The notes under the pieces are model-generated. The model was not told the DNA's origin. It saw nothing but the letters and a program-made list of their open reading frames with translations, and did no database searches. The translations under genes and the position numbers were made by a program. From Allolobophora icterica (taxonomy: Eukaryota > Annelida > Clitellata > Crassiclitellata > Lumbricidae), in NCBI GenBank assembly GCA_963556255.1, contig OY744605.1:86218528-86282527 (forward strand): a stretch of DNA of 64,000 nucleotides, read 5' to 3'. Positions 1 to 64,000 of the stretch are shown here, piece after piece. Each line of letters opens with the position of its first letter. Position 1 is the first letter of the stretch.

Positions 1-1
1 T

Positions 2-853
2 TCACCCGGCGAATCAGTGCTGTACATACATGCGGATCACTGTGTTGGGCAAAACAAGAACAATGTCATGATGCAGTATTTGTGCTGGCGTGTCTTGGCA
101 GGTCTCCATAAAGTGATCAAAATCATGTTTCTTTCAGTTGGACATACAAAATTTGCACCTAATGCAGGGTTTGGCGTACTTAAGTCAAAATTTCGTCGCA
201 GTCTGGTTTGTAGTGCCTCTGATCTGTGCGATTGTATAGAAGGCAGCACTCCGGTTTCAAAGTTGAATCGAGCACACCTCGTTGGAAATGAAGCTGGTAC
301 AGTGTATGTTCCTACATATGACTGGCAGGAAATGTTTAAAAGGCATGAAATTTAAGACTATACCACAAATTAAGAAGCTGCACTATTTCACTTTCTCTTC
401 AGTCTCGCCATGTGTGGTAACATGCAAATTGCATGATACTGAGGCTGAGGTTATTCTTCCTATGGTTGACTCAGTTCCATCAACTGCCAGTGCACATTGT
501 CCACCAGCAGTCGTTACTCCAAAAGGCTTAACACCTGAACGACAATGGTACTTGTTTGAATCCATAAGGTCTTTCGTACCAGACACTGCAAAGACATACT
601 TTGTCCTAAACCAACTTGTGAACGGCAGGATTTTGGGCAGGCCAAGAGGTTAGAAGCTGTGGCAGCAACGCCAGTAAAGAAACCGAATCAGAAACTGAAG
701 AAAAGGAAAAAGGCAAAGGAAGGTGAAAATAAAGATGAACTTGAAAATGAAGTTTCAGTGTTGCTACCTTTGACAAAGCGCAAGCCGCAGACATGCAGCT
801 ACTGTAGTGTACAGGGACATGTGAATCGCGTGCTTCGTGGGAAAATAACATGA
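2..853 (+). pseudogene. DUF7869-like transposon-associated protein, broken fragment
   Basis: The conceptual protein starts outside the window and reads VLYIHADHCVGQNKNN, then GHTKFAPN, then a VPTYDW block, then KGLTPERQWYLFE. I recognise this series from the abundant invertebrate proteins carrying the DUF7869 domain, which probably has an RNase H-like transposase fold. The frame breaks in the run tttaaaagg near 335-342, where one extra A moves the reading from frame 2 to frame 3. It breaks again near 650, where the next frame gives a lysine-rich segment ending in CSYCSVQGH, a zinc-knuckle-like C-x2-C-x4-H. No introns are visible. Two frame changes and a missing 5' part argue for a decayed copy. 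It lies antisense to, and downstream of, the kinase exons, probably in a kinase intron. Family assignment is from recall of the motif order. Confidence 0.5.
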
Positions 854-897
854 ACAAGACGTCGGGCTGAGGAGGGTTGTTAACTTAGGCTTAGCTT

Positions 898-1040
898 CAG
901 GCCCGGTTCGTCCATATGGGCAACTGGGCAGCCGCCCAGGGCCGCCGATTTTTAGGGGCCGCCAATTTTCCATTTTTTTATCTTTTATTATTGTTATTCG
1001 TAACAAGAGGCGAATGACTAAAAAAAGGTCTTCAACTTTT

Positions 1041-1122
<82 letters not shown>

Positions 1123-1241
1123 CATTATTATAATTCGTAACTGAGGTCAATGACTAAAAAAAAGGTCATCAACTTTTTTGTGCTTAGGGCCGCCGATTTT
1201 TCGATTTGCCCAGGGCCGCCAAATGTCTTGAGCCGGGCCTG
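898..1241. mobile_element. Non-autonomous hAT-type MITE, 344 bp
   Basis: The element starts CAGGCCCGG and ends CCGGGCCTG, an inverted terminal repeat. It is flanked by a perfect 8-bp target-site duplication, cttagctt, at 890-897 and 1242-1249. An 8-bp duplication and CAG..CTG termini are typical of hAT transposons. There is no coding capacity. The interior has two direct copies of a segment containing gaatgactaaaaaaaggtc and an expanded (ATT)n tract. The same interior segment recurs in the MITE at 38050-38509. Confidence 0.85.
1043..1120. repeat. (ATT)n microsatellite inside the hAT MITE
   Basis: About 26 nearly uninterrupted ATT units lie between the two direct copies of the MITE interior. 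Confidence 0.95.
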
Positions 1242-1249
1242 CTTAGCTT

Positions 1250-2265
1250 TAAACAGATTGAGATGTGCATAATCTGTGCTTCATTCATAATACTTTTAAC
1301 TATGCCATTTTATTGAGACTTGGTAGCTTTTACGATTTCATTGACTTCAAAAGTCAAACTTCCTATGAAGCAAATATTTTGCACCAAAATGCGGTGATTT
1401 TTGTTGATTTAGATAGTTATTAGTCATGGTACAGACCATATAAACTTTCAAAACTAACACTCTAGTTTATCAGTGTGTGCAGTAATACAAACTTTCCCAA
1501 GCTGATTTTCTTCGCATTTTACTTTTATTAACGATTAATTCATAATTATGTTGTTTGAATCCTGATATCTTTGGGAAATGACAAGGTATCAGCTTGAATT
1601 TTTTCAAATTATGTCCAGTAATGATGCACCTATGCCCTAGAAGCTCTAACTCCATTACTAAGACTTGGTACCTTGTTTTGGATTTTAAATAAATGCATTA
1701 GCTAATGCGAATAAGGCACAACGAGAGAAACGTTTTCCAATTCGACAAATATTGCATATATGAAATTAAACTGACCTGCACGGTTAGAAAATGATAATTG
1801 TTGAGTCAAACACTAGGTGTCTAAATTGTGTTTGCATTCAGTAAAGGAAGAAGCAAAACTACCCAACTTAACAGACGTAAGCCATCAAATTTTCGGAGTT
1901 TTACTTAGTAGAATAAATTCAGTCTTACAATGTTTCAGAAGTTTTGTTAGGGCCTACTCGCCATCCAACAATGAGCACCGCCAAAATGCGATAACAGCTA
2001 GCTGGAGAGCGGTAATAGAAATGTAAGTTGAAATAAAGAGAATCGCTGCTCATCTTCATCGTACAAGTCACCAGAGCTTTCAGTGAGTAATGAATCGAAT
2101 GGAATATAATGTAAACAGAAACGAGACCAGTACAGAACCTTCTGGTAGGCTACGTCACAACTAAAGGCAGTTGGCACAGAAGTGAGTTGATTTATACGAA
2201 TAGATTGGTTACTAGCGTACAGGTAAGACGAAAACCGATTGAGAGCGCAATTCGAAAAAAACTAA
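1250..2265. other. AT-rich interval without recognisable genes
   Basis: I see only short open frames without family resemblance. This interval was searched on the minus strand for the missing last kinase exon (a CW..RP-x-F type segment) and none was evident, so the kinase gene probably continues to the left of the window. Confidence 0.5.
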
Positions 2266-2330
2266 CTAGTGTTGGATGATATCATGATCAACAGTATCAA
2301 AAGTAGCAGCTTTATAGCAGAATGAGAGCA
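2266..2330 (-). pseudogene. LINE reverse-transcriptase motif A remnant
   Basis: The minus strand reads FCYKAATFDTVDHDIIQH then stop. AAFDTVDHDI is the characteristic motif A of CR1/L2-like reverse transcriptases. Nothing on either side continues the domain, so this is a very short fossil. Confidence 0.5.
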
Positions 2331-2559
2331 ATTGCTGTTCCTTTGTCCAAGGAGCAGTTAATGTATATGTGAATGGCAAGTCGTACAGTTTCATTGGAAT
2401 GGCATTAACGGTAGACGGATTCGATAGGAATGTACAGTCTATGAGAGGTACGTACAGAGTTAACATCTCAGGCGATTAGTATTACATTTTTCAAATTTTT
2501 TTAAATTAAATGGAGAGCGGTTTGACATATCATTATATGCACATTCGTGACCTTAGTAC

Positions 2560-2640
2560 CGATGAATAAGCTGGTCCCTCTGACGTGGCTTTTGTGTGGC
2601 GCTGAGCAATTTCGGAGATTTACATTTACATTACATTACG
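2560..2640 (+). repeat. 3' end of a CR1/L2-like LINE
   Basis: The segment with gaataagctggt, then ggcgctgagc, then gagatttacatttacatt matches the 3' end seen at 63029-63110, where the same words precede a simple (ATTACG)n tail. Only the terminal 80 bp are present. Confidence 0.5.
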
Positions 2641-2947
2641 GTGCTCATTACATTTGCATTAGGAAAGAGGACAAACCATGGCATGAGCGGAATTGATGGC
2701 AAAGCAGCTTTCACGGAGAGGTTGTTGGTAGTGGCTGAAACAACCTTATGGAGCTCTGCCGCCTACTTTTACCTCGGTTGCGGGTAATGGGGACGTACAA
2801 TAGCTAAAAATTAAGTCTATTGAATGGGTGCGCGAACAATAAACTTATTAATGCGATTGTATTGTGTGAATTTTATGTATCAGCAAGAATATTGACTGGA
2901 CAAATGTGTAAACACGCCAAAGTTCATGGTTTTAAGCATCAGCTTAC

Positions 2948-3096
2948 CATAAAGCAGTTCTTTATACACATTAGGTTTTGATTCAGGAATAGGGAGTGTT
3001 AGCTGGCCAGACATAGCTTTTAACATTATTGTTCCGTCTACTAGATCTTTATGTGGAAGTTCTCCTGTCAACATCTCCCACATCACGACGCCATAA
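2948..3096 (-). CDS. MLK-like protein kinase, third visible exon
   Basis: The exon begins after a minus-strand acceptor tgtgttttag and reads SYGVVMWEMLTGELPHKDL, then a segment ending LTLPIPESKP and YKELLYG. These are kinase subdomains IX and X; the LPIP motif is typical of mixed-lineage kinases. It ends at a strong donor G|GTAAGC. The incoming phase (two bases AG from the previous exon) makes the first codon AGT (Ser), which fits. The last subdomain (CW...RP) must lie in a further exon to the left, which I could not find in 1-2947. Confidence 0.85.
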
Positions 3097-3779
3097 CTAA
3101 AACACACCATACGTACATAAATTACATATAAGGTATGAAGAGAACAGTGTGTAAGCCGTGTGTACATTTATAGATTGAACTGTATTACATAACATAGCAG
3201 CCAATTATAGTGTTTTTGAGACCAGTGCGCTGGAGAACATTACATAAAAATATCTCCAGTAGGAAATCTTGAAAGTTGAGATTTTCATTTGAGTGGAAAG
3301 ACTGAGAGGTAATACATAAAGGAGCCTGAAGCCCACGATGATAGATCAATGGCGATATATGAGGAAGAACCGAAAATTTGCGAGGGAGATCGTTCCTGAG
3401 GCGAGGTGCAGCACACGACGTACATGACTCGGTTGGAGAACTTGAAACCAGTAGTGACTGAGGATCGGGAAAGACAAAATAGGATAATGATCGAGTAGAG
3501 CTAGGTGATTGAATGGCGAAGAGATCCAGAAGATACGTGGCTATGAGAATTTTAAGGAGTTGTATGTTAGTGACAGGACTTTGAAGTGGATAAACTCATG
3601 GGTTTTCATCAAATATATTGATTTTACTATGGGAGTGATATGATGATACTTGTCTGCTCGGGTGAAAGATCAGGCTAGTGTGATTTGCGTGAGTTTCAAA
3701 TGTTAAGTTGGGTGGATTCAAGGTCGAGGAAGAGGAAATTACAGTAATCAATCTTGGAGTGAACAATGGAGGTAGCAGT

Positions 3780-3905
3780 GGTAGTAGTTTCAGTTTAACG
3801 ACACTGTGTGATAACAAAGATCATTAGCGTCGCCCTCCTCCGTCATCAAGGCTTGGGGCTGGCACTGCCAGAGTATGAGAAGTGGCGGAGTTCAGTGGAG
3901 GCAGC
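3780..3905 (-). repeat. Dispersed repeat module (GTTTAACGAC...GGCACTGCC)
   Basis: The plus strand reads tttaacgacactgtgtgat, then attagcgtcgccctcctc, then ggctggcactgcc. The same word order, diverged, is found near 26100-26200, 26910-26960 and 33885-33960, and inverted near 35700-35780, 36000-36070, 39170-39240 and 61620-61690. It is one of the modules that make up the 25-62 kb mosaic; here it sits in a kinase intron. Confidence 0.6.
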
Positions 3906-4820
3906 AATAGAAAAAGCATTTTTACATTCGGATGCTGTAGCGGTCACGAACGTTAATAAAGCAGGAACGTGAGAGGTTGGTAATGTATTCAGAGAAGGAT
4001 TTATATGTACGTGGGTCAAAGGTGATACGAAGTTTGCGCACAGGAGATAGGAACTTGAACGTGGGAGATGAGGTGTTAGTGGACACAGAGCGACCCTGCA
4101 GTTTTTTCTTTACAAGAACAACGCAGATGCAATGATGCCAGACATTTCTTTGGGGCAGAGGTACGAGAAGCTATGAACAATACGAAGAAGATGAACAATG
4201 CGAAAACAGTCGAGAAAAGGAATCCTTACAACAGATATTAATTGCTTACGGAAAATTACTGGAATTTCAATAATTCAAAACATTAGAGGTGATGTAAAAA
4301 GACAGTTCTACTGTATCCAAGTAACTCTGTTATGCAAAGATATTCAGCGAAGACTCCGATACTACTAAGGTCATGTGGAGAGGTCTCGTGGAGAGGATGC
4401 CATCTGAACGAATCCCACACAACACACTAGTTGCACGATTCGAAGGAAGACTTAAGACCAAGACTGGACTGCATGGACGACATGAACAAGGACTTGGACT
4501 AAACATGAGACGAACACTGAAATTGACAAAATTAATGACAAAGAAAATAATGGTCATGATTTCGTCCCCATCGCAGCCAAGTGGTTGGTTACAGGAACCG
4601 ATGATAATGATTGCCACCACTGGAACATCAGACACGTTGCCATGTGAATTATTATATGTTGCTATGAAATACTTCCAAATCAGTGGAATCGAAAATATAA
4701 CGTACATAAAGTACTGCACTTTCTCAATGTTCACCTATTTTAAACTCTTTAAACGCCATCCATATTATTCTGTTGGTTAATCGATAAATTGAGTAATTTA
4801 ACAATAGGATTCACAAATAC
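3906..4820. other. Kinase intron, no further features seen
   Basis: The rest of the intron between the second and third visible kinase exons is moderately AT-rich. Open frames on both strands at 4330-4780 overlap each other and show no family resemblance. Confidence 0.5.
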
Positions 4821-5004
4821 CTCCAAATATCACTGGCTTTGGAGAATCTCTCTGTTCTTAGAACTTCCGGTGCCATATAGGCAACTGTTCCTCGGAATGA
4901 CATTGTGGTCGTATGTTTGTGTTCTCTGGCATCATCATAGTCTGTTATCTTGAGTGTCATCTCTTTATGGGGATGCACATAATCAAATAGCTCCATCAGC
5001 ATTA
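4821..5004 (-). CDS. MLK-like protein kinase, second visible exon
   Basis: The acceptor tttgcacag precedes TAATGCTGATG, so with the one base carried over from the previous exon the junction codon is ATA (Ile), giving SSN-I-MLMELF. The exon encodes subdomains VII-VIII: LKITDYDDARE, then GTVAYMAPEV, then SKASDIW. It ends TGGAG|GTATTT. In mixed-lineage kinases the equivalent stretch is LKITDFGLARE and WMAPEV. Here the magnesium-binding DFG reads DYD, so the glycine is replaced by aspartate, while the APE motif is intact. The junction phases on both sides agree with the neighbouring exons. Confidence 0.9.
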
Positions 5005-5283
5005 CTGTGCAAAGCAACAACAGATATATCAGTAAATGATAATAAGCATAGGTGTTATTTTTGGAAATACGGGGTAATGGCTGCGGATGATTCATCTGGT
5101 GCCGGAATACTTACGCATTGTATTGCCTGTATTCAGAGCTGAATGGGCACTAATAGAATGAAAATGAAACAAGTGAACTCATTTGGATTGACACTAGATA
5201 TCAGCTGACCAAAAATACTGTCAGTGAGCTCCAGCTGTCAACGGATATTCCATTCTGCAACACATTCTATATTTTACACTGGA

Positions 5284-5350
5284 GTGTGGTGTACACTAGT
5301 ATGTAGTGTATACAAGAATGTAGTGTACACTAGCATGTTGTGTACACAGA
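5284..5350. repeat. Short tandem repeat of a tgtagtgtacactagtatg-like unit
   Basis: Three to four imperfect copies of a unit of about 20 bp, each containing the palindrome GTGTACAC or a near relative. A similar ACACAAC..GTTGTGT palindrome occurs near 8840-8860. The function is unknown. Confidence 0.55.
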
Positions 5351-5609
5351 GCGTCTCATTTGAGGCGATCGATCCATCGCTCTCCTTGGTCGCTCGCCTA
5401 GCAAAAGTCCCGGCGAGCAGTAAATCACTCGGCTAGCTGAAGGCCTCGTAGCGTCGGTCGTCGCTCGATGAGTTTGAGTTAGACTCGAAGACGATAGACG
5501 AACCTGGAACCAGACCACTATTTTATTTACCTCATTTAGATTACTTTTATTTACTTACTTGCTGCGGCGGTGAATGTGTGCCGTGATCTGTCTTAATTAC
5601 TGCTGACTG

Positions 5610-8357
5610 ATCATTCATTCGGAGATTTATATAGCGCCCCTTCAAGGGAACTACTCAGAGGCGCTCCCGACACCAGCACGTTCATATAACACAGTTTTAA
5701 ATTTTGCAAGAAATATGCCAGGGTTGACCCCAGGGCACATGCGGAGCTCTAAGGGAAGTCTATTCCAGACTACCGGGCCCACCACTGAAAAAGCTCGACT
5801 TTGCATAGTCGTGGAACGAGCAAATGGAACTAAAAGTACCCCTTTTCCTGCTGAGCGGAGGGGACGTCGGCCTTGGACACCTGAAACTGTGCAGCAAAGC
5901 TCTCTAAGGTAATCAGGGGCAGGGCCCTGACAACATCGCCATACTAAGGCAGCGATCCTATATTTGAAAGTTTATATGCGTAAGCGCATAGGAAGCCAGT
6001 GAAGGACCTCCAGCATATATCTAGAGACTTGGCCATGTTTAGGAATATGCCCAATGAGACGGGCTGCAAAGCTCAGAACTCGCTGTAGACACACTATGCG
6101 ACTAGATGGAAGACCAAAATAAAGCGATGAGCAGTAATCAAGGCGGGCTGTGACGAAGGAGTGAACCAGCGTAGCAGTGGCACTGGGCGTTAGCGAACGA
6201 GTAACAGTACGAAGCTGGCTCAGCTGGTAGTAGCAGTTCCTAGTAAGACGGTGTATTTGTGGAGCAAAAGTAAGCTCCTGGTCGAGCCAGACACCAAGAT
6301 CACGGACAAGGGTTGAGAAGGTATAGTTGGGGAATTCAATTGCAAGAGCAGTGAGGTCAAGTTTAGCGAGTTGCTGTCGCGTGCCCAGCCAAGTAAATTT
6401 GCTTTTGCACGGGTTCAAGCGTAGTCGATTTGACGACATCCACGCTTCCATGGCATCTAAAGTCCCACTCATAACCCGGACTGTTGGAATGGCATTGGTA
6501 AAGAGGCAATGCATGTATGCTTGGACATCATCAGCATATTGCTGACTCAGAACCGCATGTGCAGCCAGAAGCGTCGAAAGACCTGAGGTATAGATAATGT
6601 GTAAAATAGGTCCTAGGACGGAGCCTTGGGGTAACCCGTACCGTGCAGGGACCCATGAAGACCTAGCGGTCCCATGGATCACACAGAGGGACGTTCACAA
6701 AGAAATGAGTTTATCCATTCATAAAAGTCTCCAGAAAGGTCAAACGAAACACGCAACCGTTCTAACAAGATCTCATGGTCTACAGTGTCGAATGCAGCAC
6801 TGACGTCGAACAGTGCTAGTAGTGTGAGTTGGGCCCTGTCAATCGCTCCGTAGATGTCTGAGAGAAGCCGGAGCAGGAGGGTCTCTGTTGAATGGTATCT
6901 CCTGAAACCCGATTGACTTGACGGCAGCAGATTATTCTTCTCTAAGTAAGCGACGAGCTGCATGGCGACGACTTTTTCGATGATTTTAGAGAGAAAGGTG
7001 ACATTTGCTATCGGTCTGTAATTCGTAGGGACATCCGGATCCAGACTATCACTCTTTAAAGCAGGAATCAGGATTGATCTCTTTTGCGTCGGCAGTAAGT
7101 CGCATTCCTGAAGAGAGCGATTACAGAGTGTTGTGAGAAGGGGAAGCAGGATATCGATGAGTAAGAAGGTGGGAATAGGATCCAGTTCACAAGACATGGG
7201 TGGTGATGAAAGGATAATGCGGCGTAATTCGTCACTAGTAACCGCATTCAGGACGGATAGATGACAGTCAGTAGGGGGCTGATAAGGTGGCGGCGAACTA
7301 GCTGTTGATTGGCGGATGTCACAGATCTTGGTGTCGAACGAGGTCAAGAAGTCGCTCGCTGTAAAGGTTGAAGTCCCCAGAGGACGATTGGGCTGGCGGC
7401 GGCCAAGTAGCGCATTGAAAGCAGCCCACATTCGCTTCGGCTCCCCAACATGAGAAGCAATCTTCGCTTCCCAATACGCCTTTTCCTTTTCACGGTACTG
7501 CCGATGCATGTTACGGACATACTGGACCCAGGCAGACCGGTCCGAGGGCAGACTGGTGCGCCTATGTCGGCGTTCTAGTCGACGAGCCTGACGTCTCCAA
7601 GAGCGGCACTCAGCATCGAACCACGGTGAGCTGAGGTTCTGACGCATCGGAACACACCGCATTGGTAGAAATCGGTCGATAAGATCAGTCATAGCCGTCT
7701 CGTAGACTCCAAAGGCGTCAGCGACCGTGAGACCCGCCAGTACAGAAGGGTCAGCGACGGCCTTGACCCTTTGCAACGCCTTGCCGAAGGCTTCACGGTC
7801 TAATCCCTTCCAACCACGGATCTGCCTTGTGAGAACAGTCGGGATGTCATGCAGAAACGGGATGTTCGCTATGACGAGGCCATGGTCAGAGATGGTTGGC
7901 GGGTAAATAAGAAGATCTGACGCCGCACAGTCGTCTCGCGTAATGATGACATCAAGCCATCCGCCGTTCTCGTGTGTTGGTCCGGTAACGTGTTGAATCA
8001 GGCCAAATTGGTCAGCAATTGCCCGGAAATCAGCAGCTTCTGATGAGGCCAGGTCCTCTAGGTGAAGGTTTAGATCCCCTGCAACGACGACTTGAGAATT
8101 GAAGGTTGCGAATTGTTCCAGCAATGTCGAAAGTTCATCAAAGGTCAACGAGGGTGGTACAGATCCAGGACGATAGATCGCTATGACTGTAAGTGGACCT
8201 CGAGGCGACGATATTGAAACCGCAAGCGCCTCAAAGGTGGTCGGAGTAGTTGCGAGAGCAATGTTCCGAGCTGTAAGGGAGGTGCGGTGATAGATCACCA
8301 GACCACCACCGCGGAAGTCTGAATGCTGATAATTTCGTGCAATATGATTGGCCATGG
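5610..8357 (-). mobile_element. 5'-truncated CR1/L2-like LINE, endonuclease plus reverse transcriptase
   Basis: Minus-strand coding sequence from 8355 begins inside the apurinic endonuclease domain (SDFRGGGLVIYHR, GDLNLHLEDL, ISDHGLV). It continues into the reverse transcriptase with NYRPIANVTFLSKIIEK, SQSGFRRYHSTE and AAFDTVDHEIL. Near 6680 a frameshift separates this from YGLPQGSVLGP, YADDVQAY and the LDYCSSLYFGLP thumb region. A stop at 5969-5971 precedes the final WNRLPLELR block. The 3' end carries a stem AGCGCC/GGCGCT (5633-5638 with 5660-5665) and a short (GAAT)n tail at 5610-5621. The 5' truncation at about 8357 is typical of target-primed insertion. It sits in the large kinase intron, on the same strand as the gene. 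Confidence 0.85.
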
Positions 8358-8428
8358 AAACACGGCCGGCACCTCACGCCGCGTGACATCACCCGTAACA
8401 TCACCTATTTCGGAAATTATTTTAAACA

Positions 8429-8694
8429 ACAATGGCGGCGAAGATGAGCAAGTCGAATAATAGTGTACAGTTGAGCACGTATCTGTCATGGAAATCGATG
8501 TCGATGTAGTCGAAATTGAAAACTGTCGAACTGTGAACAAAATTTACTGCAAGTCCTGCAGAAAGCACGCCGATAAAATTAGAATGAATTGCTGGCTGAA
8601 AGGTGAAGTCAAAAATGAGTGTTCAACGTATGCCGAAGGCTCAACCAACGTTGTGAAATCAGCCGTCACACGTCATCTTATGTCAATGGTGGGT
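8429..8694 (+). CDS. Possible first exon or fragment with a TTF-type zinc finger (hAT-derived)
   Basis: From about 8515 the plus strand reads VNKIYCKSCRKHADKIR, then a WLKGE segment, then EGSTNVVKSAVTRHLMSM. A C-x2-C followed by a WLKG-type turn and a final RH resembles the zinc-finger domain at the start of hAT-derived host proteins and transposases. An ATG in a good context (acaATGGCGGCGAAG) lies at 8431, but in a different frame that stops at TAG near 8505, so a frame change or another start would be needed. After the domain comes ATG|GTGGGT, usable as a splice donor. No continuation was found downstream, so this may be a real exon or a decayed transposase piece. Confidence 0.35.
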
Positions 8695-8702
8695 TTCTAA
8701 TG

Positions 8703-8762
8703 AATCTTCATTCATTCATTCATTCTGAGAATTTATATAGCCCCTCTTCAAGAGACCTACTT
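8703..8762 (-). repeat. 3' terminal fragment of the CR1/L2-like LINE
   Basis: The plus-strand segment cattcattcattcattc, then atttatatagcccctcttc, is the reverse complement of the terminal 50 bp and (GAAT)n tail of the element at 5610-8357. It carries no coding sequence. Confidence 0.7.
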
Positions 8763-8976
8763 AGATAACGGAATTGAAGTGAGATAGGACTACTAGATGA
8801 GTACTATACGCAGCGATACGAAAAATTACGAATACGATACACAACATACGTTGTGTACAAAAGCTCCCGAGGTCGACCGCGTATCGCTCGCCTACTAGGC
8901 TACTCGATCCAGCGCGATCGATTTTCAACCCGCCTACTATTTTCAAATCAGACGCACTGTCTACAATAACAGTTAC

Positions 8977-11030
8977 CATAGGCGTAGACTCTGGGGGCAG
9001 TCGGGGCACGTCCCCCCAATAATTGAAGAGCCGGGGCAATGTCCCCAAAAAAATCGAGAGCAGAATTTCTTAAAATATTAAAATATTATGTTTCAATATA
9101 GACAAATTTCTTCAGAAACAGAAAAACAGAGACACAGAAGTTGACAGAACTGAAATACTATCAGAAATACATAATGAAAACAAAGATTTATTTTTATCTT
9201 CAATATGAAACAAATTTACATGTTAACAAAACGCCCCATCAATCAATCAATCAATCAATCAATTTATTGATCCACAAAGCAAACGTGACAATATACAAGA
9301 AAATATAATTTAAATAGCCACTATGATGATGAAAAGGTTTGAAACATTAAGATATTAATGGGTTTAGAAGGCTATATCATGCTGTGAGTGGTCAAGAGGA
9401 AGCCCTAAAAGGACCAGGGTTCCGCTAGGAAGGGCCCCCCCATTTACTTAACAAAACTCGACGACGGCCATGTACACATGAGCCTTTGAGTAGACCTATT
9501 TAGAGACAACGAATTTGCAAAAGGTGGGCAACTAGTTAACGGAGTAGCAAGTGGCAAAAAAAGAAAACAAAAACAAAACAAAAGTAAAATAAATCAGATG
9601 GGAGGGGGTCCTAGCAGGCTGTCGCTGTTCGGTCTGTCTAATCAGTAGGCCTAGGTGTGAACGAAGGCTTTTTTTAAAACATAGTAACTTGGAATGTGTC
9701 GTAATTCAGAGGGGAGACTATTCCATAGTTTTGGTCCTAGATTGGTTATTGAGAATTTCCGTATGTTAGTACGTGCAAATTCAATCTGGTAAGTGTTGGG
9801 TTTATTCCTAGTAGAGTAGGGATGAATATCCGAGGTACTTGTGAAAAAGTTAAAAAATGCATTGGGTAGTGAATTGAAGGTATAGCGGTGCATGAAATCG
9901 GAGATTTGATAAGATGTTATACTGGCAATGGTCAATAAGCCCATGGACTGGAATAATTGGAAGGTATGGGAATTTCTGGGGGATCTAGTAATGACTCGAA
10001 TAATGCGCTTTTGTAGGACTACAAGACGTTGTAAGTTTGACTTGTAGTTTGCTGCCCAGACTAAATTGCCATAAGAGAGGTAAGGGTATACAAGTGAATA
10101 GTAAAGATTTAACAGAATTTTTGAGGGAATGAGTGAGGAAATGCGTGTGATGATCCCAACGGATTTAGAAATTTTATTTGCAATTTGAGCAATATGGACA
10201 GACCAGTTGATGTGTTGGTCAATGTGAATACCCAGAAATTTAACAGAGGAAACTTGGGGTATTGGTAAGTTGTCAATTAAAATTGGTTCACTGAGCTGGG
10301 GAATTAGTTTATGGCTTGAAGAGAATAGTATATAGTTGGACTTATTTATGTTAAGGGATAATTTATTAGCTTTAAACCATTCAGAAATAAGGTTTAATTC
10401 AATGTTGATGGTCGTTGCAATTTGACGGGGAGAGGACCCAGAGAGGAATACATTTGTATCGTCAGCAAACAGTACGACGTGGAGGAGCGATGAGGCTTTA
10501 GAAAGGTCATTAATGTAAATAAGGAACAGAAGAGGACCTAGGATGGACCCCTGGGGGACGCCATAAAATATAGGTTTAGTCCTGGATATCCCATCATACG
10601 CATTAACGTAACATCGGAAGCCTCCAGACCAGAGGTGAAAAGTTTTTTCGGATTTTGGTTTTAAATAAAAATAGAAGAAAACCACAGAATTTGTTTGTTT
10701 GTTTTTTTTGTTTAAAAAAATAAATTTCTTATTTTTTTATAGAAGTTATTTAAGTAACATTGATTAAATGATTTTTAATTTTCGGAAATCGCATCTGAAT
10801 TAAAATAATTTGAAGCTCTTCTTCGTGCCATTTTTCAATTTTTCATGATTTTTATGATCCGAAATCCGGAAATCTTAAAAATAACAAAAACAACAAAAAT
10901 CATAAAAACTAAAAAAGCGAAAAAAACAACTACAAAAAAACAACTTATCATCTTGAAAAACTTGTTTTTTTGCACCTCTGGCCCAGACCTCATGCCCCCC
11001 CCCAATATTTTGGACAAGTTTACGCCAGTG
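8977..11030. mobile_element. hAT-type element split by a nested LINE
   Basis: The outer termini are CATAGGCGTAGAC on the left and, read inward from the right, CACTGGCGTAAAC. Both ends are flanked by the 8-bp duplication acagttac (8969-8976 and 11031-11038). The hAT portion is only about 260 bp on the left plus 340 bp on the right, without coding capacity. The middle is occupied by the LINE at 9238-10690, so the LINE inserted after the hAT copy. Confidence 0.75.
9238..10690 (-). mobile_element. 5'-truncated CR1-like LINE with open reverse-transcriptase frame
   Basis: One uninterrupted minus-strand frame at 9651-10685 covers reverse-transcriptase motif B (YGVPQGSILGPLLFLIYIND), motif C (LFADDTNVFLSG), the primer-grip region (KFLGIHIDQHINW) and the carboxy-terminal LWNSLPSELRHIPSYYVL block. 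The amino-terminal endonuclease and the first reverse-transcriptase motifs are missing. A 390-bp 3' untranslated region ends in (GATT)n at 9238-9263. The open frame suggests a fairly recent insertion. The exact clade within the CR1/L2/Rex1 group cannot be fixed by eye. Confidence 0.85.
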
Positions 11031-11080
11031 ACAGTTACTATGCTGTTACTCTGCGTTAGAGACAATAGGCATACACTCAC

Positions 11081-11546
11081 TGTTACTGGATTTTAAATCC
11101 CTGTGAACGATATTCTTTCCATGTAGGTACAGCATACCTTCAGCTATCTGCCTGGCCCAATTTGAAACATCAATTTGGCATTGAACTGTGACATCTGAAT
11201 TATCTAATAGACGTCTCAAGGGACCACCACTTGCATATTCCATTACTATGTACAATGCCTTTGGCCCCAAGACAATATTGTGGATTTCTATCAAGTTTTT
11301 GTGCTTCGTTGAAGTCCAGATATTTATTTTAGCCTCCACTGTCATTTTGAAATCATCCCCTGGTCTGCCCCCGCTGATCCATATTCGCTTTAAAGCACAC
11401 TTTCTACTGTTCCATGTGAAAGGTCCATAGACTTCACCAAAAGCCCCTCTGTCTATGTAGTTGTTGGTAGTTGTTACACTGTCAAAGTCAAATTTCTCAA
11501 AGTTCACCTCACTTTTACCACCAGTAGCCATGTCCAAATGCAGCAC
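11081..11546 (-). CDS. MLK-like serine/threonine (TKL-group) protein kinase, first visible exon
   Basis: This exon and those at 4821-5004 and 2948-3096 form one split gene. It starts directly after a strong minus-strand acceptor (pyrimidine-rich tract then cttacatag) and includes an ATG at 11531 that gives MATGGKSEVNFEKF. The kinase domain follows at once: the glycine loop reads IDRGAFGEVY (first glycine replaced by Asp), the ATP-binding lysine lies in KCALKRIW, a probable helix-C glutamate in VEAKI, the hinge in YIVMEYASGGPL, and the catalytic loop is HGKNIVHRDLKSSN. It ends at a perfect donor, A|GTGAGT. HRDLKSSN and the later LPIP are hallmarks of mixed-lineage kinases (MAP3K9/10/11 type), which activate JNK/p38 cascades in the cytosol. 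An SH3 domain, usual in MLKs, is not seen upstream. Exon phases agree across all junctions and no stop interrupts the 799 nt, so the gene looks functional though incomplete in the window. Confidence 0.9.
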
Positions 11547-11670
11547 CTATGTAAGACAATGAAAAACAAAAAAATATGTCTCATTAGGATAAAAGGCACA
11601 GAAATCTTCTCAAACGCCACTCCTAAAAGAATGTGACCGGTAGTCGGCTATTACTGGCAACATTACTAGA

Positions 11671-13345
<1,675 letters not shown>

Positions 13346-13539
13346 TGAAGTGAAGTTTCAGCTGAAATGTGTTATGATTTAATGTTCTCTGGTCCTAAGT
13401 GCTGTAGTAATTTCCGTCAGCTCGGCTGTTAAGCAGATGCACAAGGCTCGCCCAAGGACCGACCTTCCGAGCACCGCATGGGATTTGTGCCCGTGTGATG
13501 GTGTGTCTGGCCAGATTTCCACTGTCGTGGGCCGTCTAT

Positions 13540-13690
13540 ACCCGATGATCAAGCGAGTCGAACTGCAACGATCGACTTGGTTCGGCCGACGATCGACTCG
13601 ATCGACTTTTTCGACTTGTCGACCTTTCATCGACTCGATCGACTTGGCAAATAAACGAACGACTTGGTCTACTTTGTCGATTTGTACTGT
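13540..13690. repeat. TCGACT-rich degenerate minisatellite
   Basis: Repeated gatcgact / tcgactt words (for example gatcgactcgatcgact) cluster here with an unusually high CpG content for this AT-rich window. The period is about 10-12 bp and imperfect. Confidence 0.55.
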
Positions 13691-13989
13691 AGTCTCTTGG
13701 CCAAAAATTGCATTCTTATATTACAGTACCTAAATTACTTATGAATTTCAACTGCACACTTCATCAAACTGTCAAACTGTAATTGAACTGGTAAGTAAAA
13801 TGTCAGGCATTATAGTGATATTGTGTCTGGTTGATTTGAGCTAATCTCTGAAAGATTCATGCTACACACTCCAGACAAAAACTTCAAACTGCTCAAGATT
13901 ACTCAAGTTAGTACAGCACAGTAGTCTGTAGTGCATAGGTTAAGGTTACACAGAACAGCAAAACAAAGCTACCCTGGTATATTATGACA

Positions 13990-14630
13990 ATTATTAAAAC
14001 TATTATTCATTGTCGGATTGTCCGCATAATGGTTTCTTTCATGACTACTGTTGCTCGACTTCTATATGCTGCACCAGCTTTGTGGGGTTTGCTGATAATT
14101 GTGCCAGAATGAAGAGATTTCTTGCCCGAATGTGTAGAATGGGAAACCTTTCGCCTGATGTTCGGGTGTAGATGAATTGGTAAATGATGCTGATTTAAAC
14201 CTACTTCCGTCTGTCATCCGATCTTCAATCCATGCACTTAGACCTATTTTCCCTCCTATATGGTTGAGCGTTCTCACAGCTTAAGACCTAGGCAACATGA
14301 TTTCGTATTGCCTCTAAAGGATGATAGAAATTTTATTTCCAGGGTCTTGTATGAAAACATTAAAACTTTAGTGGATTGATTAATATAATTTGCTAATTAT
14401 TTTTGCTTAATCCTATTATTGTTTTTATACATGTTATTTCACCATTATTGCCATGATTATTCTCTTTTCAAGGTTTAGTTTAAACTTTTATAATTATTGA
14501 TTTCTCTTGATTGAATTGTATATAGCTTTATATTATTGTATTCTTGTTTTAATATACTTCTGCTTTTACTGTAATGGTTTGCGGTGTGTCAAACTAAACT
14601 TGTAATAATAAACGAATACTTACTTACTTA
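13990..14630 (+). mobile_element. 3' end of a CR1-like LINE with (ACTT)n tail
   Basis: Plus-strand translation gives RLLYAAPALWGF, then a degenerate middle, then LRPRQHDFVLPLKDDRNF and VLYENIKTLVD with stop. It matches the carboxy-terminal block of the element at 11770-13345. An AT-rich 3' untranslated region ends aataataaacgaat and (ACTT)n at 14618-14630. Confidence 0.65.
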
Positions 14631-14635
14631 TGTGC

Positions 14636-15470
14636 ATTGTCCAGTGTTTTTAGAAAACGTTTTAAGGGTGTGTAAGAAGATCGTAGTTATTTTTGCGAGT
14701 AATTGAGACTGCCAAATCCATTTCTCTTGGACCATGTTTAGCAGAGGTGTCTAAGTTTTCTTGATGGTGGGCCAGTGGCAAAATTATCCACCATGTGGAA
14801 GGCCAGAGTGCCGAAAGCGCACGAGCAGAATGGGTAGGATCCGATAGAAAATTACCCAGAAAATTTTGCCCAACGAAATCTTACATGGGGGTTGTTTAGC
14901 ATACAAACAGTCATATTTGTCTTACAAACTCTTGGTTAAGCTTCAGACGCAGTGAAAAATGACACATTCTGAAGCTGTGCAGCCGTAAAAAATCATTAAA
15001 ATATTTGAAATCATCCATCCATTAATTGATACGTTCTTCATTATATCCCCTTAATATTAGCTTTAGCATGAAACGCAGAACTTTCATATTGTGTAGGTAT
15101 TAAGATTTGTCTGTCTGTCTGTGTGTCTGTGTGTGTCTGTGTGTCTGTCTACCTGGCTGTCTGTGTGCCTGGCTGTCTGTCTTTTTGCAACTGTATAATT
15201 ATTTATCATTCTGCATGCCTACTTATATATCATCCAGCACTTTATTTTCTCATGCTAACTAGCAAACAAGCATAGCATAGATATTCGTATTGGCTATAAA
15301 AATGAGATATTTTGATAAGATATTGTTCGAACCATCTCCTACACTGAGAGACCGCCTTAAAGTTAAACTAAATAAATAACGAAAAAATCTAATTGCAACG
15401 TATGTAAGCTTAAATGACTTTTCAGTCGTATGATGTCGCTGAACACTACTCTAGAAATGCTGAAATGGAT
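14636..15470. other. Non-coding interval left of the I-clade LINE
   Basis: Contains a TCTG/GTGT simple repeat at 15109-15185. I see no coding region. Its right end holds one copy of the TTAGACACCTTTAAA motif (15471-15485). Confidence 0.6.
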
Positions 15471-15536
15471 TTAGACACCTTTAAATCGGTAACTATTAAT
15501 GGTATAAATACAGAAATTTTCCAGATTACGTTTTCG

Positions 15537-15841
15537 ATTTTGAAAACGCCACAGTACAGGTTTCCCGCGCAGATGGCGGGAAAACGAAAAATCTGATCCG
15601 TATTACAGGGCGATAAACTGCATTATAGTAGTAATAATCCGTTGAATAATCTGTAAAACATAATTCGTAAGCTATGTAGAATTATCCGTAGTATCCGTAG
15701 TATAATTTAATCCGTGCTCTACGCAAAAACCCAATTCGTAGTCGCCTTGATTAAACGCAGCCCACTCGCGGACGCCATCTTGACCCAAAATCGATTTATC
15801 GATTTATCTTCATTCATTAACTTTGCATCAATCATTATATA
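15537..15841 (+). promoter_or_regulatory. 5' untranslated region and probable internal promoter of the I-clade LINE
   Basis: Starts ATTTTGAAAACGCC. An 8-bp inverted repeat, TTTCCCGC..GCGGGAAA (15561-15583), matches the E2F consensus in both arms. Two words matching the YY1 core occur: AGATGGCGG at 15571-15579 and CGCCATCTT at 15773-15781. Human L1 uses a YY1 site near its start; a similar role here is inference. Confidence 0.45.
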
Positions 15842-17920
15842 ATGGGAAAAGGCAAACGAAAAAGACCTTTGGAAATATCTTCAAGTTCTTCGAATGCCGG
15901 TGATATATCGATGAACAAGAGTATCATTGAAAAAAGGAGATCGGACGATCAACACATTTCAGACGTATACAAAAATCCAAAAATCTCATCAGCCTTAGAA
16001 ACTGCTTCACATCAAGCTGGTTCTGATGAAACTTCCAAAGATAGGAAAGAAATTGAAAGTACAGACGAAGACATACATGATACACATGGTAGCTATACAT
16101 CGGAATCTGTAGAAGATATGAGAAATTGCTTGTACAATTCTTCTGACAATATTCAAAATGATAATATCACCCACTTTGAATCTTACTTCGAATCAGCGGC
16201 AAGAAGACGATCTCAATCGTTGGAAAGCCGACAAGATCAGGTAATAAATCAAAAATATACAAAAACATTGATAAAAGGTGACTTTTTGAAGGCGGTCCCT
16301 CAGAAGTTGCCGGATCAGCGGTGTAGGATGGATGGCGGTGATGATAAGCGTTACAGTCATGCACATCCGAAGAAAAGACTTAAGAGAAATATTTGTACAA
16401 GTCCAGTTACAGACAGCGTTAATTCCTCCGCTGTTGTTGAGAAATCTGTGACATGTAATGTTTCTGAGAAATGTCTTGATGACATTTGTGTTGATAATTC
16501 TGTTACAGGTCATGATGATGTAAATTTTCAGAGTTTAAGTCAAATGAAAATGGTTGAAATATCAAATGCAAATCAGGTAAGGCAAGAGAAGGTCATTACC
16601 ATGAATAATTCCATATTGATGCCCAGTGGGATTACAAATGATGCAAACAAGTCAATGACTGACCAAGTTATTGACGGCACAATGAACCACAAACCCCGTC
16701 CTCATTTGACGGAGGAGAAAAAGAGGATCCTAAGAGAGGTTCAGTCACGCACTGTATTTATAGAGGGGAATAAAGATGACCTCCGTAAGTACTTTATACA
16801 CATGCCTCGTCAACTCAACAAGGAAATAGTTCAGAAGACGAGGGGAGAGGTTGACAAAGTTTTTATAACTCAGCAAGGTGTACTTAAAATCATTGCTAAA
16901 GATGAAGCTCAGAAGAATCAACTTCTGAAGATACAATCATTGAATGATAGGCCTGTAAAAACTAGTATTCCTTTTGCGTTGACATCCCAACCTGTGTCTA
17001 ACAACAAACCCCCTCATGTGAAAAGACAGGATAAGGATTACTTTGTTAAAGGGGTAGTTTTTGGTTTATTTGAAAATCAAGAGAATTTAAACGAGATTGC
17101 ATTGGAAAAGGGAGCCCATCATATCCATAGACTGGGTAATTCTGAATTTAGCAAAGCCACTTTGATCGCTTATCCTAAAGGGACTGTTCTGCCAGATTTC
17201 TTGGAAGTGAATGGCAGAAGGTATAGGATTAATCCTTTTGTACCTAGACCATTGAGATGTGATCATTGCCAAATGTTTAGTCACTCTAAATTATTTTGCA
17301 GACGAGAAGTTGTGTGCAGTAGATGCAGTGGTAGTCACTCTTATGTTGACTGCCCAGATAAATCTAATTTAAAATGTGCTAACTGTGGCCAGGGCCACAG
17401 TGCTGCCCATAGAAGCTGTCCAATATATATAAAGATTCAATCTGCTCTTAAAATAAGAGCAGAGCAGAATGTTACTCTTGCTGATGCTGTTGTCAAGGTT
17501 GATGAGGTCCAGCATCGGAGTGTTGATGTCAATGCTCTTAAGACGGACAATTCCACTTATGCCTCAAAAGTAAAAGCTGGAACAGAAAATCAAGCAAGAG
17601 TAATAAATACTTCATTTGATGTACAACCAACAACTGATGTGCAAATCATTTCTACTGTACAAACCTCTTCTGATGATGTAGTCAAAAGGTTTTTGTCATT
17701 CAATGACAAAGATTACAAGGCAATATATCACAGCAAGCCAGCAAATAACACAGTGGAAGATTATGACCCAATTATGAAGATAAAAGTGTCCTTTGTTCTT
17801 GGCGTATTGGCAACTATTGCAAAGGCTGAGTCAAAAAAACAGGCACAGTTTGTAATCTGCCATGCAGCATCTGAAATCCTTTTTGATAATGAGATAGAAT
17901 TTAGCTATAAAGACACGTAA
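15842..17920 (+). CDS. ORF1 (gag-like) nucleic-acid-binding protein of the I-clade LINE
   Basis: A complete 692-residue frame from ATGGGAAAAGGC to TAA. The first 280 residues are hydrophilic, rich in Ser, Asp and Lys, and start with a basic GKGKRKRPLE. From about residue 300 a folded segment (RTVFIEGNKDDLRKYF through TLIAYPKGTVLP) leads to three zinc knuckles at about residues 473-530: CDHCQMFSHSKLFC (C-x2-C-x4-H-x4-C), CSRCSGSHSYVDC and CANCGQGHSAAHRSC. The next segment, PIYIKIQSALKIRAEQNVT, is a conserved continuation in gag proteins of Jockey/I elements. ORF1 proteins coat the element RNA and form the ribonucleoprotein. The 3' end lies 37 bp before the ORF2 ATG, so ORF2 probably depends on reinitiation. 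Confidence 0.9.
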   Translation: MGKGKRKRPLEISSSSSNAGDISMNKSIIEKRRSDDQHISDVYKNPKISSALETASHQAGSDETSKDRKEIESTDEDIHDTHGSYTSESVEDMRNCLYNSSDNIQNDNITHFESYFESAARRRSQSLESRQDQVINQKYTKTLIKGDFLKAVPQKLPDQRCRMDGGDDKRYSHAHPKKRLKRNICTSPVTDSVNSSAVVEKSVTCNVSEKCLDDICVDNSVTGHDDVNFQSLSQMKMVEISNANQVRQEKVITMNNSILMPSGITNDANKSMTDQVIDGTMNHKPRPHLTEEKKRILREVQSRTVFIEGNKDDLRKYFIHMPRQLNKEIVQKTRGEVDKVFITQQGVLKIIAKDEAQKNQLLKIQSLNDRPVKTSIPFALTSQPVSNNKPPHVKRQDKDYFVKGVVFGLFENQENLNEIALEKGAHHIHRLGNSEFSKATLIAYPKGTVLPDFLEVNGRRYRINPFVPRPLRCDHCQMFSHSKLFCRREVVCSRCSGSHSYVDCPDKSNLKCANCGQGHSAAHRSCPIYIKIQSALKIRAEQNVTLADAVVKVDEVQHRSVDVNALKTDNSTYASKVKAGTENQARVINTSFDVQPTTDVQIISTVQTSSDDVVKRFLSFNDKDYKAIYHSKPANNTVEDYDPIMKIKVSFVLGVLATIAKAESKKQAQFVICHAASEILFDNEIEFSYKDT

Positions 17921-17957
17921 ATTAAGAGCAGTAGTTTCATTTTTGTTGTTGTCCACT

Positions 17958-20900
17958 ATGGCGTTGACCATTCTTCAATGGAATGCACGTGGTTTACGTG
18001 GTCATAAGGACCAACTTAGAAATTATATAATGAAGGTGTGTGTTCCACCGGATGTGATGTGTGTGGAAGAGACTTTTGTGAAAGGTGTCACTCAATCACC
18101 AAAATTGGATGGTTACAATATTATACGTAAGGACTGCTTGAATAATGAAAGGGGGGGTTTAGCTATTTACTTAAAAGTGGGCTTAAATTTTAATGTACTA
18201 ACTGTGGAAGACATTCCAAACATTGAAATTCAGGGTATTGAAATTAAAACTTTCAACGGTCATTTAAAAATATTTAATTCTTATATCACACCTTCATATA
18301 CATTTAAAAAAGAAGATATTCAGAATATTTTTCCACATAAAAGATCAATTATTGTTGGCGATTTTAATGCTCATAATAAACTCTGGGGCTGTTCTAAGAC
18401 AAATAACAGAGGGATAATTATAGAAGAAATATTAACAGAAAAGAATTTAGTTGTGCTTAATACAGGTCAAGCTACACGTATCACATCAAACCAATCAAAT
18501 TTGAATTCTGTTATAGATTTGAGCATATGTTCACAAGATGTAGCTCTTAATGCTAGACATAACGTCACCAATAGCAATATGGGCTCTGATCATTATGCTA
18601 CTATAACTACTATTAATGAAGAAATCACAATAGAGTATAATTTAAGTATGCATCTATGGAAATTAAAAAAAGCGGATTGGAAGAATTATGAAGAACTAAG
18701 TAAATTTTCAATAACAACAGATATTTTAGTTGATAAAAATGTTGACGCTAATTTCAATAATTTAGTAGATTGTATTACTTCTATAGCGAATCAATCAATT
18801 CCTAGTAAAAATCTAAAAAATAGAAAGAATAAAAAGAAAAAATTTAGACCTTTACCATATTGGAGTGATAAATGCAATGAAGTCATTTATAAAAGAAATC
18901 AGTATAGGAATAAAATGAATAAAGCAAGGGAGTTAAATGATTATTTGGAATACAAGAAACAAGAGGCTATAGTTAAACAGACACTTAAAACAGAAGCAAA
19001 AACTTGTTGGCAAACATATTGCTCTGAACTTACGGATCAGACAAAATTGGGCTCTGTTTGGACATGGGCAAGAAAAATGAATGGTATTGCAACCTATAGT
19101 TCCATTCCTACTCTGAATCGTAATGAATTAATAGCTGAAACAAACCTTGAAAAAGCAAATCTTTTAGCTAACACTTATGCAAGTACTAGTAGTACCCAAA
19201 ATTATAGTAAAAAATTCTTAAATTATATCAAAGATAATAATTTACAAAATAACCCTAATAGAATTGACAGTAGTCCTGTTCATGAAATGGAAATCTTAAA
19301 TGAGAGGTTTTATCTTAATGAATTGAAACAAGCTATAAGATCAGCAAAAAATAATAAGTCACCGGGTGATGACAAATTACCTTATGAGTTGTTAAAACAT
19401 CTTCATAAAAATGCTCTTAAAACCCTATTAATATTTTATAATGAAATCTGGGAGGAAGGGAAATTGCCAACTGACTGGCATCATGCCATTATTCTACCAT
19501 TATTAAAACCAAATAAAGACGCCTCGGTTCCAGAATCTTATCGACCTATATCATTGACTCCAACGATTTGTAAAGTAATGGAAACAATGGTAACAAAACG
19601 TCTCCAATGGTTTTTGGAAAAAAATAACCTTATTTCAAAAAATCAGTCTGGCTTTCGAAAATATAGAAGTACAAATGATCAAATCCTTAAACTTCAGGAT
19701 AATATCCTTAAAAAAATTAAAAATAAAGAACATGTTTTGGCTATTTTCATTGACTTTGAAAGAGCATATGACATGTTACATGTACCTACCCTTTTAAATA
19801 AAATTCAGAATTTGGGAATAGTGGGTAATACATTTAACTGGATTGAAAACTTTCTTTCAAATAGAACTTTTCAGGTGAAAGTTGGGGCAGAACTTTCTGA
19901 TAAATGTATGCAACAGAATGGTACACCCCAGGGTTCGGTAATATCTCCTATTTTATTCTTGCTAATGATAAATGATATTGCTGCAGGTGTGGATGGTGTA
20001 GAGATGTCACTGTTTGCTGATGATAGTGCTATTTACTTAGGACATAGAAATGTTAAAATATTACAAAATAAAATTCAATTATCGATCAATTTAATACAAA
20101 ATTGGTGTAATAAAAATGGTTTTAAAATATCTATTAATAAAACCACTGGAGTCCTTTTCTCCAAAAGAAATAATTTGTCAAGGATTACTATTAAAATTGA
20201 TAAAGAACAAATTAAAATGGAAAATGAGGTCAAATTCTTGGGAGTAATTTTTGACAGTAAATTGAGTTGGAAACCACATATTGATTATATAATTGAAAAA
20301 TGCAAAAAGAGGTTAAATCTCATAATAGCCATCAGTGGTTATGGTTGGGGAGCTTGTAAGAAAACTCTCCTAACCATATACAGGGCATTAATTAGGTCTA
20401 TTTTGGATTATGGTGACGTTGCTTATTCTTCTGCTTGTAAATCGCACCTAGATAAACTCTTGTATCCAAACTGAGGCACTTAGATTATGTTGTGGAGCCC
20501 CTAAGGGTACTGCAGCTGCAGCACTTCAAAATGAATGTGGAGAGTTGCCTCTTCATTTAAGACGACTCCAAAATTCAATAAAATGTGGGACTAAAATTTT
20601 GGGTAATAAATTTCACATAAATACAGCAACAATGGAGAACCACTGGACAAATGTTTTTAGGACACCTGAGAGTAGGGAGCATTCCATTTATACTCGTACT
20701 TCTGAATTCTTTTCTTCACTTAATACATCTATTATTGGCCCTTCTTTCCCTTCTGAACCTCCTTGGTGTAACAAACAAGTAGAGGTTGACTTAACACTGA
20801 GTAAGTTAATAAATAAGAAAATTGATCATCCAGAATTTTTAAAGCAATCTGCTTTAGAATTAGTTTCTAAGTACGACTCTTATGTACATATCTATACTGA

Positions 20901-21732
20901 TGGGTCAACGGTAGATCATAGTGTTTCTGCTGCCTTTACAGTACCAAGTTTAAATATAGATAAAAAATTTAGATTATGTAATAACTCCAGTATTTATGCA
21001 GCAGAGTTGACTGCAATTATAGAAACTGTAAAATGGATTTTAAACTCCGAATGTTATAAGAATTGTCAATTTGCATTGTTTTCTGATTCATTGAGTGTTC
21101 TTACGTCAATTAAGGAGTCTTATTCTCAGTCTAGACCTAATTTATTGAATGAACTATTGTCTCTGATTAACAGACTAAATTCCAATCAAATAAGATTTAT
21201 TTGGATCCCAAGTCACATTGACCTGACAGGTAATGATCGAGCAGATACTTTGGCTAAAGAAGCCCTGAGTATTGATCATATTAATTCTACTAATTATCTT
21301 GAACTTTCAGAAATTTTTACTTTAATGAAACTGTATATAGTAAATAAATGGCAATTAGAATATACTAACGATAATAGAGGTCATTTTTATAAATCTATTT
21401 GTCCAATTGTAAGTACAGATATTAAATATTTAGAACCCTATAGGCATAAGGAAGTCCAAATTTCTAGATTGCGTCTGGGAGTTGCGAATACTAATCAAAG
21501 GCTGTTTATTATTAAACGACATTCAAATGGTTTATGTGATACCTGTCAGGTCAAGGAGACTATTCACCACCTCCTACTTGAATGTAAAAAAGAAGATATA
21601 TCTAAGTTGTTGCGAGATAAATGTCAGTTGTATAAAAATGAAATTTCTATTTTAAACCTTTTAACAATGAGTGTGTTTCAAGGCGAAGTGTATAGGTTAG
21701 TTAAAATAATTACTAAAGGTCAAATTTTGTAA
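17958..21732 (+). CDS. ORF2 of the I-clade LINE: endonuclease, reverse transcriptase, RNase H; one frameshift
   Basis: The ATG at 17958 gives MALTILQWNARGLRGH, the canonical start of an APE-type endonuclease. An upstream in-frame TTG is unlikely to be used. Endonuclease motifs are VEETFVKG, IIVGDFNAHNKLW and GSDHYAT (about residues 35-220). Reverse-transcriptase motifs are ESYRPISLTPTICKVMET, QSGFRKYRSTNDQ, AIFIDFERAYD (motif A, about 598), NGTPQGSVISPILF (B) and LFADDSAIY (C, about 685). Near 20462-20466 one extra base shifts the frame; IQTEALRLCCGAPKG resumes in the next frame. RNase H follows with all four acidic residues: YTDGST, AAELTAI, FSDSLS and GNDRADTLA. A terminal CDTC..HHLLLEC zinc-finger-like motif closes the protein. 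It nicks DNA, copies the element RNA and degrades the RNA strand. The frameshift makes this copy inactive unless bypassed. Confidence 0.9.
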
Positions 21733-22686
21733 ATAGATATGTTATGTTTGCTACTGTAAACAGTTTGTTTACACTATTTTTTTTTAAATTTGTTTTCTTT
21801 GTGCATTTTATTTTATTGTATTAGGCATTACATTATTATAATACACTTTTTATAATAATACCCTTATGCAACATTCTTTAGTTGTATTTTTTGCATATTG
21901 GTTATTGGAGACCTTGTATGACCATTTTCTTATCAGTTGTTATATTATATTATATATGTAATAAAAATTTGATGTTAGTAAATTACATATATAAAATATT
22001 GATTATTGAGTATTTATGTTACTACCCTCTAACATTTTGTTGTTTAGATATGGTATGATTTGGTTTATGTATTGGAAAATATACTATATTGTATAGTGTT
22101 ACAATATTGTGTTGCAATACAGGAAATATAAGGTAATTGTGAATACAATACACTGAAACACAACTTTAAACAATTGTAATTATATGTTTATATATGCTTT
22201 GTTAATTAAATACATTTATGGTGGAGTGTGTTAAATATCTGAACAGTGTAAAAAAAAGCAACTTGGTATACCATATGTTTCATTTAATGTGTATGCGGTT
22301 TGTGAATTTGTTATTATTTCGTGCATGGTGTAATTGTAGCAGTTGATATTACCATGGAATGTCGTTAAGCTGAAGAATAAGAAATAATTGCTTAGAAATT
22401 TCAAATGTAGAAAAAGAATATAATGTCATAATTATAATTATATGTACTGTGCATTTATATTTGAAATTGTTTAAATATATCTTATGTGTGGTAGTTGTTG
22501 TAAAATACTGTTTAAATTGCATCAAGCATTTTATTAACATGTGTATTATAATCTCAAACAATATTAGATATAATGCTTTAAATGATGTGACATTCTATGA
22601 CATTGTACGGCTCTGGTTGACACTTTTAAATGGTGTCTTTCGGACGCTATAAGTATCTTGTTTTCTGTAAATTGCATTTATGAATT

Positions 22687-22718
22687 GTCGTCAACGGCCT
22701 TTGATGCCATAAGACGAC
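22687..22718 (+). ncRNA. 3' terminal stem-loop of the I-clade LINE RNA
   Basis: GTCGTC (22687-22692) pairs perfectly with GACGAC (22713-22718). Inside, GGC (22696-22698) pairs with GCC (22706-22708) around a 7-nt loop. The stem ends 24 nt before the element's 3' terminus. A 3' stem-loop of this kind is known to be read by the reverse transcriptase in other LINEs (UnaL2 type); that role is inferred here. The same structure, with wobble pairs, is found in many short repeats of the window. Confidence 0.6.
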
Positions 22719-22754
22719 GTTAAATGTTTGGATTAATAATAAATTACGTTTTCG

Positions 22755-24425
22755 GGCAGAAAATGCAGAAAGTTCGAGTTAATGACCCCGCAGCCATAAC
22801 AAATATTTAGCAAAGGACAATATTATAACTGGTCGTAATATTATGTGTGTTGTGTCCACTGCCTGCAATGATCTCCTTTTCTTTAGAATCGAGGATGTCT
22901 GCGTCCAGCAACTCATAGAAAGTGTAACGATGAAGCTCCTAAAGGAATTGTGAGAGAATTCGCCAGATGACACCGTTAAACCAATGACCAAAGAAGGCGA
23001 TTATCTGGCAGAGGTACAACCGATGTGGCTGAGTCTAATCAGAAAATTTGTATAGCGCCAACATCGCATTCCACACAAAACCGCATTCTGAAATTAAAAT
23101 TTCCTGTACGAGGGATTTAATTAGTGGAAAAAATATCTAATGCTATTCAATTACTTACAACGCGTTGCAGTTTAGATTTTAATTCGGACAACGGTAGTTT
23201 TTTCCTCCAAGGTTTTGTGTATTGCGAATTATCGTTATTGCGTCTGATTTTACGCCTTTGCTTTAGACACCCTGAAATCAGATATCAAAGAGCAATATAG
23301 TTGTAGTTTTCGTTCAATTGCTAAATGAGTGCATGATTCTATTTCAAAATGAGAGCACTTAGTACAGAAGATAATAACATTATGGAATAAAAGATTATTA
23401 GAAATTGTGGTCAATGGTCATTAACCCATAAAGTGATGTCAAACCTTGGAATTGTTTTGTAGTGTCTGCGTTGGTCGCCCGAGATTCGGGATTGCCGACC
23501 AACGGAAGAAGATGAATTCTCGGATGTTGAAGAGTAGTTTATTCACCAGCACGACCTTCGGCCAGCGACTCCAACAGACTGAGTTGAGTCACCGACTGAG
23601 CGACTTTACAGTCTTAACGTTACTCTTAAATACCCTTCCGGTCGGCGTCGCTTGGTCTACATATGTTGCACATGCATGAATACGAGCACCCTATGTGGCT
23701 TGACCACAGGTGTCATTCCTCTGTCTAGTCTAAACACTAGTACATACCTGCTACGCCTAAGCATAGCACAGCTGTCTGTCTCTGTCATTCCTGTCTGCCT
23801 GTCTGTCTTTCCATCTCTGTGTCTGTCTATCTGTCTGTCTATCTGTCTCTCGGACTGTCAAAAAGGATCCCATTCAACAACATAACTTGTATATACTGAA
23901 CAATGGGCCAGGAACTTTATTAAACACATAGTGGGCCTCAGTCCTATGTATACAAATTTAACCTCTGATAGCTTTGAAGTGCAAGTTATGATTAATATCT
24001 CTCAGTCGATCCGAACAAGAATAATTATGTTTTCGGTATCCATTAAATGTACGAAGTGCAACAGGGGGAAGGGGTATGAAAATATGATTTTTTGCGTACG
24101 TAACATATGGATGGCCCCTATGTCTATTCCTGCCGTGATAAAATTAGCGTTACTTAGACCAGCATCTGCTTTATGGAGCTAAATCTAAGTATTACCAGTT
24201 TTTCTACCTCCCTCCATAGGACGACTTTTTTGCTGAAGGTTGTTTGTCACTCGTACTTGATTCGTAGTTGCCTTATTAGTTCTTGTAAGCCCCCATCTCA
24301 TGATGACTTATTCCAATAGCCACCATCTCGAATTTGTTCTGTGTTGGAGTCCTTATGTTAATAACGTGAAGAAAGCGTTTCCCTCTCCTCGTCAAATCGT
24401 TCAACCAGTTTACCCTTTACCACTT
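22755..24425. other. Non-coding interval with simple repeats and one structured segment
   Basis: No gene is recognisable. 23263-23277 is a degenerate copy of the TTAGACACC motif. Near 23465-23503 GTTGGTCG, an inner CCCGA/TCGGG pair and CGACCAAC form a compound inverted repeat at the head of a relatively CpG-rich 200 bp that could be part of a long terminal repeat. A (TCTG)n-like tract lies at 23770-23855. Confidence 0.5.
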
Positions 24426-24502
24426 CTTCAAAAATCACAAAACGTCATATCGTAACCATCATAATATGATGGTTACTATATGACGTTTTGTGATTTTTGA
24501 AG
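24426..24502. repeat. 77-bp near-perfect palindrome
   Basis: Both 38-bp arms read TTCAAAAATCACAAAACGTC outward from each end and continue to the centre at 24464. There is one C/T mismatch (24451 with 24477) and a single central base. It could extrude as a cruciform or give a long hairpin RNA. It abuts the LINE fragment at 24505. Confidence 0.85.
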
Positions 24503-24504
24503 CT

Positions 24505-24861
<357 letters not shown>

Positions 24862-25419
24862 ATACCAAAGGTAGCGTGGTGGCGAAGTTTTAACATCACT
24901 ATACCTCAGTCAACGTTTATATATACAGCAGGGTGTGTAAGAACATTTTGTGGTTTTTATAGGTCTATTAACGTCGACTTTATGCAAATTCAGCAACATA
25001 ATTGCGCTTAATTTTTGATCGTTTATATATATATATTAACTGCATTAACCAATCGAATGAGAATTACAAAGCCAGTTGACTAGCAACAGAGGATGTGAAT
25101 AATCGCTGAGTTACAGCAACATCATTAACACTGAGAAGCTAAAGCGCTACATAAATGCTAAGCGCACGTGACCAAGGATTCCGGATCTCTGCGTCAAGTA
25201 AGAGGGGTATTCAATATAAACCGTGTGAAGAACTAAATCTCCATCTTTTAACCTGATGCAGAAATTACCCGAATATTATTGGCAACGATATCATTAACGG
25301 AGGCTGCAAATCATAGGTGGCTGAGGAGAATTCTGTATGTTTCACGGCGTCGTAAAATATGGAATGAAACGAAATAGAGAACGGAAGGGAGAAGAGGATA
25401 ATGGAGAACATTATCTTTT

Positions 25420-25656
25420 GTTTATTTATTTATTTATTTCGGATATTTCTATAGCGCCTCATCAAGTCTGCTATAACTCAGAGGCGCTCCCGACTACAGC
25501 ATTGGTGTACTGTGTCGGAGTTTTCACGCCGAAGCGCCACGAGCAATCGCGAGTGAAGGATTTGCCCAAGGTCCGTACGCAGCGGCTAGAGTGGGATTCG
25601 AACCTTCAACCCTCCGGTCACAAGGCGCCGAACTTACCACTGAGCCACCACGCCCC
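25420..25656 (-). mobile_element. tRNA-derived SINE with CR1-like 3' tail
   Basis: The minus strand starts GGGGCGTGGTGGCTCAGTGG (A-box-like TGGCTCAGTGG) and continues to GGTTCGAATCC, a perfect polymerase III B box about 40 nt later, so the head is tRNA-derived. An unrelated body of about 80 bp follows. The last 65 bp (gtcgggagcgcctctgag ... ctatagaaatatccg) match the 3' end of the CR1/L2-like LINE at 5610, and the element finishes in (AAAT)n. The 3' tail forms an 8-bp stem, AGCGCCTC with GAGGCGCT (25453-25460, 25481-25488). Transcription by Pol III and mobilisation by the CR1 machinery are inferred from family knowledge. Confidence 0.85.
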
Positions 25657-25689
25657 ACAAATTTAAATTCAAAGGGTAAAGTGTGTTAT

Positions 25690-27359
25690 GGTTAAGACAA
25701 CGTCACAGGGCATGGAAGCCAGAGGATGTCGCTTGACAGTTGATAATGGGTGTAACCTTTTAGACACCTTTAGAACGTGATCAGCCGAAGCTATATATAA
25801 ATAAATTGCGTTTAATCGCTATCTGAAATTTGCTACATATATCACAAGATGAAATTCTCTTCGTAAGTGTCTCACCAACTCTCTTAGGAGTCGCAAATGA
25901 TGATCTGATAGTAAGAAAATAACACGAGTTAAACTAAATGAAGAGACAAACAGTTTTAATCAAAAGAAGTATTATTTCAACCATAGTCTCTATTTAACGA
26001 CGGCTGACAGATAGACGTCGATCAGGATGTCGTCTTTCGTCAACTCCTCTTCTCCATCTTGTGACTGCCACAGCCGTTGACGTCGATGGTTGGTATAGTT
26101 TCCACTTAAGCAAAGCTGTGTCATAACAAAATGACTTCCTTCGCCCTCCTTCCCTATCCAGACTTCGGACTGGCACTACCCGAATAATGCACAGTGGCGG
26201 AAGCGGTTCTTCTGCTGGGACTGACACAACCAGTGTTTCTATAAAACAAGGGTAAGTTAGATCCAGCGTGTAATTGTGGTTCCAAAGGCCGTTTGACGTC
26301 GATCATGCACAGAAGGGATGTCAAAGCTTTTCAATGGTGGCCAGTGGCAAAATTTGTCAGCATCTTATGGCAACAAATTAAGGCCGTTGACGTCAATGAT
26401 TACTTTTCCCAATCGAGTTTTGTCGTGTGGTCGTGCCCGAACTTTGGAAGGAGGCCAATGTCAAATACTTAAATCAAGAATTGTTCTTGTTGAACCAGAT
26501 TATTCGAATAAGATTTCAATTTTTCGATTTCTACGTTTTTTGGCGAGGTATTTTGTCCTATACACAAACGCCAAGAAATCGCACGAAATCTTCCGTCCAA
26601 ACACAGAAGAAATTTAACGCAAATAATAATATTTTTGGCGGAAACTGAAAGAGTGTTGCACGCTCCCTCGGATATCAACAATCAGATTGGAGTCAATAGG
26701 TCAGATTCGATATACACATTCTGGGTTGATTCGATATTGAGATCATAATTCATCCACATCTTACGAAAAAACGAAATTGCAGAATATATAGCTTCAGGTG
26801 AAAACTTTTTAAGGTGTCTTAATAAAATTACGCATTATCCGCTTAGGGCAACAAAATCAGTTGACGTCGACAGAAATTGTTTTAGTATAACCATTGATGG
26901 TTAGTTGCTGTTTAACGACACTCTTCTCTGGACCTGGGACTGGCACTACCACAGGTAGGGTAGTTGCGGAGTTGAAAATTAAGACTTTTCAGATCATAAT
27001 ACGGGACTGCTCAACTGCTTTCTCTTATAAGGTTAAATTTACACTTAAAAGGTCTGTAATTATTTTTGAACTGTTCTCACGTTTCTTATAGCATAATGCA
27101 GCTTCAAAATTGGCATTTTAGCTAAGGAACTTGTTGTTGTTTACTGGAGTTTGGGAAGAACTCGATCTTATAATAGTGCGTGATCATAAGATCTATCTGA
27201 TAGGAGCTTTTGGACGCTTTTTGGTAGAGCATTCCTATCAAAGTTTTCGTCAGTTCCTATTTGTGCTGTTACGTAATAGTGTTTCCTGATTATTGCACTG
27301 ATCACATGATCTGGTTTGGTACAATTGCAATCATATCTATCACCAGACTGATTGAACGA
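25690..27359. repeat. Mosaic of dispersed modules, left part
   Basis: Contains copies of the hairpin module (25705-25745 plus; 26060-26095, 26285-26315 and 26365-26400 minus) and of the TTTAAAGGTGTCTAA signal (25760-25774, 26806-26820). It also holds the GTTTAACGAC...GGCACTACC module (26100-26200, 26910-26960). No coding region is supported. Confidence 0.6.
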
Positions 27360-27790
27360 CATTGACCATTAATATAGCGCTGCAATACTACGACTTAAAG
27401 TTGCAGAAACAGGACTTTTATTAGATAATAAACAAAGCTTCCGTACTCATAGGATCAGATGAAGCGATTGAAATGTGTAACTGACGAATAAAGGTATAAT
27501 TATGTTGTGATTAGAGACCTCTGACGACTTCCATTGATTTCGCCTCTACCTTACTTTACAAATTTTTTATTTGTTCTTCTCGAATGAGAAGATTTATCAT
27601 TACTTTACATTGCTTGTCGACATCTTACGGTGACCTCAACGCCAGTATTATGGTGAACGTCAACTGCCCATAGAACGAAAACGATGACTATATTGCCGTG
27701 TGAGCAGCGATTTAAAGGTGTCTAAGCTAGTGGGTAAAATCAGATGCACATGTTAGGCAAAGAATTAGCACAGCAAATTGCGCCCTCTCT
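27360..27790 (+). repeat. 430-bp direct repeat, partner of 62045-62465
   Basis: Both copies share, in the same order, gaccattaatatagcgctg, tactacgactt/gctacgactt, gattgaaatgtgtaac, tacctta/tatctta plus ctttacaa, acttta-cattg, tcgacatcttacgg, gatttaaaggtgtctaa and aaatcagatgca. The copies are 34.7 kb apart and clearly diverged. Confidence 0.75.
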
Positions 27791-28239
27791 TCATCATCCG
27801 TCAAACTTTTTGTGACTTTTATCAACTCAACTTCTTTATTCCTGATTTGTTCATATCAGCCCCCTTTATTTTGCAGTAGCCACGAGAGGTCGCCAAACTA
27901 TGAATATAAACAGCGAAAGAAAAAGTCTCTTGATCGTCCTTTACAAGGCTCTTTCTTGGCAATTCCTTCCGATACAATTAAACTTGATTATTTTTCAAAA
28001 ATTAATTAATTCGATGTCATTTTCCCAGCAACCAATATATTTTGGTTAATTCTATATACTAATAAAAACATGCTGTTCTGTTTTATTTCGTTCAACACCT
28101 TTACATGACTCTCTCTAGAGGCCATGAATTTGAAAATTTCGTTTAATCGGTGCTTAATATTCAGGTGCTCCCTCTAGAATTAGGCATCGATGTCAACGGC
28201 CAAAGCAGCCACAGGCTATCATATCGGCGTATCTTATCA
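27791..28239. repeat. Duplicated segment with GGTTAATT-type module
   Basis: The series atgaatataaacagcga, ccttccgatacaatt, gatgtcatt, ttttggttaatt and acctttacatgac recurs, diverged, at 43100-43250 and 52285-52500. The section 28075-28240 matches 39700-39850. No gene is seen. Confidence 0.6.
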
Positions 28240-28376
28240 TGACAGTTATAAAGCTCCTCTCGCAGAATAACTATTCAGAGGCGCTCTCAGCACAGAAGCC
28301 CCGGGAAAACAGAAATGTCTATAGGGAACGCTAGACCGATGAGGAAAAGTAAGTCAATAGTTTGGCCCTGAGCAGG
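28240..28376 (-). mobile_element. CR1-like LINE 3' fragment
   Basis: Reverse complement of the terminal coding and 3' region found at 58245-58390 (tcagaggcgctctcagcac, gaccgatgaggaaaag). It ends at gagcaggg, directly followed by the same foreign sequence (gcgggtatacagcgcg) that interrupts the copy at 39983, so the two loci share one ancestral insertion event. Confidence 0.65.
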
Positions 28377-28454
28377 GTATACGCGGGTATACAGCGCGTA
28401 CTCACCTCTAGAGACCGTATATTGGGGTATGACACGCGATAGCTATTCTATGTT

Positions 28455-28845
28455 ACGTCCCGATGAGCGATCGTCCCTATGAGCGATCGTCCATTTGAGC
28501 GATCGTCCCTATGAGCGATCGTCCATTTGAGCGATCGTCCCTATGAGCGATCGTCCATTTGAGCGATCGTCCCTATGAGCGATCGTCCATTTGAGCGATC
28601 GTCCCTATGAGCGATCGTCCATTTGAGCGATCGTCCCTATGAGCGATCGTCCATTTGAGCGATCGTCCCTATGAGCGATCGTCCATTTGAGCGATCGTCC
28701 CTATGAGCGATCGTCCATTTGAGCGATCGTCCCTATGAGCGATCGTCCATTTGAGCGATCGTCCCTATGAGCGATCGTCCATTTGAGCGATCGTCCCTAT
28801 GAGCGATTGTCCTATGAGCGATCTTCATATGAGCGATAGTCCGAA
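28455..28845. repeat. Tandem array, 32-bp unit of two 16-bp half-units
   Basis: About ten copies of a 32-bp unit. Each half is gagcgatcgtcc followed by ctat or attt in strict alternation; the last three half-units are diverged. Each half contains the palindrome CGATCG. The array interrupts sequence that is continuous at 43510-43560 (gctattctaagttacgtccc). Confidence 0.9.
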
Positions 28846-29851
28846 TACCGTAACGAGAGTCAATAGCGCTATCAATTTATTAGTTTCCATAATTAACCAA
28901 AATACAATGGTTACTAAGTAGAATGACATTGAATTTCTTACTTCATTTACTACAAAAGTTGCTGATTCTAAGTTTATCGGTATGAATTGTTTTGAAAGAA
29001 CCTTGAGAGGACGATTACTCGATCCACGTGTTAATTCTTAGCTTTGCGACACTTTGACGTCGATACTTAATTCTTGCTGGAAATGTTGTTTAAGCTACCG
29101 TTTACCCACAATTTTCGTATTCATGTCCTTTAGAGAAAGTGATATTAAGGTGTGTAACGACAGCAATAGCGCAATAAATTTTAAAGTATCCAGAATTAAC
29201 CAAAATTACAATGGTTACTATTTCCAATTTTATCAAATTTATTCATTTAGATCATGCAACTGATTTTTAATAATTAATTTAACTGCATCGGAAGGAATTT
29301 CCTAGAAAGAGCGTTGTATAGGACAATAATTTACTCGACCCATGTGATAATTCGTTTCCTGTTTATATTAATAGTTTGGCGACATCTTGTGGTTGCAACA
29401 GATCAAAGGCGGCTCATATGGACAAAGCAGAAATAAAGGAGTTGATGCGACTACCATACACATTTTGTATAACTTTCTCTTTAAAATTTAAATTTTACGC
29501 TGCTATAATTATAGTAACACATTGAGCCCTTAACATCGTAAAAGCGGGCGCAGAGTGCATAAGATTGGTTTGCTGCGTCAAATCTTTGTCTAACATGCGT
29601 ATCTGATTTTGCGCCATGGCTTTAGACACCTTTAAATCGGTGTTCAAACGGCAATGTAGTTCTCGCTTTCGTTTAAACGCTACTCACAACGTTCATCGGA
29701 GTATCGTTACAATAATTATGGTAACGTTAAGGTCAAAGGCAGTCGTCGGAGGTCTTTAAGCAATGGAACCTGCTTGCGTTTATGCTAGGAAACTCCTTTA
29801 TTGGCTGTTTTGTAAAGTCTAGCATGGCATTGGAATCTTGAGTATTCGATG
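28846..29851. repeat. Mosaic of dispersed modules
   Basis: Two inverted copies of the AATTAACCAAAATACAATGG module (28880-28920, 29170-29225) follow degenerate hairpin modules. The TTTAGACACCTTTAAA signal is at 29621-29635 within an inverted copy of the 27700-27770 segment. No coding region is seen. Confidence 0.55.
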
Positions 29852-30290
29852 CTATAATTGTCGAGTCAGTGAGCAGGTTGGATATAGTGATACAGAAGCA
29901 ACTGGTTGTTTAGTTGCTTCTTCAACTTTTTGAACTGCTGGAGTATAAGTGACTTTTTCTACAGCGCGCAAATTTAGGACTTCCTGGATTTTAATGTAAT
30001 ACATTGGGTATTGCCTATGAGCTGCACCGTGTTTCTGGTTCCTGGCTACAATTGGCACATTTAGGGGCGTCTTCATTGGGACTTTCATTGTAGATGTGAT
30101 TACCACTACAACGGCTGCAAGTTAGGTTATTTCTACATTGATCTGGTAAGTGCCCGAACCTTTGACATCGTGGCTTAGGTACGAACGGGTTGACTTTATA
30201 CCTCTGACCGTCTATCTATATAGTACTTGTGAATTAAGATCCATTCCCTTGGGGTACGCAATTAAGGTAGTTTTACTGGTTGTTGGCTCT
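29852..30290 (-). pseudogene. Diverged I-clade LINE ORF1 fragment
   Basis: Minus-strand reading gives TTLIAYPKGMDL, then in shifting frames KVNPFVPKPRC, CSRCSGNH, AHRQYPMYYIKIQEVLNLRA and EKVTYTPAVQKVEEA. These align in order with ORF1 of the intact element (TLIAYPKGTVLP, RINPFVPRPLRC, CSRCSGSH, IYIKIQSALKIRA). At least two stops or frameshifts interrupt it. Divergence at conserved positions shows a separate, older lineage. Confidence 0.7.
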
Positions 30291-30682
30291 CTTTCTATCA
30301 TTTTACACCCATCTCGTCATGTGTGGTGCATAAGGTCTAGGCCTATTTAACGAAGTCGTCATCTCGAAGATGATTGACGTCATTTACAAGAACAATGTGC
30401 ACAGACCACTGCCTGCTTAGCGTCAAACGCCCTCTCGATGTCATCGGGGAGACGGATTATCTGGTCCTGACAACATCTCATTCTTCTGAAGCCTCATTGG
30501 TATCGATTGAAGAACCCGTTTGTGTCCATGTGGAAACACACGTTAATGTTTCTATCGTTTTATATACTATGCTCGTCAATGGATTTGTTTGGCTTAGTTT
30601 CAGTGTTACATGTGACTACTCAATTAACGCAAAAGCTTAATATATTGCGCCCTGAAAACGCGTTTTAAAGGTGTCTAAGTAT

Positions 30683-31013
30683 GGACAAGAATGGAAAAGG
30701 TGAGCTGGACGGAGCGAATGACAAATGAAGAGGTGTTGCAAAGAGTATAAGAAAAAAGATCACTGATCACAACATTAAGAGAAAGACAAAAGAATTGGAT
30801 TGGAAACCTATTAAGAGGAGACTCCCTCTTGAGAGAAATCATAGAGGGGAGATTGCAGGAAAGGAGAGGGAGAGGAAGACCGCGACAGATGATGATGGGA
30901 TGGATGATGACCGAAGGATACAGCGGAATGAAGAGAAGAGCACAGCGAAGAGAGGAATGGCGTCATTGGAAGTGGAAACCTGCCGAAGGGCAGAGAACTT
31001 AAAGAAGAAGAAG
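30683..31013 (+). mobile_element. 5'-truncated RTE-type LINE, terminal 330 bp
   Basis: Translation gives SWTERMTNEEVLQ, then RERQKNWIGNLLRG, LLREIIEGRLQ, GRGRPRQ and RREEWRHWKW, aligning with the carboxy terminus of the copy at 48879-49658. It ends in (AAG)n. A probable 7-bp target-site duplication, aagtatg, lies at 30676-30682 and 31014-31020. It interrupts a copy of the TTTAAAGGTGTCTAA module (30663-30678). Confidence 0.75.
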
Positions 31014-31105
31014 AAGTATGACATGTGTCATATTATCCGCAGTCAGAGCCACATCTTGTGCCTGTCAGGACCATTGACTTCGTTGTGTAAAGTCTTTGTT
31101 TAGCG

Positions 31106-31281
31106 CAGTGCCGCATTAAGGCTAGTGCGGCCCGGGTGCTGTGATTACCTATATATAGCCATCAGCGCGGGCCCAATGACAAGTACAATGACAATTTTAA
31201 TGTACTTCCGAAAATGCGGACCCCTCAAAACTGCGGGCCCGTGTGCTGCAGCACCGTTAGCACCCCCTTAATGCGGGCCTT
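31106..31281. mobile_element. Probable short hAT-type MITE
   Basis: The terminal words GCCGCATTAAGG (31110-31121) and CCTTAATGCGGG (31267 onward) are inverted, with a second inner pair gtgcggcccgg/ctgcgggccc. Candidate 8-bp flanks gtttagcg and ctttaacg agree at 6 of 8 positions, so the insertion would be old. Confidence 0.5.
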
Positions 31282-31339
31282 CTTTAACGACTTTGTCTCA
31301 TAACGAAGACGGATTGATTACATAGGTGGAGTTACGTCA

Positions 31340-32275
31340 TCCATTGGATGGATTCCAACAGTTTAACAACAAAATTCGTAAAAATTCGCGAATTTTTTGT
31401 CTATTTTAAAATTAGTAAAAATTCGTAAAAATTCGTTGGGCCATTGTCTTTACATTGACAGTGGCGTTTTGCAAAAACAGCGTAAGCAGCAACAACAAAT
31501 GTGATGACGTCATGATTTGTTGTGTTAAGCTTGTGCTTAGAATTTAGCCTAATATAAAATTCAATATGAAAGTTTATTAGTAACGAGTTAATTTAGTTAA
31601 AATCTAATTTCTTAAAGATGAAAGAGCATGGACCCGAGTGGAAGTATGTAGTAATTTTGGAGGAGAAGGAAAGGGTAATCCAAATATAGTGTTGTTTTTG
31701 CGACAAGGAATTTGTTGGTTGTTCTGCCCGAATTCAGGACCATTTGCATGGCGAAAATACAGAAACCAGAGTCGAATGGGAGCAGTGGGCTGTTCCTGAC
31801 TCAGAATCAGAGGACGGTGAAGTTGAAGACACAGCTCGGTGAACGTTGCCAACCCTTTTAAACCATATTTGGTTGCAAGCTGTGTAAGTGACTGACTGGT
31901 GACACTGGAGCTGCATGGGGCACTGGTGGCTTTTCGTTCTGCTGTCACACACCCCAACTATGATAGAAATCGAAGTTCAAGTCTCCAACTAGAACAGCAT
32001 CTGAGTATCAGTAGGCCTACTATTGTGTTGCTAGTCAGCTATCTTTTACGGCTGATTGATTGATTGCCTATATATATGACATTGACATTTACTTGCTAAA
32101 AAGTTGAAAAGTAAACAAATAGAATTCCATTTATTATTCGTTGCCATGACAACGAAATCTATTATATTATTATTTCACAAATTTTAACGAATTTTAAAAC
32201 TGCAGTTTTAAAATTCGTTAAAATTCGTGAATTTTTAAAATTCTTAAAATTCGTAAGATGCGAATTCTCGAACTA
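31340..32275. mobile_element. AT-rich element with AAATTCG-repeat ends and a BED-finger remnant
   Basis: Both ends are built from aaaattcgtaaaattcg-like repeats in direct and inverted orientation (31365-31440 and 32185-32265). Between them lies the BED-type remnant at 31617-31841. The termini and target-site duplication could not be fixed, so the boundaries are approximate. Confidence 0.4.
31617..31841 (+). pseudogene. BED-type zinc-finger remnant of a hAT transposase
   Basis: Reads MKEHGPEWKYVVILEEKERV, then a stop at 31687-31689, CCFCDKEFVGCSARIQDHLHG, and an acidic DSESEDGEVEDTAR before a second stop. The order W..V, C-x2-C, IxxHL..G fits the BED finger that opens many hAT transposases. 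The catalytic part is absent. Confidence 0.5.
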
Positions 32276-32524
32276 TGCCTAGAAGAGTCACACAGCACAA
32301 ACGCTAGCCCAACCAATGGCTTCCAAATCGAACCTGAGCAAAATTAATCCTCATCAACATCAACGGCCTTTGATGCCATAAACTGTTCGATTCAAGCCTT
32401 AAATTTAATCATCTATTGAAATTCCACTACTGCCAATTCCGTTTTATAATCGCAAATCCATATAGCTCACTCGCAGAGAACATGGATCAACTAGTCTGAA
32501 ACTGCTCTGCTGGCACCTGGAAGT

Positions 32525-32705
32525 TGAAGCAGGTGGAACTGTGGAATTTGGAGCCGGTTGGACCGTGGAAGTTGGAGCCGATGGGAAGGTGGAAGTTGGA
32601 GCCGATGTCATCATGGAAGTTGGAGCCGATGGGACGTGAAAGTTGGAGCCGGTGGGACTGTGGTAGTTTGAGCCGGTGGCACAGTGAAAGTTGTAGCAAC
32701 AGCTC
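32525..32705. repeat. Minisatellite of about 24 bp, seven imperfect units
   Basis: The unit is tggaagttggagccgatggg with a few variable bases at its end. The open frames on both strands here simply translate the repeat. Confidence 0.85.
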
Positions 32706-35110
32706 GCAGGAGATTTTTACTAGAAAGGTATATGAACTAACTGAATCTTGCTATAGCGCTATGTAAATAGTGCTATTATTATTACTATTAATTTTTTATT
32801 AAAAGTAAAATTATCATTATTGTTATTAGGCCTATTATCGACACTTGGATATATATAGTTGTACAGAACAGTATTGTATCTAGTGATTTCTGTCGCTCCG
32901 GTTTTGTCTATTGCACCAGTCATCAACTGATGGTTTTCAGTAATTAGCAAAATCTCGTGACTACCACAGCCGTTGACGTCGGCATAACCTTATTTCAAAA
33001 CAGAACACAGTCCTTTTAGAACTATGTGAGATTCAATGAGTGTCACAAATTAGTTTTTGCTTAATAAAGCGTTTTTGCCAATGGCAGCAGTTCGTACGTG
33101 CAATTTCTAATTATATAACATTTGTTGTCAGCTTTTAAAAGGTGTCGAATAAGGTCTCGAAATATTCACATCTACCGTCATCTTGCGGCTCCCACGGCTG
33201 TAGATGTCGGCCGTTTCACTGGGTGTTTTGTTTAACGACGCTGTTTCATAACAGTTACTGTCGTCAACCGCCTTTGATGTCATAAGAAGACCTTAAACTT
33301 TGAAATAATAACTGTTCAAAATAATATCTGTCAATGTAGGCCTATTATAAGGTCGCCTTCAACAGCTCTGTCAGTCGTAAGACATCGTTAAACAATGGTG
33401 GCTACTTCTAGCTCATTAATTTGAAAGAAAAAATCAAACAAACCCAAAAAGTGATCACGTTATACACCTTTAAAAAGGAGTTTAGAGATGCTATATATTA
33501 CAATGGCAATAAAATTTTAATACTGAACCGTGATTCGCCTTTTGTAAATGAAAATTGCCACTATCCAATAATGATATAAAATTTCTTTGATTATACAGTG
33601 AGAAAAGTAGAAAATATTTTGATGCCTATCCGTCCGTTCGTCTGTTCCTCTGTGTGTCTGTCTGTCTGTCTGTCTGTCTATGTCTGTATGTGGCCATCCG
33701 TCAGGACTGTCAGTCAGTCTGTTTCTCCAGTCTTTCTATGGAGTTCCAGCCTAATCAATATTCATTACAACTCAGCACAATCAAATATTGAATATACAAA
33801 TTAAATGTTAAATTTAGTTCTTATTTTGCACATGTTGTTTATGTTCAACTGGCGAACATTCGTTGTCTTCTCTTTAAAATTAACGACATTGTTTCACTAC
33901 AAATATCATCGGCGCCACCCTCCTCCTTTATTCACGCTTCAGACTGTCACCACCAGAAAACTTTTTCTGCTCTTGTGAAGAATGTATGTCGAACGTGCTT
34001 CTACCATCTGCGCCAGATTCACATTTTACGTTAAGATTATCGTGATGGAATTTCTCTCCGTGTATTCCGCAATTTAATGCATTGCCCGCTTACCATTGGA
34101 GCCGCCACGACCTTGACGCAGGCATTCACATGTGCCAAAATCGAATATTGCAATGCCATTTAGGCCGGCCTAACTCTTTCCCGTATGAATCAAGTGCTCT
34201 CCATTTTATATCAGTTAGCCGCTAAATATCGTTTCGGAAAGTATGTGTACTTTAAGTGTCTCGTCTATTCGTGGGTCTATTGCTACCGAGTCAGATTATG
34301 TGAGGCTTGTCAAGTCAGCCGCGTGGAAATGTCTCGTTTTGGCTGATTTTGACAACACCTACAATCATCAGCGCATGGCATCCGCCACGTGATTAGTAAC
34401 AACTAAAAACGAACAGTCGAGATTTTCCACGTGCTCTCCTGTAATCCTTCAGAACTCTGCTATAAAGATTCCAGCAACTCGTCTGTTGCCAAGAAGGTGG
34501 ATGCAGTCTTATCGGGCACCATACTTAGAATATTTAGCATTTGCAGCATCGGCTACCAATGAACTCGCAAAATGTGAGCGTTGTGTCTTGCATTATTACT
34601 CTATCGTATCCCAAGTATCTTTGCGTCTCATTCTGATCCGACGCTGTTTCTTGAGATGAACTCTTGCTATTCGCAGTTTTAGGTCTCTGTTCAAGATCTT
34701 CAGTTTGTAGTTTTCGCCTGTGTCTGAAAAGTATCAAGTAACGCTTAGGCGAAATTTAAATATCTATAGGTTCGGAAAAGCCGTAATAAAGGTGTCTAAA
34801 CTTACATTTAATCTCGCAATTCTCAGCGTCCTGTGTTTAACGATATTTAACGTAGTCGATTACGTCGTCTAGCCTAACGGAAGCATTTGTTTTTAGATTG
34901 AGTTTAATACACGGAACATTCCCATAGCCACACACGTTCCTCAGTGCTGAAGATGACCTAAAAACTTTCTTGAATTTACATTGAATAGTTCTCCTTCACG
35001 CATCTATTTTAAACACCTTTAAATAACTAATTCCGTTTGTTCGTCCGTTAACTGAACCCAGTAATGACTCTATGCAAAATATCTCAGTCCAGGATTACAA
35101 AAGACAGAAT
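32706..35110. repeat. Mosaic of dispersed modules, no genes seen
   Basis: Hairpin modules lie at 32955-32985 (minus), 33175-33215 (minus) and 33265-33300 (plus). TATA plus TTTAAAGGTGTCTAA-type signals lie at 33133-33149, 33463-33475, 34785-34800 and 35007-35022. A (TCTG)n-like tract is at 33640-33725. No coding region is supported. Confidence 0.55.
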
Positions 35111-35232
35111 CGACTTGATTACTGCAACGTGATCCTTACCAGCGTTTCAAAATATCTGTACGACAAACTTCAATCTGTTTCCCTTCAACGTTTCGACTAC
35201 AAAAATGGAACAGGTATGTTGCCTGTCTTTTA
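35111..35232 (+). pseudogene. CR1-like LINE thumb-region fragment
   Basis: Reads RLDYCNVILTSVSKYLYDKL and QSVSLQR, the LDYCNSLL...LQ..QN block that follows the palm in CR1/L2-like reverse transcriptases. Only about 40 codons remain. Confidence 0.6.
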
Positions 35233-36716
35233 AGCAAAGACTTTGACAATAGAGTAATGCACAAGAAGTCTGGAAAATGGTGGAGGTTTATTGGTACGTC
35301 CTATTTCTCAAGATTCTATGTTCCGCTCGCTACAGTTCCAGTGCATGAAAGATAACTCCATTTTTAACCATGTGGGTAGTTTAAAATTAGGAGAGTCTCT
35401 TTATCTATACGGAATACATCACATCGAACGTTATATTTACTTTTATTATTTTCAATCAAGATCTTAGCATGACTCCATTGCGCAGCTCTGAGAATAAATC
35501 TTCAAGACTTCGTTTTCTTAGCTTAGAAAACCGTTGTTAGTTTTTCACTCTGGTCTGACCACCGACATGGCACCGTGTTTATTTATTTATAGCTCAGTGA
35601 GATCTGTGCAAAAAGTTTCCGATAGAAAATAAAAACAATAATTGGTGCCACAAAATATCGTTACCTCCTGGAATCCGTCTCTAAGAAAATCGACTCCGCT
35701 AGTGGCTGGCACACAGGTGGTGCCAGTCCGAAGCCTAGAAGAGGAGGGCAACGATTGCTATGCTATGACTCAGTGTCGTTAACAGAAACTTTGCCAAAAG
35801 TCGACGTCAACACGTTGAAACCAGAGGATGTCAGTAGACCGCGGATATTGCGAGATCAAAGTTAGACACCTTTAAAACGTTTCCTTACAATGCTATAATT
35901 AGGTTTAGCTATGATCGCAAATACCTTCCTTAAGTATTGTTTTGATTCACAGGTGTTATTTCGATAAAAGAACTCATCCATTGCTAGTACTCTGGAAGTG
36001 TTAGTCCCAAGCCTGGAGGAAAGATGAGGGCGACTCTAATCATGTTTGTTATCACATAGCGTCGTTAAACAGCAACTAAAGGAAAATTTGGTGCGACGTT
36101 CGAATTGGGCTCAAAAGAATCAGATATCAAGCAACTATTTCGTTTAATATATTAGAAAGACGAAGACTAAGAGGTATTCGTTCTCTGGTCACTCGTCCAG
36201 TTCGTCCAACTCATCTTGCTCTTCAAGCAATAAAACTATCGTCGAAGAAAAACCAAAGACTGGGGAAGAGATCACCTCCTGGACTGGCGATGATAGCAGT
36301 GTAGACGGATGCTTCCGATGACATGAATCACTTTGTTTACAGTTCAACAGAAAATCCTCAACAAGAAAACTTAACGCAAACTATAGCATTACCTACATGT
36401 ATCTACATGTATACATATAAAAATCTCATTCCGTCGACAATAAGCAGCTTCGAGCGCAGATGGAGATGACAAAGAAGGGGTAATGATTAAACGTAATTTG
36501 TAGGAAATATATCGTCCGGTCAAAGCGTTTTAAAGGTGTCGAAAGTGGGACTGCCATTATCAACGATCAAGCGAATTCTTGTGTCTTTCTTAGCCGTTCA
36601 CATCATCCTAAGGACCTAACCACATAAGTTATAAGGTCCTGTTTTGAACCACAAGCATTAGTAATGGCTCGAGTCAAGAACATTTCAACTCTTCGGACTT
36701 TCAACAGTTTGATATA
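35233..36716. repeat. Mosaic of dispersed modules, no genes seen
   Basis: Copies of the GGCACCACC...GTTAAAC module lie at 35700-35790 and 36000-36070. A hairpin module at 35800-35835 is followed by TTAGACACCTTTAAAA at 35862-35877; another copy of that signal is at 36528-36543 with an AATATATC box upstream. Confidence 0.55.
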
Positions 36717-37291
36717 CACCGTGTCTCAAAATAAACTGTGCAAAATTGTTTCTGTCAGAACTTCGTAAAATTTCCTCGAATTTTAATAATTTTTGGTAGG
36801 TAGATGCCAAAATAGCTGAAATTTTATGCTATACATAAATTTTCCACCTCACCTGACTCATGTCACCGCACAACCTTGTAAAACACAGATGTACGGACGT
36901 AAAAACGATCGAAAACACCATTTTTGAACAACGATAGCGCAGCTTAAAATAAACAGTTACGTCATTAATACGTAAATAATGATTGACAGCTATTCTGAGG
37001 GTAGACTAGTTAAAATTAGAAATGTAATAAATAACATCTGACACCCTCTAACGAATTGATGAACAAAATCTGAGCACTCTAGTTGTTAAAATGTAAGCGT
37101 TATATAAGAAATTGGTACATCTGTGTTTAACAAGGTAGTGCGGTGACATGAGTCAGGTGAGGTGGACAATTTATCTATTACATAAAATTTCAGCTATTTT
37201 GCCATCTACCTACCAAAAATTATTAAAATTGGTGGAAATTTGACGAAGTTCTGACAGAAACAATTTGCACAGTTTATTTTGAGACACGGTG
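36717..37291. mobile_element. Tc1/mariner-type MITE with about 175-bp terminal inverted repeats
   Basis: The left end CACCGTGTCTCAAAATAAAC and the right end are exact reverse complements. Similarity of the arms continues inward to about 36900 and 37120. TA dinucleotides flank both ends (36715-36716, 37292-37293), the signature of Tc1/mariner insertion. The centre has no transposase. Confidence 0.9.
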
Positions 37292-37559
37292 TAGATTTAA
37301 ATGTTTTGAGAAGTCTACAGTATGCAATCCATAGTTAATATGGAAATAATGAAACCATTTGTTGTATTATTAAAATTAACAATAAAATAGTTCGTAAGAC
37401 AAATGCATGGACATTTGTCTCACTAGACACCGTTAATACGCATTCAAAAGAACTATATAATCGTAAACCAGAGAACATTATTCCTTCATAAACCAAATTC
37501 CAATAAACAACAACGGCAATTAGCTGACACGAAATGATCAAAGCAATAATAAATTTCAC

Positions 37560-39525
37560 TCCAAAATTCGTTTTTCACCTGAGTGGTGAGAACTGTTCAA
37601 AATAATTGCACACCTCTTTTTATTCGCCCTATAAAAGAAAGCAGCAGAGCGGTGCTGTATTACGAAATGTGCTGTAATATGCCAAAACAATTTCTTTAGA
37701 CGTCATCGGCTTTTGTTGCCATAAGATGTCGTTAAACTCTGGATCCATCTCTGCAATACATCTAATGGAAATCATTGTCATTTCTCGCCCGTACATTAAG
37801 CTCTGTCTTTTACTGAATACCTGCAGCCTTTCCGATCTCTTCTGAAGCGACAACTTTGAAACGAGGCGCACAATAAAAACATCTAGACCTTCGTAATTTA
37901 GAATTAATCATTACCTAATTCGAATATCTTTCTAGCCTGACGGTGATTATTTATACTCAGGATATTTGTTCAACTGGTTTTGTTTAGGTATGTTGTTTGG
38001 ATTGAGGCATATCATCAGAAGCATTTCTTTCGTCAGCATCCCCATCTGGCATTGTTTAATCTAGTCCCCCTCTTCTGGGAGGGGAAACCAGGTTTCTGGG
38101 GGACCAACCAATTTTATGTCATTTCGTCTTTTCGACTTTCATCCAGACTTTGTTCACTTTCATCTTCAAAAAAAGTTGATGACCTTTTTTTAGTCATTCG
38201 TCCGAGTTTTGGCACTTTTCCTATAAGAATTACTCTCAAAAAGCTCTCTCTCCAGACTTTTTGCACTTTCAGCCAAACTTTTTTCACCTTTCATCTCTTG
38301 AAAAAAGTTGATGACCTTTTATTTTAGTCATTCGTTCAATTTTCCTATATGAATTACTCTCAAAAACCTCTGGGGGGGGGGTTAAAGCATGTATCCTGGG
38401 GGGAATTTCCCTCCCCAAGAGTTCTCTGCATTATAATATTGATGGCCTCTGGGGGAAACACAAATCCTGGGGGACATCCCCCCCCCAAAGACGTCTAGAT
38501 TTAACACTGCCCATCTGGTCTCGCGGACAGCTGCTGCAGTCTTCAAATCGAGATCATCGGATTTCTAGTGACTTGTAAATCTTGTCACTTCTTCATCGGC
38601 TTTGTCTGAGGAGCCATAGATGAAATGACTTACATCACCAGAATCATCTGTTCCTTCATCTCCAGACTCATCTGCAGTCACAGACGACGTGTTTAGTCTC
38701 ATCACCATAGTACTATCCGCCGATTTTCATTGTCACTGTTACAGTTAAACGGTTTTAAATGTGATTAATTGGAGCTTTTGAATTTGGTTTAGTTGTCTCA
38801 AAGTGTCAGACAACATCTTGATGGTCACTCGCGTAAATATTTCCTTACCAATTCTAGAAATAAATGCAGTCAAAGAGTGATCAGTTTGAAGCAAGGAGAT
38901 TGATTTCAGTGACGAGGGTTTGGAAATGCGAAAAAGGAGCACCGCTTTGAGAATTTCTTATATTTCATGCGTAGTTTTTCGTTGATGTCATAAGATGTCG
39001 TTAAACTCTTGGATCCCAATCGTCATTTGTTTGGAACCTGTGAAAATGAATGCCATAGGAATCGATACAAAGAGCCTTAATTAAAACGTTGAAACTGGAT
39101 TTTAATGAATACAAGGTAAGGTCGACGTGCACGGCCATGAAACCCCGCCACTGCCTTGTATTTTATTGGTGCCAGTCAGCAGCCTGGAAAAGAAGAGGAG
39201 GGTGACGCTAATCATGTTTGCAGTAACAAAGACGTTTTTAACGTGAACAATTATACGACAAAACCAGACAAACGTCGAAGGCCATGGCGACAAAAGATGT
39301 CGCTTGAACGTGGATAATACGAAAACCTAATTAGACACCTTTGAAACATTTATCACATAAGCTATATATAAGTATAAATATATACATTAGTTTGTATTTG
39401 AATCGCTCAGCATCTAGTTATACGTAGTAAGAATGGATGTAAGAATTTGAGGGGAAAGAAAATGTCAGAATGAACTTAACATAACTGTTATCGGAATTGA
39501 ACTGTATAGCTCGCCAGATAATCAC
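37560..39525. repeat. Segmental duplicate, copy 1
   Basis: Aligns in order with 43500-45490 (copy 2) and 54900-56060 (copy 3). Shared words include ttgttgccataagatgtcg, catcaccagaatcatctg, gtaaatatttccttacca, gattgatttcagt, gtcataagatgtcgttaaac and attggattttaatgaata. Copy 1 carries an extra hAT MITE at 38050-38509. Confidence 0.75.
38050..38509. mobile_element. hAT-type MITE, 460 bp
   Basis: Starts CATTGTTTAATCTAG; the right end read inward is CAGTGTTAAATCTAG. The flanking duplication is cccatctgg (38041-38049 and 38510-38518; 8 or 9 bp, as a C can be assigned to either side). The interior has two copies of an aagttgatgacc ... tagtcattcgt segment that also occurs inverted in the MITE at 898-1241, so the two families share a core. 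Confidence 0.8.
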
Positions 39526-40092
39526 CGAAAGGGGAAACATTGAAAGCAAATATATCAAATCATTAGCCCCTGGAAAGGTTTCGATTTTTACAAGGCCTAC
39601 GTGAGTATTAGTTATCTCTATGAAATTGAAGCGATCGATTACAACCATTATATTTTGGTTAATACTAGGTACTAATAATTACGCTGTGCTATAATTATCA
39701 TTTTGTTCAACACCTTTACATGACTTTCTCGAGAGGCTATGAAGTTGAAAATTTCGTTTAATCGGTGGCCAACTCAAGTGTTCCATTTAGTCTAAGCCAT
39801 CAATGTCAACGGCCAAAACAGCCACATACTATCCTATCATATCTAGAAGTTTATTAAGTTCCTCTCGCAGAATAACTATTCAGAGGCGCTCTCAGCGCAG
39901 AAGCCCAGGGGAATCAAAAGTGTCTTTAGGGTACGCAAGACCGATGAGGAAAAGTCAGTCAATAGTTTGGCCATGAGCAGGGTACACGCGGGTGTACAGC
40001 GTGTACTCACCTCTATAGACCGTAAACTCACCTCACAAATATTTTATTTACTAGCTGGATTACCCGGCGTTGCCCGGAGTTATAAGTTTCAC

Positions 40093-40204
40093 ACCACCAC
40101 CACCACCACCACCACCACCACCACCACCACCACCACCACCACCACCACCACCACCACCATCCACCACCACCACCACCACCACCTCCACCACCACCACCAC
40201 CACC

Positions 40205-40266
<62 letters not shown>
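40093..40266. repeat. (CAC)n followed by (AAC)n microsatellite
   Basis: About 40 CAC units with a few interruptions (40093-40217) change abruptly to about 16 AAC units. The long open frames on both strands here only translate the repeat. Confidence 0.95.
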
Positions 40267-40992
40267 CGACTGCTTGGCAATCTTGGCAGTCGCCCTCTGG
40301 CGGCGACTGCTTGGCAGTCTTGGAGGCCCTTGTGGCGTCTGGCGACCTGTGGCTGAGACTGCTTCGAAAGTCTTGTAGACGCCTTCTGGCATCTAGCGAC
40401 CTCTGCCGTGGAGTGACTGCTTCGCAGTCGCCCTCTGGCGGCGACTGCTTCGCAGTCTTGGATGCCCTTGTGGCGTCTGGCGACGTCTGGCGGAGACTGC
40501 TTCGCAGTCTTGTAGACGCCTTCTGGCGTCTAGCGACCTCTGCCGTGGGGTGACTGCTTCGCAGTCGCCCTCTGGCGGCGATTGCTTCACAGTCTTGGAG
40601 GCCCTTGTGGCGTCTGGCGACCTCTGGCGGAGACTGCTTCGCAGTCTTGTAAACGCCTTCTGGCGTCTAGCGACCTCTGCCGTGGAGTGACTGCTTCTCA
40701 GTCGCCCTCTGGCGGCGACTGCTTCGCAGTCTTGGAGGCCCTTGTGGCGTGTGGCGACCTGTGGGGTAGACTGCTTCGCAGTCTTGTAGACGCCTTCTGG
40801 CGTACAGCGGAGACTGCTTCGCAGTCTTGTATACGCCTTCTGGCGTCTAGCGACCTCTGCCGTGAAGTGACTGCTTCGCAGTCGCCCTCTGGCGGCGACT
40901 GCTTCGCAGTCTTGGAGGCCCTCGTGGCGTCTGGCGACCTGTGGGGGAGACTACTTCGCAGTCTCCCGTGGACTGACTGCTTCGCAGTCGAA
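40267..40992. repeat. Array of short perfect hairpins, higher-order unit about 135 bp
   Basis: The 15-mer GACTGCTTCGCAGTC (6-bp stem, TTC loop) occurs 11 times exactly and about 6 times with one or two changes. Between its copies lie two other hairpins: CGCCCTCTGGCG (4-bp stem, CTCT loop) and GACGCCTTCTGGCGTC (6-bp stem, TTCT loop). The order hairpin, GCC-CTCT-GGC, hairpin, linker, hairpin, GACGCC-TTCT-GGCGTC, linker repeats about five times. GC content is far above that of the surroundings. It lies between the microsatellite and a short unique stretch. Open frames are repeat translations. Confidence 0.85.
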
Positions 40993-41204
40993 GAGGGTGA
41001 ACCGGGCGTTGGCGTGTTAAAGAAAACGCGAGAAATCTAGCCCTCACTGCCGGTCTGTAGTCGGCCTCGCCCTTAGTAGAGCAGACTGGTTGTTTGATAT
41101 ACTGTAAATAATTTAGATCTTTGTCTTTGAACATACATTTGTTAAAATTTTGCTGTAAAACGATGAATATACTTCGAATCGATCGTCATTATATTTTGTG
41201 CGAA

Positions 41205-41335
41205 AGTAAACAACTTACGCGCATTATTAGTGACGTTGGGGAATACCGGCGCCATAAATAGAACCGCGGTGTCGTTAAGCGGATTATAAATGACGTTGGG
41301 GAATACCGGCGCCATAAATAGAACCGCTTGGCAGT
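41205..41335. repeat. Tandem duplication of about 58 bp
   Basis: Two nearly identical copies of atgacgttggggaatacc followed by ggcgccataaatagaaccgc, separated by ggtgtcgttaagcggatta. They are part of the nested element that ends near 41590 in a CAGA-rich tract (41518-41560). Confidence 0.8.
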
Positions 41336-42017
41336 GGAATAGGCGAGCTTGCGCGTTATGGACGGGCGGGTGGGTAGCGTTTGGGGGCATTTTCACCATG
41401 GTAGGGTTGAAAACGGAGGACGCGAACCCCTCCACTGGGTGTCCGAAGCCGAGGCCGACACATTAGTGAAGGTTTCGAGTGAAAAGGTGCAAAATTGTAG
41501 AAGTTAAGCCCGGTCAAACAGACAGACAGACAGACACACAGACACACACACAGACACACAGAAATCTGGATTTATTTATATAGATTTATATTAAAATGCT
41601 GTAGGGAATATTCACAAAATACTGTAGCGTATACTCACCTTTAATTTTTTCGGAAAACTAACCGCTAGCGTGCGCTCACCTCTAATTTTACCCCTACAGC
41701 CCTGGCCATGAGCAGGGGAGAAGGTCGTTCCAGATCGTGGGACACACAACAGCAAACGCTTGGTGCTGGGCCAAGGCGGTTTTGGTCCTTGGAACAAAAA
41801 GATCAAGACTATTCGCAAAGCGCAACGAGCGAAAAGAAGATGCAGATAATGGCTTTCGCAGATAGTTCGAGAGATATTTCGGGGCAGGAAACTCAGAGGA
41901 GGATCTTATAACGGAAGCGCTTGGCAATAGGGAGCCAGTGCAGGACATGAAACATGTAGGTAGAAATATGGGCAAAGCGGGAAGTAGAGCGATAGGCCTA
42001 ATAGAAGCATTTAGACC

Positions 42018-42837
42018 GGTGACCGGACAATTCGGAGCCGGACAATTCGGCGCGGACAATTCGGCGCGGACAATTCGGCGCGGACAATTCGGCGCGGGAC
42101 AATTCGTCGCGGAAAATTGGAAAGTCTCTCTAGCAGGACAATTCGGCGCGGACAATTCGTCGCGGGACAATTCGTCGCGGGACAATTCGTCGCGGGACAA
42201 TTGGAAAGTCTCTCTAGCAGGACAATTCGTCGCGGGACAATTCGTCGCGGGACAATTCGTCGCGGGACAATTCGTCGCGGGAAATTTATATAATATAAAA
42301 TATTATCGCGGAAAATTTAATTTCAAAATTGAAGTAGGAGTAATTGTAACACATGATCTAATTAATCAAATTAATCAGTGCAGCTTGATTAGCTGTCGTC
42401 GATTTATTGGGGGTATAGCGCACATTTGAAGTTGGAGTAATTGGATTTTGGATTTCATGTAAGAGTGTCTATATTCATACAATTTCGGATAGGATTAACT
42501 GATTTTTGTATTAACATTTAGTTGTATTAGAAAATAACTTTTGGATTTCATATTATAGTGTCCATTAAAACTCGATATTAAATATTAAGATAACCTTGAC
42601 AATCTAATATTATAGTTCACTTTTAATATTGCTGTTTATTTCCATGGTGGCTTAATGAAGCAGTTACCATTTTATATTTTGATTAACCGCGACGAATTGT
42701 CCTGCGCCGAAATGTCCGCGCCGAAATGTCCGCGACGAATTGTCCGCGCCGAATTGTCCGCGCCGAATTGTCCTGCGACGAATTGTCCGCGCCGAATTGT
42801 CCGCGCCGAATTGTCCTGCGACGAATTGCCCTAGAAC
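42018..42837. mobile_element. Foldback element with tandem-repeat inverted arms, 820 bp
   Basis: The left arm (42018-42285) consists of direct repeats of a 13-14 bp unit GGACAATTCGGCGC / GGACAATTCGTCGC, with a longer sub-repeat containing ttggaaagtctctctagcag. The right arm (42690-42837) holds the same unit in inverted orientation. The AT-rich centre (about 400 bp) is non-coding. A perfect 10-bp target-site duplication, catttagacc, lies at 42008-42017 and 42838-42847. The outer ends are GGTGACC.. and, inward from the right, GGTTCTA... Foldback elements and some Mutator-like elements have 9-10 bp duplications; the class is not certain. Confidence 0.85.
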
Positions 42838-43499
42838 CATTTAGACCAGGTTGAAAGGGGGAGAGATGCTGCTTAGGGAGACCCGTGAGGAGTGAATTGC
42901 AGTAGTCCAAGTGTGAGCAGACAAATGCGTGATCTGTGGTGGTAAAGACAGAAGGTGAGACCGAGCGTCTGATGGCCCTGAGACGCCTCAGTTGAAAGAA
43001 ACAGGAGTGACTCAGGTTGGAGATAAGATCTGTTAACGTGTGGGGGGAGTCAAGTATCAAGTCAGGTATTGCTAAGCAAAGAATAAGATCACGGATCGAG
43101 TAATCGTCCTTTACAAGACTCCTTCCTTCCGATGATATAAACTTAGAATCACCCAACATGTTTTGTAGGAAACAAGTAATAAATTCAACGTCATTGTACT
43201 AATAAACCATTGTATTTCGGTTAATTATGGATGCTTTTAAATGTGCAGCAATATATGCTCTTGGGAGGAGAACAATTGTCTCTTCTCAGCAGTTCTGAAA
43301 AACCCATGCCATGTTTCACACAAGCTGCTACCACCTAGAATGCTGTATTTTTTTCCGACTCTGTAATCGTTTTGACGTTTTGTGCACCGGAGTGCGGATC
43401 TTCAGCAACTGGTAGAATAAAGAACATACTTACTTACTTAATTTGTTACACACCTTTATAACACGTTATCTACAGGCTATGAATTTGGAAGTATTTTTA

Positions 43500-45490
43500 T
43501 TTAACCCTTTGGAGGTGAGGTGGGGTATGACACAGGCATTAGCTATTCTAAGTTACGTCCCACCACTTCCTCGGCTTTGTTTGAGGAGCCATTGATGAAA
43601 TGACTTACATCACCAGAATCATCTGTTCCTTTATCTCCAGACTCATCTGCAGTCTCATCACCATAGTACTAGGCGCCGATTTTCACTTTTACTGTTACAG
43701 TGAATTGGTTTCAAATGTGTCTAATTTGATCCTTTAAATTTGGTTTAGTTGTCCCAAAGTTTTAGACGACATCTTAAGGATCACTCGGGTAAATATTTCC
43801 TTACCAATTCTTGTGAATAAATGCAAGCAAAGAGTGATCCGTTTAATGCAAACATATTGATTTCGGTTACGATGGTTTGGAAATGCGATAAACGATAAAG
43901 GAACATCGTTCTGAGAATTTGTTACATTTCCTTTATAGTTTTTCGTTGATGTCATATGATGCAGTGGCGTACCGAATGGGGGGGGGCAGAGGGGGCGAGT
44001 CGCCCCGGGCGGCACTTTGCAATGGCAGCAAAATAGGGTTGAAGAAAAATAAAAGAGTGAATGTTGGATAAAAACTGAAAAAGTAGGATAGAAAAAAGAA
44101 AGAAAAAGAAGGCAAGAAAGAAACGCCGTCACTTTGGTCAAGCCGGCTTGGCTTCCATTGATCGTTAGGGCGGCATCAGAGGTCTACGTTAAACCAAAAT
44201 AGAATTGCAGCAAGAGAGGCGGAATCGCATTTATCTAGTAAACTGTAGTGTAAACGGAATAACACACTGCATAGGGGCCTACAGCATAGTCCACTTTAAA
44301 GCATATTCTTGTTATGCCGCCTTTCACAATCATGTATAATATATACACACATATACACCTATGTGCAGGCATAGACATCTAAACAAATCAATGACTTAAA
44401 ATAAAACTTAATCACAAAACCATCAATATCACCACCACAGCCTTTCACCGCTTAGTTTAGTACTCTTTTAAAATTAATTTTAAAATTGGTCTGGTTTTGA
44501 CAGAAAGTGACTGCATGATTTTGTCATTTTGTCAAATGACCATTTAACTTTTCAACAGAGTTAAGTAATAGTATTCAGTTATTTTCTAATCGTAATCTCG
44601 AAACTTCTAAGGCGCCACTCGAAGGCCAAGCGCAGAGCAACAGCTGATTCTTGGTTACTAGCTATTGGAAATGCTGTCCATTGAAAGAGAGACGGCTGAA
44701 ACTATTAATTTTGATGATGTCATCAATGAATTTGCAGCTGTAAAGGCTCGCAAGATAAAGTTAATAGCATATTGACAATAATGGTAATTATGACATAATA
44801 TGACATGTATATACTGAACTGTACTGTCCAAATCACAGTGAGTCAGCGGCTGTCGCTATATCTTAGAGTTAGAGAAAAATAGGATATCGACAATTAAGTG
44901 GCCAACAAGAGCAGCCTTTTGGGCCCTCGCCCCGGGCGGCATTTCAGCTCCGTACGCCACTGATATGATGTCAATAAACTCTTGGACCCCAATCGTCATT
45001 ATCGTTATTTGCTGTTTTGATTCTGTTAGTGCTTCATGAATCGATACAAAAATCCTTAATTAAAACAATGAACATTGGATTTTAATGAATAGAAGGTAAG
45101 GTCGACGTCAACGGCCACGCAATCCCAATAGCCTCACAGTTGGATGCTGTCAGTCAGCAGCCTCGATACAAGAGGAGGATGACGCTGGTCATGTTTGCAA
45201 AAATACAGATCTTTAAACGAAAACAAATATACAACAAACCTGAGAAATGACTGACGTCAAAGGCCGTGGCGCCAAAAGATGTCATTAGAATTGGATTATA
45301 CGAAACAGTATATATTTAGACACCTGTAAAACGTTCATAATAGAGGCTATATATGCTTTTATATGAATTTAAATTATCCAGTGATTGGTTATGCTTGGAA
45401 AGAATGGATGTAAGCATTTGAGGGGAATGAAAATGTCAGAATAATACAACTCATCGGAATTAAAGTGTATAGATCGCCAGATAAACATGG
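43500..45490. repeat. Segmental duplicate, copy 2, split by a hAT element
   Basis: Same order of words as copy 1 (37560-39525) and copy 3 (54900-56060). The hAT element 43962-44962 interrupts it between gttgatgtc and aataaactcttgg, which are adjacent in copies 1 and 3. Confidence 0.75.
43962..44962. mobile_element. hAT-type non-autonomous element, 1001 bp
   Basis: The ends are CAGTGGCGTA and TACGCCACTG, a perfect 10-bp inverted repeat. The 8-bp target-site duplication atatgatg lies at 43954-43961 and 44963-44970. Inside each end is a GC-rich block with gccccgggcggca in direct orientation. No transposase frame is seen in the AT-rich interior. Confidence 0.9.
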
Positions 45491-46616
45491 AAATGGGGAA
45501 ACATTGACTATGCGCATATGTATGTGTGTACCTTTGAACAGCAGCAGTCAGTATTTTAGCGACATCTCGTGACTGTCAGGTTCGTTGACCTTACCTCATT
45601 TTCACACTTTAACAACGAGCGTGCACTAAAATGTGTGGAAACTAATCCTTTTCATCGTTTAATCGTTCTTTATATTTTAATCTTTGTGCACCGGAGCATA
45701 TAACTGCATCATGACAACAATTGTCTCACAAAAGATTACCGTTGCAGGTTTGTGACTAAACTTTATTACTAAACTTTAATATTTATACAATACGAATGAA
45801 ACTAAATAAAGGTGTTGAAATGCAGCCATGCAAATCGCTTGTATAAACGTTTATTTTACGACGCCGTCATATCGAATATGATTGGCGTCATAACAAGGAA
45901 CGGTTTACATGTAAAGTGTTCTAAGCTATGGGGTCAAAGGCAGGTAAGCTGGTGACCGGCTACCCAACCAGGTTGTACGCATGTTAACAAATATATATAG
46001 CGTATCGTCATGCCGTTTTTTGCATTGAACGACATCTTGCGGCCGGCCTAACCCTAGACATCAACCTTGCCTTACAAAATTAATAGTTTATTTCGATTTA
46101 ATGAACATCATTAAATGTTCACTTAGGTAAAGTATTGATATAGTTTTCCCTGTAGCATAAGCAAAGTCACAGTGAGAGTGTGGTGAGCATTCTGATTAGC
46201 AGTAGTTTCCGGTACCGGTATTTAACGACATCTTATGGCTGCCAGTGCCGTTGGAATTGCGGAGAATGAGGAGGAAGTGAAGGGGATAAAAATGAGGTGG
46301 AGGAGAAGCTAGAGGAGGAGGCACATGATTGGAAGGAGGAGGATATGGAGGAAGAGAAGGATGGTTAGAGGAAAGTGGAGGAGAGCAGGAGGAGACGTGG
46401 GATGGGGGATAATTGAGAGCCATAGGAATATAAATCAATGAAAGTCATTTCAATGTTCATATGGGTGAAACTCTGGATCCACATTGGAGAAGTTGGAGGA
46501 TTCGAAAGCAACGAGGAACAGCAGAGGCATCGCAGATAGCAACCTCCGAAATTGGAAGACACCACAGCACACGTAACGCCTCCATCCAACAGTCTCTCAT
46601 TGGAGGAAGATGACAC
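45491..46616. repeat. Mosaic of dispersed modules, no genes seen
   Basis: Hairpin modules lie at 45558-45592 and 46223-46255 (minus). A TATA-like TTTATACAATA box precedes aaataaaggtgttgaaat at 45801-45818. A purine-rich (GGA)n-like stretch occupies 46257-46390. Confidence 0.5.
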
Positions 46617-46880
46617 ATGTCCGGCTATCCCAGGAGAACACCACGTGTACGTTCAACAGGAATTTGTCTTTTGCCGATCGGTGGATTAAAGAACCACCAA
46701 CGACTAACGGTCAAGGTCACTCCAACACCCGAAAATAAGGAGATGATACTGGAGTTACTTAGCGATTCAGTCAGGTTCAGTTGCTTAAAAATATCTTCTG
46801 GCTGCTCAAGTCTAATCTCTATTGCCGTGGCTGGGATTGGAGCGCTTCTGGGTAGGTTTCTTGAAGGTGCGCTATATTAA
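46617..46880 (+). CDS. Uncharacterised exon-like open frame
   Basis: An 87-residue frame whose second half reads LTVKVTPTPENKEMILELLS followed by CSSLISIAVAGIGALLGRFL and EGALY. The alternation of a charged helix and an IxIAVxGIxALLxxFLEG strand-helix pattern vaguely recalls a domain common next to death-fold and NACHT modules in invertebrate immune proteins. I cannot name it. No convincing splice sites were fixed, and coding status is uncertain. Confidence 0.25.
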   Translation: MSGYPRRTPRVRSTGICLLPIGGLKNHQRLTVKVTPTPENKEMILELLSDSVRFSCLKISSGCSSLISIAVAGIGALLGRFLEGALY

Positions 46881-46960
46881 ATTTTATAATGAATGAATAA
46901 GTGAATGAGTTAGAGACGTTAACGTTGACCATACCACACTGTACAGTTTTTAGCATCCCG

Positions 46961-47542
46961 TCATATTGTAGCGTGCTGGTCCCGCTCTTGCGAGTGCCCG
47001 CGCTGTTGTGAGAGAACATCTGAAGAGTATACAAGCCCTGGTTTTGAACCGAGCTTGCTGGCGCTGTGGGCCTGTTCTCTTCTCTCTATCTGCTGCAACC
47101 GCTGTCGCCTTTTCTTACTAGGCCGAGAGCGAGGCTTCACGTCCGGTTGCATTATACTAGGTCCCTGAGGCATTCTTCTACCATGGATGACGAGTGGTAT
47201 GTCCGCGGCTTCCGTTGCTGGCGCAGCAGGGCTTAGTGTCAAGCCCTCACTAGGGTTCGGCGCTCTCACAACAGACTCAATTTCTTTCTTCTGCTCTCTT
47301 CTCTCAGGGACCCTATCTGATAACAGGCGCTCCATAAATACTTGTTGAGTTTCCATGAAGGTCTGTTGAGATTCGAATGACCTTATAAGAGTTTCCTGAT
47401 TTGTTTGGCGCTCTATAAATGCCCCTAGTATCGAGTCTTGATTTATCTGGCGCTCTACAATCTTTTCCTGGGTTCCTACCACCCTTTCCAAAATGTCGCC
47501 TATTCGGCTAGTTTCGTGTTCAGATAAAATCTCTTCTTCCAT
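46961..47542 (-). CDS. Intact 193-residue coiled-coil protein, possibly retroelement gag
   Basis: Starts at a clear ATG (MEEEILSEHETSRIGDILER) and ends QHATI with TGA. Residues 10-90 are predicted coiled coil with internal near-repeats (IVERQINQDSILGAFIERQ, NQETLIRSF, QQTFMETQQVFMERLL). Residues 95-130 are Pro/Ala-rich, followed by a basic SRPSKKRRQRLQQIERR that could bind nucleic acid or act as a nuclear signal. It is preceded by a region with features of a long terminal repeat (47545-48411), so a gag-like or ORF1-like role is possible. No known domain is recognised. Confidence 0.45.
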   Translation of the reverse strand: MEEEILSEHETSRIGDILERVVGTQEKIVERQINQDSILGAFIERQTNQETLIRSFESQQTFMETQQVFMERLLSDRVPERREQKKEIESVVRAPNPSEGLTLSPAAPATEAADIPLVIHGRRMPQGPSIMQPDVKPRSRPSKKRRQRLQQIERREQAHSASKLGSKPGLVYSSDVLSQQRGHSQERDQHATI

Positions 47543-47544
47543 TA

Positions 47545-48411
47545 TAATTATTTATTGAACAGAAATGAAATTATCGAATTATACTATCGCCATATGTTCA
47601 TTTACATTTATATAGCACAAGTGTTTCTAAACTATCGACTTATCTATCGCTGTATGTTTCCTGACTAAGTTAACGTGTACATTTATATAGCACATGAACT
47701 TAACCTATCGTCTTATCGCATAACAACAAATTTATACGTATCTAATCTAACGATCATATATCTAAGTATCGCTGGAGATTTCAATATACGACTCAAAAGA
47801 ATAAGGGGTTGTACTCCCTGAACTTCCAAGATATATTCTTCCCAATTGCCAATATTTGCGATTCCGGTCAAATCCAGTAAATATCATTCCACGTCAAGGT
47901 TATCAAAGGTCACTGGAGCTCCGTTGCACCAATTCAATCGAAAACATGGCCTCCCGGTAATTTTGCCATAATTCCCCAAATTCGAAGAAATATCGAACGC
48001 CCGTCGATAAATTCGACGCCCGATCTTCAAAGATGTAGTTACGATGAAATATTATCCCCAACTTTCGACAATTTCCATCGTTTTAATCGTAAAATTCCTT
48101 ATTGCGCAGTTAAGACCATTTCACGCTAAAATTAGCTCCAAGGTCACCAATTCCTTCCTTCCTCGTCCACGTCTAGGCTGAAACTGCATACAGGCCACGA
48201 AAAATGGCGCAAATGTTCGCACGTGCTCACCTCTAGCCAATCACGAACAAGCACAGAAAGCGCGACGTCTTCCCATTGGTTGACTCGCATACCACAGATC
48301 TACGGCTGGCATGCACTGTACTGCACTACCGCAGTGGCCTCTAGCGAATAACATTGACTTCGCAATCTTAGTGAAAGTAATATACTTAAGGCTTGTAACA
48401 ATTCGTTACAC
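47545..48411 (-). mobile_element. Possible long-terminal-repeat and leader of an LTR retrotransposon
   Basis: Read on the minus strand it starts TGTAACGAATTGTTACA, a palindromic TG..CA-type terminus. It carries CCAAT (CAACCAATGGG) and inverted CCAAT (GATTGGCT) boxes about 130-170 bp in, and further on TTGGTGCAACGGAGC, which begins TGG like a primer-binding site. It ends before the ATG at 47542. No second copy of the repeat is found in the window, so this remains tentative. Confidence 0.3.
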
Positions 48412-48868
48412 CATTAAGTAGCAACTAGTAGTAGTAGTTTCAGTTTAACGACACTGTGATGACATTAAGGAGTCAAATGCCGTTGACGTCTATAGGAAAG
48501 AATTTTTCAGACTTCTCGCTGCTGAGATAACTGAATCTATGAAAACTGATGATTACATTATTTTAGCGTAAGAAAAGCAGGTTTAAACTGTGCGTCAGAT
48601 CAAAGGCAGATAGATAATGTTCATAAAGACAGTGAGAAGATATATAGATTAATTAATAGTGAGTTGTTTAATGAAAGGTTAATTAATATAAAGTGAGGTA
48701 ATGTGAGGGTGGTCATCAAAGGCCCTGTCAGCCATGAGATGACGGTACAAGTGACGCTATAATTAGACACCTTTTAATTTGAGCTATACGACTCTACGTA
48801 TAAGGGATTTTCCATGCACATCCATTCAGTAAACACGCCGTTGACGTCGATGCCTAATTTTGTCGGCT
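48412..48868. repeat. Mosaic of dispersed modules
   Basis: A GTTTAACGACACTG module at 48438-48465 and a plus-oriented hairpin module at 48712-48750, followed by TTAGACACCTTTTA at 48763-48777. No coding region is seen. Confidence 0.55.
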
Positions 48869-48878
48869 ACCTTTCATA

Positions 48879-49658
48879 CGCTGAGATTTGCGGATGATCA
48901 GGCAATGTTAGCAAGAAGCCAAAAAGGACTGCAGAGAATGATGGATCGCCTGAATATGATCTCAACGGAATACGAAATGAAAATAAATACCAAGAAGACA
49001 AAGGTCATGAGGATAAGCAAAAGAGAAGAAAAAGAAGTTAGAATAACCGTAAATGGAGTGGTCGTCGAACAAGTTGAGAGATTCTGTTACCTAGGAAGTA
49101 TGGTCACGAGGGATGTGAAGTGCCATGCGGAGATAAAAAGAAGAATAGCCATGGGAAAAGATGCATTCTATAAAAGAAAGGAGCTCTTGAGAGGAAAATT
49201 AAATAGGAATCTGAAGAAGCGAATGGTTAAGACGCTGGTATGGAGTGTGGTTCTATACGGATCTGAAACGTGGACTATAAGAGGGGAGGACATCAAAAGG
49301 ATAGAAGCCTTCGAAATGTGGATATGGCGTAGAATGGAGAGAATCAGCTGGACAGAGCACAAGACAAATGACGAAGTACTGCAAATGGTGGGAGAGGAGA
49401 GATCCATGATGAGGACAATCAGAGAGCGTCAAAGAAGATGGATTGGCCATATAATGAGAGGAAATTCCCTGCTACGAGATATCATCGAGGGTAGAATGGA
49501 AGGGAAAAAGACTAGAGGAAGACCAAGAACAATGTTCCTAGACTGGACAATAAAGAGGGACGGCTACAGACAGATGAAAGCGGAAGCTCAACATCGAGAG
49601 GAATGGCGCCGTTGGACATACGAACCTGCCTAAGGGCAGAGAACCAAAGAAGAAGAAG
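48879..49658 (+). mobile_element. 5'-truncated RTE-type LINE with 10-bp target-site duplication
   Basis: The element begins in reverse-transcriptase motif C and ends in (GAA)n. The target-site duplication acctttcata is perfect (48869-48878 and 49659-49668). The single open frame and perfect duplication mark a young insertion. It is the best preserved of three RTE copies in the window. Confidence 0.9.
48881..49633 (+). CDS. RTE-type reverse transcriptase, carboxy-terminal 250 residues
   Basis: Starts [20 protein letters not shown], where FADD is the catalytic motif C. It continues with [34 protein letters not shown] (primer-grip region), [39 protein letters not shown] and [14 protein letters not shown]. 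It ends [10 protein letters not shown] and [12 protein letters not shown] with stop. This sequence order is typical of RTE elements, often annotated as craniofacial development protein 2-like. Endonuclease and reverse-transcriptase motifs A and B are lost to 5' truncation, so the protein is inactive. There is no frameshift or stop. The apparent start upstream of 48879 belongs to flanking host DNA. Confidence 0.85.
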
Positions 49659-49668
49659 ACCTTTCATA

Positions 49669-51879
49669 ATGGTACCTATAAACGAAACGTCCTTATTCAT
49701 GACCTTTACAGAGTGGGATATAAAGGTGTGTAGCAAGAGCATAATAGTTAACACATTTATTAGTATCAATAATTACCCGAAACACAATGGCTTCTAAGGA
49801 CAATGACGTCGAATTTATCTTTCAAAAACTTGTTGAGGAATCTAAGTTTTATTTTCTCGGTTGGTATTGTGCAGAAATATCCTTGTATATTCGATCCATG
49901 GCCAATTCGTTCTCTGTTTGTATTCATAGTCGATTAAGCAAAGTAACAAATGCCATTATAATGGAAGCATATCACTCTACATACAGTTCAATTTCATACA
50001 AACGCTCCGTTGTAACCATCGACTATAATTTGGTTAAGCGTAGAATAAGCAAATTTAATAATTAATTAATGCAGCATAAGATTAGCGCAAGAAGAGGATT
50101 AGAGTAGCATGTGATTATCATGGGAAATTATTAACATAGCACAGACTTATCTAATGAAGACGATGAATATAGCATAAGAATAGACGCTGACCGCATATGG
50201 GTTAATTAGGTAGGGAGCTCGTGTAATTGGTCCCTATTTTCGGGGCGCTATATATTTGCAATTACCATAACCATTACCACAGCAGCTGGCTTTAAACTGC
50301 ACAGCTAGTAGGAAAGTAATCTAAATCGTAAAAATTCCAACAAAGAACCTACAACAGCTTTAGAAAGTGTAATACATTTGCAACTATATTAATAACAAGT
50401 ATTGGGATTTTATCAACGCAGTCGTTAACTATCGGCTGCAATGCGGCCTGGATTTGGGGCGGGGACCAGCGCCAAGCCAGAGTTTTTACGAAGCGGGCCA
50501 GACCAAGTGATGCTCTGGTCGACGGTGTTCGAACCAGGCCGTAATTTTCCGGCTCGTGTTGGTCTTATTCGAGATGCAACTTTTAAAACAGTTCTATATC
50601 TTTTGACTGATGTCATTGCACGGCACTCTTTTCTCCACTTAATCGAACTGTAGTCGACACTATTAATCGTTAACCAAAACGACGAAACATGAAAATATAA
50701 GAAACATAGGTCAGGGTTGATGCCAACGGTCCTTACACTCCACCATTGCCTTATACTCATGTGGAGCCAGTCCAAAGCCTGAATAATACGAGGGCGGCTT
50801 AGTACACTTTTTGGCTGTATTTTTTTAGATGTTTGTACGATTATCAGTTGCTTAATAAAGAAAATACTTATTTACTAACTTATTTAATGTATATCTGAGC
50901 GTGCGTCTCTCTGTGTGATTGTGTATGTGCGTGTGTGTGTGCTTGCGTGAGTTTTTGATGTCGTTGTGGTTGTCGTCGTTGTTCTTCTTATTATTGTTCT
51001 TGTTGTCGTCGTTGTCGATGTTCTGTTTTGTCGATGTTGTTGTTATTAATTTTCTTTTTGTAGTTGTTGTTTTCGCTGATGTTGTTGCTGTTGTACAAGC
51101 TAAAAGACGAGTGCGTGATCTTACGTAATAATTTCACTTTTTAATTTTCTTTTTTTCGCACTTTCCAAACGGAAGTTGTCTTTAACTTCCGTCGGAAGAC
51201 GTTGCAATGCAATCGTCACTTCCGCTGGATATGACGTCACTCCGTTTCGAAAGACATCTGCGTCAAGGCAAACTGCATCATGACAGCAATCTAATCGTCT
51301 CACGACAGAATTATGAAGAATTTTAGCTACTAAACTTTATTACTAAACTTCAACATTTATACAATAGGAATAAAACTAAAAAAAGGTGTTCAAAAACAGC
51401 CTTACAAATCGCAACATATTACTAACCTTTTTAAGCCACCAGTTGATCGACAGAAAGATCGCTATTTCCGTGCAATAGATATAAACGTGTGTCGATGTGT
51501 AATTGCAATTTGTAATTGTTAACGATCATTTATATAGCGCCATTCAAATCAGCGGCGATCTCGACCCGCATCATTCCCAGAACTGGCAAAAAGAAAGGTT
51601 TCAAGCGTCTATGGAACTGAAGAGGAGAGAGGACAAGAAGCTCATGGCGGAGGGAATGAGGGAAGACTGTTCTATGCTGAAGGACGCATTGATGATGATG
51701 ATATTCGTTTATTATTTTCAAAGTAAACACAAGCTGACAAACCGCAGCATGGAACAAAGTTAGACAGAGCTTTGAGAAGTAGATAATGTAGTGTATAGTG
51801 TTCGGGAAATAAAGTCCCTGTTGTCTTTAACTAGAAGACAGAACCGGTGATTCTGGGGACGCAACGAATATACAGTTTA
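49669..51879. repeat. Mosaic of dispersed modules, no genes supported
   Basis: gatataaaggtgtgtag (49718-49734) and aattacccgaaacacaatgg match modules at 28880 and 29143. A GGTTAAGCG module lies near 50030. A TTTATACAATA box precedes aaaaaaaggtgttcaaa at 51376-51392. Near 51525-51575 is a CR1 tail (atttatatagcgccatt). GTT-rich sequence occupies 50945-51100. Overlapping open frames at 50425-50775 show no family resemblance. Confidence 0.5.
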
Positions 51880-52096
51880 ATGGACTGGTGGTAAAAGAGG
51901 CCAAGGGGCGTGATCTTGATTTGGCTACCATACCCCTCCCCTCTCCTATCCTCCTTATGTATCACTTAATTTACAGTAACTTCTCTTTTTTATATAAATG
52001 GTTATATTGTTTGATTATTGGACTGTAATGTGCTTGTTTGCTTGTGCTTCTCAATAAAGAAAATACTTACTTACTTACTTACTTGCTTACTTACTT

Positions 52097-52148
<52 letters not shown>
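51880..52148 (+). mobile_element. LINE 3' end with (ACTT)n tail
   Basis: An AT-rich tail containing ctcaataaagaaaatacttac runs into (ACTT)n at 52064-52148. The words ttgcttaataaagaaaatac at 50850-50871 end the same way. Too little coding sequence remains for a clade. Confidence 0.5.
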
Positions 52149-52559
52149 ATAGATGTAAATAATCGGCAATCAGCAGAAATCGCAAGGTCAGCTCTAGTCA
52201 GTTGTTCTTCGTTGACAAACTTCATTCATTATTCAACGACCCAACATTGCATAAAGTCTTACCAGTCGCCTGTAGTCTGTAGCAGCCACAAGGTCTTGCC
52301 AATGATGAATATAAACAGCGAACGAATTATGACACACGAATCTAGGAATCGTTCCTTACAAGGTTATTTCTGACTATTCCTTCCGACGCAATTAACCTGA
52401 TTAGTTTTCGAAAAATCAGTTGTCTTTTTAAAAAATTACTAAATTTGACGTCATTGTTCCAAGTAACGATTATAATTTGGTTAATACTTTTTTTTGGTCA
52501 CGTGGGCGCCGTTGTGGCTGCCGGTCTTCGGACCTAGTTATTATTTCGTGATATAATTC

Positions 52560-52860
52560 TATCTAGAAGCGAAACAATGCTTTGAACATACGTTGGATTG
52601 TTTATTTTCGACTTTGAGCGATGGATAATCGATATATTTTTTAATAAAAGTCTACTCTTTGCCGGACCTTTGAACAATATTGGACCCACGCTGATGTCAC
52701 GTGAGTGCCTCAATGGCCGCCGCTAATCTGCGAATAATATCCGTTTGAACACTCGCAAAATGGGAGTTCGCAAAATGTTGGATCCTTATCTGCTGACACT
52801 GAGAGATGGTCAATCGATATAATTTTAAAAGTCTGCACTCTCCCTTTCAATGCAATATTA
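52560..52860. repeat. Tandemly duplicated host segment
   Basis: gagcgatggataatcgatat, aaaagtctactctt, caatattggacccacgctgatg recurs as gagagatggtcaatcgatat, aaaagtctgcactct, caatattaga and then, after the LINE at 52862-53690, cagacccacgccgatg. Thus the second copy was split by the LINE. Confidence 0.7.
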
Positions 52861-52861
52861 G

Positions 52862-53690
52862 ACAGACAGACAAGACAAAACATTTATTGTTCCCAGTAAA
52901 TTGTGTACATCAACAGTTATGCGTATAATACAAATTACCATAGAGTATTAATCATCAATGTTAGGAGCAGAGCAAATAATGGGAGCAATAGGCACACCTA
53001 AAGGGAGTGATCCCGCTAAGCAGGGGCCTAATTGCTTCATGCAGGGTAAGTCAGGATGAAGGCCAATTTGCTATCAAAGAAGAGGAGGGAATTAGATAAG
53101 CTTAACTACCAAAAGAAAGAAAACAACAAACTTAAGTAACATGTTTCAGTGCGTGCGCGCGCACCAGTTGTCTAAAGAGAGCGAGGCTGGTGACAGTACG
53201 TATGTTCAAAGGAAGGTTATTCCACGTGAATGGGCCCTGAAATTTGAGTGAAAATTTACGAGTGTTAGTTCTTGCATAGATAGATCTATAGTCACTGTTA
53301 CTTCTTGTGAAGCCAGGATGCAAAGTGCGAATAAAGTAGGAAGAGAAGGAGGGAGGGAGAAGGTTATTAGTATACTGATACATAAGTACCCCAGTCTGTA
53401 CAAATCTGATTTGCTTAATGCTTAGGAGTTTATGTTCAGCGAATAAAGGACCTGTGTGACAGAGACCATAAGATTTAGTGATGGTTCTAATAGCTTTTTT
53501 TGTAGTATCTTTAGTGCGTTGAGATGAGTGTCGTAAGTAGAGGTCCAGATCAGGTTACAATATGTAAGATAAGGATATATTAATGTGTAGTAAAGGTCCT
53601 TTAGGACATGAAGAGGGATCAGATAATTATGAAAGTCAACGCTACGCTGCTCGTTTCTCAACAGTTTCAGACCCACGCCGATGCCTCGTG
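52862..53690 (-). mobile_element. 5'-truncated CR1-like LINE, terminal 830 bp
   Basis: Minus-strand frames give LKDLYYTLIYPYLTYCNLIW and TSTYDTHLNALKILQKK, then after a frameshift near 53415 MYQYTNNLLPPSF, HPGFTRSNSDYR, ARTNTRKFSLKFQGPFTWN and NLPLNIRTV. This is the thumb and tail of the same type as the LINE at 9238-10690. The 3' tail is (GTCT)n at 52862-52875. Confidence 0.8.
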
Positions 53691-53745
53691 CGTGCGGAAA
53701 TGACAGCTACTTATATTCGACGCTTTGGTTGATTATTGTATAAAC

Positions 53746-54085
53746 CAGAGTTTCCCAAACTGTGGGTCGCGACCCAAAAGTGGGTCGCGAAGCTCTGGCA
53801 AGTGGGTCGCCAAATTTTTTTTAGAAACATTTATTTTTATTGCAGCAACAACATTTGGCTATGATTGGGCTATAACTAGCTGGATTGCAATAAATTGTAA
53901 ACTGTTTTCACCTAAGTTTCCTTTTAATGCTTTAAATTTCTAAGTGCGCTATGTTAATCCGCATATTTTGATGCCAATTTACGAAGCAAATTTTAGTACA
54001 CAATGCTCAATTTTACACAGTGGGTACCGAGAATGTCAAGATATTCACAAGTGGGTCGCGACCCAGAGAAGTTTGGGAACCACTG
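53746..54085. mobile_element. hAT-type MITE, 340 bp, Charlie-like ends
   Basis: The left end CAGAGTTTCCCAAACTGTGG and the right end read inward CAGTGGTTCCCAAACTTCTC form the inverted repeat; both are followed by GTGGGTCGCGACCC-type words. The 8-bp target-site duplication gtataaac is perfect (53738-53745 and 54086-54093). The interior is AT-rich and non-coding. Confidence 0.92.
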
Positions 54086-54189
54086 GTATAAACCTTCGTC
54101 TGGAATTATGAAATTGGACGAACATTCTTCTTCAAATATCATTCATCGGCCCATGCTGACGAAATCGTGGCCTACTTATACAGCTTAAG

Positions 54190-54564
54190 AGTCGCAGCAA
54201 TTGACTGCCACCCCTTTGCAATGTTTGTGGAACTTTATAACGTACTTTCTACCAATCCGGCTGCTACCGACATCTGATATTTATAGAAAATACGCCGATT
54301 ATGTCATCGTTCGTTGTTGTAAACAAACTGTATGTGATAGAATTATATCTATTTATTTGTTCTATTTAGTCAATTTTAATTTCATTATCTCGATAATGAT
54401 AACAAAGTTATCTGGTTTTTTGGCATCTTATAACTATTATTATGATTTATTATTACTACCTTGTTTTGTAATTCATTGTTATGGACAGTTAGGTTTTCCT
54501 AATACATAACTGTGACTTACGTTTAAACCAAAGTGCGGTTAGCAATTGGTACAATTAAAGGATA

Positions 54565-54661
<97 letters not shown>

Positions 54662-54694
54662 GCTTGCTTACTTACTTACTTACTTACTTACTTA
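54190..54694 (+). mobile_element. LINE 3' untranslated region with (ACTT)n tail
   Basis: AT-rich sequence ends aaaccaaagtgcggttagc and then (ACTT)n at 54566-54694. The ending matches the LINE fragment at 24505-24861. No reverse-transcriptase motif is left. Confidence 0.5.
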
Positions 54695-54899
54695 GCCTAC
54701 TAATAATCCATCTGGGCTATTAGTGTTAACTGTAATCCGTACACACCTTTAAATCACTTTCTCTAAAGCCTATGCATCTTACGATTCGCAACCCGGTAAC
54801 AATATTTTGAATTCTGCGTGGATGAAGGATGACGGTGACGCTAATCATTTTTGTTATGACACAGTGTAGATAAAGAGCAACTAAACACATGCTTAATAT

Positions 54900-56060
54900 T
54901 TGATTATAAAATATTATATTGAACGGTGAGAACTGTTTGAAATAATTTATGTCGAAATCAACGGCTTTTGTTGCCATAAGATGTCGTTAAACACTGGTCA
55001 CTTTAATCTTTGCAACGTCACGTTTCGCATTCAAATTAAGCTACTCACGGAACAGCTATACAGAACTTCTAAAGCAATCTCAGTTCTCGGCCGTACATTC
55101 AGATCCATCTCTTGCTGAATACCTGCATCCTTTCCGATCTCTTCTAAAATGGCCTTTGTTTGCTTAGGGTCAACTTTTATCATTCGGCTACAGGGAACCT
55201 TGACTGGAGAATTGACCACAAGACAAACTTTCTAGGGTTTGTTTGAGGAAGTGTAGATGAATCACATCATCTGAGTCATCTGTTCCTTGATCTCCAGACT
55301 CATCTGCAGTCATAGACGAGATGTTTAGCCTGATCATCACAGTACTAGCCGCTGATTTTCATTGTTACTTGTACAGTGAAATAGTTTCAAAGGTGTCTAA
55401 TGGGGTTTTGAATTTGGTTTACTTGTCCCAACGTGTCAGACGACATCTTAAGGGTCACCCGCGTAAATATTTCCTTACCAGTTGTTGTGAATAAATGCAA
55501 GCAAAGAGTGATCGGTTTGATACAAGCAGATTGATTTCAGTTACGAGGGTTTTGAAGTGCGTAAAAGGAACATCGTTCTGAGAATTTCTTACATTTCATG
55601 TAGCCAATGGTCTGTCGTTGACGGCCTTTGATGTTATAAGATGTCATTAAAATATTGGATAGCCTAATTATCATCGTTATCGTTATTTACAGTTTGGAAC
55701 CTCTGGGTAGTGATGGACTATAGATACAAAATACCTTAATGAAATCGACTGAAACTATATTATAAGAAAGATATGGTAAGGTCGAGTTCAACTGCTCTTA
55801 AAACCCTCCTCTGCCTCATATTTGGGTGGTGCCAGTCAGAAGCCTGATAGTTATGCTTGTAAGAACACGGAATGTCTTTTTAAAAATATTAAAACCCCGT
55901 AGCCTTTGAAATAAATGACATGAAACAACGTGGCGCCACAAGGACTGGTGTCGCTAGATCGTGACTAATGCGAAACCGTATTTAGACACCTTAAAAATGT
56001 TTACACCTATAAATATATAAATCAATCATTTTTATAAGAATTTAGTTTTTTCAGCTTGAG
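54900..56060. repeat. Segmental duplicate, copy 3
   Basis: Same succession as copies 1 and 2, including ttgttgccataagatgtcg (54970), ctgaatacctgcatcctttc (55110), gtaaatatttccttacca (55460), ataagatgtcattaaa (55635) and tttagacacctta (55981). It has no large insertion. Confidence 0.75.
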
Positions 56061-57019
56061 TGCATATTACCAAATAATTTCCAGCGACGTCAACGGCTCT
56101 TGATTTAATTAGGTGTTGTAATTGTAACTGTAATCTGACATTTAAAAAGCGACACTTTCAGGAAAAGCTCATCAGTGGTGCTCCCGAATCTAACTAATAA
56201 AATAACTGTCGAATAATACAGAATTCAAGCGCTTGTGAGACTGTGGAAGGGACACAGAAACTCGAGCCGCGGCTCTCGGGAAGGCGGGTAAAACATAGGC
56301 AAATCCTCTGGACTCAGCTGTTGCAGCATGTATAAGAGGGACAGTCATGGGCAACAGACCGATTGGTGCCACGTTCCGGGACTGAGAAGACTTAAATGCA
56401 CAAGATCCTAAGGTATGATGATGCAGAACCATCAAGACAATTGCGCATAAGGGTCAGGATCTTAAACAGAATTTCTCATTTTCTATCACAATTCTCGCCA
56501 TGGTGGTGCCAGGAGAAAGGAGGAGGCCGACGTTATTCATCTTTGTAATGACACAACGTCGATAAACAGCAACTACTCATCATAATTTCATGACAATATC
56601 ACATTTTCTAAGCTCGTCGAAATGGACGGCAGAATTGTAGGTTGAAATTAGATCGGTTGAGTATATTGATGAAATACATCTCTGAAGAAATGAAAAGAAG
56701 AAGTGGAAAGTGACCTCTGGACACATCGTCCATATTGTAAAATGTGGCTAATGTTTAGCTAAAAAATACTCTCGTTGAAGAGAAAAGAATAGAAACACAG
56801 GAAAAAAGAAAAATCCATATCTACACAACAAGTATCATCTCCTATCCAACTGAAAATTCTTACATTCTTCAGATCATCATGCATTCATCAGAAGTTCACT
56901 CTCTTGGCTGAGAACAGAAACTGTGAGTTTCCGTTAAGTTGAGAGTTCACTTGTAAGACTGATTTTATGCCAAGAGAAGATTACAAGGAAGTGCCTACTC
57001 GTTATAGGAGAGACGGTCT
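56061..57019. other. Interval without recognised features
   Basis: I see no coding region or repeat that I can name. A GGTGCCAGGAG...GTCGATAAAC relative of the dispersed module lies at 56500-56575. Confidence 0.4.
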
Positions 57020-57600
57020 GTGATGGTATGTGGCGTTTCTGATAGCCAGGTGCATATCATATGGCCAGATGGTTGGAGGACTGGAGCAAGTAAAATCCTT
57101 TGTGTATTTGGGGAGCAGAGTAACTCAAGAGGCGGACTGCAAGGACTATGTGAAATCAATGCTGGCCATGAGGATGGCAGTCATGGTTAAACTGGTGAAA
57201 GTATTGAAGACAAGTCAATATATAATGACACCAAATTAGGATGATGAAGGCATTGGCATGGCCAACAGCAACATACGTATGTGAGGCTTGGACGTTTAGG
57301 AAAGAAGAAGAGAGACGCATCGAAGAGTCCGAGAACAAGTGAATCAGAAAGTTGTTAAGAATTCCATGGACAAAAAAGATGGCCACCGAACAAATATACA
57401 AGCTGGCGAGGACCAAAAGCGAACTGCTGAACCACGTCCGAACCCGCAAACTAAGATACTTCGGACACATCATGAGGCAGACGAGAGACACCATCGAAGT
57501 CAGCCTGATGACGGGTTTTGTAGAAGGGAGTTCGCAACCGCGGTAGACCAAGAATATCCTGGATTGACAACACTATAAGACGGTTTGGATTATTTGGAAC
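57020..57600 (+). pseudogene. Decayed RTE-type LINE carboxy terminus
   Basis: Reads VKSFVYLGSRVTQEADCKDY, then after frameshifts KALAWPTATYVCEAWTFRK, IRKLLRIPWTKKMATEQIYK and RTRKLRYFGHIMRQTRDTIE. The block order matches the RTE copy at 48881-49633 ([37 protein letters not shown]), but the sequence is more like the BovB branch. Several stops and frameshifts are present. Confidence 0.7.
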
Positions 57601-58244
57601 CAGCCTAATGGTTGCAAAAGGAGATAAAAAAAAACGCTTGTCAATGTTGACCTATTCCTGTAGCCTACCATCGCGGAACAACGGCCCAATCACCTGACGT
57701 GGTCAATTATGGCATTATATATGATCTGTTTTAAATGTTTTAAAGGTGTCTAAAATGGTTCTGAATTAGCCACAGTCTAGCGACATCTTGTGGCGTCATG
57801 GCATATGACATCAACCGTTTCACAGACTACGTGGTATTATTGATTTCTTGAAAGAGATTCTGTGTTCTTACAAATCCCATTATCCAGGTTTCTGGCTGGC
57901 ACCACCCAGATTCCGAGGAGCAAATAATGATAGGATCCAAGAGTTTCACGACATCTTATGACAAACTATCTATATACAAATGTAACATGTTCTCACAGCT
58001 GAGTCCTTTTTTTGCATATCTTTTGTAAATGTTCACTTTTAACTTGAGTTTTGTTCTAGGAACGCTAAGGAAATGTTAACGCGAGTGACCCACGACATGA
58101 CGGCTGACACTTTGAGATAACTAACCAAATTCAAAACTCCAATTAGACACCTTTAAAACCCTTTCTCTGCAACAATAACAATGGAAATCGACGTTTAGTA
58201 CTCTGGTGACATTGAGTCTCTGTTTGTATTGTATTGTATTGTTT
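57601..58244. repeat. Dispersed modules in both orientations
   Basis: An ATTATATATG box, ttttaaaggtgtctaaa (57738-57754) and then the minus-oriented hairpin module (57778-57825). A further hairpin piece lies at 57947-57970 and ttagacacctttaaaa at 58144-58159. Confidence 0.6.
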
Positions 58245-58575
58245 TGTATATAGAAATTTATAAAGCGCCTGCCCGCAGAATCACTATTCAGAGGCGCTCT
58301 CAGCACAGAAGCTCCGGGGAAACAGAAATGCCTTTAGGGAACGCAAGACCGATGAGGAAAAGCCAGTCAGTAGTTTGGCCCTGAGCACAGAGGGAAGGTC
58401 ATTCCAGATCGTGGGACCCACTACAGCAAACGCCTGGTGCTGTGCCAAGGCAGTTTCAGCCCTGGGAACAAAAAGATCAAGCCGATTTACAGAGCGCAAT
58501 GAGCGAGAAGAAGATGCAGATAGCGGTTTCCGCAGAGAGTTCGAGAAATATTTCGGGGCAGTAGGCTGCTGAGAT
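58245..58575 (-). mobile_element. CR1-like LINE 3' end, 330 bp
   Basis: Minus strand reads SVNRLDLFVPRAETALAQHQ and AFAVVGPTIWNDLPSVL, then KLLTGFSSSVLRSLKAFL and FCAESASE with stop, the intact version of the tail found in pieces at 39855-42007. The 3' stem AGCGCCT/AGGCGCT is at 58264-58270 and 58292-58298. The tail is (AATAC)n at 58220-58245. Confidence 0.8.
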
Positions 58576-58599
58576 TAAGAGGTAAAGACGGAGAAGGAC

Positions 58600-60100
58600 C
58601 CCGCAGATAAACCGGTCTGTATCAAAAGACGGGGAAGTAGACCCCGTAGATGTTCGTTTCGATATATACTGGAAAGACCGGTGGATGTCTGGTTTGATAT
58701 ATACGGGAGAAAGACCGATCGTGAGAAATAAAGGCTCACAGGTTTGTATCGGTAAAGTCCGGGAAAGACCCCGGCGGTTCCGATCAGTGAATACGGAAAA
58801 GTCCCTGCTGGTGTCTGAGATACACGGGTAAAGTTTCCGCTGGTGTCTGTCGGAGATACACGGGCAAAGTTCCCGCTGGTGTCAGAGATGCACGGGCAAA
58901 GTTCCCGCTGGTGTCGGAGATACACGGGTAAAGTTCCCGCTGGTGTCTGTCTGAGGATACACGGGCAAAGTCCCCGCTGGTGTCTGAGATACACGGTCAA
59001 AGAGTTCGCTGGTGACCGTCTGATAAACCTCGGGGAAAGACCGCGCTGTTGACCGTTTGAGATACACGGGCAGAGTCCCAGCTGTTGACCGTCAGAGATA
59101 CACGCGGAAAGACCGCGCTGTTGACCGTTAGATATACACGGGTAAGGACCCGGTGTTGACCGTAAGAGATACGCGCGGAAAGACCGCGCTGGTGACTGTC
59201 TTGGATACACGGGCAAAGACCCGGTGGTAGCCGTCAGAGATACACGGGCAAAGACCCAGCTGTTGACCGTCAGAGATACACGGGCAAAGACCCGGTGGTG
59301 ATAACTCAGTTCAAGTATCGTCAATAAAAGTTAACCAGTGCGATCCGAGTTACAGCAAAACTAATCACTCTTGGGTGTTGGATTGACCGCCGATTCGACA
59401 GGGCTGGGGCCCACCCTGCTGTTAGATCGCGAGCCGGTCTGAATCCCGATTGTGGAAGTTTAACGGGCTGTGTAAACCTCGGGGAGAGACCGATCTTGAG
59501 TAATAAAGAAAACACATGTCTGTATCGGTAAAGACGGGGAAGCAGACCTCGTTGGTGACCGCTCGACGTGTACGGGGAGAGGTACCAGGTTGATTCCGTT
59601 CGAAAGTACGGGGAAGCAGACTCCGTTGGTGACGTTCGATAAAGACGGGGCAAGAACCCGATGGTTCCGTTCGATACACAGGTCTGTATAAAAACGGGGA
59701 AGGCAAGACCCCGATGGTGACAGTTCGATATGTACGGGGAGGGTGACCCCGTTGGTTCCGTTCGATAACATCGGGTAACTTACCCACCTTTCTTTTAACT
59801 CGCGGGACTAACCGCAATCTCTTAATTCGCGGTCTAACCGAAAACTACACATATTAGAGTATACAATTCACAATAAATAATTATATAACTATACACAGAA
59901 TCTCTTACTCGCGGTCTACCGGCAAGTTTCTTTCTTTACTTAGCTCTGTCATAGTTACTCCCGCGGTTTTCCCGCATATCTTCCTTTGGCCTACCTAACT
60001 CCGTTCTACCGCAAATCTTGGATCGCGGAACTAACTGCAAACTTCTGAGTTCGGGGAACTGCCCGAACAATCTGACTGTGGTTTGTTCAGGTGAGTGGAT
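58600..60100. repeat. Degenerate tandem array of covarying short hairpins
   Basis: About 14 units of 30-40 bp lie between 58800 and 59300. Each has a purine loop (AAAG type) closed by a GC stem that changes in both arms together: CGGG/CCCG at 58861-58875 and 58893-58907, CGCGG/CCGCG at 59103-59117 and 59174-59188, CGGGT/ACCCG at 59139-59152. A second series (59520-59770) has CGGGG/CCCCG stems and GTTGG or GATGG trailers. A third (59795-60070) has GCGG/CCGC and TTCGGG/CCCGAA. Long open frames on the minus strand are repeat translations with no domain. Confidence 0.65.
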
Positions 60101-60289
60101 GACAGTAAACTTCCCGCAGTGGGAAGTGAAAACACAGGTCTGTGTGAAATAATGGGGTAACAGTACTGATAGTTGCTCCACTGGTGCCGTTAGTGGAATC
60201 GAGTCTGTGTACTCAGAAATGATGCCTACGAGTCTGTGAGCTCCAGAGAAAACACAACCGTATAAAAGGTTATGTAAACCGGGTAGGGA

Positions 60290-60580
60290 TACGCCGCAAC
60301 GAGAAGATACAGCGGGCCAGATCCCTAGGTGAAGAGTACGCGAGTCCCCGGTTAAAGGGACCTTAAATCAGACCAAGAGGAAGAGATTAACCTCAAAGTT
60401 CGGGTCGGGTAGTCGGGTACCCAGGTCCGAAAGAGACAAGTTCGCGTTTTGCTAGCCGAAGTTTAGCTAGTCAGTCCCTAGGTGAGGAGTACGATAATCC
60501 CTTGTATGAAGGGAAATGATAAAGCAGACCAAGAAAAGCGATACGTGAAAGTCCGGGTAGTCGGATACCCAGGTAGAAAC
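60290..60580. repeat. Two tandem copies of a structured unit of about 165 bp
   Basis: Copy one starts tccctaggtgaagagtacg (60330) and copy two tccctaggtgaggagtacg (60475). Both continue with a hairpin (GTCCC..GGGAC in one, TCCCTT..AAGGGA in the other), cagaccaag and a gggtagtcgg(g/a)tacccagg block. Confidence 0.75.
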
Positions 60581-60879
60581 ATATTTGCTTGTCGTAACAC
60601 ACAGCTCTGAGAACTGACTGAAGTGCGAGGATGGGCCCCTCGTGCGTAGGTCGGAACGAAGTTCTGTGTGTAGATAGCGAAGGTTAGACAGAGGACCTTC
60701 ACTATCAGAGTGCCATACCCTATCGTTATCTTTCGAAGCAGAATTTATCACTGTTGTGGTCGATAATTGCCAACACAGAAGCCGGTAAGGAAACTTACTC
60801 CGGAGATGTGGTGCATGATAATATATGTGTGAGGCCGGTATGCCACGCACGGAAATGGATCGAGAGACACGTGACGGTG

Positions 60880-61505
60880 GGAAGACGAGTTATCCAATGG
60901 ACAGGTGTCTAGACGACATGACGTAGAGAGTTACCATTGACAGTTGCCCAATAGACCGGTGTCTAGGACGATGTGATACAGAGACTTGTCGCATGTATTC
61001 CTTGTTTCCGATACGTAGAAAACGTTTGGTGTCCCTTATAAATGGCGATAGTACAAGAGTCACGAGATGTAGAATGGTACGTCAAAGTTCAGATCGGATG
61101 GAGAGTTGGAGGAAGCCGTAGCTAAGAAGCACACAAAGAGGGAAGACTGCTGCTGATTAAGAGATCGAACCCTGTTCTGAAGGACGGCCATCCTGCAGGA
61201 CGTTGCCCATCCGGCGACCGCGGAAGAGGCAGAGTCAGACCCCGAGATAGAACGATATAGTGTTGCCTTTCTTAAGCGGCCAATCCTGAATCTCCTCTGA
61301 TAGGAACGTTCACTATGGGAAGAGATAGAGAACAGCCATTTTACGGTTAAAGTACACAAGGCAGTGACTCGGGTGGCTCCAGACGGGCAGTGGGCTGGAG
61401 TCACCACCACCACCACAGGAAACTCGCCCGGCGCAACGAGAGTGCAGGCGTCCGGGCGGACGCAGAACGCCACAAAATCATACATAAACATATTCAACTG
61501 TGGTA
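60880..61505 (-). other. Possible terminal repeat or promoter of an unknown element
   Basis: On the minus strand this starts TGTGGCGTTATACTACCACA, with inverted ends TGTGG/CCACA, and a TATA box (CATTTATAAGGGAC) lies 470 bp further on, near 61031-61044. Two imperfect copies of a ggtgtctag-ACGA-tg unit follow (60900-60985). These are LTR-like traits, but no partner repeat is visible. Confidence 0.3.
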
Positions 61506-62044
61506 GTATAACGCCACAATAATTTCTTCTGAAGTCAACGGCCTTTGTTGTCATAAGATATAGTTCAACTGTTTGTGAAAACCACCCGCAGTTTTAAACT
61601 CACCCAAAGACATTTTGGGTGGTGTCACTCCAAAGTCTGGAAAAGAGGATGGCGACGATAATCATGTTTGTTATGAGAAAGCATCGTTAAACAAAAGCAT
61701 TCTCACCTCAGACCCAATAAAGCGACGGGCGTCAATATGTCGCTTGACCGTGTGTGTTATGTGTGACCCTCGTAGACACCTTTATAAAGCTTAATACCGA
61801 AGTTATATAAAATTATTTTGCATATGCGATTTCAATTCTACTTTGTTTCTGTTCACTTTCATGAATAAAAATCTCTTGTCATAATAAAACATATTGAATT
61901 AAAGCAGCTCTTGGATCCTTGATGCAGCGTAGTCTCCGTAAAGAGAAATATAATTGTTTTAATAAACAATAATACAGCCTTCAACGGAAAACCACTGGAG
62001 TCCATTTTTGACATTTTTCGGTTAACGGCCTCTCTATCACTACA
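61506..62044. repeat. Dispersed modules
   Basis: Hairpin module gaagtcaacggcctttg, tgtcataagatat at 61527-61562. A GGTGTCACTCC...GTTAAAC module lies at 61618-61692 and gtagacacctttataaag at 61782-61799. Confidence 0.55.
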
Positions 62045-62465
62045 CTGACCATTAATATAGCGCTGGTATAGGTCTGCTACGACTTAAAGTTGTCTAAATA
62101 GATCTTTTATTAGACATTGACAAAGTTTAGGTACTCGTAGTGTCGGATGAAGTGATTGAAATGTGTAACAGTGAAAAATAGTACATCATACGACCTCCAC
62201 TGATTTCTTCGTTATCTTACTTTACAAGGATTTTATTTAAATTTATTCTTCTCAATTCATAGGTTCTAATATTACTTTACATTGTTTATCGACATCTTAC
62301 GGCTGCCGCTCACCTCAACGTTATCATACGAATACGAAAAATTTGGAATGAACAGACTGACTATGGACCGAAAGAGAGAGCTATATAGCCGTTTTAGCAC
62401 CGATTTAAAGGTGTCTAAAGCTAGCAGGTAAAATCAGATGCAAACGTTAGGCAAAGAATTAACGT
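62045..62465 (+). repeat. Direct repeat, partner of 27360-27790
   Basis: See the partner for shared words. This copy has the clearest signal: gagctatatagc at 62380-62391, then atttaaaggtgtctaaag at 62403-62420. Confidence 0.75.
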
Positions 62466-62599
62466 AATCGAGTCGTAATCTTAATCTCCAGACTTCTAGA
62501 GCGCCACTTGAAGACCAAGCGCAGGGTACTATTCACGAGCGCTACGTCAAATCAGATGGGGTAGTCCAAAAACGATCGGAGTACCTTCGCGAACTCTTC

Positions 62600-63110
62600 A
62601 CTATCCAGCCACCCCGGTCTACCCGTTCATCCAAATATCTCACTCTCTCCCGTCCTCCAGTCACTATAATCGCCTAAAGTTCTCCAACCGATCCATATCC
62701 CAAACTGCACCTAAACTCTGGAACGAACTTCGTTCCGAATTCCGCATTTTCTCAGTTCCTCCACCAATACCGCCACTCACTCATCGTCATCTACCTCGGG
62801 CTCCTCTACTCATCACCCCACAGGTTTTCCACTCCAAACTGAAAACTCACCTCTTCAAGATTTCCTATCCAAATCCATCGATCCGATGGATTAGTCTTCC
62901 AAGCTATCTCGTTCTCAACGAAACCCTCCGTAACAGCTGCTCTGCCTCTCTCTGGTCTCTCTGGCAACCGGACTCGGACCACCAACGGACATCGATTTCT
63001 CGACAACCCCTCGGATACGTCGCAGCGCTCATGAATAAGCTGGTGCTTTGCGCTCAGCTTTACAGTGGCGCTTTAGAAAATTGGAGATTACGATTACGAT
63101 TACGATTGGT
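62600..63110 (+). mobile_element. CR1/L2-like LINE 3' end with (ATTACG)n tail
   Basis: A degenerate coding tail (LWNELRSE-like and SKLKTHLFKISY in shifting frames) leads to gaataagctggtgctttgcg and (ATTACG)n at 63086-63110. The same end, truncated, is at 2560-2640. Confidence 0.5.
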
Positions 63111-63119
63111 CCTTATGGC

Positions 63120-63875
63120 CAAATGTTGTGAACTCATTTGTTCAATGAGGTTGATAAACAGCTCTGGTTGGATGATCCGGATTACCCAAGATTTTTGTAC
63201 CTATTTTTAAGGAATTTTGTAATCGTCCCAGTGGTAAGGGCAGTTCACCGCACTCATTTTGAAGTGCTGAGGCGGCAGTACCTTTGGCAGCTCCACAGCA
63301 CAGCCTCAGTCTGTAAAGAGGATATCTTATCTAAATACGACTTAGGAAGTAGCGCTTTTTTTAAGCTCCCCGATGGTTACCAGATACAGCTCTCATAAGA
63401 TTCATGCGGTTTTTACACTTGGTTATCACATATGCTACATGTGGTTTCCACGATAGTCTATGATCAAAAATGACTCCAAGGAATTTAGCTGGTTTTTTTT
63501 CAATTTTTATGTTAACATTTGGTAACCTACGATTCTTAGTAAATAAAACTCTTATGGTTTTACTGATAGATATCTTAAATCCATTCTTATTACACCATTC
63601 ATTAACTGCATTTCAAGACAACTGGATTCTGTTTTCTAATTTCTTATGGTTGCGATGGCCTGCATATTTGCATCAGCAAACAAAGTCATCTCAGTCCCAT
63701 CCAATCCATTAGGTATATCATTAATCATGATGAGAAATAATAAGGGTGATATAATGGACCCTTGAGGTGTACTATATTTGTCTGAAAAAGAAGCTCCAAC
63801 TTTGACTTGAAATGTTCTGTTAGATACAAAGTTTACTATCCAAATCAATACCAATTACACGAATTACCAAATTCA
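63120..63875 (-). pseudogene. I-clade LINE ORF2 fragment, reverse transcriptase
   Basis: Minus strand reads IWIVNFVSNRTFQVKVGASF, STPQGSIISPLLFLIMINDI and GTEMTLFAD, then in other frames CNKNGFKISI, AKFLGVIFDH, SWKPH and finally SALQNECGELPLPL. All align in order with ORF2 of the intact element (NFLSNRTFQVKVGAE, GTPQGSVISPILFLLMIND). The second Asp of FADD is lost and the frame shifts several times. The 5' and RNase H parts are absent. Confidence 0.8.
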
Positions 63876-63962
63876 TAGCATTTCGCGAACATAATTAAAG
63901 GTGTTTACGGAGAACTGCTAACGCAGATGAATTATCAGTATCCAGTGTTAACTTAACTTTAG

Positions 63963-64000
63963 TGGTTACTTTGGCAGCTCCACAGCACAGCCTCAGTCTG
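63963..64000 (-). pseudogene. Edge of another I-clade LINE fragment
   Basis: The last bases, ctttggcagctccacagcac onward, repeat 63281-63317 exactly, so a second copy of the same fragment begins at the right edge of the window. Confidence 0.6.

Follow-up and report, generated by a model that had tools for sequence, protein, structure and literature searches.

Thousands of copies of an snRNA-type promoter in the earthworm Allolobophora icterica are candidate point-source small-RNA genes

In Allolobophora icterica, whose COX1 is that of a clitellate annelid, a stretch of 64,000 nucleotides on contig OY744605.1 (positions 86,218,528 to 86,282,527; here called the window) is interspersed with 32 copies of a short element in mixed orientation (Table 1). 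These were located with a profile trained without the copies of the window and applied at a cutoff of at least 12 bits. Four first-order Markov shuffles yielded a mean of 0.0 elements, and the same profile found none at 14 loci around U6 and U6-like matches. Recurrence was also evident from the motif itself: TTTAAAGGTGTCTAA matched the window 39 times with up to three mismatches, against 3.9 expected and a shuffle maximum of 9. Exact motif copies in the whole genome numbered 6,238 (3,065 + 3,173), compared with 23 (11 + 12) for the reversed-pattern control; a very strict genome-wide pattern gave a single match and so carried no information. A sequence-only reading of the window had reported at least 20 such sites, which is confirmed: the profile recovered 28 of its 29 sites (21 strong and 8 weak), shifted by 0 to 10 nt, and added four that were missing from its list (14661, 22616, 23263, and 43710). 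The listed site 35007 and a motif copy with one mismatch at 55386 were absent from the 32 elements. By eye, several element subfamilies were visible in the window, one of them with a tRNA-like stretch immediately upstream of the motif.

Table 1. Promoter-like elements in the window. Coordinates run from the PSE to the predicted start; scores are profile scores in bits.
Element	Strand	PSE	Score	Remarks
14614-14675	-	14661-14675	30.0	degenerate TATA; new to list
15471-15532	+	15471-15485	35.8	exact PSE; TATA at 15503; predicted start 15532
22616-22677	+	22616-22630	20.1	new to list
23263-23323	+	23263-23277	33.8	new to list
25760-25821	+	25760-25774	48.9	TATATA at 25792
26761-26821	-	26807-26821	31.5	
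27665-27725	-	27711-27725	49.4	exact PSE
28091-28152	+	28091-28105	21.0	
29096-29157	-	29143-29157	15.2	
29622-29682	+	29622-29636	39.5	exact PSE
30617-30678	-	30664-30678	36.5	exact PSE
33088-33149	-	33135-33149	34.8	
33460-33521	+	33460-33474	25.1	
34739-34799	-	34785-34799	28.4	
35862-35923	+	35862-35876	23.1	exact PSE
36482-36543	-	36529-36543	36.9	
37423-37483	+	37423-37437	13.4	
39331-39392	+	39331-39345	34.4	
39706-39767	+	39706-39720	28.7	
43446-43507	+	43446-43460	12.5	
43664-43724	-	43710-43724	12.3	new to list
45316-45377	+	45316-45330	25.5	
45758-45819	-	45805-45819	16.4	
48763-48824	+	48763-48777	28.8	
49672-49733	-	49719-49733	14.5	
51332-51393	-	51379-51393	16.0	
54739-54800	+	54739-54753	12.7	
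55982-56043	+	55982-55996	23.3	
57692-57753	-	57739-57753	25.0	exact PSE
58143-58203	+	58143-58157	17.1	exact PSE
61772-61833	+	61772-61786	31.5	
62358-62418	-	62404-62418	37.6	exact PSE

On the functional strand, an element consists of TTAGACACCTTTAAA, 17 nt, TATATA, and the predicted start, which lies about 29 nt on, counted from the initial T of the box. Among 172 copies picked on the motif alone, 122 contained CTATATA with at most one mismatch in a 24-nt zone, compared with 10 to 17 in four control zones. The gap between PSE and TATA box was 15 to 17 nt in 116 of these 122 copies and exactly 17 nt in 84. Genome-wide, TTAGACACCTTTAAA-N17-TATATAAA occurred 246 times and the reversed control 0 times; with any gap from 5 to 35 nt, 443 sites were found (control, 0), and among the first 100 of these listed, 92 had gaps of 16 to 19 nt and none had the gap of 22 nt typical of U6. 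Conservation was confined to about -48 to +55. Read from the sequence, the order of PSE and TATA box is that of an snRNA promoter.

This layout supports the sequence-only reading in part. Its TATA-like box is real, but the spacing falls just below the 18 to 22 nt that it gave, and the box exceeds the intervening spacer by far in conservation in motif-chosen copies, in keeping with its remark that the spacer is far less conserved. A core promoter preserved in otherwise diverged copies, plausibly those of a small transcribed family, likewise agrees with the data, since PSE and TATA box differ least between paralogues. The strand, however, is opposite to the one assumed: the conserved 15-mer lies upstream of the TATA box, like the PSE of snRNA genes, and the proposed start-site motif downstream of TATA was dropped because the U2 and U6 promoters of this genome run in the reverse order. 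An array of T-box half-sites (AGGTGT) independent of TATA was also rejected for want of support; conservation runs from about -19 to +54, past that unit, with TATA at a fixed spacing, and constraint extends over the complete PSE-TATA arrangement, similar to that of U2 and U6 genes.

The snRNA promoters of the genome itself, those of U2 and U6, resemble the elements in having a PSE with an ACC(T/C) core, a TATA-like box, and a start in register. By eye, CACC was present in the PSE of eight of nine U6 genes (L013 has TACC) and six of nine U2 genes (exceptions L047, GACC; L048, TACC; L051, AACC). In six of the nine U2 genes, the PSE region contained CACCTTTTT or CACCTGTTT, and CATTTTC lay between TATA and start in six of nine; elements such as L001, L003, and L006 read GACACCTTTAAA, a TATA-like box, and GACATTTTCG, and the block GACATTTTC is common to U2 and some elements. 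When the 18 snRNA genes were scanned with a profile trained on elements only, with the motif-to-TATA offset left free (26 to 39), the start was placed within 3 nt of the real one in 15, albeit with weak scores: 1 to 3 nt away in seven of nine U2 genes and within 1 nt in eight of nine U6 genes. The offset was 29 to 33 in the seven in-register U2 genes, 37 in all eight in-register U6 genes, and 30 to 32 in the elements, the PSE-TATA spacer of U6 being 5 nt longer. Since the best profile score exceeded all 40 shuffles in only three of nine U2 genes (one out of register) and one of nine U6 genes, it is chiefly register and spacing, and less the score, that tie the elements to snRNA genes. With these weak scores, the PSE of the elements appears related to the genome's own snRNA PSE, and in the sequence its spacing fits U2 (polymerase II [Pol II]) and not U6 (Pol III). 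TTAGACACCTTTAAA is nevertheless a distinct PSE version, the promoters of U2 and U6 match the element profile poorly, and unlike those genes the elements have no snRNA downstream.

At the predicted start, YRNT was found at TATA +28 in 52 of 181 independent copies, compared with a mean of 14.7 and a maximum of 22 over 84 offsets (+36 to +119); the other 129 lacked it. These instances comprised 13 kinds of tetranucleotide, the commonest accounting for a quarter. Moreover, T occurred at +31 in 63 of the 112 copies whose +29 base is a purine versus 22 of the 69 others. YRNT also peaked elsewhere inside the conserved post-TATA block (54 of 181 at +17, 43 at +11, and 33 at both +24 and +25), with CGTT making up over half of the instances at +17, so part of the excess at +28 may reflect shared ancestry. 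The sequences appear to carry the YRNT initiator of nematode 21U genes at the expected position, though with comparable peaks at +11 and +17. Downstream of the predicted start, TTTT showed no clear rise (20 starts in the +30 bin, otherwise 11 to 18 per bin from +20).

No conserved sequence was found after the predicted start. Instead, a segment of about 15 to 25 nt recurred in other copies much more rarely than did the duplicated DNA flanking it on either side: 19 to 23% of the 20-mers starting at TATA +18 to +30, which represent the predicted RNAs, had a relative at some other place in the DNA fetched, against 45 to 58% of those starting at +50 to +160 and 47 to 49% at two upstream offsets (171 elements; McNemar P values from 1.6e-7 to 8e-12; 24-mers were also compared). 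The unique segment begins roughly at the predicted 5' U and fades within about 20 to 30 nt. In 21 matched paralogue pairs, divergence was 0.054 in the PSE, 0.087 in the TATA box, 0.145 in the flanks, 0.205 in the PSE-TATA spacer, and 0.234 in the predicted RNA. The low PSE and TATA values are partly built in, because the profile picked both members of each pair. The spacer likewise diverged more than the flanks, and predicted RNA and spacer did not differ significantly (0.028; CI, -0.034 to 0.087). The seven pairs of very high identity (88 to 98.9%) were too few to reveal an excess in the RNA segment. As judged from these comparisons, the elements share with nematode 21U genes a locus-specific sequence after the start and no conserved transcript. 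A spliced-leader or other conserved RNA gene was rejected since nothing downstream is conserved, and none of seven Rfam matches in the window reached the gathering score. Diverged U2 matches were also rejected as the transcript: the five examined, L052 to L056, proved to be repeats derived from U2, preceded by A-rich sequence and showing no promoter of this kind by eye.

Among the first 100 listed of the 246 strict sites, 95 lay no more than 11 Mb from a contig end (hand count). Some copies were only 60 to 79 bp apart, so that a long transcript would hardly fit between them. Duplicated DNA abounded in the clusters, and the copies are therefore not all independent.

Promoter copies that mostly precede a unique segment of about 20 letters suggest a large set of small guide RNAs with one gene per RNA. 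The layout, the resemblance to U2 and U6, the U2-like spacing, the YRNT excess, the lack of a conserved transcript, the segment particular to each locus, and the crowding of the listed strict copies are all read from the DNA; we infer binding by SNAPc, transcription, the length of the RNA, and loading onto Piwi. Each site would be a minimal snRNA-type Pol II promoter, in which a TATA box follows the core TTAGACACCTTTAAA of an extended PSE at a distance of 17 nt and an initiator, frequently YRNT, lies 28 nt past the first T of TATA. With SNAPc on the PSE and TBP on the TATA box, transcription by Pol II would begin at the R of YRNT and yield a short RNA particular to each locus. From it would come a small guide RNA, most probably a piRNA, that begins with the U two nucleotides beyond the start. 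We consider it probable that thousands of such point-source genes, one promoter to one RNA and largely clustered towards the ends of the chromosomes in this clitellate annelid, work like nematode 21U/piRNA genes.

A mobile, SINE- or MITE-like repeat some 100 bp long, with an snRNA-type promoter by chance and with copies that are mostly neutral relics, is the less likely alternative that fares best. Thousands of copies, the subfamilies seen by eye (including the one with the tRNA-like stretch just 5' of the motif), duplicated surroundings, and conservation restricted to about -48 to +55 are all consistent with it, and the YRNT peaks within the conserved block could be inherited sequence. Target-site duplications, in contrast, were not found: shared flank 5- to 9-mers stayed within 1.3 standard deviations of shuffled pairings in all 10 comparisons. 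A simple insertion should also lose matches at both element ends, whereas sharing dipped on the downstream side only. The contig-end clustering of the listed strict copies and the lower divergence of PSE and TATA than of flanks (in part a product of copy choice) argue against it as well.

Slightly less probable still are snRNA-type Pol II promoters that serve another RNA class (longer noncoding RNAs or Argonaute-free capped short RNAs) or act as promoters only, the unique segment arising by mutation at paused polymerase and not by selection. The matched-pair excess of the predicted RNA over the flanks is modest, and the similar value of the spacer fits raised mutation at bound promoters. Yet the unique segment starts near the predicted 5' U and is short, and T two nucleotides after a purine start, associated here with the purine, is the nematode piRNA signature given in PMC6436959.

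In vertebrates, the combination of a PSE and a strong TATA box marks Pol III genes. Flies have the same arrangement (PMC4227766), but type 3, U6-like Pol III small-RNA genes are very improbable here given the U6 offset of 37, the absence of the 22-nt gap among the 100 sites listed, and the lack of a clear T-run terminator.

Point-source Pol II genes of the kind favored here have their closest parallel in the type I (21U) piRNA genes of nematodes, which bear the Ruby motif and are described in PMC6436959 and PMC7917550 as single-RNA loci numbering thousands; these form megabase clusters in C. elegans and are dispersed in nematodes such as Pristionchus. Shared features are an upstream motif related to the snRNA PSE, a YRNT initiator, and a U two nucleotides past the start. 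The candidate genes differ in their annelid host, unrelated motif sequence, and several contig-end clusters; nematode 21U loci moreover lack the TATA box seen here in 122 of 172 copies (at most one mismatch). As here, Pol II and Pol III snRNA promoters of Drosophila (PSEA/PSEB and PSEA/TATA) differ by a few base pairs in the spacing from PSE to second box (8 versus 12 bp), but fly Pol II genes have PSEB instead of TATA and the PSEA sequence sets the polymerase; the available text of PMC4227766 describes no set of thousands. Conventional annelid piRNA loci (Capitella, PMC8915122; earthworms, PMC6085071) are reported there as TE derived or longer, unlike the elements, which might feed the same Piwi pathway. 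Since TE-derived piRNAs with a 29- to 30-nt 5'-U peak were reported for mixed earthworms (Amynthas and Lumbricus) in PMC6085071, a point-source class would be additional. The accessible portions of neither annelid paper describe a per-RNA promoter motif, and in the literature searched, single-RNA piRNA genes under snRNA-type promoters turned up for nematodes only.

More tentatively, and with somewhat less than even confidence, annelids may have arrived independently of nematodes at a genome-wide system of point-source, 5'-U piRNA-like guides, with thousands of snRNA-type Pol II promoters clustered at chromosome ends and a guide diversifying faster than the surrounding duplicated DNA. Gene birth by duplication together with fast guide change would then give an open-ended RNA repertoire, and a guide segment outpacing its surroundings would naturally document the steps by which small-RNA repertoires arise. 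The reading predicts the exact 5' ends of thousands of RNAs, directly checkable in earthworm small-RNA libraries. If the nematode design does operate in an annelid, then either SNAPc was taken into service for making small RNAs on two or more occasions, or the design is old and other lineages have lost it.

The sequence-only reading had put a TATA-like box first and a conserved motif downstream of it. This order did not hold: on the opposite strand the motif reads TTAGACACCTTTAAA and precedes the TATA box. We examined 172 copies picked solely on the motif (≤2 mismatches; the window and the fetched loci L001-L008 and L023-L042; 176 minus 4 exact duplicates), in which conservation spanned roughly positions -48 to +55 relative to the start of the motif, with none beyond. 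CTATATA at ≤1 mismatch was present in 122 copies, versus 10-17 in each of four control zones, and its first T lay at +32 in 84 of those 122. Genome-wide, TTAGACACCTTTAAA-N17-TATATAAA occurred 246 times (control, 0), and TTAGACACCTTTAAA followed by TATATAAA at any gap from 5 to 35 occurred 443 times (control, 0). Among 100 places listed, the gap was 17 in 56, 19 in 18, 16 in 13, 18 in 5, another size in 8, and 22 in none; in most of the 18 gap-19 places, TATATATAAA holds the TATA at 17.

This promoter layout resembles that of the genome's own U6 and U2 snRNA genes, where the motif corresponds to the proximal sequence element (PSE). A search for U6 gave 14 matches, and all nine high-scoring genes inspected by eye had a CACC-core PSE (TACC at locus L013) with a TATA box ∼33 nt further on. 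For U2 (46 matches), upstream DNA was taken for nine high-scoring genes and five diverged matches. The PSE region of the nine genes contained CACCTTTTT or CACCTGTTT in six and GACC, TACC, or AACC in the rest, with a TATA-like box 27-30 nt on in most (TTAAAAG at L045; degenerate in appearance at L048). CATTTTC stands ahead of the start in 6/9 U2 genes, and one element subfamily (L001, L003, and L006) has a GACATTTTCG block after the TATA box in common with U2. When the snRNA genes were scanned with the element profile, leaving the motif-to-TATA offset free from 26 to 39 and taking the best place, the prediction fell within 1-3 nt of the start in all U2 genes but L046 and L048 (7/9), and within 1 nt of it in all U6 genes but L013 (8/9). 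The offset was 29-33 in the seven in-register U2 genes and 37 in all eight in-register U6 genes, compared with 30-32 in the elements. Scores were weak, the best exceeding all 40 shuffles in three of nine U2 genes (one of them out of register) and one of nine U6 genes. Register and offsets match U2 and scores are weak; on sequence grounds, therefore, the elements are a separate variant of the snRNA promoter whose spacing is Pol II-like. Similarly, the polymerase classes of Drosophila snRNA promoters are reported to differ by a few base pairs of spacing (8 versus 12 bp); in contrast, polymerase choice in flies is described as set by the PSEA sequence (PMC4227766).

For the predicted start, the 172 copies were reduced to 154 by removing 18 without a TATA box and to 121 by removing 33 near-duplicates; 60 of 62 genome-wide copies from the strict listed sites were kept as independent and added, giving 181. 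YRNT was in excess 28 nt past the first T of the TATA box (52/181; across the 84 offsets between +36 and +119, the mean was 14.7 and the highest count 22) and comprised thirteen tetranucleotide kinds, the commonest making up a quarter. T at +31 was linked to a purine at +29 (63 of 112 copies with a purine versus 22 of 69 without). At nematode piRNA loci, YRNT initiators are reported, with transcription starting two nucleotides upstream of the mature U (PMC6436959). The +28 peak fits an initiator without proving one, because YRNT is also frequent elsewhere in the conserved block after the TATA box (43 copies at +11, 54 at +17, over half of these CGTT, and 33 each at +24 and +25).

The segment after the predicted start is specific to each locus. 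No sequence was conserved past the start when motif-selected and genome-wide copies were aligned, and no pair among the predicted 21-mers of the 181 elements had more than 14 of the 21 positions identical in ungapped comparison. In 171 elements (window and L023-L042), we scored a 20-mer as having a relative if it shared ≥15 identities with a 20-mer elsewhere in the window or L009-L042. For start positions TATA+18 to +30, 19-23% of 20-mers had a relative. The share was 45-58% for positions TATA+50 to +160 and 47-49% for two upstream positions, and +30 differed from each of seven flank positions in paired tests (p = 1.6e-7 to 8e-12). A like dip was seen with 24-mers (0.19 at +20 and +30 versus 0.43-0.61 at -160 to -50 and +50 to +220). 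It sets in at about the predicted 5' U and fades across 20-30 nt.

Since a fixed junction at this place would produce part of such a dip, paralogue pairs homologous on both sides were also compared. From 184 elements, 44 candidate and 23 matched pairs were obtained; dropping two whose divergence fell outside 0.02-0.40 left 21. The poor conservation noted earlier between box and motif was borne out, spacer divergence being 0.205 versus 0.054 for the PSE and 0.087 for the TATA box, although the latter two values are partly built in because the profile picked both pair members. Divergence was 0.234 in the predicted RNA and 0.145 in the flanks; both the predicted RNA (difference CI, 0.043-0.136) and the spacer (0.006-0.117) exceeded the flanks, and predicted RNA and spacer did not differ significantly in these 21 pairs. 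In a looser, redundant set of 182 alignments with only one member picked by the profile, divergence was 0.055 (PSE), 0.105 (TATA), 0.294 (spacer), 0.378 (+58 to +65), 0.336 (+66 to +99), and 0.215-0.268 further out. Best-hit pairs of 75-88% identity (n = 42) reached 0.27-0.28 at +56 to +79 versus ∼0.15 around it, and those of 60-75% identity (n = 55) reached 0.29-0.38 there with many gaps (spacer, 0.29-0.32); pairs of >88% identity (n = 7) had no clear excess in this interval.

Genome counts were made on the 1.118-Gb assembly (328 contigs). Its mitochondrial COX1, translated with NCBI table 5, shares 95-96% identity with that of Eisenia, Amynthas, Polypheretima, and Pontoscolex, which places the animal among the clitellate annelids as an earthworm or near relative. 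The exact 15-mer motif occurs 6,238 times, versus 23 for the reversed pattern, and at ≤3 mismatches the window has 39 matches versus 3.9 expected. A two-part profile trained solely on copies outside the window identified 32 elements within it (18 on the plus and 14 on the minus strand, in promoter orientation), among them 28 of the 29 sites first noticed, and none in four shuffles or in the DNA of 14 loci fetched at U6 and U6-like matches. The window (G000:C4:86218528-86282527) belongs to an 87.1-Mb contig, ∼0.85 Mb short of its end. The listed copies cluster likewise: 95 of the first 100 listed TTAGACACCTTTAAA-N17-TATATAAA sites, counted by hand, are ≤11 Mb from a contig end, the exceptions being one at 79.5 Mb of contig C2 and four at 46-50 Mb of C6. 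None of these 100 is on C3; the listed sites span C1 to 4.9 Mb of C7, i.e., part of the genome. A simple transposon was rejected on this concentration and also because 5- to 9-mers shared between flanks were no commoner than in shuffled pairings. In fetched cluster DNA, with a few overlapping loci counted twice, neighboring elements had a median distance of 700 bp and were co-oriented in 104 cases and oppositely oriented in 54, and ten intervals measured 66-79 bp. Tandem promoters merely 60-79 bp apart were observed at L071, L078, and 10-kb loci of C1, which brings the start of one promoter close to the PSE of the one that follows.

A second conserved box, GCCACAAGATGTCG, within a wider AACGGCCnTGGCAGCCACAAGATGTCGTTAAACACTGGAT, often lies ∼40-60 nt upstream of the PSE. 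At ≤3 mismatches it occurs 32 times in the window (reversed control, 1), and 47 of 186 elements carry it at -80 to -40 from the PSE. It resembles a CTCF core and may serve as a boundary or a distal element. By eye, one genome-wide subfamily has a tRNA-like stretch, GGCCGATTGGTTAGAGCGCTCGCC, ahead of the motif and often ACGGTGTCAACC after it, with GACACC and GGTGTC as the two arms of an inverted repeat around TTTAAAAC. The five diverged U2 matches inspected (L052-L056) are repeats in which U2 sequence, from about GTATCTGTTCTTATCAGC on, is preceded by an A-rich stretch; they appear to form a family of interspersed repeats derived from U2.

Features in and around the window and at fetched loci
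Feature	Location	Strand	Details
GCCACAAGATGTCG box, examples	window 25718-25731, 39289-39302, 45271-45284, 57781-57794		
Subfamily with tRNA-like stretch	L069-L071, L074, L090, L095, L097, L098, L105 and others		
Diverged U2 matches	G000:C4:86297624-86297813, 86303206-86303305; also L053-L056		
Twister-P1 ribozyme, sub-threshold matches	window 26142-26205, 3828-3897	-, -	27.7 and 33.2 bits (cut-off 67.2)
Long ORFs	window 15821-21732, 5972-8373	+, -	non-LTR retrotransposon look by eye (endonuclease, reverse transcriptase, RNase H motifs)
32-bp tandem array	window 28464-28842		97% match; unit begins TGAGCGATCGTCC
Two arrays of GGACAATTCG-type units	window 42024-42286, 42687-42828	mutually opposite	

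Judged by title or opening of the abstract, the piRNA, SNAPc, snRNA-promoter, earthworm, annelid, mollusc, and lophotrochozoan literature searched, with few preprints and few subscription papers covered, contained no account of motif-driven, point-source small RNAs from organisms other than nematodes; the sources consulted included PMC8915122 and PMC11114477. In dust mites such motifs were reportedly sought and none was shared (PMC5805368). We propose that SNAPc and Pol II would act at the elements, that a short capped RNA would be transcribed at each, and that trimming by two nucleotides would yield a 5'-U guide, with Piwi as its probable partner. In mixed Amynthas and Lumbricus samples, piRNAs are reported to show a 5'-U peak at 29-30 nt (PMC6085071), which means that animals of this kind have a Piwi pathway available.
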